From: Primulina eburnea
Lineage: Eukaryota; Streptophyta; Magnoliopsida; Lamiales; Gesneriaceae
Direction of reading: 5' to 3'
Length of the DNA stretch: 64,000 nucleotides
Assembly (NCBI RefSeq): GCF_022965805.1
Contig: NC_133103.1
Span: 34,009,281 to 34,073,280 of the forward strand
The notes beneath the pieces are model-generated. The model had not been told where the DNA came from. It did no database searches and saw only the letters and a program-made list of their open reading frames with translations. Below, one piece after another: positions 1 through 64,000 of the stretch (its first letter is position 1; each line of letters begins with the position of its first letter). The position numbers and the translations under genes are program-made.

Positions 1-291
1 CTTTCGGCAGCCCGTCCATTTTCCAAAATTCTGAGACCGCGGGTGCGGTCCTTGCATGACCGCGGGTGCGGTCTCACCACCGTGGGTGCGGTCTTGTTAG
101 CACCGCGGGTGCGGTCTTGCTTCGCACAAATTCACCAACTTTCTGTCACATACACCGCGGGTGCGGTAGTCTTAACACCGCATGTGCAGTGTGGCTTCGG
201 CCCTGCTTGTTGACATACTCATTTTTATGACATGCATTCCTCTCTTCAAATCTAACATCAATGACAGCTAATAATTCTCGAGCCTTACAAC
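1..291. other. Unassigned LTR-like fragment with palindrome array
   Basis: No credible coding sequence was found here. Six copies of an ACCGCGGGTGCGGT-like motif occupy 36-190, followed by AT-richer sequence. The motif orientation matches the minus-strand LTRs at 16264-16491 and 49451-49660, and is opposite to the array in the plus-strand LTR at 3610-3764. This stretch may therefore be a U3 fragment of another element joined to the gypsy pol remnant that becomes readable near 292. Disrupted protease sequence may lie between 240 and 291. The left boundary is outside the window. Confidence 0.45.
36..190 (+). repeat. ACCGCGGGTGCGGT palindrome array (6 copies)
   Basis: Copies start near 36, 59, 79, 102, 154 and 177; the last is degenerate. 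Each is a 14-bp interrupted palindrome, with ACCGC and GCGGT arms around GGGT. Spacing is irregular (20-52 bp), so this is a motif cluster and not a strict tandem repeat. Equivalent clusters lie in LTR promoter regions elsewhere in the window. Confidence 0.85.
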
Positions 292-3200
292 CGAGCTACA
301 GTTGATTGTTTCCACAAGATAGTTCGATTCAGACCTGAGTTGGCTGAGGAGTAGGAATTTTATGGTGAAGGTTCTCGTGCCAGAATTCCTTTGATATCTG
401 CAATGAATATGACTCGATTATTGCAGAAGGGAGCGGAGGGATTCCTGGTATATTCAGTTGAATTACTGAAAATGAGCCCATCATTGGCGGACTTGCCAGT
501 GGTGTGTGAGTTTGCTGATGTCTTTCCAGATGAGATTCCTGGATTGCCTCCGATTCGAGAGATAGACTTCAGCATTGAGTTAATGCCAGGAACAGTTCCG
601 ATTTCGAGAGCTCCATACAGGATGGCACCGATCGAATTGAAAGAACTGAAAGAACAGTTGGAGGATTTACTGGCCAAGGGATATATCAGACCGAGTGTAT
701 CTCCTTGGGGTGCTCCAGTACTGTTAGTGAGAAAGAAAGACGGGTCGATGAGACTTTGTATCGACTACCGGCAATTGAACAAGGCAACGGTAAAGAATAA
801 ATATCCATTGCCTCGTATCGATGATTTATTTGATCAATTGCAAGGTTCATATGTATATTCCAAGATCGATCTGAGATCTGGATACCATCAATTGAGAGTC
901 AGAGACTCTGATATCTCAAAGACAGCATTCAGAACCAGGTATGGACACTATGAGTTTATTGTCATGTCTTTTGGTTTGACGAATGCACCGGCGGTATTTA
1001 TGGGATTGATGAACCGTGTTTTCCAGAAATATTTGGATGATTTTGTTATCATATTCATTGATGATATATTGATTTATTCAAAGAATATGATTGAGCATGC
1101 TAATCATCTGAGGACTGTGTTGAGAATTTTGAGGACGGAGAAACTGTATGCTAAGTTGTCGAAATGCAAGTTTTGGTTGAAACAGGTGGTGTTTTTGGGT
1201 CATATTATATCCGGAGATGGTATATCAGTTGATCCTATTAAGGTTGAGGCAGTGATTTCTTGGCCTAGACCTACATCTGTGCCAGAAATTCGCAGTTTTA
1301 TGGGTTTGGCGGGATATTATCGTCGATTTATTCAAGATTTCTCGAGTATTGCCAAGCCAATCACTCAGCTGACTCAGAAAAATGCTCCCTTTGTGTGGTC
1401 AGAAGACTGTGAGTCTAGTTTTCTGGAATTAAAGAAGGGATTGACCAGTGCTCCGGTGTTGACGATTCCATCAGGTACTGGTGACTTTGTTGTTTATTGT
1501 GATGCATCTCACCAAGGATTGGGTTATGTTTTAATGCAGCGGGGGCATGTGATTGCTTATGCCTCGAGACAGCTAAAACCCCATGAAACTCGTTATCCAA
1601 TTCATGATCTTGAAATGGCAGCCATAGTCTTTGCATTGAAGATATGGCGACATTACCTCTACGGTGAGAAATTTGAGATATATTCTGATCACAAGAGTTT
1701 GAAATATCTGTTTTCGCAATCAGAGCTGAATATGAGACAGCGGAGATGGCTGGATTTGCTGAAAGACTTTGATTGTGAAATCAAGTACTATCCAGGGAAA
1801 TCCAACGCAGCAGCAGATCCGCTGAGTCGAAAGGTATGTGCACTATCCTTATCGACGATAGGTGTTTCGAATTTGATAGAAGACTGCTGTTTGTCTGGAT
1901 TAGCTTTTCAAACAGATCATCAGCCTCTGAGATTATGTGCAGTTTGAGCTGAACCAGAGCTGCTTTTGAAAATTAAAACAGCTCAGAAAGTTGATCAGAA
2001 TGTACAGAATTCGATTGCGATGGTCAGAACTGGACATCAATCGGAATATCAGGTTCGTGACAATGTCTTGTATGTGAATAATCGTATTGTTGTGCCGAAT
2101 GTTTCAGATATGAGACAGCGAATACTGTCAGAAGCGCACAACAGTCGTTTTAGCATTCATCCTGGTGGCAGGAAAATGTATAATGATTTAAAGACACAGT
2201 ATTGGTGGAAACAGATGAAATCTGATGTGACTGAATTTGTTTCCAAGTGTCTGAATTGCCAACAGGTGAAAGCTGAGAGGAAGAAACCAGGAGGATTGTT
2301 ACAGAGTTTGTCCATTCCTGAATGGAAATGGGATCATATTTCCATGGATTTTGTGACGCAGTTACCGAGATCCTCCAGAGGTTGTGATGCGATTTGGGTC
2401 GTGATTGATCGATTGACCAAATCTGCATGTTTTATTCCATACAAAATGACCTACCGATATGATCAGATGGCAAATAGCTATGTCCGGGAAGTGGTGAGAC
2501 TGCACGGAGTGCCGAAGTCGATTGTTTCAGATCGTGATCCTCGATTCACTTCGCACTTCTGGCAGAGTTTACAGCAGACTCTAGGTACGAAGTTACATCT
2601 GAGTACCGCATATCATGCACAGACCGATGGACAGTCAGAGCGGACTATCCAGACACTGGAGGATATGCTGAGATCCGTAGTGCTCGATTTTAGCACTAGC
2701 TGGCAAGATGCATTGCCACTGTGTGAGTTTTCGTACAACAATAGCTATCAGACGAGTATTGAGATGGCACCATTTGAAGCGTTGTACGGAAAGAAATGCA
2801 GATCTCCTCTTTATTGGGATGATATCTCTGAAGTTCCTGAGACTGGACCGGATATGATCAGAGATATGATAGAGAAAGTAAAGTTGATCCAAAAGAAAAT
2901 GAAGGCAACTCAAGACCGACAAGCCAAATATGCCAACCTCAGACGACGACCGTTGGTATTTGAGGCTGGAGACCGAGTATTCCTGAAGATTTCACCTTTC
3001 AGAGGAGTTGTCAGATTTGGCAAGAAAGGGAAATTGTCTCCAAGATATGTTGGTCCATATGAGATTCTCGAAAAGGTAGGAGATCGTGCCTATCGACTGG
3101 CATTACCGCCTTCATTGTCTGGGATACATGACGTCTTTCATGTATCTATGATGCGGAAATATCTCCCTGATGATTCTCACGTGATTCAGCCAGACGAGAC

Positions 3201-3384
3201 TGAGCTGGATGAGACATTGAGTTATGTCGAGAAACCGATCAGGATTATTGATCGTAAAAAAAAACAGCTCAGAACAAAGACGATTCCTCTTGTGAAAGTT
3301 CAATGGACTCGTCATGGCATTGAAGAAGCCACTTGGGAGACGGAATCAGATATGAGACAGGAATTCCCAGCATTGTTCCACTGA
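292..3384 (+). pseudogene. Ty3/gypsy chromovirus pol (RT-RNase H-integrase-chromodomain), two nonsense codons
   Basis: This is the polyprotein of an LTR retrotransposon that makes and integrates cDNA. One frame runs from about 292 to 3384. It is broken by TAG at 352-354 (where related elements have Trp) and TGA at 1945-1947. Counting from the ATG at 391, RT shows the IDYRQLN motif near residue 125 and the catalytic FIDD at 222-225. RNase H acidic residues are D371, E408 and D433. Counting from 1966, integrase has a zinc finger (H58, H65, C95, C98) and the triad D128, D189, E225, with exact X60 and X35 spacings. The C-terminus (about 405-472) looks like a chromodomain, which places it among chromoviruses, probably Tekay/Del-like. 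Gag and most of protease are missing or disrupted. It is followed by a purine tract and LTR, so it is the 3' half of one element. Not functional as read. Confidence 0.93.
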
Positions 3385-3441
3385 TGTAAAGTTCTATTAC
3401 ATTTCTGTATATACTCCTTACTGATATGATAGATTGCCTGT

Positions 3442-3479
3442 GATTTCGAGGACGAAATCGTATCTTAGGGGGGGAGGAA
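3442..3479 (+). promoter_or_regulatory. Polypurine tract with upstream 7-bp inverted repeat
   Basis: The purine run at 3467-3479 directly precedes the LTR start and would prime plus-strand cDNA synthesis. Just upstream, GATTTCGAGGACGAAATC (3442-3459) is a perfect 7-bp inverted repeat around AGGA. The same 18 bp occurs at 9513-9530 in reverse, and a variant at 16710-16727. Confidence 0.85.
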
Positions 3480-3609
3480 TGTAATGCCCGGAAATTTAAT
3501 CCCAGTAATCTGTAATTATTGATTTATAATTGATAGGATTACAAAAGGATTAATCGGGACATTGAGAAAAAAATTAGAAATGAAATGGTGAAGGTGAGGC
3601 CGAGGGGAC

Positions 3610-3764
3610 ACCGCACCCGCGGCCTGGGAAGCACCGCACCCGTGGTTGTGCTTCGGGAAATATTGTGCATCGAGACCGTAGGGTGACCGCACCCGCAGTG
3701 CTTACGAGACCGCAACCGCGGTGCAAGACCGCACCCGCGGTGCAGCAACGACCGCACCCGCGGT
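3610..3764 (+). repeat. ACCGCACCCGCGGT palindrome cluster in U3
   Basis: About six copies lie near 3610, 3633, 3686, 3709, 3728 and 3751. Each is the reverse complement of ACCGCGGGTGCGGT. The cluster ends about 50 bp upstream of a TATA-like box, placing it in the promoter part of the LTR. Confidence 0.85.
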
Positions 3765-3811
3765 GCTGCGTGTTGCGCGGAAATTGTGCCACTTCGCCTT
3801 ATGCATGAACG

Positions 3812-3820
3812 GATATATAT
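3812..3820 (+). promoter_or_regulatory. Putative TATA box of the gypsy LTR
   Basis: GATATATAT lies just 3' of the palindrome cluster and is the best core-promoter candidate in the LTR. The start site is inferred, not seen. Confidence 0.5.
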
Positions 3821-4669
3821 TGCAGCATGCAAGTCGGTTTTCAGAAGGTAAAAATCGAGAAAGGGTCGAGGGAGATTTGTGAAAAATCCTTACGCCTTTA
3901 TCTTTCAATCCGTCCGTCCGAATTTGAATCCGACTTCGGTATCGAGTTCCTAGCGACATAGGCTACAACTGGACGTAAGTTTTACTACGTTTTGACATGT
4001 TTTAGAATTATGATATTGTCAGAACTGAATGGAACTCATATATGTTGTTCTTGACATATGAGACATTATAGAATCGAAGTCAGACTAAGAAACGGACTAA
4101 TTATGGAATTGTTATGAATTTTTAGGGTATATTGATTTATACCAGACAGATCTGAAATGTAATTGGATTACAGATGGTATCAGATATGGGTTATGGATTG
4201 TAACTATTATCTGTTGAATCGGTATTGACGGGGATATTGAAATTGTACCGTTATACCGTTGATTTGAATTAAATCCAGACTCATCAGATTGTTATTGAGT
4301 TGAACGGTATATTGACATGAGATTATTGATATTGTCATTGCCAGACAGGCTGTGAGTTCAGGACATCGACTGAGCCAGAAACCGACGAAAGAAAGGTATA
4401 AGTCAATGTGGTATTGGGAGATGGACTTGAGTCGGTTTGGACTTGGGTTTCCCTAAATCACATACTTTACTTTATTGCATTGATATTTGCATTGAATTGA
4501 TGATATACTTGTCCTCTTGATTTTAGATGACAGGTAGTAGACGATTTATCTTGTGACAGAAGTGCCGGATAGTGGTGGTATCGCCACGGCACATTGCACG
4601 ATGTCTCAAGATAGGTTATTAAAGATAGAACTACAGTCCATGACGGATAGGTCAGGTCACCGGATGTTT

Positions 4670-4806
4670 GGTTATATCGAGTAATAGGAAATGGGAATTC
4701 GTCTATTACGGAATTCAATATAGGAATACCAGGATATTGGTTATATCGAGTAATAGGAATACGGTTCCTTCTATTACGGAATTGGATATAGGAATACCAC
4801 ATCTGG
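4670..4806 (+). repeat. 69-bp tandem duplication within LTR
   Basis: Two diverged copies start at 4670 and 4739, each beginning GGTTATATCGAGTAATAGGAA and containing a shared CTATTACGGAATT core. No coding potential. Confidence 0.85.
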
Positions 4807-4994
4807 AAACCGGGATCCCTAGACTAGGATTGAGTCTAGTCTGAATTATAGAATTATGTCGACAGATTGATATTGATTATGTTTCAGATTTTGATACATA
4901 TATCTGTTACCTGATTACATGCTTTATATTGTTTTATATGATTGCATGTTTTATTGATTTATACTGGGATTATATTCTCACCGGGATTATCCGG

Positions 4995-5028
4995 CTGTTG
5001 TCTTGTCTGTATGTGTACATGACAACAG
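4995..5028 (+). other. Conserved LTR stem-loop (CTGTTGTC / GACAACAG)
   Basis: A perfect 8-bp inverted repeat (4995-5002 and 5021-5028) with an 18-nt loop. It recurs at 62375-62409 in the related solo LTR with a slightly different loop, which suggests conserved RNA or DNA structure near the 3' part of the LTR. Confidence 0.6.
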
Positions 5029-5311
5029 GTGGGACAGGATCAGGGTCCAGGAGATGAGGAGAGATCGTGATTAGAGTGGAGGCTCCGGACATGGATTAGA
5101 GATAGGGTTGAACACTTGACATTAGTTGTTAAACCTTAGTTTATTTTGAATGCAGGCAGTACAGGACTTGTATTGTATTTTATACTGATATGTATATGAG
5201 TTTGATGTCACTACGTTCCGCATTTTAAAAAAAAAAAATATAGACCCTGTTTTAATTGATTAATTAGTCCCAATTATGATTAAGAACTTGATCAGTGTCC
5301 GGACCCCCACA

Positions 5312-7994
5312 CCCCTTCTTATTCCTCGGCAACCCCAAAATAAAGTCCATCGAAATGTCAATCCAAGTTCTTTTTAAGAATAGCACGCAAAAGTGTTCCC
5401 AAAGTTCTATTGAAAACTTCAGTTTGTCCATCCGTTTGAGGATGACAAGTAGTAGAAAACAACAATTTTGTGCCAAGTTTAGCCCATAAAGTCTTCCAAA
5501 AGTAACTCAAGAATTTAACATCGTGACCAGAAACAATAGTCCTAGGCATTCCATGCAACCTAGCGACTTCTCTAAAGAACAAATCCGCAATGTTTGAAGT
5601 TTCATCGGTTTTATGACAAGCTATAAAATGTGCCATCTTAGAGAATCTTTCCACAACAACAAAAATAGTATCCCTCCTCTTCTTAGTCCTAGGCAACCCC
5701 AAAATAAAGTTCATAGAAATGTCAATCCAAGTTCTTTTTAAGAATATCACGCAAAAGTGTTCCCAAAGTTCTATTGACAACTTCAGTTTGTCCATCCGTT
5801 TGAGGATGAAAAGTAGTAGAAAACAACAATTTTGTGCCAAGTTTAGCCCATAAAGTCTTCGAAAAGTAACTCAAGAATTTAACATCGCGACCAGAAACAA
5901 TAGTCCTAGGCATGCCATGCAACCTAACGACTTCTCTAAAGAACAAATCCGCAATGTTTGAAGCATCATCGGTTTTATGACAAGCTATAAAATGTGCCAT
6001 CTTAGAGAATCTATCCACAAAAACAAAAATAGAATCACTCCCCTTCTTATTCCTCGGCAACCCCAAAATAAAGTCCATCGAAATGTCAATCCAAGTTCTT
6101 TTTAAGAATAGCACGCAAAAGTGTTCCCAAAGTTCTATTGAAAACTTCAGTTTGTCCATCCGTTTGAGGATGACAAGTAGTAGAAAACAACAATTTTGTG
6201 CCAAGTTTAGCCCATAAAGTATTCCAAAAGTAACTCAAGAATTTAACATCGCGATTTGAAACAATAATCCTAGGCATTCCATGCAACCTAGCGACTTCTC
6301 TAAAGAACAAATCCGCCATGTTTGAAGCATCATCGGTTTTATGACAAGCTATAAAATGTGCCATCTTAGAGAATCTATCCACAACAACAAAAATAGAATC
6401 CCTCCCCTTCTTAGTCCTAGACAACCTCAAAATAAAGTCCATAGAAATGTCAATCCATGTTCTTTTTAAGAATAGCACGCAAAAGTGTTCCCAAAGTTCT
6501 ATTGACAACTTCAGTTTGTCCATCCGTTTGAGGATGACAAGTAGTAGAAAACAACAATTTTGTGCCAAGTTTAGCCCATAAATTATTCCAAAATTAACTC
6601 AAAAATTTAACATCGCGACCAGAAACAATAGTCCTAGGCATGCCATGCTACCTAACGACTTCTCTAAAGAAAAAATCCGCAATTTTTGAAGCATCATCGA
6701 TTTTATGACAAGCTATAAAATGTGCCATCTTTGAGAATCTATCCACAACAACAAAAATAGAATCCATCCCCTTCTTAGTACTAGGCAACCCCAAAATAAA
6801 GTCCATAGAAATGTCAATCCAAGTTTTTTTAAGAATAGCATGCAAAAGTGTTCCCAAAGTTCAATTGACAACTTCAGTTTGTCGATCCGTTTGAGGATGA
6901 CAAGTAGTAGAAAACAACAATTTTGTGCCAAGTTTAGCCCATAAAGTATTCCAAAAGTAACTCAAGAATTTAACATCGCGACCAGAAACAATAGTCCTAG
7001 CCATTCCATGCAACCTAGAGACTTCTCTAAAGAACAAATCCGCCATGTTTGAAGCATCATCGGTTTTATGACAAGATATAAAATGTGCCATCTTAGAGAA
7101 TCTATCCACAACAACAAAAATAGAATCCCTCCCCTTCTTAGTCCTAGGAAACCCCAAAATAAAGTCCATAGAAATGTCAATCCAAGTTTTTTTTAAGAAT
7201 AGCACGCAAAAGTGTTCCCAAAGTTCTATTGACAACTTCAGTTTGTCCATCCGTTTGAGGATGACAAGTAGTAGAAAACAACAATTTTGTGCCAAGTTTA
7301 GCCCATAAAGTCTTCGAAAAGTAACTCAAGAATTTAACATCGCGACCAGAAACAATAGTCCTAGGCATGCCATGCAACCTAACGACTTCTCTAAAGAACA
7401 AATCCGCAATGTTTGAAGCATCATCGGTTTTATGACAAGCTATAAAATGTGCCATCTTAGGGAATCTATCCACAAAAACAAAAACAGAATCACTCCCCTT
7501 CTTATTCCTCGGCAACCCCAAAATAAAGTCCATCGAAATGTCAATCCAAGTTCTTTTTAAGAATAGCACGCAAAAGTGTTCCCAAAGTTCTATTGAAAAC
7601 TTCAGTTTGTCCATCCGTTTGAGGATGACAAGTAGTTGAAAACAACAATTTTGTGCCAAGTTTAGCCCATAAAGTCTTCCAAAAGTAACTCAAGAATTTA
7701 ACATCGTGACCAGAAACAATAGTCCTAGGCATTCCATGCGACCTAGCGACTTCTCTAAAGAACAAATCCGCAATGTTTGAAGCTTCATCGGTTTTATGAC
7801 AAGCTATAAAATGTGCCATCTTAGAGAATATTTCCACAACAACAAAAATAGTATCCCTCCTCTTCTTAGTCCTAGGCAACCCCAAAATAAAGTCCATAGA
7901 AATGTCAATCCAAGTTCTTTTTAAGAATATCACGCAAAAGTGTTCCCAAAGTTCTATTGACAACTTCAGTTTGTCCATCCGTTTGAGGATGACA
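5312..7994 (-). repeat. Integrase-derived 364-bp satellite, block 1 (minus)
   Basis: About 7.4 tandem units of a Ty3/gypsy integrase-core fragment read on the minus strand. Units show [43 protein letters not shown] and [16 protein letters not shown]. Variants include [12 protein letters not shown] units near 5650 and 7860, about 2183 bp (six units) apart, and [13 protein letters not shown] units near 6040 and 7490. At 6253 the catalytic-site codon encodes Asn where other units have Gly. The block continues after the element at 7995-12402. Confidence 0.96.
7990..7994. other. Target site duplication TGACA (left copy)
   Basis: TGACA at 7990-7994 is repeated at 12403-12407. Removing the element and one copy restores continuous satellite sequence, so 7995-12402 is a real insertion. 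Confidence 0.93.
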
Positions 7995-9110
7995 TGTAGT
8001 GACCCGTTCCAGAATCACCTACTAGTCAAGAACTAAGCATGCAATTAACCTAATTAACAATAATCAGAGATAACAGCGGAAAAGTCAACAACAAAACCGA
8101 TTATACAACCCAATCGAAGTCTAGAATAACTCAAAATAAAAATACCCAATACAACCATATCGAATCAAAACAATACCGATAAACTAAACCAACCAGCTAC
8201 TCAACGTCCTCCTCCTGCTCCTCCTGAGCTGTCCAACCTGAGGCCTGCCCCGTGGGAATGGGGTGTCCAAGAATAAACAAAACCGAGGACGTGAGCGATA
8301 AGAACGCCCAGTACAAAAGTATGAGTATACAGACCTATATGAAATGCACATGCTATGATCATGATACCGGGGTAGTCAAGAAACAGGAGTCACAAAAGGA
8401 TCTCAACAATGCTCAGTCTAGAGGCGCCAAGTGGATAGTGCCGCGCGGTACACCTCTGGGTCACTGCATCCACTACAAGACAGACGTGGACCTAAAATGT
8501 CCCGGACCACCGAAGCCCTCCCGACCCGTCGGCCACTGTGTACTCTCGGTGTCCATGCGTCCACAAGACAGGGCTGAGCGGCCCCAAGATATAGCTTATC
8601 TCGAAAGAGATACAGCTCAACAGTAAAGGCTATCTCAAAGGAGGTACGGCTCAACATGAAATGCAACGTGCAGTAATAAACGTGACATAATAGCATGCAT
8701 CATATGACATATATCAATGCACCACATAATCATGCAACACATATAAGAATGTATACTCAACCAGGATATCTCGGATAGTACTTTCGTACCTCTATCACAG
8801 CAATCCTAATTCACTGGAACAACCAGACAACAGGTCTAATCCAAGCCTATTCATCAAGTGAAAACCATCACTAAACTTATCTACCAGACTTAACTAGATA
8901 ATCCTGAGATAAATACTGATAAAATTCCAAACCTTCGTCCGTCGCTAGCCCGCTGATGCCGCTAGCTCCCAACTAGAGCACAGCTCTGCTACAAGACCAG
9001 CAGCTCCCCGCTAGTGCCCAAATCTCGGAACAAGACTAGAACCTGTCAGAAACGACTGAAATGCTATGGAATTCTCTGAATTGGCGAGTCAAAATGAGGA
9101 AATCCGACCA

Positions 9111-9120
9111 CTATTTATAG
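9111..9120 (-). promoter_or_regulatory. TATA box CTATAAATAG in LTR copy 1
   Basis: The minus strand reads CTATAAATAG, a good plant TATA box, immediately downstream (in element sense) of the palindrome array at 9126-9410. An identical copy lies near 12019-12028. Confidence 0.7.
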
Positions 9121-9125
9121 GCCAT

Positions 9126-9410
9126 GTTCGGATCCTCCGAACACTACTTCGGAACGTCCGAACGCTACGTGTCCATTGGCTCTTGACAGCTCATGATCGG
9201 ATCCTCCGATCATACACTTCGGACCGTCCGAACATGCACGTGTCCAGCTGCTCTTGACACCTCATGATCGGATCCACCGAACCTACACTTCGGAACGTCC
9301 GAACTCCCACGTGTCGATCAACTCTTGACACCTAATGGTCGGATCCACCGAACCCACTTCGGACCTTACGAACTCTTCGGTGCTTCCGAACCATCTTCGG
9401 TCCGTCCGAT
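9126..9410 (-). repeat. TTCGGA-N3-TCCGAA palindrome array in U3
   Basis: About ten 15-17-bp palindromes, such as TTCGGAACGTCCGAA and GATCGGATCCTCCGATC, alternate with diverged spacers carrying TCTTGACA. G-box cores CACGTG sit at 9237-9242 and 9308-9313. The cluster abuts the TATA box and probably forms the upstream promoter. The same array is at about 12035-12320 in the other full LTR. Confidence 0.85.
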
Positions 9411-9494
9411 CATGACTCGGTCAAAATTACACATTAAACCTTCTTAATCACCATTAATCCGTTAATTACCCAATTTGGAATTCGGGCTACTACA

Positions 9495-9530
9495 TTCTCC
9501 CCCCCTTAAAAAGATTTCGTCCTCGAAATC
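9495..9530 (-). promoter_or_regulatory. Polypurine tract and inverted repeat (minus)
   Basis: On the minus strand a G-rich purine run touches the LTR. GATTTCGAGGACGAAATC lies at 9513-9530, identical to 3442-3459. This assigns the element to Ty3/gypsy despite the missing pol. Confidence 0.85.
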
Positions 9531-9841
9531 AAGGCAAGAGAATGAACAAAACGAAAATAACAACATCATTACCCTCCAAATCTAAGGGACAACCCATCAC
9601 TAGACGCTTGGCTAAAACCGAATGACCCATCGGAGTAGAAACGGAAAGAATGACATCTAGAGAAACATGCGGTAACTTATGACGCTTAACAAATCGTCCT
9701 GGTCACCCCAACGACCTACACTTCCCTGACTACTCTCATCACCAAAGTGGTCAGCCATTGCTACAACATAGAATGGGGAAACTAGTAAATTGGTCAACGG
9801 AAATCCCAAAACAGAAATCTATATCCCAAAATCGCATGCAT

Positions 9842-9853
9842 GCTCTGATACCA
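9842..9853 (-). promoter_or_regulatory. tRNA-iMet primer binding site
   Basis: The minus strand reads TGGTATCAGAGC, complementary to the 3' end of plant initiator-Met tRNA. It sits four bases inside the LTR beginning at 9858. A second copy is at 10889-10900. Confidence 0.9.
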
Positions 9854-9857
9854 TAAA

Positions 9858-10618
9858 TGTAGTGACCCGTTCCAGAATCACCTACTAGTCAAGAACTAAG
9901 CATGCAATTAACCTAATTAACAATAATCAGAGATAACAGCGGAAAAGTCAACAACAAAACCGATTATACAACCCAATCGAAGTCTAGAATAACTCAAAAT
10001 AAAAATACCCAATACAACCATATCGAATCAAAACAATACCGATAAACTAAACCAACCAGCTACTCAACGTCCTCCTCCTGCTCCTCCTGAGCTGTCCAAC
10101 CTGAGGCCTGCCCCGTGGGAATGGGGTGTCCAAGAATAAACAAAACCGAGGACGTGAGCGATAAGAACGCCCAGTACAAAAGTATGAGTATACAGACCTA
10201 TATGAAATGCACATGCTATGATCATGATACCGGGGTAGTCAAGAAACAGGAGTCACAAAAGGATCTCAACAATGCTCAGTCTAGAGGCGCCAAGTGGATA
10301 GTGCCGCGCGGTACACCTCTGGGTCACTGCATCCACTACAAGACAGACGTGGACCTAAAATGTCCCGGACCACCGAAGCCCTCCCGACCCGTCGGCCACT
10401 GTGTACTCTCGGTGTCCATGCGTCCACAAGACAGGGCTGAGCGGCCCCAAGATATAGCTTATCTCGAAAGAGATACAGCTCAACAGTAAAGGCTATCTCA
10501 AAGGAGGTACGGCTCAACATGAAATGCAACGTGCAGTAATAAACGTGACATAATAGCATGCATCATATGACATATATCAATGCACCACATAATCATGCAA
10601 CACATATAAGAATGTATA
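9858..10618 (-). repeat. LTR copy 2, truncated
   Basis: It matches the first ~760 bp of LTR copy 1 (plus-strand order), then switches at about 10616-10620 directly into internal sequence equivalent to position 9571. The joint has TAC microhomology. The U3 palindrome array and TATA box are missing from this copy. Confidence 0.92.
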
Positions 10619-10904
10619 CCCTCCAAATCTAAGGGACAACCCATCACTAGACGCTTGGCTAAAACCGAATGACCCATCGGAGTAGAAACGGAAAGAATGA
10701 CATCTAGAGAAACATGCGGTAACTTATGACGCTTAACAAATCGTCCTGGTCACCCCAACGACCTACACTTCCCTGACTACTCTCATCACCAAAGTGGTCA
10801 GCCATTGCTACAACATAGAATGGGGAAACTAGTAAATTGGTCAACGGAAATCCCAAAACAGAAATCTATATCCCAAAATCGCATGCATGCTCTGATACCA
10901 TAAA
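10619..10904 (-). repeat. Second, shortened internal region with primer site
   Basis: It duplicates 9571-9857, including the gag-like start and the primer site at 10889-10900. It lacks the purine tract end. Confidence 0.9.
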
Positions 10905-12402
10905 TGTAGTGACCCGTTCCAGAATCACCTACTAGTCAAGAACTAAGCATGCAATTAACCTAATTAACAATAATCAGAGATAACAGCGGAAAAGTCAACA
11001 ACAAAACCGATTATACAACCCAATCGAAGTCTAGAATAACTCAAATAAAATACCCAATACAACCATATCGAATCAAAACAATACCGATAAACTAAACCAA
11101 CCAGCTACTCAACGTCCTCCTCCTGCTCCTCCTGAGCTGTCCAACCTGAGGCCTGCCCCGTGGGAATGGGGTGTCCAAGAATAAACAAAACCGAGGATGT
11201 GAGCGATAAGAACGCCCAGTACAAAAGTATGAGTATACAGACCTATATGAAATGCACATGCTATGATCATGATACCGGGGTAGTCAAGAAACAGGAGTCA
11301 CAAAAGGATCTCAACAATGCTCAGTCTAGAGGCGCCAAGTGGATAGTGCCGCGCGGTACACCTCTGGGTCACTGCATCCACTACAAGACAGACGTGGACC
11401 TAAAATGTCCCGGACCACCGAAGCCCTCCCGACCCGTCGGCCACTGTGTACTCTCGGTGTCCATGCGTCCACAAGACAGGGCTGAGCGGCCCCAAGATAT
11501 AGCTTATCTCGAAAGAGATACAGCTCAACAGTAAAGGCTATCTCAAAGGAGGTACGGCTCAACATGAAATGCAACGTGCAGTAATAAACGTGACATAATA
11601 GCATGCATCATATGACATATATCAATGCACCACATAATCATGCAACACATATAAGAATGTATACTCAACCAGGATATCTCGGATAGTACTTTCGTACCTC
11701 TATCACAGCAATCCTAATTCACTGGAACAACCAGACAACAGGTCTAATCCAAGCCTATTCATCAAGTGAAAACCATCACTAAACTTATCTACCAGACTTA
11801 ACTAGATAATCCTGAGATAAATACTGATAAAATTCCAAACCTTCGTCCGTCGCTAGCCCGCTGATGCCGCTAGCTCCCAACTAGAGCACAGCTCTGCTAC
11901 AAGACCAGCAGCTCCCCGCTAGTGCCCAAATCTCGGAACAAGACTAGAACCTGTCAGAAACGACTGAAATGCTATGGAATTCTCTGAATTGGCGAGTCAA
12001 AATGAGGAAATCCGACCACTATTTATAGGCCATGTTCGGATCCTCCGAACACTACTTCGGAACGTCCGAACGCTACGTGTCCATTGGCTCTTGACAGCTC
12101 ATGATCGGATCCTCCGATCATACACTTCGGACCGTCCGAACATGCACGTGTCCAGCTGCTCTTGACACCTCATGATCGGATCCACCGAACCTACACTTCG
12201 GAACGTCCGAACTCCCACGTGTCGATCAACTCTTGACACCTAATGGTCGGATCCACCGAACCCACTTCGGACCTTACGAACTCTTCGGTGCTTCCGAACC
12301 ATCTTCGGTCCGTCCGATCATGACTCGGTCAAAATTACACATTAAACCTTCTTAATCACCATTAATCCGTTAATTACCCAATTTGGAATTCGGGCTACTA
12401 CA
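10905..12402 (-). repeat. LTR copy 3 (5' LTR), 1498 bp
   Basis: A nearly identical copy of 7995-9494, ending CTACTACA at 12402 before the right TGACA. It carries the palindrome array at about 12035-12320, a TATA box near 12019 and G-boxes at 12145-12150 and 12216-12221. In element sense this is the transcription-driving LTR. Confidence 0.93.
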
Positions 12403-15083
12403 TGACAAGTAGTAGAAAACAACAATTTTGTGCCAAGTTTAGCCCATAAAGTATTCCAAAAGTAAGAAACAATAGTCCTAGGCATGCCATGCAACCTAAC
12501 GACTTCTCTAAAGAAAAAATCCGCAATGTTTGAAGCATCATCGATTTTATGACAAGGTATAAAATGTGCCATCTTAGAGAATTTATCCACAACAACAAAA
12601 ATAGAATCCATCCCCTTCTTAGTACTAGGCAACCCCAAAATAAAGTCCACTGAAATGTCAATCCAAGTTCTTTTTAAGAATAGCACGCAAAAGTGTTCCC
12701 AAAGTTCTATTGACAACTTCAGTTTGTCCATCCGTTTGAGGATGACAAGTAGTAGAGAACAACAATTTTGTGCCAAGTTTAGCCCATAAAGTATTCCAAA
12801 AGTAACTCAAGAATTTAATATCGCGACCAGAAACAATAGTCCTAGGCATTCCATGCAACCTAGCGACTTCTCTAAAGAACAAATCCGCCATGTTTGAAGC
12901 ATAATCGGTTTTATGACAAGCTATAAAATGTGCCATTTTAGAGAATCTATCCACAACAACAAAAATAGAATCCCTCCCCTTCTTAGTCCTAGGAAACCCC
13001 AAAATAAAGTCCATAGAAATGTCAATCCAAGTTCTTTTTAAGAATAGCACGCAAAAGTGTTCCCAAAGTTCTATTGGCAACTTCAGTTTGTCTATCCGTT
13101 TGAGGATGACAAGTAGTAGAAAACAACAATTTTGTTCCAAGTTTAGCACATAAAGTCTTCGAAAAGTAACTCAAGAATTTAACATCGCGACCAGAAACAA
13201 TAGTCCTAGGCATGCCATGCAACCTAACGACTTCTCTAAAGAACAAATCCGCAATGTTTGAAGCATAATCGGTTTTATGATAAGCTATAAAATGTGCTAT
13301 CTTAGATAATCTATCCACAAAAACAAAAATAGAATCACTCCCCTTCTTATTCCTCGGCAACCCCAAAATAAAGTCCAGCGAAATGTCAATCCAAGTTCTT
13401 TTTAAGAATAGCACGCAAAAGTGTTCCCAAAGTTCTATTGAAAACTTCAGTTTGGCCATCCGTTTGAGGATGACAAGTAGTAGAAAACAACAATTTTGTT
13501 CCAAGTTTAGCCCATAAAGTATTCCAAAAGTAACTCTAAAATTTAACATCGCGACCAGAAACAATATTCCTAGGCATGCCATGCAACCTAACGACTTCTC
13601 TAAAGAAAAAATCCGCAATGTTTGAAGCATCATCGGTTTTATAAAAATCTATAAAATGTGCCATCTTAGAGAATCTATCCACAACAACAAAAATAGAATC
13701 CATCCCCTTCTTAGTCCTAGGCAACCCCAAAATAAAGTCCATCGAAATGTCAATCCAAGTTCTTTTTAAGAATAGCACGCAAAAGTGTTTCCAAAGTTCT
13801 ATTGACAACTTCAGTTTGTCCATCCGTTTGAGGATGACAAGTAGTAGAAAACAACAATTTTGTGCCAAGTTAGCCCATAAAGTATTCCAAAAGTAACTCT
13901 AAAATTTAACATCGCGACCAGAAACAATAGTCCTAGGCATGCCATGCAACCTAACGACTTCTCTAAAGAAAAAATCCGCAATGTTTGAAGCATCATCGGT
14001 TTTATAACAATCTATAAAATGTGCCATCTTAGAGAATCTATCCACAACAACAAAAATAGAATCCATCCCCTTCTTATTCCTCGGCAACCCCAAAATAAAG
14101 TCCATCGAAATGTCAATCCAAGTTCTTTTTAAGAATAGCACGCAAAAGTGTTCCCAAAGTTCTATTGACAACTTCAGTTTGTCCATCCGTTTGAGAATGA
14201 CAAGTAGTAGAAAACAACAATTTTGTGCCAAGTTTAGCCCATAAAGTATTCCAAAAGTAACTCAAGAATTTAACATCGCGACCAGAAACAATAGTCCTAG
14301 GCATTCCATGCAACCTAGCGACTTCTCTAAAGAAACAAATCCGCAATGTTTGAAGCTTCATCGGTTTTATGACAAGCTATAAATGTGCCAAATTAGAGAA
14401 TCTTTCCACAACAACAAAATAGCATCCCTCCCCTTCTTAGTCCTAGGCAACCCCAAATAAAGTCATAGAAATGTCAATCCAAGTTCTTTTTAAGAATAGC
14501 ACGCAAAAGTGTTCTCAAAGTTCTATTGACAACTTCAGTTTGTCCATCCGTTTGAGGATGACAAGTAGTAGAAAACAACAATTTTGTTCCAAGTTTAGCC
14601 CATAAAGTATTCCAAAAATAACTCTAAAATTTAACATCGCGACCAGAAACAATAGTCCTAGGCATGCCATGCAACCTAACGACTTCTCTAAAGAAAAAAT
14701 CCGCAATGTTTGAAGCATCATCGGTTTTATAAAAATCTATAAAATGTGCCATCTTAGAGAATCTATCCACAACAACAAAAATAGAATCCATCCCCTTCTT
14801 AGTCCTAGGCAACCCCAAATAAAGTCCATCGAAATGTCATTCCAAGTTCTTTTTAAGAATAGCACGCAAAAGTGTTCCCAAAGTTCTATTGACAACTTCA
14901 GTTGTCCATCCGTTTGAGGATGACAAGTAGTAGAAAACAACAATTTTGTGCCAAGTTTAGCCCATAAAGTATTCCAAAAGTAACTCAAGAATTTAACATC
15001 GCGACCAGAAACAATAGTCCTAGGCATTCCATGCAACCTAGCGACTTCTCTAAAGAACAATCCGCAATGTTTGAAGCATCATC
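12403..15083 (-). repeat. Integrase-derived 364-bp satellite, block 2 (minus)
   Basis: Continuation of block 1 after the inserted element; about 7.4 units. Early units include one with a deletion across the IVSGRD region (near 12465). From about 14340 to 15060, single-base gains and losses become frequent and break the frames, unlike most of the array. That may reflect decay or consensus error. A unit is interrupted at 15083 by the next LTR. Confidence 0.95.
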
Positions 15084-16691
15084 TGTGACACCTCTATCCC
15101 GTAACAATAAAAATACGCAGCGGAAATAAAATTTTCTTTAAAATATGGAAGGAGTTTCAAAATACATTTCATAAAAATGTTTACAAAATAAATACATGAT
15201 CATTCAAATGATATACAAAATAATCATTCTTATGATCATGTCCCAAAATGATACAAAATAACCTTCCTTCCAACGGTGTATGCATATGACCCCCATCCAC
15301 GATCACTGTCCTGGTCGGTCACTCTTATCTGCATCACATGAAAATAACTGAAATGAGAATAAATCTCAGCAAGTGGAACTCTAACATAGCAATGATACAA
15401 TATACTCTGTAAACATGACTTTGAAATCATAAATACCATCAACTCTGAAACATGAATAATATAGCAATAACTGTAGCAATAGCAATAGCAATAGATAGCA
15501 ATACGATGGTATTTCTCTTTTCTCTGGTTGGATTGATATCAATAGTATCTCTGACTGTGGTTGCAAATATCCCATCGATATAAATCGATAACTGTGAGGG
15601 ATAAAACCCTATGGTTGTTGATCAACTAATTGCATGCAATGCTCTGACTATGATTCAATCAATCCAATAAAACATTTGAACTCTGAATAGCATTTAAGGC
15701 CGTCGTTTCACAATCTCTTATTTTCTCTTGTATTCTCTTTAACAATAGTGAGACATCAATGCCTCCAATAGATAATCAATGGGATCCAATACATAACAAT
15801 GAATCAATTGAAGGGAATATCACTTTAAAATCTTTAAAACACAATACATATAACATCATGTGAGCAAAGGGATGAAATTCCACTTACAAACCAATAGAAC
15901 ATCTCCAAACTATACTCTTGGTACACCACCTACAACAATAATCCATAAATAACACCAATATCAACTCTAAATCCAAAAACTCAATTCAAACAATCCATTA
16001 AACCAACAATAACAACACCCTATAACATCTCATAACCAAAACCATGATAGAACTCAACCAAAAACTTACCTAAGCTTCCTTATACCACGGAGAACCTCGA
16101 TCTCAAGTCGGAAATCCAAACAAATCCAAGAATCAAAGGTAGGAAGCAATTGAAATGGAATAAAACCCTTGGAAAAGGAGAGAAAACGAGTTGGAAGGGA
16201 AAAGATAAGGGAAAGTATGGCGAACCACTCCCAAAAAGTAACTAAATATCTCGCCCATACCTTCACCGCGGGTGCACTGCCACAAGCACCGCGGGTGCGC
16301 TAAGATCACGGCACAACAAAATAAAATCCATGCACGATGACCGCGGGTGCGGTGCTGTTAATACCGCGGGTGCGGTCTCACCGCGGGTGCGGTCCATGCA
16401 CTGCCGCGGGTGCGGTGATGCCACGGCCTTCCAAATCCAAAATGATGAATAGTACACCGCGGGGGCACTCCTCTAAGAGCGCGGGTGCACTCAAGCCACG
16501 GCAATGAACAGTACTCAATCAACAAAAATCGATCCGAAATGCTGAAATGAACAATCAACACCAACTAACACCTCAATAAAACAATAACCAATAATACTAT
16601 GGCCCAAAACACAACTCTAAACATCTAATGACATAACCCAAATAAACATACAAAACTTAAACCGTACCGTACACCGGGCTCGGCTATTACA
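15084..16691 (-). mobile_element. Ty3/gypsy 3' LTR (1608 bp, minus)
   Basis: Plus-strand ends are TGTGACACCTC and GGCTATTACA. A purine tract and integrase gene on the minus strand follow, so this is the 3' LTR. The flanking satellite bases are TCATC (15079-15083); the partner duplication lies beyond the gap or is lost. It contains a short AGCAAT-rich run near 15465-15495 and a palindrome cluster at 16264-16491. The LTR at 48888-49860 belongs to the same family but lacks about 635 bp of the middle. Confidence 0.9.
16264..16491 (-). repeat. ACCGCGGGTGCGGT palindrome cluster in U3
   Basis: About eight copies, exact or degenerate, start near 16264, 16287, 16340, 16362, 16380, 16402, 16456 and 16478. 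The nearest TATA-like sequence in element sense is GATATTTAGT at 16241-16250, just downstream of the cluster. Confidence 0.82.
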
Positions 16692-16727
16692 ATCTCCCCT
16701 CCTTAGAGGAATTTCGTCCGCGAAATT
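16692..16727 (-). promoter_or_regulatory. Polypurine tract and inverted-repeat variant
   Basis: The minus strand reads a purine-rich run against the LTR. AATTTCGCGGACGAAATT lies at 16710-16727, with 7-bp arms around CGGA. It occupies the same position as GATTTCGAGGACGAAATC in the other two gypsy elements. Confidence 0.8.
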
Positions 16728-16731
16728 GACG

Positions 16732-17746
16732 TCACTGCACGAACAACTCAGGATACTTCTCTCTCATCTCATCCTCTGGTTCCCACGTGGCCTCCTCGAT
16801 CAAATGGTTCCTCCAAAGGACTTTAACAATGCCGATCTCTTTGTTCCTCAATACTCTAACTGTGCGATCCAAAATCTGGACCGGAATCTCTTGGTACGTC
16901 AAATTCGGCGTCAAGTCCAATGGCTCGTGGTGAAGGACATGGGAAGGATCTGCAATATACTTCCTGAGCATCGATACGTGAAACATTATGGACTCTGTCA
17001 AGATCGGGCGGTAGGGCTAATCTGTAAACTCTGTCACCAACTCTGTCCAAGATCTCGAATGGACCAATAAACCTCGGACTCAACTTGCCCTTCTTGCCAA
17101 ACCTCATCACACCCTTGAGAGGTGCAATCTTAAGGAACACATGGTCGCCAACCTCGAACTGCAAAGGTCTACGACGAACATCTGCATAGCTCTTCTGTCT
17201 CGACTGCGCAGTCTTCATCCTCTCTCGGATCACAGCAACAACATCAGCAGTCTGCTGGACCAACTCTGGTCCCAACATCTTCCTCTCGCCAACCTCATCC
17301 CAAAATAAAGGCGATCTGCACTTCCTGCCATAAAGTGCCTCATACGGTGCCATCCCAATCGACGCCTGGTAGCTATTGTTGTACGTGAACTCCACAAGTG
17401 GCAATTTAGAATCCCAGCTACCAGAATAATCAATAGTACAAGCTCTGAGCAAATCCTCAAGAATCTGAATGACTCTCTCTGACTGACCGTCGCTCTGAGG
17501 GTGATAAGCTGTACTGAACGCTAACCGTGAACCCATAGCTCTGTGCAGACTCTTCCAAAACTCGGAGGTAAATCTAGGATCACGATCAGACACAATCGAC
17601 ACAGGCACACCATGAAGTCTAACAATCTCTGCAATATAATCCTCGGCATACTGATTCATGGAATACGTCGTCTTGACTGGGAGAAAGTGCGCTGACTTGG
17701 TCAACCTATCGACAATGACCCAAATGGAATTATAACCTTTCTGCAC
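16732..17746 (-). pseudogene. Ty3/gypsy integrase C-terminal half with frameshift, cut by gap
   Basis: The minus-strand frame from 17746 reads an integrase core with [10 protein letters not shown] (second catalytic Asp kept) and HPQSDGQSERVIQ (catalytic Glu). The GKKGKLSPRFIGPFEIL linker follows, then a chromodomain-like tail near the stop at 16732. The frame breaks near 16983: HNV runs on to SRID, whereas the other frame gives FHVSMLRKY. This fits a small indel. The N-terminal zinc finger and first Asp would lie in the gap at 17747. It is a different copy from 38485-39474, since both contain the region around SDRDPRF with mismatches. Probably dead unless the frameshift is a sequencing error. 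Confidence 0.9.
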
Positions 17747-17846
17747 NNNNNNNNNNNNNNNNNNNNNNNNNNNNNNNNNNNNNNNNNNNNNNNNNNNNNN
17801 NNNNNNNNNNNNNNNNNNNNNNNNNNNNNNNNNNNNNNNNNNNNNN
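17747..17846. other. Assembly gap (100 N)
   Basis: Exactly 100 N, a conventional placeholder for a gap of unknown size. A minus-strand gypsy element enters from the left and plus-strand satellite emerges on the right, so the true sequence between them is unknown. Confidence 0.99.
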
Positions 17847-19355
17847 TGTCAATAGAACTTTGGGAACACTTTTGCGTGCTATTATTAAAAAGAACTTGGA
17901 TTGACATTTCTATGGACTTTATTTTGGGGTTGCCTAGGACTAAGAAGGGGAGGGATTCTATTTTTTGTTGTTGTGGATAGATTCTCTAAGATGGCACATT
18001 TTATAGCTTGTCATAAACCGATGATGCTTCAAACATGCGGATTTGTTTCTTTAGAGAAGTCGGCTAGGTTGCATGGAATGCCTAGGACTATTGTTCTGGG
18101 CGCGATGTTCAATTTTGAGTTACTTTTGGAAGACTTTATGGCTAAACTTGGCACAAAATGTTTGATTTCTACTACTTGTCATCCTCAAACGGAGGGACAA
18201 ACTGAAGTTGTTAATAGTAGAAACTTGGGGAAACACTTTTGCGTGCTATTATTAAAAAGAACTTGGATTGACATTTCTAGGGACTTTATTTTGGGGTTGC
18301 CTAGGACTAAGAAGGGGAGGGATTCTATTTTTGTTGTTGTGGATAGATTCTCTAAGATGGCACATTTATTAGCGTGTCATAAAACCGATGATGCTTCAAA
18401 CATTGCGGATTTGTTCTTTAGAGAATCGCTAGGTTGCATGGATGCCTAGACTATTGTTTCTGGTCGCGATGTTAAATTCTTGAGTTACTTTTGGAATACT
18501 TTATGGGCTAAAACTTGGCACAAATTGTTGTTTTCTACTACTTGTCATCCTCAAACGGATGGACAAACTGAAGTGTTCAATAGAACTTGGGAACACTTTT
18601 GCGTGCTATTCTTAAAAAGAACTTGGATTGACATTTCTATGGACTTTATTTTGGGGTTGCTAGGACTAAGAAGGGGATGGATTCTATTTTTGTTGTTGTG
18701 GATAGATTCTCTAAGATGGCAACTTTTATACTTGTTCATAAACCGATGATGCTTCAAACATTGCGGATTTGTTCTTTAGAGAAGTCGATAGGTTGCATGG
18801 AATGCCTAAGGACTATTGTTTCTGGTCGCGATGTTAAATTCTTGAGTTACTTTTGGAATACTTTATGGGCTAAACTTGGCACAAAATTGTTGTTTTCTAC
18901 TACTTGTCATCCTCAAACGGATGGACAAACTGAAGTTGTCAATAGAACTTTGGGAACACTTTTGCGTGCTATTCTTAAAAAGAACTTGGATTGACATTTC
19001 TATGGACTTTATTTTGGGGTTGCCTAGGACTAAGAAGGGGAGGGATTCTATTTTTGTTGTTGTGGATAGATTCTCTAAGATGGCACATTTATAGCTTGTC
19101 ATAAAACCGATGATGCTTCAAACATTGCGGATTTGTTCTTTAGAGAAGTCGCTAGGTTGCATGGAATGCCTAGGACTATTGTTTCTGGTCGCGATGTTAA
19201 ATTCTTGAGTTACTTTTGGAATACTTTATGGGCTAAACTTGGCACAAAATTGTTGTTTTATACTACTTGTCATCCTCAAACGGATGGACAAACTGAAGTT
19301 GTCAATAGAACTTTGGGAACACTTTTGCGTGCTATTCTTAAAAAGAACTTGGATT

Positions 19356-22300
19356 GACATTTCTATGGACTTTATTTTGGGGTTGCCTAGGACTAAGAAG
19401 GGGAGGGATTCTATTTTTGTTGTTGTGGATAGATTCTCTAAGATGGCACATTTTATAGCTTGTCATAAAACCGATGATGCTTCAAACATTGCGGATTTGT
19501 TCTTTAGAGAAGTCGATAGGTTGCATGGAATGCCAAGGACTATTGTTTCTGGTCGCGATGTTAAATTCTTGAGTTACTTTTGGAATACTTTATGGGCTAA
19601 ACTTGGCACAAAATTGTTGTTTTCTACTACTTGTCATCCTCAAACGGATGGACAAACTGAAGTTGTCAATAGAACTTTAGGAACACTTTTGCGTGCTATT
19701 CTTAAAAAGAACTTGGATTGACATTTATATGGACTTTATTTTGGGGTTGCCTAGGACTAAGAAGGGGATGGATTCTATTTTTGTTGTTGTGGATAGATTC
19801 TCTAAGATGGCACATTTTATAGCTTGTCATAAAACCGATGATGCTTCAAACATTGCGGATTTGTTCTTTAGAGAAGTCGATAGGTTGCATGGAATGCCTA
19901 GGACTATTGTTTCTGGTCGCGATGTTAAATTCTTGAGTTACTTTTGGAATACTTTATGGGCTAAACTTGGCACAAAATTGTTGTTTTCTACTACTTGTCA
20001 TCCTCAAACGGATGGACAAACTGAAGTTGTCAATAGAACGTTGGGAACACTTTTGCGTGCTATTCTTAAAAAGAACTTGGATTGACATTTCTATGGACTT
20101 TATTTTGGGGTTGCCTAGGACTAAGAAGGGGATGAGATTCTATTTTTGTTGTTGTGGATAGATTCTCTAAGATGGCACATTTTATAGCTTGTTATAAAAC
20201 CGATGATGCTTCAAACATTGCGGATTTTTTCTTTAGAGAAGTCGTTAGGTTGCATGGCATGCCTAGGACTATTGTTTCTGGTCGCGATGTTAAATTCTTG
20301 AGTTACTTTTGGAAGACTTTATGGGCTAAACTTGGCACAAAATTGTTGTTTTCTACTACTTGTCATCCTCAAACGGATGGACAAACTGAAGTTGTCAATA
20401 GAACTTTGGGAACACTTTTGCGTGCTATTCTTAAAAAGAACTTGGATTGACATTTCTATGGACTTTATTTTGGGGTTGCCTAGGACTAAGAAGGGGAGGG
20501 ATTCTATTTTGTTGTTGTGGATAGATTCTCTAAGATGGCACATTTTATAAGCTTGTCATAAAACCGATGATGCTTCAAACATTGCGGATTTGTTCTTTAG
20601 AGAAGTCGCTAGGTTGCATGGAATGCCTAGGACTATTGTTTCTGGTCGCGATGTTAAATTCTTGAGTTACTTTTGGAATACTTTATGGGCTAAACTTGGC
20701 ACAAAATTGTTGTTTTCTACTACTTGTCATCCTCAAACGGATGGACAAACTGAAGTTGTCAATAGAACTTTGGGAACACTTTTGCGTGCTATTCTTAAAA
20801 AGAACTTGGATTGACATTTCTATGGACTTTATTTTGGGGTTGCCTAGGACTAAGAAGGGGAGGGATTCTATTTTTGTTGTTGTGGATAGATTCTCTAAGA
20901 TGGCACATTTTATAGCTTGTCATAAAACCGATGATGCTTCAAACATTGCGGATTTGTTCTTTAGAGAAGTCGCTAGGTTGCATGGAATGCCTAGGACTAT
21001 TGTTTCTGGTCGCGATGTTAAATTCTTGAGTTACTTTTGGAATACTTTATGGGCTAAACTTGGCACAAAATTGTTGTTTTCTACTACTTGTCATCCTCAA
21101 ACGGATGGACAAACTGAAGTTGTCAATAGAACTTTGGGAACACTTTTGCGTGCTATTCTTAAAAAGAACTTGGATTGACATTTCTATGGACTTTATTTTG
21201 GGGTTGCCTAGGACTAAGAAGGGGAGGGATTCTATTTTTGTTGTTGTGGATAGATTCTCTAAGATGGCACATTTTATACTTGTCATAAAACCGATGATGC
21301 TTCAAACATAGCGGATTTGTTCTTTAGAGAAGTCGTTAGGTTGCATGGAATGCCTAGGACTATTGTTTCTGGTCGCGATGTTAAATTCTTGAGTTACTTT
21401 TGGAATACTTTATGGGCTAAACTTGGCACAAAATTGTTGTTTTCTACTACTTGTCATCCTCAAACGGATGGACAAACTGAAGTTGTCAATAGAACTTTGG
21501 GAACACTTTTGCGTGCTATTATTAAAAAGAACTTGGATTGACATTTCTATGGACTTTATTTTGGGGTTGCCTAGGACTAAGAAGGGGAGGGATTCTATTT
21601 TTGTTGTTGTGGATAGATTCTCTAAGATGGCACATTTTATAGCTTGTCATAAAACCGATGATGCTTCAAACATTGCGGATTTGTTCTTTAGAGAAGTCGC
21701 TAGGTTGCATGGAATGCCTAGGACTATTGTTTCTGGTCGCGATGTTAAATTCTTGAGTTACTTTTGGAATACTTTATGGGCTAAACTTGGCACAAAATTG
21801 TTGTTTTCTACTACTTGTCATCCTCAAACGGATGGACAAACTGAAGTTGTCAATAGAACTTTAGGAACACTTTTGCGTGCTATTCTTAAAAAGAACTTGG
21901 ATTGACATTTCTATGGACTTTATTTTGGGGTTGCCTAGGACTAAGAAGGGGATGGATTCTATTTTTGTTGTTGTGGATATATTCTCTAAGATGGCACATT
22001 TTATAGCTTGTCATAAAACCGATGATGCTTCAAACATTGCGGATTTGTTCTTTAGAGAAGTCAATAGGTTGCATGGAATGCCTAGGACTATTGTTTCTGG
22101 TCGCGATGTTAAATTCTTGAGTTACTTTTGGAATACTTTATGGGCTAAACTTGGCACAAAATTGTTGTTTTCTACTACTTGTCATCCTCAAACGGATGGA
22201 CAAACTGAAGTTGTCAATAGAACTTTGGGAACACTTTTGCGTGCTATTCTAAAAAAGAACTTGGATTGACATTTCTATGGACTTTATTTTGGGGTTGCCT

Positions 22301-22995
22301 AGGACTAAGAAGGGGAGGGATTCTATTTTTGTTGTTGTGGATAGATTCTCTAAGATGGCACATTTTATAGCTTGTCATAAAACCGATGATGCTTCAAACA
22401 TTGCGGATTTGTTCTTTAGAGAAGTCGATAGGTTGCATGGAATGCCAAGGACTATTGTTTCTGGTCGCGATGTTAAATTCTTGAGTTACTTTTGGAATAC
22501 TTTATGGTCTAAACTTGGCACAAAATTGTTGTTTTCTACTACTTGTCATCCTCAAACGGATGGACAAACTGAAGTTGTCAATAGAACTTTAGGAACACTT
22601 TTGCGTGCTATTCTTAAAAAGAACTTGGATTGACATTTATATGGACTTTATTTTGGGGTTGCCTAGGACTAAGAAGGGGATGGATTCTATTTTTGTTGTT
22701 GTGGATAGATTCTCTAAGATGGCACATTTTATAGCTTGTCATAAAACCGATGATGCTTCAAACATTGCGGATTTGTTCTTTAGAGAAGTCGATAGGTTGC
22801 ATGGAATGCCTAGGACTATTGTTTCTGGTCGCGATGTTAAATTCTTGAGTTACTTTTGGAATACTTTATGGGCTAAACTTGGCACAAAATTGTTGTTTTC
22901 TACTACTTGTCATCCTCAAACGGATGGACAAACTGAAGTTGTCAATAGAACGTTGGGAACACTTTTGCGTGCTATTCTTAAAAAGAACTTGGATT
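19356..22995 (+). repeat. Eight-monomer (2912-bp) duplication
   Basis: Units starting at 19356 and 19720 reappear at 22268 and 22632, exactly 8 x 364 bp away. They share rare variants: GTCGATAGG, GCCAAGG in the first unit and ATTTATATGG in the second. The following units (20084 and 22996) share GTTATAAAACC and TTTTTTC. This indicates segmental duplication by unequal exchange. Confidence 0.8.
20813..21176 (+). repeat. Representative 364-bp monomer: dead integrase core
   Basis: One typical unit, read in frame from GAC ATT TCT. First catalytic Asp: 20825-20827 (in SMDF). Second catalytic position: GGT, Gly, at 21008-21010 (in VSGRD). Glu: 21116-21118 (in QTEVV). Spacings D-X60-G-X35-E equal those of the intact gypsy integrase at 1966-3384 (D128, D189, E225), so the Gly sits exactly where Asp should be. 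The unit ends AAAAAGAACTTGGATT and restarts, one base out of frame. The integrase zinc finger and chromodomain are not part of the unit. Resemblance to CRM/Reina-type chromovirus integrase is from memory of the family and unverified. Confidence 0.93.
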
Positions 22996-24423
22996 GACAT
23001 TTCTATGTACTTTATTTTGGGGTTTCCTAGGACTAAGAAGGGGAGGGATTCTATTTTTGTTGTTGTGGATAGATTCTCTAAGATGGCACATTTTATAGCT
23101 TGTTATAAAACCGATGATGCTTCAAACATTGCGGATTTTTTCTTTAGAGAAGTCGTTAGGTTGCATGGCATGCCTAGGACTATTGTTTCTGGTCGCGATG
23201 TTAAATTCTTGAGTTACTTTTGGAAGACTTTATGGGCTAAACTTGGCACAAAATTGTTGTTTTCTACTACTTGTCATCCTCAAACGGATGGACAAACTGA
23301 AGTTTTCAATAGAACTTTGGGAACACTTTTGCGTGCTATTCTTAAAAAGAACTTGAATTGACATTTCGATGGACTTTATTTTGGGGTTGCCGAGGACTAA
23401 GAAGGGGAGTGATTCTATTTTGGTTGTTGTGGATAGATTCTCTAAGATGACACATTTTATAACTTGTCATAAAACCGATGATGCTTTAAAAATTTGGGAT
23501 TTGTTCTTTAGAGAAGCCGTTAGGTTGCATGGCATACCTAGGACTATTATTTCTGGTCGCGATGTTAAATTCTTGAGTTACTTTTGGAAGACTTCATGGG
23601 CTACTACTTGTCATCCTCAAACGGATGGACAAACTGAAGTTGTCAATAGAACTTTGGGAACACTTTTGCGTGCTATTATTAAAAAGAACTTAGATTGACA
23701 TTTCTATGGACTTTATTTTGGGGTTGCCTAGGACTAAGAAGGGGAGGGATTCTATTTTTGTTGTTGTGGATAGATTCTCTAAGATGGCACATTTTATAGC
23801 TTGTCATAAAACCGATGATGCTTCAAACATTGCGGATTTGTTATTTAGAGAAGTCGCTAGGTTGCATGGAATGCCTAGGACTATTGTTTGTGGTCGCGAT
23901 GTTAAATTCTTGAGTTACTTTTGGAATACTTTATGGGCTAAACTTGGCACAAAATTGTTGTGTTCTACTACTTGTCATCCTCAAACGGATGGACAAACTG
24001 AAGTTGTCAATAGAACTTTGGGAACACTTTTGCGTGCTATTCTTAAAAAGAACTTGGATTGACATTTCTATGGACTTTATTTTGGGGTTGCCTAGGACTA
24101 AGAAGGGGAGGGATTCTATTTTTGTTGTTGTGGATAGATTCTCTAAGATGGCACATTTTATAACTTGTCATAAAACCGATGATGCTTCAAACATAGCGGA
24201 TTTGTTCTTTAGAGAAGTCGTTAGGTTGCATGGCATGCCTAGGACTATTTTTCTGGTCGCGATGTTAAATACTTGAGTTACTTTTGGAATACTTTATGGG
24301 CTAAACTTGGCACAAAATTGTTGTTTTCTACTACTTGTCATCCTCAAACGGATGGACAAACTGAAGTTGTCAATAGAACTTTGGGAACACTTTTGCGTGC
24401 TATTATTAAAAAGAACTTGGATT

Positions 24424-27400
24424 GACATTTCTATGGACTTTATTTTGGGGTTGCCTAGGACTAAGAAGGGGAGGGATTCTATTTTTGTTGTTGTGGATAG
24501 ATTCTCTAAGATGGCACATTTTATAGCTTGTCATAAAACCGATGATGCTTTAAAAATTTGGGATTTGTTCTTTAGAGAAGCCGTTAGGTTGCATGGAATG
24601 CCTAGGACTATTATTTCTGGTCGCGATGTTAAATTCTTGAGTTACTTTTGGAAGACTTCATGGGCTACTACTTGTCATCCTCAAACGGATGGACAAACTG
24701 AAGTTGTCAATAGAACTTTGGGAACACTTTTGCGTGCTATTATTAAAAAGAACTTGGATTGACATTTCTATGGACTTTATTTTGGGGTTGCCTAGGACTA
24801 AGAAGGGGAGGGATTCTATTTTTGTTGTTGTGGATAGATTCTCTAAGATGGCACATTTTATAGCTTGTCATAAAACCGATGATGCTTCAAACATTGCGGA
24901 TTTGTTCTTTAGAGAAGTCGCTAGGTTGCATGGAATGCCTAGGACTATTGTTTCTGGTCGCGATGTTAAATTTTTGAGTTACTTTTGGAAGACTTTATGG
25001 GCTAAACTTGGCACAAAATTGTTGATTTCTACTACTTGTCATCCTCAAACGGATGGACAAACTGAAGTTGTTAATAGAACTTTGGGAACACTTTTGCGTG
25101 CTATTATTAAAAAGAACTTGGATTGACATTTCTATGGACTTTATTTTGGGGTTGCCTAGGACTAAGAAGGGGAGGGATTCTATTTTTGTTGTTGTGGATA
25201 GATTCTCTAAGATGGCACATTTTATAGCTTGTCATAAAACCGATGATGCTTCAAACATTGCGGATTTGTTCTTTAGAGAAATCGCTAGGTTGCATGGAAT
25301 GCCTAGGACTATTGTTTCTGGTCGCGATGTTAAATTTTTGAGTTACTTTTGGAATACTTTATGGGCTAAACTTGGCACAAAATTGTTGTTTTCTACTACT
25401 TGTCATCCTCAAACGGATGGACAAACTGAAGTTGTCAATAGAACTTTGGGAACACTTTTGCGTGCTATTCTTAAAAAGAACTTGGATTGACATTTCTATG
25501 GACTTTATTTTGGGGTTGCCTAGGACTAAGAAGGGGAGGGATTCTATTTTTGTTGTTGTGGATAGATTCTCTAAGATGGCAAATTTTATAACTTGTCATA
25601 AAACCGATGATGCTTCAAACATTGCGGATTTGTTCTTTAGAGAAATTGCTAGGTTGCATGGAATGCCAAGGACTATTGTTTCTGGTCGCGATGTTAAATT
25701 CTTGAGTTACTTTTGGAATACTTTATGGGCTAAACTTGGCACAAAATTGTTGTTTTCTACTACTTGTCATCCTCAAACGAATGGACAAACTGAAGTTGTC
25801 AATAGAACTTTGGGAACACTTTTGCGGGCTATTCTTAAAAAGAACTTGGATTGACATTTCTATGGACTTTATTTTGGGGTTGCCTAGGACTAAGAAGGGG
25901 AGGGATTCTATTTTTGTTGTTGTGGATAGATTCTCTAAGATGGCACATTTTATAGCTTGTCATAAAACCGATGATGCTTCAAACATTGCGGATTTGTTCT
26001 TTAGAGAAGTCGCTAGGTTGCATGGAATGCCAAGGACTATTGTTTCTGGTCGCGATGTTAAATTCTTGAGTTACTTTTGGAAGACTTTATGGGCTAAACT
26101 TGGCACAAAATTGTTGTTTTCTACTACTTGTCATCCTCAAACGGATTGACAAACTGAAGTTTTCAATAGAACTTTGGGAACACTTTTGCGTGCTATTCTT
26201 AAAAAGAACTTGGATTGACATTTCGATGGACTTTATTTTGGGGTTGCCGAGGACTAAGAAGGGGAGTGATTCTATTTTGGTTGTTGTGGATAGATTCTCT
26301 AAGATGACACATTTTATAGCTTGTCATAAAACCGATGATGCTTTAAAAATTTGGGATTTGTTCTTTAGAGAAGCCGTTAGGTTGCATGGCATGCCTAGGA
26401 CTATTATTTCTGGTCGCGATGTTAAATTCTTGAGTTACTTTTGGAAGACTTTATGGGCTACTACTTGTCATCCTCAAACGGATGGACAAACTGAAGTTGT
26501 CAATAGAACTTTGGGAACACTTTTGCGTGCTATTATTAAAAAGAACTTGGATTGACATTTCTATGGACTTTATTTTGGGGTTGCCTAGGACTAAGAAGGG
26601 GAGGGATTCTATTTTTGTTGTTGTGGATAGATTCTCTAAAATGTCACATTTTATAGCTTGTCATAAAACCGATGATGCTTCAAACATTGCGGATTTGTTC
26701 TTTAGAGAAGTCGCTAGGTTGCATGGAATGCCTAGGACTATTGTTTCTGGTCGCGATGTTAAATTTTTGAGTTACTTTTGGAAGACTTTATGGGCTAAAC
26801 TTGGCACAAAATTGTTGATTTCTACTACTTGTCATCCTCAAACGGATGGACAAACTGAAGTTGTTAATAGAACTTTGGGAACACTTTTGCGTGCTATTAT
26901 TAAAAAGAACTTGGATTGACATTTCTATGGACTTTATTTTGGGGTTGCCTAGGACTAAGAAGGGGAGGGATTCTATTTTTGTTGTTGTGGATAGATTCTC
27001 TAAAATGGCACATTTTATAGCTTGTCCTAAAACCGATGATGCTTCAAACATTGCGGATTTGTTCTTTAGAGAAATCGCTAGGTTGCAAGGAATGCCTAGG
27101 ACTATTGTTTCTGGTCACGATGTTAAATTCTTGAGTTACTTTTGGAATACTTTATGGGCTAAACTTGGCACAAAATTGTTGTTTTCTACTACTTGTCATC
27201 CTCAAACGGATGGACAAACTGAAGTTGTCAATAGAACTTTGGGAACACTTTTGCGTGCTATTCTTAAAAAGAACTTGGATTGACATTTCTATGGACTTTA
27301 TTTTGGGGTTGCCTAGGACTAAGAAGGGGAGGGATTCTATTTTTGTTGTTGTGGATAGATTCTCTAAGATGGCACATTTTATAGCTTGTCATAAAACCGA

Positions 27401-28010
27401 TGATGCTTTAAACATTGCGGATTTGTTCTTTAGAGAAGTCGCTAGGTTGCATGGAATGCCAATGACTATTGTTTCTGGTCGCGATGTTAAATTCTTGAGT
27501 TACTTTTGGAATACTTTATGGGCTAAACTTGGCACAAAATTGTTGTTTTCTACTACTTGTCATCCTCAAACGGATGGACAAACTGAAATTGTCAATAGAA
27601 TTTTGGGAACACTTTTGCATGCTATTCTTAAAAAGAACTTGGATTGACATTTCTATGGACTTTATTTTGGGGTTGCCTAGGACTAAGAAGGGGATGGATT
27701 CTATTTATTTTATTGTGGATAGATTCTCTAAGATGGCACATTTTATAGCTTGTTATAAAACCGATGATGCTTCAAACATTGCGGATTTTTTCTTTAGAGA
27801 AGTCGTTAGGTTGCATGGCATGCCAAGGACTATTGTTTCTGGTCGCGATGTTAAATTTTTGAGTTACTTTTGGAATACCTTATGGGCTAAACTTGGCACA
27901 AAATTGTTGTTTTCTACTACTTGTCAACCTCAAACGGATGGACAAACTGAAGTTGTCAATAGAACTTTGGGAACACTTTTGCGTGCTATTCTTAAAAAGA
28001 ACTTGGATTG
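24424..28010 (+). repeat. Five-monomer tandem duplication, period 1793 bp
   Basis: The block 24424-26217 is followed by a near copy at 26218-28010. Stop codons of corresponding units at 24762, 25126, 25490 and 25854 recur at 26555, 26919, 27283 and 27647, each 1793 bp later. Each copy holds one 337-bp unit marked by GCTTTAAAAATTTGGG and a 27-bp deletion plus four units of about 364 bp. Confidence 0.82.
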
Positions 28011-28699
28011 ACATTTCTATGGACTTTATTTTGGGGTTGCCTAGGACTAAGACGGGGAGGGATTCTATTTTTGTTGTTGTGGATAGATTCTCTAAGATGG
28101 CACATTTTATAACTTGTCATAAAACCGATGATGCTTCAAACATTGCGGATTTGTTCTTTAGAGAAGTCGCTAGGTTGCATGGAATGCCAAGGACTATTGT
28201 TTCTGGTCGCGATGTTAAATTCTTGAGTTACTTTTGGAATACTTTATGGGCTAAACTTGGCACAAAATTGTTGTTTTCTACTACTTGTCATCCTCAAACG
28301 GATGGACAAACTGAAGTTGTCAATAGAACTTTGGGAACACTTTTGCGTGCTATTCTTAAAAGAACTTGGATTGACATTTCTATGGACTTTATTTTGGGGT
28401 TGCCTAGGACTAAGAAGGGGATGGATTCTATTTTTGTTGTTGTGGATAGATTCTCTAAGATGGCACATTTTATAGCTTGTTATAAAACCGATGATGCTTC
28501 AAACATTGCGGATTTTTTCTTTAGAGAAGTCGTTAGGTTGCATGGCATGCCTAGGACTATTGTTTCTGGTCGCGATGTTAAATTTTTGAGTTACTTTTGG
28601 AATACTTTATGGGCTAAACTTGGCACAAAATTGTTGTTTTCTACTACTTGTCATCCTCAAACGGATGAACAAACTGAAGTTGTCAATAGAATTTTGTGA
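27893..28699 (+). pseudogene. Fused two-unit frame across a 363-bp monomer
   Basis: A one-base loss near 28360 (CTTAAAAGAACTTGG in place of CTTAAAAAGAACTTGG) makes the monomer divisible by three. Two integrase copies then read through as a 268-codon frame. Both have Gly at the second catalytic position. It shows how single indels change coding linkage; expression is not suggested. Confidence 0.7.
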
Positions 28700-28933
28700 A
28701 CACTTTTGCGTGCTATTCTTAAAAAGAACTTGGATTGACATTTCTATGGACTTTATTTTGGGGTTGCCTAGGACTAAGAAGGGGAGGGATTCTATTTTTG
28801 TTGTTGTGGATAGATATTCTAAGATGGCACATTTTATAGCTTGTCATAAAACCGATGAAGCTTCAAACATTGCGGATTTGTTCTTTAGAGAAGTCGCTAG
28901 GTTGCAAGGAATGCCTAGGACTATTGTTTCTGG

Positions 28934-31101
28934 TGTTAGAGTAGGTGCCCGTCGAGCCAAGTGTTGGCCGAGTGTTCACGATGAAACTCTATGTATAAAC
29001 GATCTTTATTTTAATAATATTTGAATTTATTATATTGGCGCATCTTTATCTGTATACCCATACTAGTTGCATAGATAAAGTCCTTGAATATACAAATAGT
29101 AGAAAGAATATGAGATGCTCATATGATGAGTATCATGAAACTCATATTTGGAATACTGTATATTCTAAACGGTTCCTAGTCGATTCAGCCGCCACTAAGA
29201 AGGATATAGGCCGCTCGAGTTAGAGACTAGTATCTGCGATGTGAGTACCATGTCTCATTGGTAGGGGACATTGTGATGTCCGAACATGCAGATAGGTGCT
29301 CCTTGTAGAGTGCACTGAACAACCCTCCATAAAAGGACTTTCCAAGTGGTTCTCACTTATCGAGTGGAATAGTCCTAGTTTATGGTTGTACACCATTAGT
29401 CCTTATGACCCGGGACAACATTGAGACTCTATGTGCTAGAATTACACTTTGGCTTGTTTACCGACTCTCATGGGGTCATCAGGTGGCAAGGTTGGGTGTT
29501 CTGTCGAAACATATAGGAGTCGATGCATTGTAGTCGGGGATTCACCGCTTACCTTCGGGTATGGATATCCTATGTGTTCTCATGTGTATGTAGATTGAAA
29601 TCTCTGATCAGAGTATGGGGGTAATTATGAAAGGGGTTTCATAGATTACACCATCGATGCAACTACAACATGACACATAGTATCGATTCATTGACAACTC
29701 TCGATAAACCAATGGTTGTCGAATCGGTCGATATATATGAGTTGAAGGGACCGTACTGTACGCTAACCATAATTGAATGGTTCTTGCAGGCACTATCATT
29801 TGATACCTAGGGAATCATATAAGCGATGTTGCTAGGCGTTTAACATGATTCGTTGGGTGCTATCAGACTTGAGTTCTGACGTTCTTGTTATCAAGGAGTT
29901 GATAAGTAAGAATGGAGCAATTGGGGTATGCTCAAATAAGGACATGTTTAGTCCGAATCACATGGAGATGTGAACCCACGGCTAGTTGTATCAATGAACC
30001 ATTGAGGGCCACACAAGTGCTGGCTTTCTAGATCCCGTTGAGAAGTAAAAAATAATTCAATGTGTTGAACGACTTATAAATGAGTTTATAAGTGTAAGGA
30101 AAAATAGAAGTATGACTTCTATGAGAGAAATGTAAATTTTAATTTATGGAAGTGTTCCTAAAATAAAATTTGGCCAATTGAATAATGTATTTGAAAATTG
30201 TGATTTTCATAAACATTATTATGGACTAAATTAAATTAATTCAAATGTTGAATTAATTAAACACTAGTGGACCTAGTAGAGTCCAAATAATTAAATTAAT
30301 TCAAGTGTTGAATTAATTAAATTATATTGAGTCTTGTAGAGCTCAATTTAAATTAATTATTTAACTAGTGGGACTTGGGTAAATTCAAGTAATGTTTAAT
30401 TAGTCTAAAATATGTTTGAGATAATTAAATTTAGTCCATGGTTTTTATTTTGATAATAAACCATATAATATGCATGCATGAGAGGTGAAGGGTTGGAGAC
30501 AACTTTTGCAACTATCAAGGCTTGGCATGCTACTTTTGTCTCTACTTTTTGCAAGACCAAGACAAGTCTCCCTTCTCCCCATTGATACATACAATGGCCG
30601 AAATATTGATGCATAATTCTCTCAAGTTTTCTCTCAATTTTTCTCTTCAAGTGTTGAGGAAGAAAAATACTTCTCCTTGAAAAATCCTTTTATTTTTCTA
30701 GTGCAAAATAAAAGGGGTTCTAGTTTGCTAGTGGTGGGCCTAATTTTGAAGGAAAGATTCAAGAACAAGGTGAAGCTTGTAGATTGTCTTGCCATCAAGA
30801 GCTTAGTTGTATGTCAACTAAGTTGGAGCCATCATCAACCTCAAGAGGTTGATAGGTAACTATTTCTAAACACACTATGATTGTCATTTTGGTGTTTTAT
30901 TGTATTTCCTACACAAATCTATGGTGGCCGAAATATATATGCTAAAATCGAAATTTTTGAGCTTCCGTTGCGCTTCCGGTCACCGTAACCGATCCCCTTT
31001 CAAGTGGTATCCGAGCTATGGTTACGTTTTTGTGTAGCAAATACAAGATATTATGTTGAGATCGATTTCTAACCGCATGAGTGTATTTTTTGCAACAAAA
31101 T
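28934..31101 (+). mobile_element. Ty1/copia LTR (2069 bp) plus truncated leader
   Basis: It starts TGTTAGAGTAGG at 28934 and closely follows the copia LTR at 39475-41546. The LTR ends CTTTCA at 31002 and is followed by a primer-like TGGTATCCGAGC (31005-31016) and about 85 bp of leader. It stops at about 31101 in satellite. The left flank stops within the IVSG codons (TTTCTGG) while the right flank resumes upstream in the monomer (ACCGATGATGC), so no target duplication exists. It is a truncated 5' end left by deletion or recombination, not a simple solo LTR. Confidence 0.88.
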
Positions 31102-34100
31102 ACCGATGATGCTTCAAACATTGCAGATTTTTTCTTTAGAGAAGTCGTTAGGTTGCATGGCATGCCTAGGACTATTGTTTCTGGTCGCGATGTTAAATTT
31201 TTGAGTTACTTTCGGAATACATTATGGGCTAAACTTGGCACAAAATTGTTGTTTTCTACTACTTGTCATCCTCAAACGGATGTACAAACTGAAGTTGTCA
31301 ATAGAACTTTGGGAACACTTTTGCGAGCTCTTCTTAAAAAGAACTTGGATTGACATTTCTATGGACTTTATTTTGGGGTTGCCTAGGACTAAGAAGGGGA
31401 TGGATTCTATTTTTGTTGCTGTGGATAGATTCTCTAAGATGGCACATTTTATAGCTTGTTATAAAACCAATGATGCTTCAAAATTGCGGATTTGTTCTTT
31501 AGAGAAGTCGCTAGGTTGCATGGAATACCTAGGACTATTGTTTCTGGTCGCGATGTTAAATTCTTGAGTTACTTTTTGAATACTTTATGGGCTAAACTTG
31601 GCACAAAATTGTTGTTTTCTACTACTTGTCATCCTCAAACGGATGGACAAACTGAAGTTTTCAATAGAACTTTGGGAACACTTTTGTGTGCTATTCTTAA
31701 AAAGAACTTGGATTGACATTTCGATGGACTTTATTTTGGGGTTGCCGAGGACTAAGAAGGGGAGTGATTCTATTTTGGTTGTTGTGGATAGATTCTCTAA
31801 GATGACACATTTTATAGCTTGTCATAAAACCGATTATGCTTTAAAAATTTGGGATTTGTTGTTTAGAGAAGTCGTTAGGTTGCATGGCATGCCTAGGACT
31901 ATTATTTCTGGTCGCGATGTTAAATTCTTGAGTTACTTTTGGAAGACTTTATGGGCTACTACTTGTGATCCTCAAACGGATGGACAAACTGAAGTTGTCA
32001 ATAGAACTTTGGGAACACTTTTGCGTGCTATTTTTAAAAAGAACTTGGATTGACATTTCTATGGACTTTATTTTGGGGTTGCCTAGGACTAAGAAGGGGA
32101 GGGATTCTATTTTTGTTGTTGTGGATAGATTCTCTAAGATGGCACATTTTATAGCTTGTCATAAAACCGATGATGCTTCAAACATTGCGGATTTCTTCTT
32201 TAGAGAAGTCGCTAGGTTGCATGGAATGCCTAGGACTATTGTTTCTGGTCGCGATGTTAAATTCTTGAGTTACTTTTGGAATACTTTATGGGCTAAACTT
32301 GGCACAAAATTGTTGTTTTCTACTACTTGTCATCCTCAAACGGATGGACAAACTGAAGTTGTCAATAGAACTTTGGGAACACTTTTGCGTGCTATTCTTA
32401 AAAAGAACTTGGATTGACATTTCTATGGACTTTATTTTGGGGTTGCCTAGGACTAAGAAGGGGAGGGATTCTATTTTTGTTGTTGTGGATAGATTCTCTA
32501 AGATGGCACATTTTATAACTTGTCATAAAACCGATGATGCTTCAAACATTGCGGATTTGTTCTTTAGAGAAGTTGCTAGGTTGCATGGAATGCCAAGGAC
32601 TATTGTTTCTGGTCGCGATGTTAAATTCTTGAGTTACTTTTGGAATACTTTATGGGCTAAACTTGGCACAAAATTGTTGTTTTCTACTACTTGTCATCCT
32701 CAAACGGATGGACAAACTGAAGTTGTCAATAGAACTTTGGGAACACTTTTGCGTGCTATTCTTAAAAAGAACTTGGATTGACATTTCTATGGACTTTATT
32801 TTGGGGTTGCCTAGGACTAAGAAGGGGAAGGATTCTATTTTTGTTGTTGTGGATAGATTCTCTAAGATGGCACATTTTATAGCTTGTCATAAAACCGATG
32901 ATGATTCAAACATTGCGGATTTGTTCTTTAGAGAAGTCGCTAGGTTGCATGGAATGCCAAGGACTATTGTTTCTGGTCGCGATGTTAAATTCTTGAGTTA
33001 CTTTTGGAATACTTTATGGGCTAAACTTGGGACAAAATTGTTATTTTCTACTACTTGTCATCCTCAAACGGATTGACAAACTGAAATTGTCAATAGAACT
33101 TTGGGAACACTTTTGCATGCTATTCTTAAAAAGAACTTGGATTGATATTTCTATGGACTTTATTTTTGGGTTGCCTAGGACTAAGAAGGGGATGGATTCT
33201 ATTTTTGTTGTTGTGGATAGATTCTCTAAGATGGCACATTTTATAGCTTGTTATAAAACCGATGATGCTTCAAACATTGCGGATTTTTTCTCTAGAGAAA
33301 TCGCTAGGTTGCATGGCATGCCTAGGACTATTGTTTCTGGTCGCGATGTTAAATTTTTGAGTTACTTTTGGAATACCTTATGGGCTAAACTTGGCACAAA
33401 ATTGTTGTTTTCTACTAGTTGTCATCCTCAAACGGATGGACAAACTGAAGTTGTCAATAGAACTTTGCGAACACTTTTGCGTGCTATTCTTAAAAAGAAC
33501 TTGGATTGACATTTCTATGGACTTTATTTTGGGGTTGCCTAGGACTAAGACGGGGAGGGATTCTATTTTTGTTGTTGTGGATAGATTCTCTAAGATGGCA
33601 CATTTTATAACTTGTCATAAAACCGATGATGCTTCAAACATGGCGGATTTGTTCTTTAGAGAAGTCGCTAGGTTGCATGGAATGCCAAGGACTATTGTTT
33701 CTGGTCGCGATGTTAAATTCTTGAGTTACTTTTGGAATACTTTATGGGCTAAACTTGGCACAAAATTGTTGTTTTCTACTACTTGTCATCCTCAAACGGA
33801 TGGACAAACTGAAGTTGTCAATAGAACTTTTGGAACACTTTTGCGTGCTATTCTTAAATAGAACTTGGATTGACATTTCTGTGGACTTTATTTTGGTGTT
33901 TCCTAAGACTAAGAAGGGGATGGATTCTATTTTTGTTGTTGTGGATAGATTCTCTAAGATGGCACATTTTATAGCTTGTTATAAAACCGATGATGCTTCA
34001 AACATTGCGGATTTTTCTTTAGAGAAGTCGTTAGGTTGCATGGCATGCCTAGGACTATTGTTTCTGGTCGCGATGTTAAATTTTTGAGTTACTTTTGGAA

Positions 34101-37100
34101 TACCTTATGGGCTAAACTTGGCACAAAATTGTTGTTTTCTACTACTTGTCATCCTCAAACGGATGGACAAACTGAAGTTGTCAATAGAACTTTGGGAACA
34201 CTTTTGCGTGCTATTCTTAAAAAGAACTTGGATTGACATTTCTATGGACTTTATTTTGGGGTTGCCTAGGACTAAGACGGGGAGGGATTCTATTTTTGTT
34301 GTTGTGGATAGATTCTCTAAGATGGCACATTTTATAACTTGTCATAAAACCCATGATGCTTCAAACATTGCGGATTTGTTCTTTAGAGAAGTCGCTAGGT
34401 TGCATGGAATGCCAAGGACTATTGTTTCTGGTCGCGATGTTAAATTCTTGAGTTACTTTTGGAATACTTTATGGGCTAAACTTGGCACAAAATTGTTGTT
34501 TTCTACTACTTGTCATCCTCAAACGGATGGACAAACTGAAGTTGTCAATAGAACTTTTGGAACACTTTTGCGTGCTATTCTTAAAAAGAACTTGGATTTA
34601 CATTTCTATGGACTTTATTTTGGGGTTGCCTAGGACTAAAATGGGATGGATTCTATTTTAGTTGTTGTGGATAGATTCTCTAAGATGGCACATTTTATAG
34701 CTTGTTATAAAACCGATAATGCTTCAAACATTGCGGATTTTTTCTTTAGAGAAGTCGTTAGGTTGCATTGCATGCCTAGGACTATTGTTTCTGGTCGCGA
34801 TGTTAAATTTTTGAGTTACTTTTGGAATACTTTATGGGCTAAACTTTGCACAAAATTGTTGTTTTCTACTACTTGTCATCCTCAAACGGATGAACAAACT
34901 GAAGTTGTCAATAGAACTTTGTGAACACTTTTGCGTGCTATTCTTAAAAAGAACTTGGATTGACATTTCTATGAACTTTATTTTGGGGTTGCCTAGGACT
35001 AAGAAGGGGAGGGATTCTATTTTTTTTGTTGTGGATAGATTCTCTAAGATGGCACATTTTATAGCTTGTCATAAAACCGATGATGCTTCAAACATTGCGG
35101 ATTTGTTCTTTAGAAAAGTCGCTAGGTTGCATGGAATGCATAGGACTATTGTTTCTGGTCGTGATGTTAAATTCTTGAGTTACTTTTGGAATACTTTATG
35201 GGCTAAACTTGGCACAAAATTGTTGTTTTCTACTACTTGTCATCCTCAAACGGATGGACAAACTGAAGTTGTCAATAGAACTTTGGGAACACTTTTTCGT
35301 GCTATTCTTAAAAAGAACTTGGATTGACATTTCTATGGACTTTATTTTGGGGTTGCCTAGGACTAAGAAGGAGAGGGATTCTATTTTTGTTGTTGTGGAT
35401 AGATTCTCTAAGATGGCACATTTTATAGCTTGTCATAAAACCGATGATGCTTCAAACATTGCGGATTTGTTCTTTAGAGAAGTCGCTAGGTTGCATGGAA
35501 TGCCTAGGACTATTGTTTCTGGTCGCGATGTTAAATTCTTGAGTTACTTTTGGAAGACTTTATGGTCTAAACTTGGCACAAAATTGTTGTTTTCTACTAC
35601 TTGTCATCCTCAAACGGATGGACAAACTGAAGTTGTCAATAGAACTTTAGGAACACTTTTGCGTGCTATTCTTAAAAAGAACTTGGATTGACATTTCTAT
35701 GGACTTTATTTTGGGGTTGCCTAGGACTAAGAAGGGGAGGGATTCTATTTTTGTTGTTGTGGATAGATTCTCTAAGATGGCACATTTCATAGCTTGTCAT
35801 AAAACCGATGATGCTTCAAACATTGCGGATTTGTTCTTTAGAAAAGTCGCTAGGTTGCATGGAATGCATAGGACTATTGTTTCTGGTCGTGATGTTAAAT
35901 TCTTGAGTTACTTTTGGAATACTTTATGGGCTAAACTTGGCACAAAATTGTTGTTTTCTACTACTTGTCATCCTCAAACGGATGGACAAACTGAAGTTGT
36001 CAATAGAACTTTGGGAACACTTTTGCGTGCTATTCTTAAAAAGAACTTGGATTGACATTTCTATGGACTTTATTTTGGGGTTGCCTAGGACTAAGAAGGA
36101 GTGGGATTCTATTTTTGTTGTTGTGGATAGATTCTCTAAGATGGCACATTTTATAGCTTGTCATAAAACCGATGATGCTTCAAACATTGCGGATTTGTTC
36201 TTTAGAGAAGTCGCTAGGTTGCATGGAATGCCTAGGACTATTGTTTCTGGTCGCGATGTTAAATTCTTGAGTTACTTTTGGAAGACTTTATGGGCTAAAC
36301 TTGGCACAAAATTGTTGTTTTCTACTACTTGTCATCCTCAAACGGATGGACAAACTGAAGTTTTCAATAGAACTTTGGGAACACTTTTGCGTGCTATTCT
36401 TAAAAAGAACTTGGATTGACATTTCGATGGACTTTATTTTGGGGTTGCCGAGGACTAAGAAGGGGAGTGATTTTATTTTGGTTGTTGTGGATAGATTCTC
36501 TAAGATGACACATTTTATAGCTTGTCATAAAACCGATGATGCTTCAAACATTGCGGATTTGTTCTTTAGAGAAGTCGCTAGGTTGCATGGAATGCCTAGG
36601 ACTATTGTTTCTGGTCGCGATGTTAAATTCTTGAGTTACTTTTGGAAAACTTTATGGGCTAAACTTGGCCCAAAATTGTTGTTTTCTACTACTTGTCATC
36701 CTCAAACGGATGGACAAACTGAAGTTTTCAATAGAACTTTGGGAACACTTTTGCGTGCTATTCTTAAAAAGAACTTGGATTGACATTTCGATGGACTTTA
36801 TTTTGGGGTTGCCGAGGACTAAGAAGGGGAGTGATTTTATTTTGGTTGTTGTGGATAGATTCTCTAAGATGACACATTTTATACCTTGTCATAAAACCGA
36901 TGATGCTTTAAACATTGCGGATTTGTTCTTTAGAGAAGTCGTTAGGTTGCTTGGCATGCCTAGGACTATTATTTCTGGTCGCGATGTTAAATTCTTGAGT
37001 TACTTTTGGAAGACTTTATGGGCTAAACTTGGCACAAAATTGTTGATTTCTACTACTTGTCATCCTCAAACGGATGGACAAACTGAAGTTGTCAATAGAA

Positions 37101-38483
37101 CTTTGGGAACACTTTTGCGTGCTATTCTTAAAAAGAACTTGGATTGACATTTCTATGGACTTTATTTTGGGGTTGCCTAGGACTAAGAAGGAGAGGGATT
37201 CTATTTTTGTTGTTGTGGATAGATTCTCTAAGATGGCACATTTTATAGCTTGTCATAAAACCGATGATGCTTCAAACATTGCGGATTTGTTCTTTAGAGA
37301 AGTCGCTAGGTTGCATGGAATGCATAGGACTATTGTTTCTGGTCGTGATGTTAAATTCTTGAGTTACTTTTGGAATACTTTATGGGCTAAACTTGGCACA
37401 AAATTGTTGTTTTCTACTACTTGTCATCCTCAAACGGATGGACAAACTGAAGTTGTCAATAGAACTTTGGGAACACTTTTGCGTGCTATTCTTAAAAAGA
37501 ACTTGGATTGACATTTCTATGGACTTTATTTTGGGGTTGCCTAGGACTAAGAAGGAGAGGGATTCTATTTTTGTTGTTGTGGATAGATTCTCTAAGATGG
37601 CACATTTTATAGCTTGTCATAAAACCGATGATGCTTCAAACATTGCGGATTTGTTCTTTAGAGAAGTCGCTAGGTTGCATGGAATGCCTAGGACTATTGT
37701 TTCTGGTCGCGATGTTAAATTCTTGAGTTACTTTTGGAAGACTTTATGGGCTAAACTTGGCACAAAATTGTTGTTTTCTACTACTTGTCATCCTCAAACG
37801 GATGGACAAACTGAAGTTTTCAATAGAACTTTGGGAACACTTTTGCGTGCTATTCTTAAAAAGAACTTGGATTGACATTTCGATGGACTTTATTTTGGGG
37901 TTGCCGAGGACTAAGAAGGGGAGTGATTTTATTTTGGTTGTTGTGGATAGATTCTCTAAGATGACACATTTTATAGCTTGTCATAAAACCGATGATGCTT
38001 TAAACATTGCGGATTTGTTCTTTAGAGAAGTCGTTAGGTTGCTTGGCATGCCTAGGACTATTATTTCTGGTCGCGATGTTAAATTCTTGAGTTACTTTTG
38101 GAAGACTTTATGGGCTAAACTTGGCACAAAATTGTTGATTTCTACTACTTGTCATCCTCAAACGGATGGACAAACTGAAGTTGTCAATAGAACTTTGGGA
38201 ACACTTTTGCGTGCTATTATTAAAAAGAACTTGGATTGACATTTCTATGGACTTTATTTTGGGGTTACCTACGACTAAGAAGGGGAGGGATTCTATTTTT
38301 GTTGTTGTGGATAGATTCTCTAAGATGGCACATTTTATAGCTTGTCATAAAACCGATGATGCTTCAAACATTGTGGATTTGTTCTTTAGAGAAGTCGCTA
38401 GGTTGCATGGAATGCATAGGACTATTGTTTCTGGTCGCGATGTTAAATTCTTGAGTTACTTTTGGAATACTTTATGGGCTAAA
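31102..38483 (+). repeat. Integrase-derived 364-bp satellite, block 4 (plus)
   Basis: About 20 units. It includes one 337-bp unit (deletion near 31953) and alternating RTKTGRD/GMDS units near 33546 and 34274 (728-bp dimers). A GCATAGG / GAGAGGG / GATTTTATTTTGG series runs from about 34960. At 38483 it is cut in mid-unit (GGGCTAAA) and joins a gypsy integrase fragment without a target duplication. Confidence 0.96.
35690..38482 (+). repeat. Higher-order X-Y-Z-W then X-Y-W monomer series
   Basis: Units start at 35690 (X: GCATAGG, GGTCGTGATG), 36054 (Y: GGAAGAC, TTTTCAAT) and 36418 (Z: GGAGTGATTTTA). W follows at 36782 (GCTTTAAAC, TTGCTTGGC). The series repeats as X 37146, Y 37510, W 37874, then an X-like unit at 38238. 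The second round lacks Z, so the period shortens from 1456 to 1092 bp. Confidence 0.75.
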
Positions 38484-38484
38484 T

Positions 38485-39474
38485 ACTCTTCCAAAACTAG
38501 GAGGTAAATCTGGGGTCACGATCAGACACAATCGACACAGGGACACCGTGAAGTCTAACAATCTCTGCAATGTAATCCTCGGCATACTGATTCATGGAGT
38601 ACGTCGTCTTGACTGGGAGAAAGTGCGCTGACTTGGTCAATCTATCAACAATGACCCAAATAGAATTATAACCTTTCGGCACTCTGGGAAGACCAGTCAC
38701 GAAATCCATCGTAATGTGCTCCCACTTCCACTGAGGAATCGGCAAAGATAGCAATGTCCCAGCAGGTCTCTGATGCTCAATCTTCACCTGCTGACAAGTA
38801 AGGCACTGAGAAATGAACAAAGCAACATCTTTCTTCATACCTGGCCACCAGTAGAGTCGACGAAGATCCTGATACATCTTCGTACTGCCTGGATGAATCG
38901 AATAAGGCGCGGTATGAGCCTCTGTCAAGACGTCTCTACGAATATCGTCGCCAGTAGGAACACAAATACGGCCTCTGAAAGTCACCAATCCATCACCATT
39001 CGAACCAAACTCTGAATTACCCCTCTCCTCAGCTCTAGCTCTCAACTCTAGCAACTGCACATCAGTCGCCTGCTCTCTACGGATCTTGTCTGTCAAAGTA
39101 GATCGAATAACCAACGCTGAAAGACGAGCAATGGTACCTGGAATCACCAGATCAATCTCCTCTCTCTGCAAATCCATCAACAATGGCCTCTGAATCAAAG
39201 AACTCAATGAAGCCCTCGACTTGCGGCTCAAATCATCAGCCACAACGTTCGCCTTCCCTGGGTGATAACTGATCGTCACATCGTAATCCTTGACAAGCTC
39301 TAACCACCTCCTCTGCCGCATGTTGAGCTCTTTCTGCGAAAACAGATACTTCAAGCTCTTGTGGTCTGTGAAGATCTCACACTTTTCGCCATACAGATAA
39401 TGCCTACTAATCTTCAGGGCGAAAACCCCAGCTGCTAGCTCCAAATCGTGTGCGGATAATTCTTCTCATAGTCT
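38485..39474 (-). pseudogene. Ty3/gypsy RNase H - integrase fragment
   Basis: Minus-strand frame 39444-38497 (315 codons). It begins in RNase H ([16 protein letters not shown] start; [11 protein letters not shown] carries an RNase H Asp). The integrase zinc finger follows ([11 protein letters not shown] ... CLTCQQ), then the core start [10 protein letters not shown]. It ends at [12 protein letters not shown], so the catalytic Glu and chromodomain are missing. A frame break near 39452 separates it from upstream RNase H residues. It is truncated by satellite on one side and by a copia insertion at 39475 on the other. With the gag and LTR at 48357-49860 it appears to be one disrupted minus-strand element. 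Confidence 0.9.
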
Positions 39475-41546
39475 TGTTAGAGTAGGTGCACGTCGAGCCA
39501 AGTGTTGGCCGACTGTTCACGATGAAACTCTTTGTATAAACGATCTTTATTTTAATAATATTTGAATTTATTAATTTGGCGCATCTTTATCTTTATACCC
39601 ATGCTAGCTGCATAGATAAAGCCCTTGAATATACAAATAGTAGAAAGAATATGAGATGCTCATATGATGAGTATCATGAAACTCATATTTGTAATACTGT
39701 ATATTCTAAACCGTTCCTAGTCGATTCAGCCGCCACTAAGAAGGATAAAGGCCGCTCGAGTTAGAGACTAGTATCTGCGATGTGAGTACCATGTTTCATT
39801 GGTAGGGGACATTGTGATGTCCGAACATGCAGATAGGTGCTCCTTGTAGAGTGCACTGAACAACCCTCCATAAAAGTACTTTCCAAGTGGTTCTCACTTA
39901 TCGAGTGGAATAGTCCTGGTTTATGGTTGTACAGAATTAGTCCTTATGACCCGGGACAACATTGAGACTCTATGTGCTAGCGTTTCACTTTGACTTGTTT
40001 ACCGACTCTTATGGGGTCATTAGGTGGCAAGGTTGGGTGTTACGGCGAAACATATAGGAGTCAATGCATTGTAGTCGGGGATTCACCGCTTACCTACGGG
40101 TATGGATATCCTATGTGTTTTTCATGTATGTGTGGGTTGAAATCTCTGATCAGAGTATGGTGGTAATTATGAAAGGGGTTTCATAGATTACACCATCGAT
40201 GCAACCACGACATGACACATAGTATCGATTCATTGACAACTCTCGATAAACCAATAGTTGTCGAATCGGTCGGGATATATGAGTTGAAAGGGACCGTACT
40301 GTACGCTAACCATAATTGAATGGTTCTTGCAGGCACTATCATGTGATACCTAGGGAATCACGTAAGCGATGCTGCTAGGCGTTTAACGTGATTGGTTGGG
40401 TACTATCAGACTTGAGTTCTGACGTTCTTACTATCAAGGAGTTGATAAGTAAGAATGGAGCAATTGGGGTATGCTCGAATAAGGACATGTTTAGTCCGAA
40501 TCACATAGAGATGTGAACCCACGGCTAGTTGTATCAATGAACCATTGAGGGCCACACAAGTACTGGCTTTGTAAATCACGATGAGAAATAAAATAGTTCA
40601 ATGTGTTGAACGGCTTATAAATGTGTTTATAAGCGTTAAGAAAAATAGAAGTATGACTTCTAAGAGAGAAATATAAATTTTAATTTATGGAAGTGTTCCT
40701 AAGATTAAAATTTGGCCAAGTAAATAATGTAGTCGAAAATTGTGATTTTCATAAACATTATTGGGGACTAAATTAAATTAATTCAAGTGTTGAATTAATT
40801 AAACACTAGTGGACCTAGTAGAGTCCAAATAATTAAAAATAATTCAAGTGTTGAATTAATAATATTGAGTCTAGTAGAGCTCAATTAAAATAATTATTTA
40901 ACTAGTGGGACTTGAATAAATTCAAGTAGTATTTAATTAATCTCAAATGTGTTTGAGATAATTAAAATTTAGTCCATGGTTTTTAATGTGTTAGAAACCA
41001 TATAATATATGTGAGACATGCTAGGGTTTGCATGCTTGGGAGTTGAAGAGACTTTGAATACTTTTTAATAAAATAATGCATGGTATGGGGAACAATTTTT
41101 TCCACTTTTCCCACACCCAAGTCTAGACTTCACTCCCTCATTCTTGCATCTCTCCTTGGCCGAATTCCTCTCCCAAAATTCTCTCAAAATTTTTCTTTTT
41201 TTGTTCTTCAAGTCTTGGAGAATAAAAGTCCTCTCATTGAAAAATCTTCTTGCTTTTCTAGTGCAAAGTAAGAAGGGATTTACATTGCTTGTGGTGGGCT
41301 CAATTTTTGGAGTTGGAGGAGGAGCTTGTAGATTGCCAACCTTCAAGAGCTAAAGTGTTTACACTTTAGTTGGAGCCACACATCAACCTCAAGGGGTTGA
41401 TAGGTAAATCTCTAAACATCCTATGTTTGATGTTTTTGATTTTGTAAATATTACACAAAGAAATCTAGGTGGCCGAAAATATGAGCTAGAAAATAAAATT
41501 TTTGACTTCCGTTGCGTTTCCGGCCACCGTAACCGGTCCGCTTTCA
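39475..41546 (+). repeat. Copia 5' LTR (2072 bp)
   Basis: It runs from TGTTAGAGTAGG to CGCTTTCA. Short frames inside, such as a 62-codon one at 39576-39764 repeated at 29035 and 47459, are copied with the LTR and show no domain. AT-rich direct repeats (AATTCAAGTGTTGAATTAATT type) lie near 40785-40860. Confidence 0.9.
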
Positions 41547-41548
41547 AG

Positions 41549-41560
41549 TGGTATCCGAGC
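41549..41560 (+). promoter_or_regulatory. Copia primer binding site (variant)
   Basis: TGGTATCCGAGC, two bases after the LTR, matches the iMet primer TGGTATCAGAGC with one mismatch (C for A). The same variant is at 31005-31016, so it is a family trait. Confidence 0.8.
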
Positions 41561-43360
41561 TATGGTTACGGTTTTTGTGTAATATTTGCATAATATTATG
41601 TTGAGATCGATTTCTAACCGTTTGAGATTTTGTGTGCAATAAAAACATCAAGGACGAAATTTTGATGCAAAACAAAAAAAAAAAAAAAAATTTTTCGGGC
41701 AGCCGAGGGGCTGCCCGAGGGGCCTGCCCGAAAATTTCGGGCAGCCGAGGGGCAGCCCTTTAATGCAGTTTTTTAAAATAAAAAAAAAAATTTTTTTTTT
41801 GTTACCGGAATCCGGCGACGGAGCTCCGGCGACGGCGATGACGGCTAGGGTTTCCAAAAGTGTTTTGGATAATCTTAGTGTCATGGGCCTTGAGATGTTG
41901 GGCCATTGGATGACCAACATATTTTGTGAAATTTAAATAGGCCAAAGTATTTTTGGTGAAAAATGAATTTTGGGCCCTTAAGTTTAAATTTACAATTGTT
42001 GCACATATTTTCTCATAAAATAAATAATTGAAGTAGGACTTTGATTATTTATAGTAAATTGTGATTTACAAGAAATTCGATTATAAATAAATTAATTTGA
42101 AAGTAGACAAAGGTGTTTGTATACTTTGTTAATTTAATTTATAATTGTGGCGGTTAGTGATTGGATCAAGATATATAATATTGGATCAATTAATTATAGT
42201 GATAATTAATTGATGGTGTATGATATGTGATATTGTGCATGAAGGATGATCAAAAGCCCAAGCCCAATTTTCTAGGTGTATGCTAGGATATTTGTGTTGT
42301 ATGATTGTAATAATTATCAATTTAAAGTGGGCTTGGTTTATGGCCCGTTCCCACCCCCATGAGATGTATCCCTATGTGCCATGGATATTTAATTGTAAAT
42401 ATTAGAATAGTGGAAGATCAAGATTGGAAGATGGTGGCCTTGGTGATTATGAAGATCGAAGACATGTAATATTGGATGCTAATGTAATAATTTAGTTGCA
42501 TTGCATCCCGTGCATTTACCTTAGGATTGGACCTAGGCCCGTGTTTAGCTCACACGGGCCATTAGAACTTGGGGCGATTGATCATCCTTGTATTGTTTTC
42601 TATTTATAATATATGCATGATATGTTATAAATAATGAGTATGTGCGTTATTATTATTATAATAACAAAGTTGCATAAATCCGGCAAACATACGATCAAAC
42701 ATGGCGAGCTTTTAAAAATAAAATTAATGATGAGACCTTTCAAAATTAAAAAACCCTCATTTTGAATAAGATTCAAAATTAATATCAAGTCCGAAAAGGG
42801 GAATTATAAATTTGTTTATAATTTCCTTGTCTTCCATCGACAATGGGTGCATGATGAACGCTACCCGTACTCGGGGCTCGGCTCAGATAATTGAGGGGGT
42901 CCTGGGTGCCGGAAAGCTGTGACATCCATTGACATAGTGATGTGAACTACATGGAACTCCCATGACTTCGGCTCAGATAATTGAGGGAACTCATGGCGAC
43001 CGTCCATTAAGGTTCAACATCGATGGGTAAGGCTTGACACGTAAAGATGAACGACGTCTATAATGGGTCCTAATCAAACGTGTGACAAAAGTTTACGTTA
43101 AGGGTTGCATTGTGATGCAATTGGGAAACTACCTTTTAGGAATTGTGATTGGCTGTATAATCGGGATCATAATTCACTAATTGGACCTTACGTGCCTACT
43201 GAGGAAAGAAGTTTCCCGTTTTCACTAGAGGGTAGTGAAAATGTCAAAACAGTGGGAGCGATTATTTATAAAGTAAAAGTCCAAACTTTATATCTTATTA
43301 AATATTTTGAAATAGTCATTAACATTTATCTGTTTTACTTTTCAGTACAAATCTGTGACA
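41561..43360 (+). other. Copia untranslated leader with GC hairpins
   Basis: About 1.8 kb without credible coding. It includes A and T runs near 41670-41810, GC-rich inverted repeats (41696-41758), and AT-rich sequence to about 42840. A GGCTCAGATAATTGAGG motif near 42878-42894 recurs near 42970. The start codon at 43361 follows. The length is large for a copia leader. Confidence 0.7.
41696..41758 (+). other. Leader hairpin CGGGCAGCC-GAGG-GGCTGCCCG and partial copy
   Basis: A perfect 9-bp stem with a GAGG tetraloop at 41696-41717, followed by a related GGGCAGCCGAGGGGCAGCCC copy at about 41739-41758. It lies about 140 bp downstream of the primer site, where retroelement RNAs often carry packaging or dimerisation structures. 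Function is inferred only from position. Confidence 0.6.
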
Positions 43361-46300
43361 ATGTCATCAATTCGCAACCCGTTTTCGGTTATTCTCGAAA
43401 AACACGTTCTAACCGGACCTAACTATATCACTTGGCTAAGAAATTTAAAGATCGTCCTAAACTCGGAGAGAATCGCATACACACTGACTGAGTCGCCCCC
43501 TGATGAGGCTCCGACTGACTGCAGTCCCGAGGAACTGTAGACCTACAAGGATTGGTGCGACCATGACTTGAAGGCAAGTGTTACATGCAGGCTTCGATGA
43601 ACGATGAGCTGCAAAGGCGATTCGAGGATGCAAAGAATGCTGCTGACATTCATTTGCACCTCAAGGAGCTCATCGGTGAGCAAACTCGACCTTTGAGGCA
43701 TGCCACAGTAAAGGAGCTCATCACTTTACGCATGCGAGATGGGACTTCGGTCCATGAGCATGGCCTAAAGTTGATTGGGCTCGTGGACAAGCTCGTGGGC
43801 ATGGATTTGATCTTGCCATCAGAGTTGACCACGGATGTGCTACTGTTGTCACTGCCTAGATCTTTCGATCCTTTTGTCGTGAACTTCAATATGAACAAGC
43901 TCGAGCCCAGCCTTGAAGAGTTGGTGAACATGCTTGTGACCTTTGAGTCCACCATCAAGAAGGAGAAGTCGGTTCTTTATGTGGGCTCTTCATCTGGCAC
44001 GAAGACCGGTCCACATGGGAAGGGAAAGAAGCGTTCTTTCCAGCGCCCCAAGAAGAGCGAGCCCTTGAAGAGGCAGACTCCGAGTCCCGTAGTGGCAGCT
44101 GCGCTAGCCAAGGCTGAGAAGGCTGTTGACATCTGTCACCACTGCAAGAAGCCTGGACATTGGAGGCGTAACTGCAGGGAATATCTTGCGCAGAAGGGTT
44201 CTGGCAAAGGTATGTTCTACATTGAAGTGAATATCTCCATTAACTCTACTTCTTGGGTATTGGATACCGGCTGTGGCTCACATCTCTGTAATGATTTGCA
44301 GGTGATGGGAAGAAGTAGGAAGCTCAGGGAAGGTGAGACCTTCTTGAGGTTGGGCAATGGAGCAAGGGTTGCTGCCAAGGCTGTGGGAGATATTTATTTA
44401 TGTTTGAACAATGATTTTAATTTGGTTTTAAGAGATGTTTTATTTGTACCAGACTTGATCAAAAACATTATTTCCATTCCTATGCTTGATATCGATGGAT
44501 TTTCTTGTTTATTTTGCAAAGGTGTTTGCAATATTTACAAGAATGAATGTTTAGTTGGTACCAGTGAACTTGAAAACAATCTCTACACCTTAAAATTAAA
44601 AGATATTCCACTTAACAATGTCCAAACAATAACAACAACAAATAAGCGCAAACAAGATATTCTTAATTCGGCACAATTATGGCATGCTCGATTAGGTCAT
44701 ATATCCCTAAGAAGGATGAACAAGTTAGTGGGAGTTGGCATGTTTGATATGTCCGATATTAATGCTATCACGACTTGTGAATCCTGTCTAAAAGGAAAGA
44801 TGACCAAAATTCCCTTTAAGGGCCATGCCCATTGTAGATGGTTCAGCCACGCCCGGTGCCACGAAATGATTGAGAACTACGACCGAGCCAAAGGGTTATT
44901 GGATTTGATCCATACCGATGTGTGCGGTCCGCTTAGCATCACCACTAAGCATGGACATTCTTACTTCATCACCTTTACCGATGACCATTCGAGGTATGGG
45001 TATGTGTATTTGATGAAATACAAGTCTGAAGCCTTTGAAAGGTTCAAAGAATTCAGAAGTGAAGTAGAGAAACAATTGGGACGAAGCATCAAGACACTTC
45101 GATCGGATCGAGGTGGTGAGTACTTGAGTGCCGAGTTCCAAGAGTATCTTAGAGAGAATGGGATTCTCTCGCAGTGGACTCCGCCCGCTACACCGCAGTT
45201 GAATGGTGTTTCGGAGCATCGTAACCGGACTTTGATGGATATGGTTCGGTCTATGATGGGGTTCACGGAGTTGCCGCCATCTTTTTGGGGATATGCGCTT
45301 GAGACAGCGGCACTGTTGTTGAACCATGTCCATACAAAAGCAGTTGATAAGACACCATATGAGATATGGATGGGTAAGCCACCCAAACATTCTTATTTTA
45401 GAATATGGGGGTGCCCTGCTTATGTGAAGCAGGCAGTGGGAGATAAATTGGACTGTCGATCCATTTTATGCTACTTTGTGGGATATCCAAGGAATTCAGC
45501 TGGATATTATTTCTATCATCCTCAAGAAACAAAGGTGTTTGTTTCTAGGAACGCAACCTTTTTGGAAAGGGAATTTCTATTGGATAGAAAAGGCAAGATG
45601 ATAGAACTCGAAGAGGTTCGAGAGACACCCACAGTTGTAAAACCCACACCCGAGAAGCCAAGTGAGGAGATACAAGCTCCTAGAAGAACCGAGAGAGTCT
45701 CGAGACCACCTGTGAGGTATGGTCTGCTTCTTGAAGAGGGCCATGATGAGCCTAATCTTGGATGTGATCCAAGGACCTTCAAGGAAGCATTATCTGATGC
45801 CGATTCATCCAAATGGCTTGAAGCAATGGAATCTGAGATGAATTCCATGCATTCGAACCAAGTGTGGAATCTCGTGGATCCACCTGAGGGAATTGTTCCT
45901 ATAGGGTGTAAATGGATTTACAAGAGGAAACTTGGGGCGGATGGGAAGGTATTGACCTTCAAGGCGCGACTGGTTGCAAAAGGGTATACTCAAAGGCAAG
46001 GTGTTGACTATGAGGAAACGTTTTCTCCAGTTGCGATGTTCAAGTCCATTAGGATTTTGCTAGCCATAGCTGCATGGTATGACTATGAGATATGGCAGAT
46101 GGATGTCAAGACTGCCTTCCTTAATGGGGATATTAAGGAAGAGATTTACATGTCTCAACCCGAAGGGTTTACATCTATCGGAAGTGAGCATATGGTATGC
46201 AAACTTCAAAGATCTATTTATGGTCTTAAGCAGGCATCTAGGAGCTGGAACCTCAGATTCGATAGTACAATCAAAGAGTTTGGTTTTACTAAGAATCCTG

Positions 46301-47343
46301 AGGAACCCTGTGTGTATAAGAAGGTCAGTGGGAGTGCTGTGACATTCCTTGTTCTTTATGTTGATGACATTCTACTCATTGGGAATGATGTAGGAATGTT
46401 GCAATCAACAAATATATGGTTAGCAAGTAAGTTCTCAATGCAGGACTTGGGTGAAGCATCTTTTGTATTGGGAATACAGATTTATAGAGATAGATCAAAA
46501 AGATTGCTTGGTCTCACCCAGTCCACATACATTGATACCATCGTGAAGCGGTTCTCGATGGACGAGTCCAAGAAAGGACATCTACCAATGTGTCATGGCG
46601 TGTCCCTATCCAAGTCTATGTCTCCCAAGACTGATGCAGAGATAGCGGCGATGACACGTATTCCGTATGCTTCGGCTATTGGTAGCATCATGTATGGGAT
46701 GATATCTACACGTCCTGACGTGGCTTTTGCACTAAGTGTAGTGAGTAGATATCAATCCAACCCTGGTCTTCCACACTGGAAAGCTGTGAAAGACATCCTC
46801 AAGTATTTGAGAAGGACCAATAAGTTGTTCTTGGTCTATGGGGGTGGAGAACTGAAATTGGAAGGCTATACCGACTCTAGCTTCCAAAGCGATGTTGATG
46901 ACTCGAAGTCAACCTCCGGATTCATATTCATGCTCAATGGTGGTGCTGTCTCTTGGAAGAGTTCCAAGCAAGACAGTACTACGGATTCCACCACTGAGGC
47001 AGAATACATTGCTGCATCGGCTGCAGCAAAGGAGGCCGTTTGGATTAGGAATTTCGTCCAAGAGTTGGGCGTCATTCCAAATGGAGTTGCTCCTATCCCG
47101 GTGATGTGTGACAACACGGTAGCCATAGCTCAGGCGAAGGAGCCAAGGTCTCATCAGAAGTCCAAACACGTATTGAGAAAGTACCACATCCTCAGAGAGA
47201 TCGTGGAAAGAGGAGATGTCACGATTGACAAAGTCGGCTCCACAGATAATGTTGCTGATCCACTAACTAAGCCTTTACCAGGACCATCATTCGAGAAGCA
47301 TCGCGAATCAATGGGTCTAAAGAATATAGGTAGTTGGCTCTAG
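43361..47343 (+). pseudogene. Ty1/copia gag-pol polyprotein, pol intact, gag with stop and frameshift
   Basis: Order Gag-PR-IN-RT-RNase H, typical of Ty1/copia. The start at 43361 reads MSSIRNPFSVILEK, then meets TAG at 43538-43540 (related elements have Glu). A one-base loss near 43577 shifts the frame. From 43585 the frame is open for 1252 codons. In that numbering: zinc knuckle CHHCKKPGHWRRNC starts at C184; protease DTG at 227-229; integrase triad D445, D508, E544 (X35 between the last two); RT YVDD at 925-928. RNase H acidic residues are D1097, E1138 and D1176. All catalytic residues are present, so pol decay is minimal and only the Gag N-terminus is damaged. A purine tract follows the stop by four bases. 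Confidence 0.95.
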
Positions 47344-47347
47344 TGCA

Positions 47348-47357
47348 AGTGGGAGAT
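47348..47357 (+). promoter_or_regulatory. Copia polypurine tract
   Basis: AAGTGGGAGA followed at once by TTGTTAGAGT, where the LTR begins at 47358. This is the standard copia arrangement. Confidence 0.85.
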
Positions 47358-48356
47358 TGTTAGAGTAGGTGCACGTCGAGCCAAGTGTTGGCCGACTGTT
47401 CACGATGAAACACTTTGTATAAACGATCTTTATTTTAATAATATTTGAATTTATTAATTTGGCGCATCTTTATCTTTATACCCATGCTAGCTGCATAGAT
47501 AAAGCCCTTGAATATACAAATAGTAGAAAGAATATGAGATGCTCATATGATGAGTATCATGAAACTCATATTTGTAATACTGTATATTCTAAACCGTTCC
47601 TAGTCGATTCAGCCGCCACTAAGAAGGATAAAGGCCGCTCGAGTTAGAGACTAGTATCTGCGATGTGAGTACCATGTTTCATTGGTAGGGGACATTGTGA
47701 TGTCCGAACATGCAGATAGGTGCTCCTTGTAGAGTGCACTAAACAACCCTCCATAAAAGGACTTTCCAAGTGGTTCTCACTTATCGAGTGGAATAGTCCT
47801 GGTTTATGGTTGTACAGAATTAGTCCTTATGACCCGGGACAACATTGAGACTCTATGTGCTAGCGTTTCACTTTGACTTGTTTACCGACTCTTATAGGGT
47901 CATTAGGTGGCAAGGTTGGGTGTTACGGCGAAACATATAGGAGTCGATGCATTGTAGTCGGGGATTCACCGCTTACCTACGGGTATGGATATCCTATGTG
48001 GTTTTCATGTATGTGTGGGTTGAAATCTCTGATCAGAGTATGGTGGTAATTATGAAAGGGGTTTACACCATCGATGCAACCACGACATGACACATAGTAT
48101 CGATTCATTGACAACTCTCGATAAACCAATAGTTGTCGAATCGGTCGGGATATATGAGTTGAAAGGGACCGTACTGTACGCTAACCATAATTGAATGGTT
48201 CTTGCAGGCACTATCATGTGATACCTAGGGAATCACGTAAGCGATGCTGCTAGGCGTTTAACGTGATTGGTTGGGTACTATCAGACTTGAGTTCTGACGT
48301 TCTTACTATCAAGGAGTTGATAAGTAAGAATGGAGCAATTGGGGTATGCTCGAATA
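47358..48356 (+). repeat. Copia 3' LTR, truncated
   Basis: It matches 39475 onward and stops after GCTCGAATA. There the 5' LTR continues with AGGACATG, but this copy joins gypsy gag. About half the LTR is missing. Confidence 0.92.
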
Positions 48357-48753
48357 CATCAACTCCAACTTTCTTGGCATTCCACCAGATACGGGCAGCC
48401 TTAACCAACATGAAAATAGCACAACTGATCCTATCTTTGTCCTCGTAATGCAGATGATCGAAGATCGCCTCTAAAGCCTTGACCCACTCGACAGCAACTA
48501 AAGGATCGGTGCTCCCTGAAAACTCTGGTGGATCCATTCTCTTGAAAGCAGAAAAGACGGCATCGGTGCCAACTGCCTGAGCTACTGGAACTCTACCTTG
48601 CCCTCTACCTTGGCCAGTACCTTGCATACGAATGAGCTGCTGAATCTGTTCGCTATGCACCTTGGCCTGCTCCTTAAGCAACTTGCCGAACTCGCCGACA
48701 ACTCTCGAGGAAGAACTATCCTCACCCTCGGTCGCCTTACTCTTAGGAGGCAT
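48357..48753 (-). pseudogene. Ty3/gypsy Gag N-terminal fragment
   Basis: Minus-strand frame starting MPPKSKATEGEDSSSS at 48753. About 132 codons include FSGSTDPLVAVEWVKALEAIF and ARIWWNAKK, features of the retrotransposon Gag capsid family. It ends where the truncated copia LTR begins at 48356. It lies about 120 bp inside the primer site at 48871-48882, so the start is the natural Gag start of the minus-strand element. No zinc knuckle remains. Confidence 0.9.
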
Positions 48754-48870
48754 ACTCTACAATGGGCTCACAAAAGACATATCAATATATATAACAATGG
48801 ATAGATGCAAGAAAACATACCCGGACAGTTGAAAGTAGACGAAGTCATATGCATTGGTCCGAAGAACACC

Positions 48871-48882
48871 GCTCTGATACCA
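48871..48882 (-). promoter_or_regulatory. tRNA-iMet primer binding site (minus gypsy)
   Basis: The minus strand reads TGGTATCAGAGC, five bases from the LTR beginning at 48888. Confidence 0.9.
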
Positions 48883-48887
48883 CTAAA

Positions 48888-49860
48888 TGTGACACCCTGA
48901 CCCGTTACGATTAAAATACAGCGGAATTTAAAATTTTATTTCAAATATGGAAGGAGTTTCAAAATACATTTCATAAAATGTTTACAAAATAAATACATGA
49001 TCATTCAAATGATATACAAAATACAAAACAATCATTCTTATGATCATGTCCCAAAATATTTGCAAAATAATCTTCCTTCCAACGGTGTATGCATATGACC
49101 CCCATCCACGATCACTGTCCTGGTCGGTCACTCTTATCTGCATCACATGAAATAACTGAAATGAGAATAAATCTCAGCAAGTGGAACTCTACATAGCAAT
49201 GATACATAGTATACTCTGTAAAACATGGCTTTGAAATCATAAATACCATCAACTCTGAAACATGAATAACGTAGCAATAACTGTAGCAATAGCATATCAA
49301 TAAGATAGCAATAGCATATCAAAGGTAGGAAGCAAAAGAAATGGAGGAAAACCCTTGGAATTGAGAGGAAATCTCGAAATGGAGAAGAGGATAAGGTAAG
49401 GTATGGCCAAAAACTCCCAAAAAGCAACTAAATATCTCGCCCATACTTACACCGCGGGTGCGGTCACACAAGCACCGCGGGTGCGCTAAGCTCACGGCAT
49501 TCCAACAAAATTCCCATGCACGATCACCGCGGGTGCGGTGCTACAATTACCGCGGGTGCGGTGCTTACACTGCCGCGGGTGCGGTGTCCTCACGGTAAAA
49601 CCATCAAAATCCAACATAAATGACCGCGGGTGCGGTCCTTGCAAGGGTGCGGGAGCGGTACCACTTCGGCCAAGAACAAACCAAGGCAACTGAAAATCGA
49701 ACCGAAACACTGAAACGAACAACCAACAACATCTAATACCTCAAGACAACAATAACCAATAATACTATGGCCCAAAACACAACTCTAAACATCTAAATCA
49801 TAAAACCCAATAAACACAATAAAGCTTAAACCGTACCGTACACCGGGCTCGGCTATTACA
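48888..49860 (-). mobile_element. Ty3/gypsy 5' LTR with internal deletion (973 bp, minus)
   Basis: Plus-strand ends TGTGACACCC and GGCTATTACA match the family at 15084-16691. About 635 bp are missing: sequence jumps near 49320 from the AGCAATAGC tract to AAAGGTAGGAAGC, equivalent to 16134. The palindrome cluster and the sequence near the TATA-like site are kept. Confidence 0.9.
49451..49660 (-). repeat. ACCGCGGGTGCGGT palindrome cluster
   Basis: Seven or so copies, including 49451, 49473, 49525, 49549, 49571 and 49622, plus a degenerate one near 49645. Spacing and order resemble 16264-16491 but the individual bases differ. Confidence 0.82.
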
Positions 49861-50065
49861 ATACTAGCTCAATTGGTACCAAGTCTCTTTGAACAATGTA
49901 CTTAAGCCAGGAGGTCATGGGTTCGAGACTTGGGGAGGTATCACTCCACCAACCTGGTGTGGAGATTCCTATGAGTAACGATGCCTATGGAAAGCCCGTG
50001 AGGGAAGAGTTCCAGAGGGGCTAAGGCCCATAGAGCAGAGCCCAAGATCGGGATAGCCTTGGGTC
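49861..50065 (+). mobile_element. Candidate tRNA-derived SINE
   Basis: TAGCTCAATTGG at 49865-49876 fits the Pol III box A consensus. GTTCGAGAC at 49921-49929 fits box B, 44 bp later. About 135 bp of non-coding body follow. The segment is flanked by ATTACA at 49855-49860 and 50066-50071. The left copy is the end of the gypsy LTR, so insertion at the LTR boundary is possible. No poly-A tail is visible, and the T-stem does not pair well, so it is not a tRNA gene. An unrelated LTR fragment ending in TTACA is the alternative. Confidence 0.5.
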
Positions 50066-51923
50066 ATTACAGAACACTTTTGCGTGCTCTTCTTAAAAAG
50101 AACTTGGATTGACATTTCTATGGACTTTATTTTGGGGTTGCCTAGGACTAAGAAGGGGATGAATTCTATTTTTGTTGTTGTGGATAGATTCTCTAAGATG
50201 GCACATTTTATAGCTTGTATAAAACCAATGATGCTTCAAAATTGCGGATTTGTTCTTTAGAGAAGTCGCTAGTTTGCATGGAATGCCTAGGACTATTGTT
50301 TCTGGTCGCGATGTTAAATTCTTGAGTTACTTTTGGAATACTTTATGGGCTAAACTTGGCACAAAATTGTTGTTTTCTACTACTTGTCATCCTCAAACGG
50401 ATGGACAAACTGAAGTTGTGAATAGAACTTTAGGAACACTTTTGCGTGTTATTATTAAAAAGAACTTGGATTGACATTTCTATGGACTTTATTTTGGGGT
50501 TGCCTAGGACTAAGAAGGGGAGGGATTCTATTTTTGTTTTGGATAGATTCTCTAAGATGGCACATTTTATAGCTTGTCATAAAACCGATGATGCTTCAAA
50601 CATTGTGGATTTGTTCTTTAGAAAAGTCGCTAGGTTGCATGGAATGCATAGGACTATTGTTTCTGGTCGCGATGTTAAATTCTTGAGTTACTTTTGGAAT
50701 ACTTTATGGGCTAAACTTGGCACAAAATTGTTGTTTTCTACTACTTGTCATCCTTAAACGGATGGACAAACTGAAGTTGTCAATAAAATTTTGGGAACAC
50801 TTTTGCATGCTATTCTTAAAAAGAACTTAGATTGACATTTCTATGGACTTTATTTTGGGGTTGCCTAGCACTAAGAAGGGGATGGATTCTATTTTTGTTG
50901 TTGTGGATAGATTCTCTATGATGGCACATTTTATAGCTAGTTATAAAACCGATGATGCTTCAAACATTGCGGATTTTTTCTTTAGAGAAGTCGTTAGGTT
51001 GCATGGCATGCCTAGGACTATTGTTTCTGGTCGCGATGTTAAATTCTTGAGTTACTTTTGGAAGACTTTATGGGCTAAACTTGGCACAAAATTGTTGTTT
51101 TCTACTACTTGTCATCCTCAAACGGATGGACAAACTGAAGTTTTCAATAGAACTTTGGGAACACTTTTGCGTGCTATTCTTAAAAAGAACTTGGATTGAC
51201 ATTTCGATGGACTTTATTTTGGGGTTGCCGAGGACTAAGAAGGGGAGTGATTCTATTTTGGTTGTTGTGGATAGATTCTCTAAGATGACACATTTTATAG
51301 CTTGTTATAAAACTGATGATGCTTCAAACATTGCAGATTGTTTCTTTAGAGAATTCGTTAGGTTGCTTGGCATGCCTAGGACAATTGTTTCTGGTCGCGA
51401 TGTTAAATTTTTGAGTTACTTTTTGAATACTTTATGGGCTAAACTTGGCACAAAATTGTTGATTTCTACTACTTGTCATCCTCAAACAAATGGACAAACT
51501 GAAGTTGTCAATAGAACTTTGGGAACACTTTTGCGTGCTATTCTTAAAAAGAACTTGGATTGACATTTCTATGGACTTTATTTTGGGGTTGCCTAGGACT
51601 AAGAAGGGGAGGGATTCTATTTTTGTTGTTGTGGATAGATTCTCTAAGATGGCACATTTTATAGCTTGTTATAAACCGATGATGCTTCAAACATTGCGGA
51701 TTTGTCTTTAGAGAAGTCGCTAGGTTGCATGGAATGCCTAGGACTATTGTTTCTGGTCGCGATGTTAAATTCTTGAGTTACTTTTGGAAGACTTTATGGG
51801 CTAAACTTGGCACAAAATTGTTGTTTCCTACTACTTTTCATCCTCAAACGGATGGACAAACTGAAGTTTTCAATTGAACTTTGGGAACACTTTTGCGTGC
51901 TATTTTTAAAAAGAACTTGGATT

Positions 51924-53378
51924 GACATTTCGATGGACTTTATTTTGGGGTTGCCTAGGTCTAAGAAGGGGATGGATTCTATTTTTGTTGTTGTGGATAG
52001 ATTCTCTAAGATGGCACATTTTATAGCTTGTTATAAAACTGATGATGCTTCAAACATTGCAGATTATTTCTATAGAGAATTCGTTAGGTTGCTTGGCATG
52101 CCTAGGACTATTGTTTCTGGTCGCGATGTTAAATTTTTGAGTTACTTTTTGAATACTTTATGGGCTAAACTTGGCACAAAATTGTTGTTTTCTACTACTT
52201 GTCATCCTCAAACGGATGGACAAACTGAAGTTGTCAATAGAACTTTGGGAACACTTTTGCGTGCTATTCTTAAAAAAAACTTGGATTGACATTTCTATGA
52301 ACTTTATTTTGGTGTTGCCTAGGGCTAAGAAGGGGAGGGATTCTATTTTTGTTGTTGTGGATAGATTCTCTAAGATGGCACATTTTATAACTTGTCATAA
52401 AACCGATGATGCTTCAAACATTGCAGATTTGTTCTTTAGAGAAGTCGCTAGGTTGCATGGAATGCCAATGACTATTGTTTCTGGTCGCGATGTTAAATTC
52501 TTGAGTTACTTTTGGAATAATTTATGGGCTAAACTTGGCACAAAATTGTTGTTTTCTAGTACTTGTCATCCTCAAACGGATGCACAAACTGAAGTTGTCA
52601 ATAGAACTTTGGGAACACTTTTGCGTGCTATTCTTAAAAAGAACTTGGATTGACATTTCTATGGACTTTATTTTGGGGTTGCCTAGGACTAAGAAGGGGA
52701 TGGATTCTATTTTTGTTGTTGTGGATAGATTCTCTAAGATGGCACATTTTATAGCTTGTTATAAAACTGATGATGCTTCAAACATTGCAGATTGTTTCTT
52801 TAGAGAATTCGTTAGGTTGCTTGGCATGCCTAGGACTATTGTTTCTGGTCGCGATGTTAAATTTTTGAGTTACTTTTTGAATACTTTATGGGCTAAACTT
52901 GGCACAAAATTGTTGTTTTCTACTACTTGTCATCCTCAAACGGATGGACAAACTGAAGTTGTCAATAGAACTTTGGGAACACTTTTGCGTGCTATTCTTA
53001 AAAAGAACTTGGATTGACATTTCTATGGACTTTATTTTGGTGTTGCCTAGGGCTAAGAAGGGGAGGGATTCTATTTTTGTTGTTGTGGATAGATTCTCTA
53101 AGATGGCACATTTTATAACTTGTCATAAAACCGATGATGCTTCAAACATTGCGGATTTGTTCTTTAGAGAAGTCGCTAGGTTGCATGGAATGCCAATGAC
53201 TATTGTTTCTGGTCGCGATATTAAATTCTTGAGTTACTTTTGGAATACTTTATGGGCTAAACTTGGCACAAAATTGTTGTTTTCTACTACTTGTCATCCT
53301 CAAACGGATGGACAAACTGAAGTTGTCAATAGAACTTTGGGAACACTTTTGCGTGCTATTCTAAAAAGAACTTGGATT
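51924..53378 (+). repeat. Two-monomer (728-bp) higher-order repeat
   Basis: Units alternate B (51924, 52652: AAAACTGATG, GAATTCG, TTTTTGAAT) and C-like (52288, 53016: GGTGTTGCC, GCCAATGAC, AACTTGTCAT). Confidence 0.78.
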
Positions 53379-55196
53379 GACATTTCGATGGACTTTATTT
53401 TGGGGTTGTCGAGGAATAAGAAGGGGAGTGATTCTATTTTATTTTTGTGGATAGATTCTCTAAGATGACAAATTTTATAGCTTGTCATAAAACCTATGAT
53501 GCTTCAAACATTGCGGATTTGTTCTTTAGAGAAGTCGCTAGGTTGCATGGAATGCCTAGGACTATTGTTTCTGGTCGCGATGTTAAATTCTTGAGTTACT
53601 TTTGGAAGACTTTATGGGCTAAACTTGGCACAAAATTGTTGTTTTCTACTACTTGTCATCCTCAAACGGATGGACAAACTGAAGTTTTCAATAGAACTTT
53701 GGGAACACTTTTGCGTGCTATTCTTAAAAAGAACTTGGATTGACATTTCGATGGACTTTATTTTGGGTTTGTCGAGGAATAAGAAGGGGAGTGATTCTAT
53801 TTTTGTTTTTGTGGATAGATTCTCTAAGATGACAAATTTTATAGCTTGTCATAAAACCGATGAAGCTTCAAACATTGCGGATTTGTTCTTTAGAGAAGTC
53901 GCTAGGTTGCATGGAATGCCTGGGACTATTGTTTCTGGTCGCGATGTTAAATTCTTGAGTTACTTTTGGAAGACTTTATGGGCTAAACTTAGCACAAAAT
54001 TGTTGTTTTCTACTACTTGTCATCCTCAAACGGATGGACAAACTGAAGTTTTCAATTGAACTTTGGGAACACTTTTGCCTGCTATTTTTAAAAAGAACTT
54101 GGATTGACATTTCGATGGACTTTATTTTGGGGTTGCCTAGGACTAAGAAGGGGATGGATTCTATTTTTGTTGTTGTGGATAGATTCTCTAAGATGGCACA
54201 TTTTATAGCTTGTCATAAAACCAATGATGCTTCAAACATTGCGGATTTGTTCTTTAGAAAAGTCGCTAGGTTGCATGGAATGCATAGGACTATTGTTTCT
54301 GGTCGCGATGTTAAATTCTAGAGTTACTTTTGGAATACTTTATGGGCTAAACTTGGCACAAAATTGTTGTTTTCTACTACTTGTCATCCTCAAACGGATA
54401 GACAAACTAAAGTTGTCAATAGAACTTTAGGAACACTTTTGCGTGCTATTCTTAAAAAGAACTTGGATTGACATTTCTATGGACTTTATTTTGGAGTTGC
54501 CTAGGACTAAGAAGGGGATGGATTCTATTTTTGTTGTTGTGGATAGATTCTCTAAGATGGCACATTTTATAGCTTGTTATAAAACCGATGATGCTTCAAA
54601 ATTGCGGATTTGTTCTTTAGAGAAGTCGCTAGGTTGCATGGAATGCCTAGGACTATTGTTTCTGGTCGCGAAGTTAAATTCTTGAGTTACTTTTGGAATA
54701 CATTATGGGCTAAATTGGCACAAAATTGTTGTTTCCTACTACTTGTCATCCTCAAACGGATGGACAAACTGAAGTTTTCAATTGAACTTTGGGAACACTT
54801 TTGCGTGCTATTCTTAAAAAGAACTTGGATTGACATTTCGATGGACTTTATTTTGGGGTTGCCGAGGAATAAGAAGGGGAGTGATTCTATTTTTGTTTTT
54901 GTGGATAGATTCTCTAAGATGGCACATTTTATAGCTTGTCATAAAACCGATGATGCTTCAAACATTGCGGATTTGTTCTTTAGAGAATTTCGTTAGGTTG
55001 CATGGAATGCCTAGGACTATTGATTTTGGTCGCGATGTTAAATTCTTGAGTTACTTTTCGAAGACTTTATGGGCTAAACTTGGCACAAAATTGTTGTTTT
55101 CTACTACTTGTCATCCTCCAACGGATGGACAAACTGAAGTTGTCAATAGAACTTTGGGAACACTTTTGCGTGCTATTCTTAAAAAGAACTTGGATT

Positions 55197-58100
55197 GACA
55201 TTTCTATGGACTTTATTTTGGGGTTTCCTAGGACTAAGAAGGGGAGGGATTCTATTTTTGTTGTTGTGGATAGATTCTCTAAGATGGCACATTTTATAGC
55301 TTGTCATAAAACCGATGATGCTTCAAACATGGCGGATTTGTTCTTTAGAGAAGTCGCTAGGTTGCATGGAATGCCTAGGACTATTGTTTCTGGTCACGAT
55401 GTTAAATTCTTGAGTTACTTTGGGAATACTTTATGGGCTAAACTTGGCACAAAATTGTTGTTTTCTACTACTTGTCATCCTCAAACGGATGGACAAACTG
55501 AAGTTGTCAATAGAACTTTGGGAACACTTTTGCGTGCTATTCTTAAAAAGAACTTGGATTGACATTTCTATGGACTTTATTTTGGGGTTGCCTAGGACTA
55601 AGAAGGGGATGGATTCTATTTTTGTTGTTGTGGATAGATTCTCTAAGATGGCACATTTTATAGCTTGTTATAAAACTGATGATGCTTCAAACATTGCAGA
55701 TTATTTCTTTAGAGAATTCGTTAGGTTGCTTGGCATGCCTAGGACTATTGTTTCTGGTCGCGATGTTAAATTTTTGAGTTACTTTTTGAATACTTTATGG
55801 GCTAAACTTGGCACAAAATTGTTGTTTTCTACTACTTGTCATCCTCAAACGGATGGACGAACTGAAGTTGTCAATAGAACTTTGGGAACACTTTTGCGTG
55901 CTATTCTTAAAAAGAACTTGGATTGACATTTCTATGGACTTTATTTTGGTGTTGCCTAGGACTAAGAAGGGGAGGGATTCTATTTTTGTTGTTGTGGATA
56001 GATTCTCTAAGATGGCACATTTTATAACTTGTCATAAAACCGATGATGCTTCAAACATTGCGGATTTGTTCTTTAGAGAAGTCGCTAGGTTGCATGGAAT
56101 GCCAATGACTATTGTTTCTGGTCGCGATGTTAAATTCTTGAGTTACTTTTGGATTACTTTATGGGCTAAACTTGGCACAAAATTGTTGTTTTCTACTACT
56201 TGTCATCCTCAAATGTATGGACAAACTGAAGTTGTCAATAGAACTTTGGGAACACTTTTGCATGCTATTCTTAAAAAGAACTTGGATTGACATTTCTATG
56301 GACTTTATTTTGGGGTTGCCTAGGACTAAGAAGGGGATGGATTCTATTTTTGTTGTTGTGGATAGATTCTCCAAGATGGCACATTTTATAGCTAGTTATA
56401 AAACCGATGATGCTTCAAACATTGCGGATTTTTTCTTTAGAGAAGTCGTTAGGTTGCATGGCATGCCTAGGAATATTGTTTCTTGTCGCGATGTTAAATT
56501 TTTGAGTTACTTTTGGAATACTTTATGGGTTAAACTTGGCACAAAATTGTTGTTTTCTACTACTTGTCATCCTCAAACGGATGGACAAACTGAAGTTGTC
56601 AATAGAACTTTGGGAACACTTTTGCGTGCTATTCTTAAAAAGAACTTGGATTGACATTTCTATGGACTTTATTTTGGGGTTTCCTAGGACTAAGAAGGGG
56701 AGGGATTCTATTTTTGTTGTTGTGGATAGATTCTCTAAGATGGCACATTTTATAGCTTGTCATAAAACCGATGATGCTTCAAACATGGCGGATTTGTTCT
56801 TTAGAGAAGTCGCTAGGTTGCATGGAATGCCTAGGACTATTGTTTCTGGTCACGATATTAAATTCTTGAGTTACTTTGGGAATACTTTATGGGCTAAACT
56901 TGGCACAAAATTGTTGTTTTCTACTACTTGTCATCCTCAAACGGATGGACAAACTGAAGTTGTCAATAGAACTTTGGGAACACTTTTGCGTGCTATTCTT
57001 AAAAAGAACTTGGATTGACATTTCTATGGACTTTATTTTGGGGTTGCCTAGGACTAAGAAGGGGAGGGATTCTATTTTTGTTGTTGTGGATAGATTCTCT
57101 AAGATGGCACATTTTATAACTTGTCATAAAACCGATGATGCTTCAAACATTGCGGATTTGTTCTTTAGAGAAGTCGCTAGGTTGCATGGAAAGCCAATGA
57201 CTATTGTTTCTGGTCGCGATGTTAAATTCTTGAGTTACTTTTGGATTACTTTATGGGCTAAACTTGGCACAAAATTGTTGTTTTCTACTACTTGTCATCC
57301 TCAAACGGATGGACAAACTGAAGTTGTCAATAGAACTTTGGGAACACTTTTGCATGCTATTCTTAAAAAGAACTTGGATTGACATTTCTATGGACTTTAT
57401 TTTGGGGTTGCCTAGGACTAAGAAGGGGATGGATTCTATTTTTGTTGTTGTGGATAGATTCTCCAAGATGGCACATTTTATAGCTAGTTATAAAACCGAT
57501 GATGCTTCAAACATTGCGGATTTTTTCTTTAGAGAAGTCGTTAGGTTGCATGGCATGCCTAGGAATATTGTTTCTGGTCGCGATGTTAAATTTTTGAGTT
57601 ACTTTTGGAATACTTTATGGGTTAAACTATGCACAAAATTGTTGTTTTCTACTACTTGTCATCCTCAAACGGATGGACAAACTGAAGTTGTCAATAGAAC
57701 TTTGGGAACACTTTTGCGTGCTATTCTTAAAAAGAACTTGGATTGACATTTCTATGGACTTTATTTTGGGGTTTCCTAGGACTAAGAAGGGGAGGGATTC
57801 TATTTTTGTTGTTGTGGATAGATTCTCTAAGATGGCACATTTTATAGCTTGTCATAAAACCGATGATGCTTCAAACATGGCGGATTTGTTCTTTAGAGAA
57901 GTCGCTAGGTTGCATGGAATGCCTAGGACTATTGTTTCTGGTCACGATGTTAAATTCTTGAGTTACTTTGGGAATACTTTGTGGGCTAAACTTGGCACAA
58001 AATTGTTGTTTTCTACTACTTGTCATCCTCAAACGGATGGACAAACTGAAGTTGTCAATAGAACTTTGGGAACACTTTTGCGTGCTATTCTTAAAAAGAA

Positions 58101-58835
58101 CTTGGATTGACATTTCTATGGACTTTATTTTGGTGTTGCCTAGGACTAAGAGGGGGAGTGATTCTATTTTTGTTGTTGTGGATAGATTCTCTAAGATGGC
58201 ACATTTTATAACTTGTCATAAAACCGATGATGCTTCAAACATTGCGGATTTGTTCTTTAGAGAAGTCGCTAGGTTGCATGGAATGCCAATGACTATTGTT
58301 TCTGGTCGCGATGTTAAATTCATGAGTTACTTTGGATTACTTTATGGGCTAAACTTGGCACAAAATTGTTGTTTTCTACTACTTGTCATCCTCAAACGGA
58401 TGGACAAACTGAAGTTGTCAATAGAACTTTGGGAACACTTTTGCATGCTATTCTTAAAAAGAACTTGGATTGACATTTCTATGGACTTTATTTTGGGGTT
58501 GCCTAGGACTAAGAAGGGGATGGATTCTATTTTTGTTGTTGTGGATAGATTCTCCAAGATGGCACATTTTATAGCTAGTTATAAAACCGATGATGCTTCA
58601 AACATTGCGGATTTTTTCTTTAGAGAAGTCGTTAGGTTGCATGGCATGCCTAGGAATATTGTTTCTGGTCGCGATGTTAAATTTTTTAGTTACTTTTGGA
58701 ATACTTTATGGGTTAAACTTGGCACAAAATTGTTGTTTTCTACTACTTGTCATCCTCAAACGGATGGACAAACTGAAGTTGTCAATAGAACTTTGGGAAC
58801 ACTTTTGCGTGCTATTCTTAAAAAGAACTTGGATT
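55197..58835 (+). repeat. Three-monomer (1092-bp) higher-order repeat A-B-C-D-A-C-D-A-C-D
   Basis: Units start at 55197 A, 55561 B, 55925 C, 56289 D, 56653 A, 57017 C, 57381 D, 57745 A, 58109 C and 58472 D. Diagnostics: A has GGTTTCC, ACATGGCGG, GGTCACGAT and TTTGGGAAT. C has GCCAATGAC (GCATGG or GCAAGC variants) and GGATTAC. D has CTCCAAG, AGCTAGTTAT, AGGAATATTG and GGGTTAAAC. The A-C-D trimer occurs three times (the first with B inserted), with near-identical copies. This is classical satellite homogenisation. Confidence 0.88.
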
Positions 58836-59154
58836 GACATTTCTAGGAACTTTATTTTGGGGTTGCCTAGGACTAAGAAGTGGAGGGATTCTATTTTTGT
58901 TGCTGTGGATAGATTCTCTAAGATGTCACATTTTATAGCTTGTCATAAAACCGATGAAGCTTCAAACATTGCGGATTTGTTCTTTAGAGAAGTCGTTAGG
59001 TTGCATGGCAGGCCTAGGAATATTGTTTCTGGTCGCGATGTTAAATTCTTGAGTTACTTTTGGAAGACTTTATGGGCTGAACTTGGCACAAAATTGTTGT
59101 TTTCTACTACTTGTCATCCTCAAACGGATGAACAAACTGAAGTTTTCAATTGAA

Positions 59155-60296
59155 CTTTGGGAACACTTTTGCGTGCTATATTTAAAAAGAACTTGGATTG
59201 ACATTTCGATGGACTTTATTTTGGGGTTGCCTAGGACTAAGAAGGGGATGGATTCTATTTTTGTTGTTGTGGATAGATTCTCTAAGATGGCACATTTTAT
59301 AGCTTGTCATAAAACCGATGATGCTTCAAACATTGCGGATTTGTTCTTTAGAAAAGTCGCTAGGTTGCATGGAATGCATAGGACTATTGTTTCTGGTCGC
59401 GATGTTAAATTCTTGAGTTACTTTTGGAATACTTTATGGGCTAAACTTGGCACAAAATTGTTGTTTTCTACTACTTGTCATCCTCAAACGGATGGACAAA
59501 CTGAAGTTGTCAATAGAACTTTAGGAACACTTTTGCGTGCTATTCTTAAAAAGAACTTGGATTGACATTTCTATGAACTTTATTTTGGGGTTGCCTAGGA
59601 CTAAGAAGTGCAGGGATTCTATTTTTGTTGTTGTGGATAGATTCTCTAAGATGACACATTTTATAGCTTGTCATAAAACCGATGAAGCTTCAAACATTGC
59701 GGATTTGTTCTTTAGAGAAGTCGCTAGGTTGCATGGAATGCCTAGGACTATTGTTTCTGGTCGCGATGTTAAATTCTTGAGTTACTTTTGGAAGACTTTA
59801 TGGGCTAAACTTGGCACAAAATTGTTGTTTTCTACTACTTGTCATCCTCAAACGGATGGACAAACTGAAGTTTTCAATTGAACTTTGGGAACACTTTTGC
59901 GTGCTATTTTTAAAAAGAACTTGGATTGACATTTTGATGGACTTTATTTTGGGGTTGCCTAGGACTAAGAAGGGGATGGATTCTATTTTTGTTGTTGTGG
60001 ATAGATTCTCTAAGATGGCACATTTTATAGCTTGTCATAAAACCGATGATGCTTCAAACATTGCGGATTTGTTCTTTAGAAAAGTCGCTAGGTTGCATGA
60101 AATGCATAGGACTATTGTTTCTGGTCGCGATGTTAAATTCTTGAGTTACTTTTGGATTACTTTATGGGCTAAACTTGGCACAAAATTGTTGTTTTCTACT
60201 ACTTGTCATCCTCAAACGGATGGACAAACTGAAGTTGTCAATAGAACTTTGGGAACACTTTTGCGTGCTCTTCTTATAAAGAACTTGGATTGACAT
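59155..60296 (+). repeat. Part of a four-monomer (1455-bp) repeat flanking the solo LTR
   Basis: The run with GAAGTGCAGGG (near 59606), CATGAAATGCA and TGCTCTTCTT reappears 3625 bp later (63231 onward). That distance equals the 2165-bp LTR, 5-bp duplication and 1455 bp. The LTR therefore separates two copies of a four-unit repeat. Confidence 0.82.
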
Positions 60297-60521
60297 TTCT
60301 ATGGACTTTATTTTGGGGTTTCCTAGGACTAAGAAGGGGATGGATTCTATTTTTGTTGTTGTGGATAGATTCTCTAAGATGGCACATTTTATAGCTTGTT
60401 ATAAAACCGATGATGCTTCAAAATTGCGGATTTGTTCTTTAGAGAAGTCGCTAGGTTGCATGGAATGCCTAGGACTATTGTTTCTGGTCGCGATGTTAAA
60501 TTCTTGAGTTACTTTTGGAAT

Positions 60522-60526
60522 ACTTT
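60522..60526. other. Target site duplication ACTTT (left; right copy 62692-62696)
   Basis: ACTTT is present on both sides of 60527-62691. Removing the LTR and one copy restores the standard GGAATACTTTATGGG of the monomer. Confidence 0.95.
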
Positions 60527-60679
60527 TGTAATGCCCGAGGAATTTATCCCGTTAATTCCAAATGAGTTAGCGATGATTATTATAATCTACTGGTGATAAT
60601 CGATTTTATTATAGACGAAAGAGATCGGACCGCAAAAGACGAGAAAATACATCAAATAATCAGAAGGGCCGAAGCCATG

Positions 60680-60927
60680 GCGCACATGCGCGAAGAAATG
60701 CGCGCATATGCGCGACATGTCCAGAAGGTTCGGCGCATATGCGCGACGTAGATGGCGCACATGCGCGGGAGGGACAGTAGGCTTGGCGCATATGCACGAG
60801 GGGCATGGTGCGTGACCAGTAGGTCTCGCTCATATGCGCGACTTGAGTTCGCGCATATGCGCGAGGAGTGCAGAAGCTGGACAATGCTTCCGGCGCATAT
60901 GCGCGGGCATCGAGCGCGCATATGCGC
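60680..60927 (+). repeat. GCGCATATGCGC palindrome cluster (9 copies)
   Basis: Copies lie near 60680, 60702, 60733, 60755, 60786, 60827, 60851, 60893 and 60916. The core is a perfect 12-bp palindrome; some copies read GCGCACATGCGC. The cluster lies about 50 bp upstream of a TATATATA run. Confidence 0.88.
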
Positions 60928-60977
60928 CAGTCATGCAAAACGTAAGCTTGCCATTTGGCTTATTGCATGTCCGAGAT

Positions 60978-60999
60978 GTATATATATATATATACATAT
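60978..60999 (+). promoter_or_regulatory. Putative TATA region of solo LTR
   Basis: An alternating TA run (60979-60995) followed by ATAAACG, just downstream of the palindrome cluster. Simple-repeat character lowers certainty. Confidence 0.5.
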
Positions 61000-61740
61000 A
61001 AACGTTAATCAGCAGAAGAAAATCGAGGATTGAAGGGAAAGCTTACTTCTTAATTTTGAAACTTGATTTACGAGCGAACCGTCTATCTGAATTAAAATCC
61101 GACTTCGGTACTATGTTCCTATCAACGCAGGATACAACTGGACGTAAGTTTTGTTACGTTTTGACATGTCTTGAAATTATGATGTTGTTAGAATTGAATA
61201 CACGTCATATATGTTGTTCTTGACATGTTAGACAGCGTAGAATCGAAGTCAGATTAAGAAACGGATTGAATATGAAATTGTTATGATTTTCGGAGTAGTT
61301 TTGGAGCCGATTTGATATCAGAATTGAGTTGTTATTGATTATAGAATTGATATCTGACTGATATGATAGGGCTGGATATATTGAGATTATGATGTTATGT
61401 TGTTGAAACATAATTTGATTGAATTCTGTTTGTATCCAGTATTAATTGAGTGGTGTATTGATACCATACCCTCGATATTGTTATTGTCAGACTGAGTATT
61501 GAGAGGCTTGGGGTTCGAGACTTCGACAGAGCCAGGGTATCAGAAAGAAAGGTATAAATTAATGTTGAGTTGGGATTGCACAACTCGAGGAAGGTTTGAC
61601 TCGAGTTTCCCTAAATCACATACTTAGTTTATTACATTGATTCTTGTAATTCATGAGATTGATGATTGTAGTCTATTTATTTATAGCCACTGCATGTAAT
61701 GACTGCTGATTCGCTAGTCATTGATTGATTTGCTTAGATA

Positions 61741-62020
61741 CTGACTGTATGTATTGATTACTGAGTCGTTGAGTCATAGGCTGATTCGCCTAGTCACCGG
61801 CTGATTCGTCGGGTTATTGACTGATTCGTCTTATTATAGGCTGATTCGCCTAGTCACCGGCTGATTCGTCGGGTGATTGACTGATTCGTCTAAACTTAAG
61901 CTGATTCGCTTAATTACAGGCTGATTCGTCTGGTTATTGGCTGATTCGCCTAATTACCGGCTGATTCGTCAGGTTATTGACTGAGTCGTCAATTCTGCGG
62001 CTGATTCGCCCAGACACTGA
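61741..62020 (+). repeat. 20-bp minisatellite, 14 copies in exact register
   Basis: From 61761 to 62020 every 20 bp restarts with CTGATTCG or CTGAGTCG, followed by a variable tail such as CCTAGTCACCGG or TCGGGTTATTGA. The copy at 61741 is degenerate, and related sequence begins near 61706. There are no indels among the 13 register copies. It is absent from the related LTR at 3480-5311. Confidence 0.93.
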
Positions 62021-62120
62021 TATATGAATTATATCGATGCCGTTTAGGGATTGATTCATTCCTATCGACTGAGATTCGATATAATACCTATATTCAGACA
62101 TCGGGATCCCTAGGATAGAG

Positions 62121-62204
62121 TTGAGTCGAGTCTGAGACGACGCGTCAGTGGAGTCGAGTCTGAGACGACGCGTCGGTTGAGTTGAGTCTGATATGACATG
62201 TTGA
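62121..62204 (+). repeat. 28-bp tandem triplication
   Basis: Copies at 62121, 62149 and 62177 share GAGTCGAGTCTGAGACGACG; the third is diverged. Confidence 0.88.
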
Positions 62205-62374
62205 TTTACATTGTTTATGCCATTCATGATTATTGAATGTTTGATATGAATTTATGTTTCTGATTTGAGACATGTTATGAATACTTCTTATATATGCTAT
62301 CGTATATGCTTTTATATGACTGCATGTTTACATTGTTTATACTGGGATATTTATATCTCACCGGAGTTATCCGG

Positions 62375-62409
62375 CTGTTGTCTTGTTTTGTATGTGTGCA
62401 TGACAACAG
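62375..62409 (+). other. Conserved LTR stem-loop (CTGTTGTC / GACAACAG)
   Basis: Same 8-bp arms as 4995-5028, at 62375-62382 and 62402-62409, with a 19-nt loop. Loop bases differ between the two LTRs while the arms are unchanged. Confidence 0.6.
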
Positions 62410-62691
62410 GTGGGGCTGGATCAGGGTCAGGAAGAAGATGAGAGAAGATTAGATAGCGTGGAGATCCGGGCTTCGAAGCAACATAGGATTCAGCACTGAT
62501 ATGTAGTTGAACCTAGTTGAATTCTTGTAGATAACGCAAGATTTGTATGTTCATGTTTAAAATGTAATTTGAGTAAATTACATTACGTTTCCGCTTTGTA
62601 TTTTAAAAAAAAAAAATTTAGACCCTGTTTTATAATTGATTAATTAGTCCCAAACATGATTAAGAACTTGATTAGCGTCCGGGTCCCCACA

Positions 62692-64000
62692 ACTTTATGG
62701 GCTAAACTTGGCACAAAATTGTTGTTTTCTACTACTTGTCATCCTCAAACGGATGGACAAACTGAAGTTGTCAATAGAACTTTAGGAACACTTTTGCGTG
62801 CTATTCTTAAAAAGAACTTGGATTGACATTTCTATAGACTTTATTTTGGGGTTGCCTAGGACTGAGAAGGGGATGGATTCTATTTTTGTTGTTGTGGATA
62901 TATTCTCTAAGATGGCACATTTTATAGCTTGTCATAAAACCGATGATGCTTCAAACATTGCGGATTTGTTCTTTAGAAAAGTCGCTAGGTTGCATGGAAT
63001 GCATAGGACTATTGTTTCTGGTCGCGATGTTAAATTCTTGAGTTAGTTTTGGAATACTTTATGGGCTAAACTTGGCACAAAATTGTTGTTTTCTACTACT
63101 TGTCATCCTCAAACGGATGGACAAACTGAAGTTGTCAATAGAACTTTAGGAACACTTTTGCGTGCTATTCTTAAAAAGAACTTGGATTGACATTTCTATG
63201 GACTTTATTTTGGGGTTGCCTAGGACTAAGAAGTGCAGGGATTCTATTTTTGTTGTTGTGGATAGATTCTCTAAGATGACACATTTTATAGCTTGTCATA
63301 AAACCGATGAAGCTTCAAACATTGCGGATTTGTTCTTTAGAGAAGTCGCTAGGTTGCATGGAATGCCTAGGACTATTGTTTCTGGTCGCGATGTTAAATT
63401 CTTGAGTTACTTTTGGAAGACTTTATGGGCTAAACTTGGCACAAAATTGTTGTTTTCTACTACTTGTCATCCTCAAACGGATGGACAAACTGAAGTTTTC
63501 AATTGAACTTTGGGAACACTTTTGCGTGCTATTTTTAAAAAGAACTTGGATTGACATTTTGATGGACTTTATTTTGGGGTTGCCTAGGACTAAGAAGGGG
63601 ATGGATTCTATTTTTGTTGTTGTGGATAGATTCTCTAAGATGGCACATTTTATAGCTTGTCATAAAACCGATGATGCTTCAAACATTGCGGATTTGTTCT
63701 TTAGAAAAGTCGCTAGGTTGCATGAAATGCAAAGGACTATTGTTTCTGGTCGCGATGTTAAATTCTTGAGTTACTTTTGGATTACTTTATGGGCTAAACT
63801 TGGCACAAAATTGTTGTTTTCTACTACTTGTCATCCTCAAACGGATGGACAAACTGAAGTTGTCAATAGAACTTTGGGAACACTTTTGCGTGCTCTTCTT
63901 AAAAAGAACTTGGATTGACATTTCTATGGACTTTATTTTGGGGTTTCCTAGGACTAAGAAGGGGATGGATTCTATTTTTGTTGTTGTGGATAGATTCTCT
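62692..64000 (+). repeat. Integrase-derived 364-bp satellite, block 6 (plus)
   Basis: About 3.6 units continuing past the window end. One unit has a TAG in place of TAC near 63044, and another a TGA near 63504. Units copy those at 59155-60526. Confidence 0.95.

Follow-up and report, generated by a model that had tools for sequence, protein, structure and literature searches.

A 364-bp satellite array resembling the core of a Ty3/gypsy integrase, without clear coding constraint

The window analysed here, a stretch of 64,000 nucleotides, contains 98.3 unit-equivalents (98.27) of a 364-bp tandem repeat, distributed over six blocks that are separated by LTR-type sequences and an assembly gap (Table 1). 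Comparison of the unit with the window by BLAST returned 105 matches, of which 93 are near-complete, covering 35,609 bp (35.6 kb), and over the stretches claimed as array in an earlier note on this DNA, Tandem Repeats Finder returned a period of 364, with some rows at 363 or 337. The tandem arrangement proposed in that note (about 98 units of 364 bp in six blocks) is thus confirmed. The extent it gave, 5312–64000, holds about 35 kb of array as claimed, but about 23 kb within it, including the gap, is not array. The first base of block 1 (5312) lies directly after a gypsy-type LTR end (..CCCACA at 5311).

Table 1. Features of the array and of the sequences between its blocks.
Feature	Positions	Strand	Description	Basis
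Array block 1	5312..7994 (BLAST extent to 8000)	-	~7.4 units	BLAST
Young LTR-type insert	7995..12402	+	TGTAGT...ACTACA; between blocks 1 and 2	
Array block 2	12403..15086 (BLAST start 12402)	-	~7.4 units	BLAST
Gypsy fragment	15087..17746	-	LTR-like stretch similar to 48891-49862, and integrase C-terminal part; truncated by assembly gap	
Assembly gap	17747..17846		run of 100 N; array orientation changes from minus to plus exactly here	
Array block 3	17847..28934	+	~30.5 units	Tandem Repeats Finder, BLAST
Representative unit	20807..21169	+	integrase frame, 121 codons	Pfam rve over residues 5-97
LTR-like insert	28935..31095	+	87% identical to LTR-like stretch 39476-41626 at copia element	
Array block 4	31096..38483	+	~20.3 units	BLAST
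Composite insert	38484..50071		minus-strand gypsy pieces and nested Ty1/copia element on plus strand (ORF 43567-47343)	
Array block 5	50072..60526	+	~28.7 units	BLAST
Probable solo LTR	60527..62691	+	TGTAATG...CCCACA; between blocks 5 and 6; parts similar to 3910-5311	
Array block 6	62692..64000	+	~3.6 units; continues beyond window end	BLAST

Among the 93 near-complete units, 63 are 364 bp long, 15 are 363 bp, four are 337 bp and the other 11 range from 360 to 367 bp; the 337-bp variant occurs in three stretches of block 3. Their mean pairwise identity is 95.8% (range 89.7–100%), in agreement with the high uniformity noted earlier, and in its long runs of homogenised monomers joined head to tail the array is of the satellite type. 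The nearest relative of a unit lies in a different block in 33 of 93 cases and eight ranks away in 14, a pattern of local duplication. A regular higher-order repeat was rejected, as units eight positions apart show no more than a weak excess of similarity. Ancestry from a 182-bp half-unit was likewise rejected, the ungapped identity between the two halves being 23%.

At two sites, the array was in place before the LTR elements that now interrupt it. The insert between blocks 1 and 2 is flanked by a 5-bp target duplication, TGACA, at 7990–7994 and 12403–12407, and the probable solo LTR between blocks 5 and 6 by ACTTT at 60522–60526 and 62692–62696 (both read by eye); since these duplications were taken from the unit, the blocks on either side were formerly continuous. 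The terminal repeats of the former insert (8001–9493 and 10911–12401) are 99.8% identical, and an additional partial copy lies at 9864–10619. No matching target duplication was seen at the borders of the insert between blocks 3 and 4. Because the switch from minus to plus orientation coincides with the 100-N gap, an inversion of the array is not established, and the arrangement across the gap is doubtful; the array stretches flanking it are 95–96% inverted copies, as expected for any two stretches of array.

In its sequence, the unit resembles the central part of the integrase core of Ty3/gypsy elements. A Pfam scan that took in one of the 93 units, the representative unit of Table 1, scored rve above the Pfam cut-off, and the integrase of Ty3 (Gag-Pol, 7q5b) aligned with residues 1–118 of 121 at E=1.2e-31, upholding the homology that had been read from the letters alone. 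There were 7,128 homologues with E<=0.001; among the 120 listed, the top-ranked matches the full length of the unit at 88% identity, and another matches 94% of it at 89%. In the first 60 alignments, the homologous proteins mostly run on beyond both ends of the unit (..PIPSEPW before, ..KN[LI]K.WEDCLPHVEFAYNR after), placing the unit inside a longer coding region. The monomer is thus homologous to a part of a retrotransposon, and that part is integrase-coding sequence rather than the LTR or untranslated region from which satellites of the CRM1TR and Ogre type derive. Elsewhere in the window, no DNA-level match to the unit beyond chance was found that could represent a parent element, and the integrases of the flanking gypsy elements are only 47.5–49.2% identical to it, making them unlikely as parent or carrier.

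The second catalytic Asp has been replaced in all 93 units, by Gly in 91 of them and by Asn and Cys in one unit each, so that the D,D,E triad of a functional integrase is broken; at this position, Ty3 has Asp, as do 111 of the 120 listed homologues, and two of the 120 have Gly. The units had been said to encode the catalytic core, which is not borne out: the quoted SGRD motif is itself the site of the lost catalytic Asp, and there is no clear coding constraint on the units. Because 364 does not divide evenly by three, the frame moves by one base per unit, and the longest stop-free run on the sense strand of the array, in any block, is 291 codons. In the integrase frame, 54 of the 93 units are free of in-frame stops and frameshifts; a stop occurs in 21 and a frameshift in 26.

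Variability among units is flat across codon positions 1, 2 and 3 (0.0215, 0.0222 and 0.0271); a single pair of gypsy integrase genes from the flanks, serving as positive control over two aligned stretches, shows an excess at the third position (0.198/0.148/0.381 and 0.114/0.147/0.364). Counting distinct variants, the ratio of nonsynonymous to synonymous changes (N/S) is 1.22 (bootstrap 0.96–1.62), and 13 stop variants were observed against 12.7 expected. Counting all variants, N/S is 0.83 in the true frame and 1.10 and 1.16 in the wrong frames, with 25 stops observed against 38.0 expected. Ratios in wrong frames span 0.97–1.16 overall, and the counts are near neutral. The lower all-variant ratio and the deficit of stops could reflect weak residual constraint or a handful of variants that have spread; the signal is absent from the distinct-variant count. 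The purifying selection expected of a functional integrase gene was therefore not found, although the all-variant count leaves room for a weak trace, and the array is DNA, not a gene.

We consider that the array is a non-coding satellite which arose from an internal, mutated fragment of pol, spread by recombination and was later invaded by LTR elements, a reading to which we assign a probability of about 0.86. Its source would be a single copy of a Ty3/gypsy integrase gene, in which the Asp-to-Gly change was already present or was gained at that time. Illegitimate recombination may have joined this gene head to tail inside its own coding sequence, fusing the Asn-Leu/Ile codons after the core to the Trp at the core start; provided that the codons of the parent fit, as many as four bases (CTTG) would be common to both sides of the joint. 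Amplification of the 364-bp unit would then have proceeded through unequal exchange, gene conversion or rolling-circle reinsertion, with homogenisation to about 96% and with younger LTR retrotransposons inserting afterwards. Such an array would act through no protein, and any role would be that of heterochromatic, perhaps centromeric or pericentromeric, DNA.

An improbable alternative is that a non-autonomous LTR retrotransposon carried a tandem repeat in its interior, and that this repeat expanded into the array and was spread by transposition in the manner of Ogre-linked satellites. Nine satellites of Lathyrus sativus do also form short arrays inside Ogre elements (PMC7004042), and LTR-like sequence adjoins the array at 5311 and elsewhere. 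However, at two sites the bordering LTR elements interrupt units and carry their own target duplications, the flanking gypsy integrases are an unlikely parent or carrier (47.5–49.2% identical to the unit), and the Ogre repeats are located downstream of the coding region, not within it (PMC7004042). Still less likely is that the copies were generated by the assembler. The gap at the orientation switch, with inverted copies of 95–96% identity on both sides, would fit such an artefact, but the units differ by 4.2% on average, and collapse or looping would not yield two insertions inside units with flanking target duplications.

Least probable of all is that the units form a domesticated tandem family of integrase-like genes kept under selection. 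The 54 intact units, the shortfall of stops among all variants (25 against 38.0) and the rve score of the scanned unit would be in line with it; against it stand the one-base advance of the frame per unit, the replacement of the catalytic Asp by Gly in 91 of the 93 units, the flat codon positions and the neutral behaviour of distinct variants. We also give very little weight to the proposal that the array is a trans-silencing locus, whose antisense or two-way transcripts, running across dozens of copies of the part of the integrase gene that is most conserved, would yield small RNAs directing methylation to active chromoviruses belonging to the same clade. Were it true, the core coding fragment would have been kept because it matches every live element. 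Such a locus is compatible with a non-coding, catalytically dead state and, if the arrangement across the gap is real, with blocks in both orientations.

The satellite proposed here, built from an internal pol fragment, joins other, already known satellites of retroelement origin, for which the interior of the integrase-coding sequence is uncommon as a source. The earlier note had called a coding catalytic core unusual as a monomer, which is fair, but pieces of retroelement bodies contribute to other satellites too. Cheng and Murata reportedly described, in 2003, a centromeric 250-bp tandem repeat of wheat relatives from the coding side of part of a Ty3/gypsy element; it is said to be gag-derived, unlike the integrase-derived array here. 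NicCL3 of Nicotiana tomentosiformis likewise contains a piece of Ty3/gypsy body, with 40% amino-acid identity in one small region, but it is a 2.2-kb compound monomer in which its authors report no Pfam domain, whereas the unit here is 364 bp and wholly integrase core (PMC3351487). The maize CRM1TR and CRM4TR are tandem arrays, located in or near centromeres, whose entire sequence traces to Ty3/gypsy chromoviruses; Sharma et al. 2013 (PMC3648361) explain them by illegitimate recombination followed by gene conversion, and like the present array they were invaded by younger retrotransposons. Their monomers derive from the LTR and untranslated region, whereas ours is internal to the integrase-coding sequence. 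Also of Ty3/gypsy origin, the Ogre-linked FabTR satellites of Lathyrus sativus form long expanded arrays and are preferentially pericentromeric (Vondrak et al. 2019, PMC7004042). PpSat3 of Phytophthora parasitica is likewise a Gypsy-matching satellite (294 bp, matched over 88% of its length), but it belongs to an oomycete and has 62% GC, and the element part matched is not stated in the text at hand (PMC7290008). In the literature searched, keyword-matched passages of open-licence papers, we found no description of a satellite made of the integrase core.

The array is a clean case of a satellite monomer that is the DNA of a protein-coding domain with nothing else included, which lets both its origin and the disappearance of coding constraint be read straight from the sequence. 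The case is relevant to the question of whether satellites arise from any sequence or preferentially from LTRs and untranslated parts. It also calls for caution in annotation: if the units were translated and searched for domains, many 'integrase' matches would be returned, none of them genes.

We also looked for the array elsewhere. A 21-mer spanning the unit junction had no exact match in viral contigs and one in genome contigs, from which records close to the genome of the window may be missing; this match, in an archaeal contig without surrounding similarity to the unit or to integrase, was dismissed as chance. A peptide pattern matched 16 stretches of viral contigs, none confirmed as a relative, and the opening 60 residues of a junction-crossing reading frame, used as a protein query, gave four candidates and no hit. 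CENP-B-box-like motifs are a feature of some centromeric satellites; the window holds two one-mismatch matches, both outside the array blocks, with 5.59 expected by chance.

The window gave no Rfam match at gathering score and no tRNA. The supposed absence of host genes is consistent with, but not proved by, the Pfam scan, which covered, besides the one unit, five of the non-array frames of at least 150 aa (those other than the antisense ORF 44896–45465 and ORF 48250–48756). Nested LTR elements are present as the earlier note described, but not all are chromoviruses: one is Ty1/copia (RVT_2) and others look LTR-only, and the gypsy ORF 1948–3384 has a chromodomain match just under the Pfam cut-off (22.9 vs 25.1 bits). 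Among the 120 listed homologues of the copia protein, the highest identity is 69%, and the named ones are plants (Centaurea, Trifolium, Hibiscus, Henckelia, Malus and others) at 49–60%, which points to a flowering plant as the host. One match (57%) is labelled Salmonella enterica, which we take to be a mislabelled or contaminant record.

Within the window, a 364-bp tandem repeat fills six blocks totalling 35,609 bp; four run on the plus strand, the other two on the minus strand. Together they hold 98.27 unit-equivalents, 93 of the units being near-complete, which agrees with the roughly 98 units and 35 kb of the earlier note. The units are on average 95.8% identical to one another (range 89.7–100%), and comparison within the unit found no half-unit ancestry. 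A 12-bp direct repeat inside the unit (positions 35–46 and 182–193, spaced by 147 bp) has both copies on similar integrase coding stretches and is possibly fortuitous.

Positions of the array blocks, inserts and neighbouring features in the window
Feature	Position	Remark
Block 1	5312-8000	
LTR-type element between blocks 1 and 2	7995-12402	5-bp flanks TGACA twice, by eye
Block 2	12402-15086	
Gypsy piece left of the gap	17549-17746	
Gap	17747-17846	100-N run
Block 3	17847-28934	
Insert between blocks 3 and 4	28935-31095	
Block 4	31096-38483	
Insert between blocks 4 and 5	38484-50071	
Block 5	50072-60526	
Probable solo LTR between blocks 5 and 6	60527-62691	5-bp flanks ACTTT twice, by eye
Block 6	62692-64000	
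GC-rich tandem motifs	36-120, 3685-3766, 16340-16416, 49526-49586	

Homology of the unit to a Ty3/gypsy integrase core, as had been proposed, was borne out: one representative unit, translated in one frame into 121 residues, matched Pfam rve above the cut-off at residues 5–97, and yeast Ty3 integrase aligned with residues 1–118. A large protein collection held 7,128 homologues at E ≤ 0.001, the top-ranked of the best 120 being 88% identical. In the first 60 alignments these proteins mostly extend beyond both unit ends, which indicates that the monomer comes from within an integrase-coding region and includes neither LTR nor untranslated sequence. The gypsy integrases flanking the array are unlikely to be the parent, the gene from which the unit came, because they are just 47.5–49.2% identical to it. 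Three of the 121 consensus residues, Ala56, Gly68 and Asn79, each occur in at most two of the best 120 homologues, a rarity suggesting that they arose in the founder or shortly afterwards.

The earlier wording that the units encode most of an integrase catalytic domain is, however, not supported. Their SGRD motif, correctly noted earlier, marks a lost catalytic residue, as it aligns with SDRD of Ty3; the Asp at this site is taken as catalytic from the D,D(35)E pattern of integrases and its 35-residue distance to the Glu. Of the 93 units, 91 have Gly in place of this second catalytic Asp and the other two carry Asn and Cys, whereas the best 120 homologues have Asp in 111 and Gly in two. A 364-bp unit leaves one base over after 121 codons, so the frame is also lost from each unit to the next, and the longest stop-free run on the sense strand of any block is 291 codons. 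Variation at codon positions 1, 2 and 3 of the 93 units is 0.0215, 0.0222 and 0.0271; as a control, two flanking gypsy integrase genes, aligned with each other in two stretches, showed the usual third-position excess. Counting distinct variants, N/S was 1.22 (bootstrap 0.96–1.62), with 13 stops observed and 12.7 expected; counting every occurrence, it was 0.83, with 25 stops against 38.0 expected. Wrong frames gave 0.97–1.16. We read this as an array life without clear coding constraint, in which the all-occurrence count leaves room for a weak trace; the array is not a gene.

Units meet at the joint AAGAACTTGGATTGAC, where, by the homologue alignments, codons that follow the core (KN[LI]K) are fused to its initial Trp (PW). 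If the parent had the codons TTG and CCT there, up to four bases (CTTG) would be shared at this joint, an inferred overlap, as no parent DNA turned up in the window. Unequal exchange, conversion or a rolling-circle mechanism probably amplified the unit, given the homogeneity of the copies and local duplications; the nearest relative of a unit lay eight ranks away in 14 of 93 cases and in a different block in 33. Repeat density and monomer length make a candidate (peri)centromeric place plausible, the unit sitting at the upper edge of the 140–360 bp common in plants according to an excerpt of PMC9904347.

No precedent for a monomer made purely of integrase core was found in the open-licence papers searched. 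Retroelement-derived satellites are nevertheless a kind already known, because gypsy parts occur in NicCL3 and PpSat3, and a wheat centromeric repeat is reportedly gag-derived. In excerpts of the respective sources, NicCL3 (PMC3351487) and PpSat3 (PMC7290008) include gypsy element parts. Tandem repeats of maize centromeric retrotransposons derive from LTR and untranslated parts (PMC3648361), and nine Lathyrus satellites trace to repeats that Ogre elements carry downstream of their coding region (PMC7004042), whereas the present unit lies inside integrase-coding sequence.

Blocks 1 and 2, and likewise 5 and 6, were formerly continuous, since the target duplications around the intervening elements are both unit sequence. 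The terminal repeats of the LTR-type element are 99.8% identical, so its insertion was recent. This element also carries a third, partial terminal-repeat copy (9864–10619, 100% identical to 8001–8756) and a repeated inner stretch, as if two elements had fused or the template had switched during replication. At the inserts on either side of block 4, no clean target duplication was seen at the borders, and the flanking unit positions do not join up. Both Ty1/copia and gypsy are present there, so the earlier description of the nested insertions as chromoviruses does not fit all of them. The relatives of the copia protein suggest that the host is a flowering plant. The array changes strand at the 100-N run, and the switch may therefore be a scaffolding choice. 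The gypsy piece left of this gap shares 94% identity across 198 bp with the beginning of the array-bordering gypsy piece at 38485, a resemblance for which contig order here merits a check.

The variant spectrum of the units is unexpected for methylated plant heterochromatin. Singleton variants comprise 51 transitions and 95 transversions, so that transition bias is almost absent; per site, C-to-T change amounts to 2.5 in CG, 1.0 in CHG (7 sites only) and 1.85 in CHH. Five further comparisons of repeats within the window gave transition:transversion counts of 102:119, 29:21, 7:10, 34:49 and 35:41 (ratios of about 0.7 to 1.4), and two more showed a clear transition excess (8:3 and 26:11). Four non-array flanks of gypsy-related look share short tandem motifs rich in GC, ACCGCGGGTGCGGT and its reverse complement.
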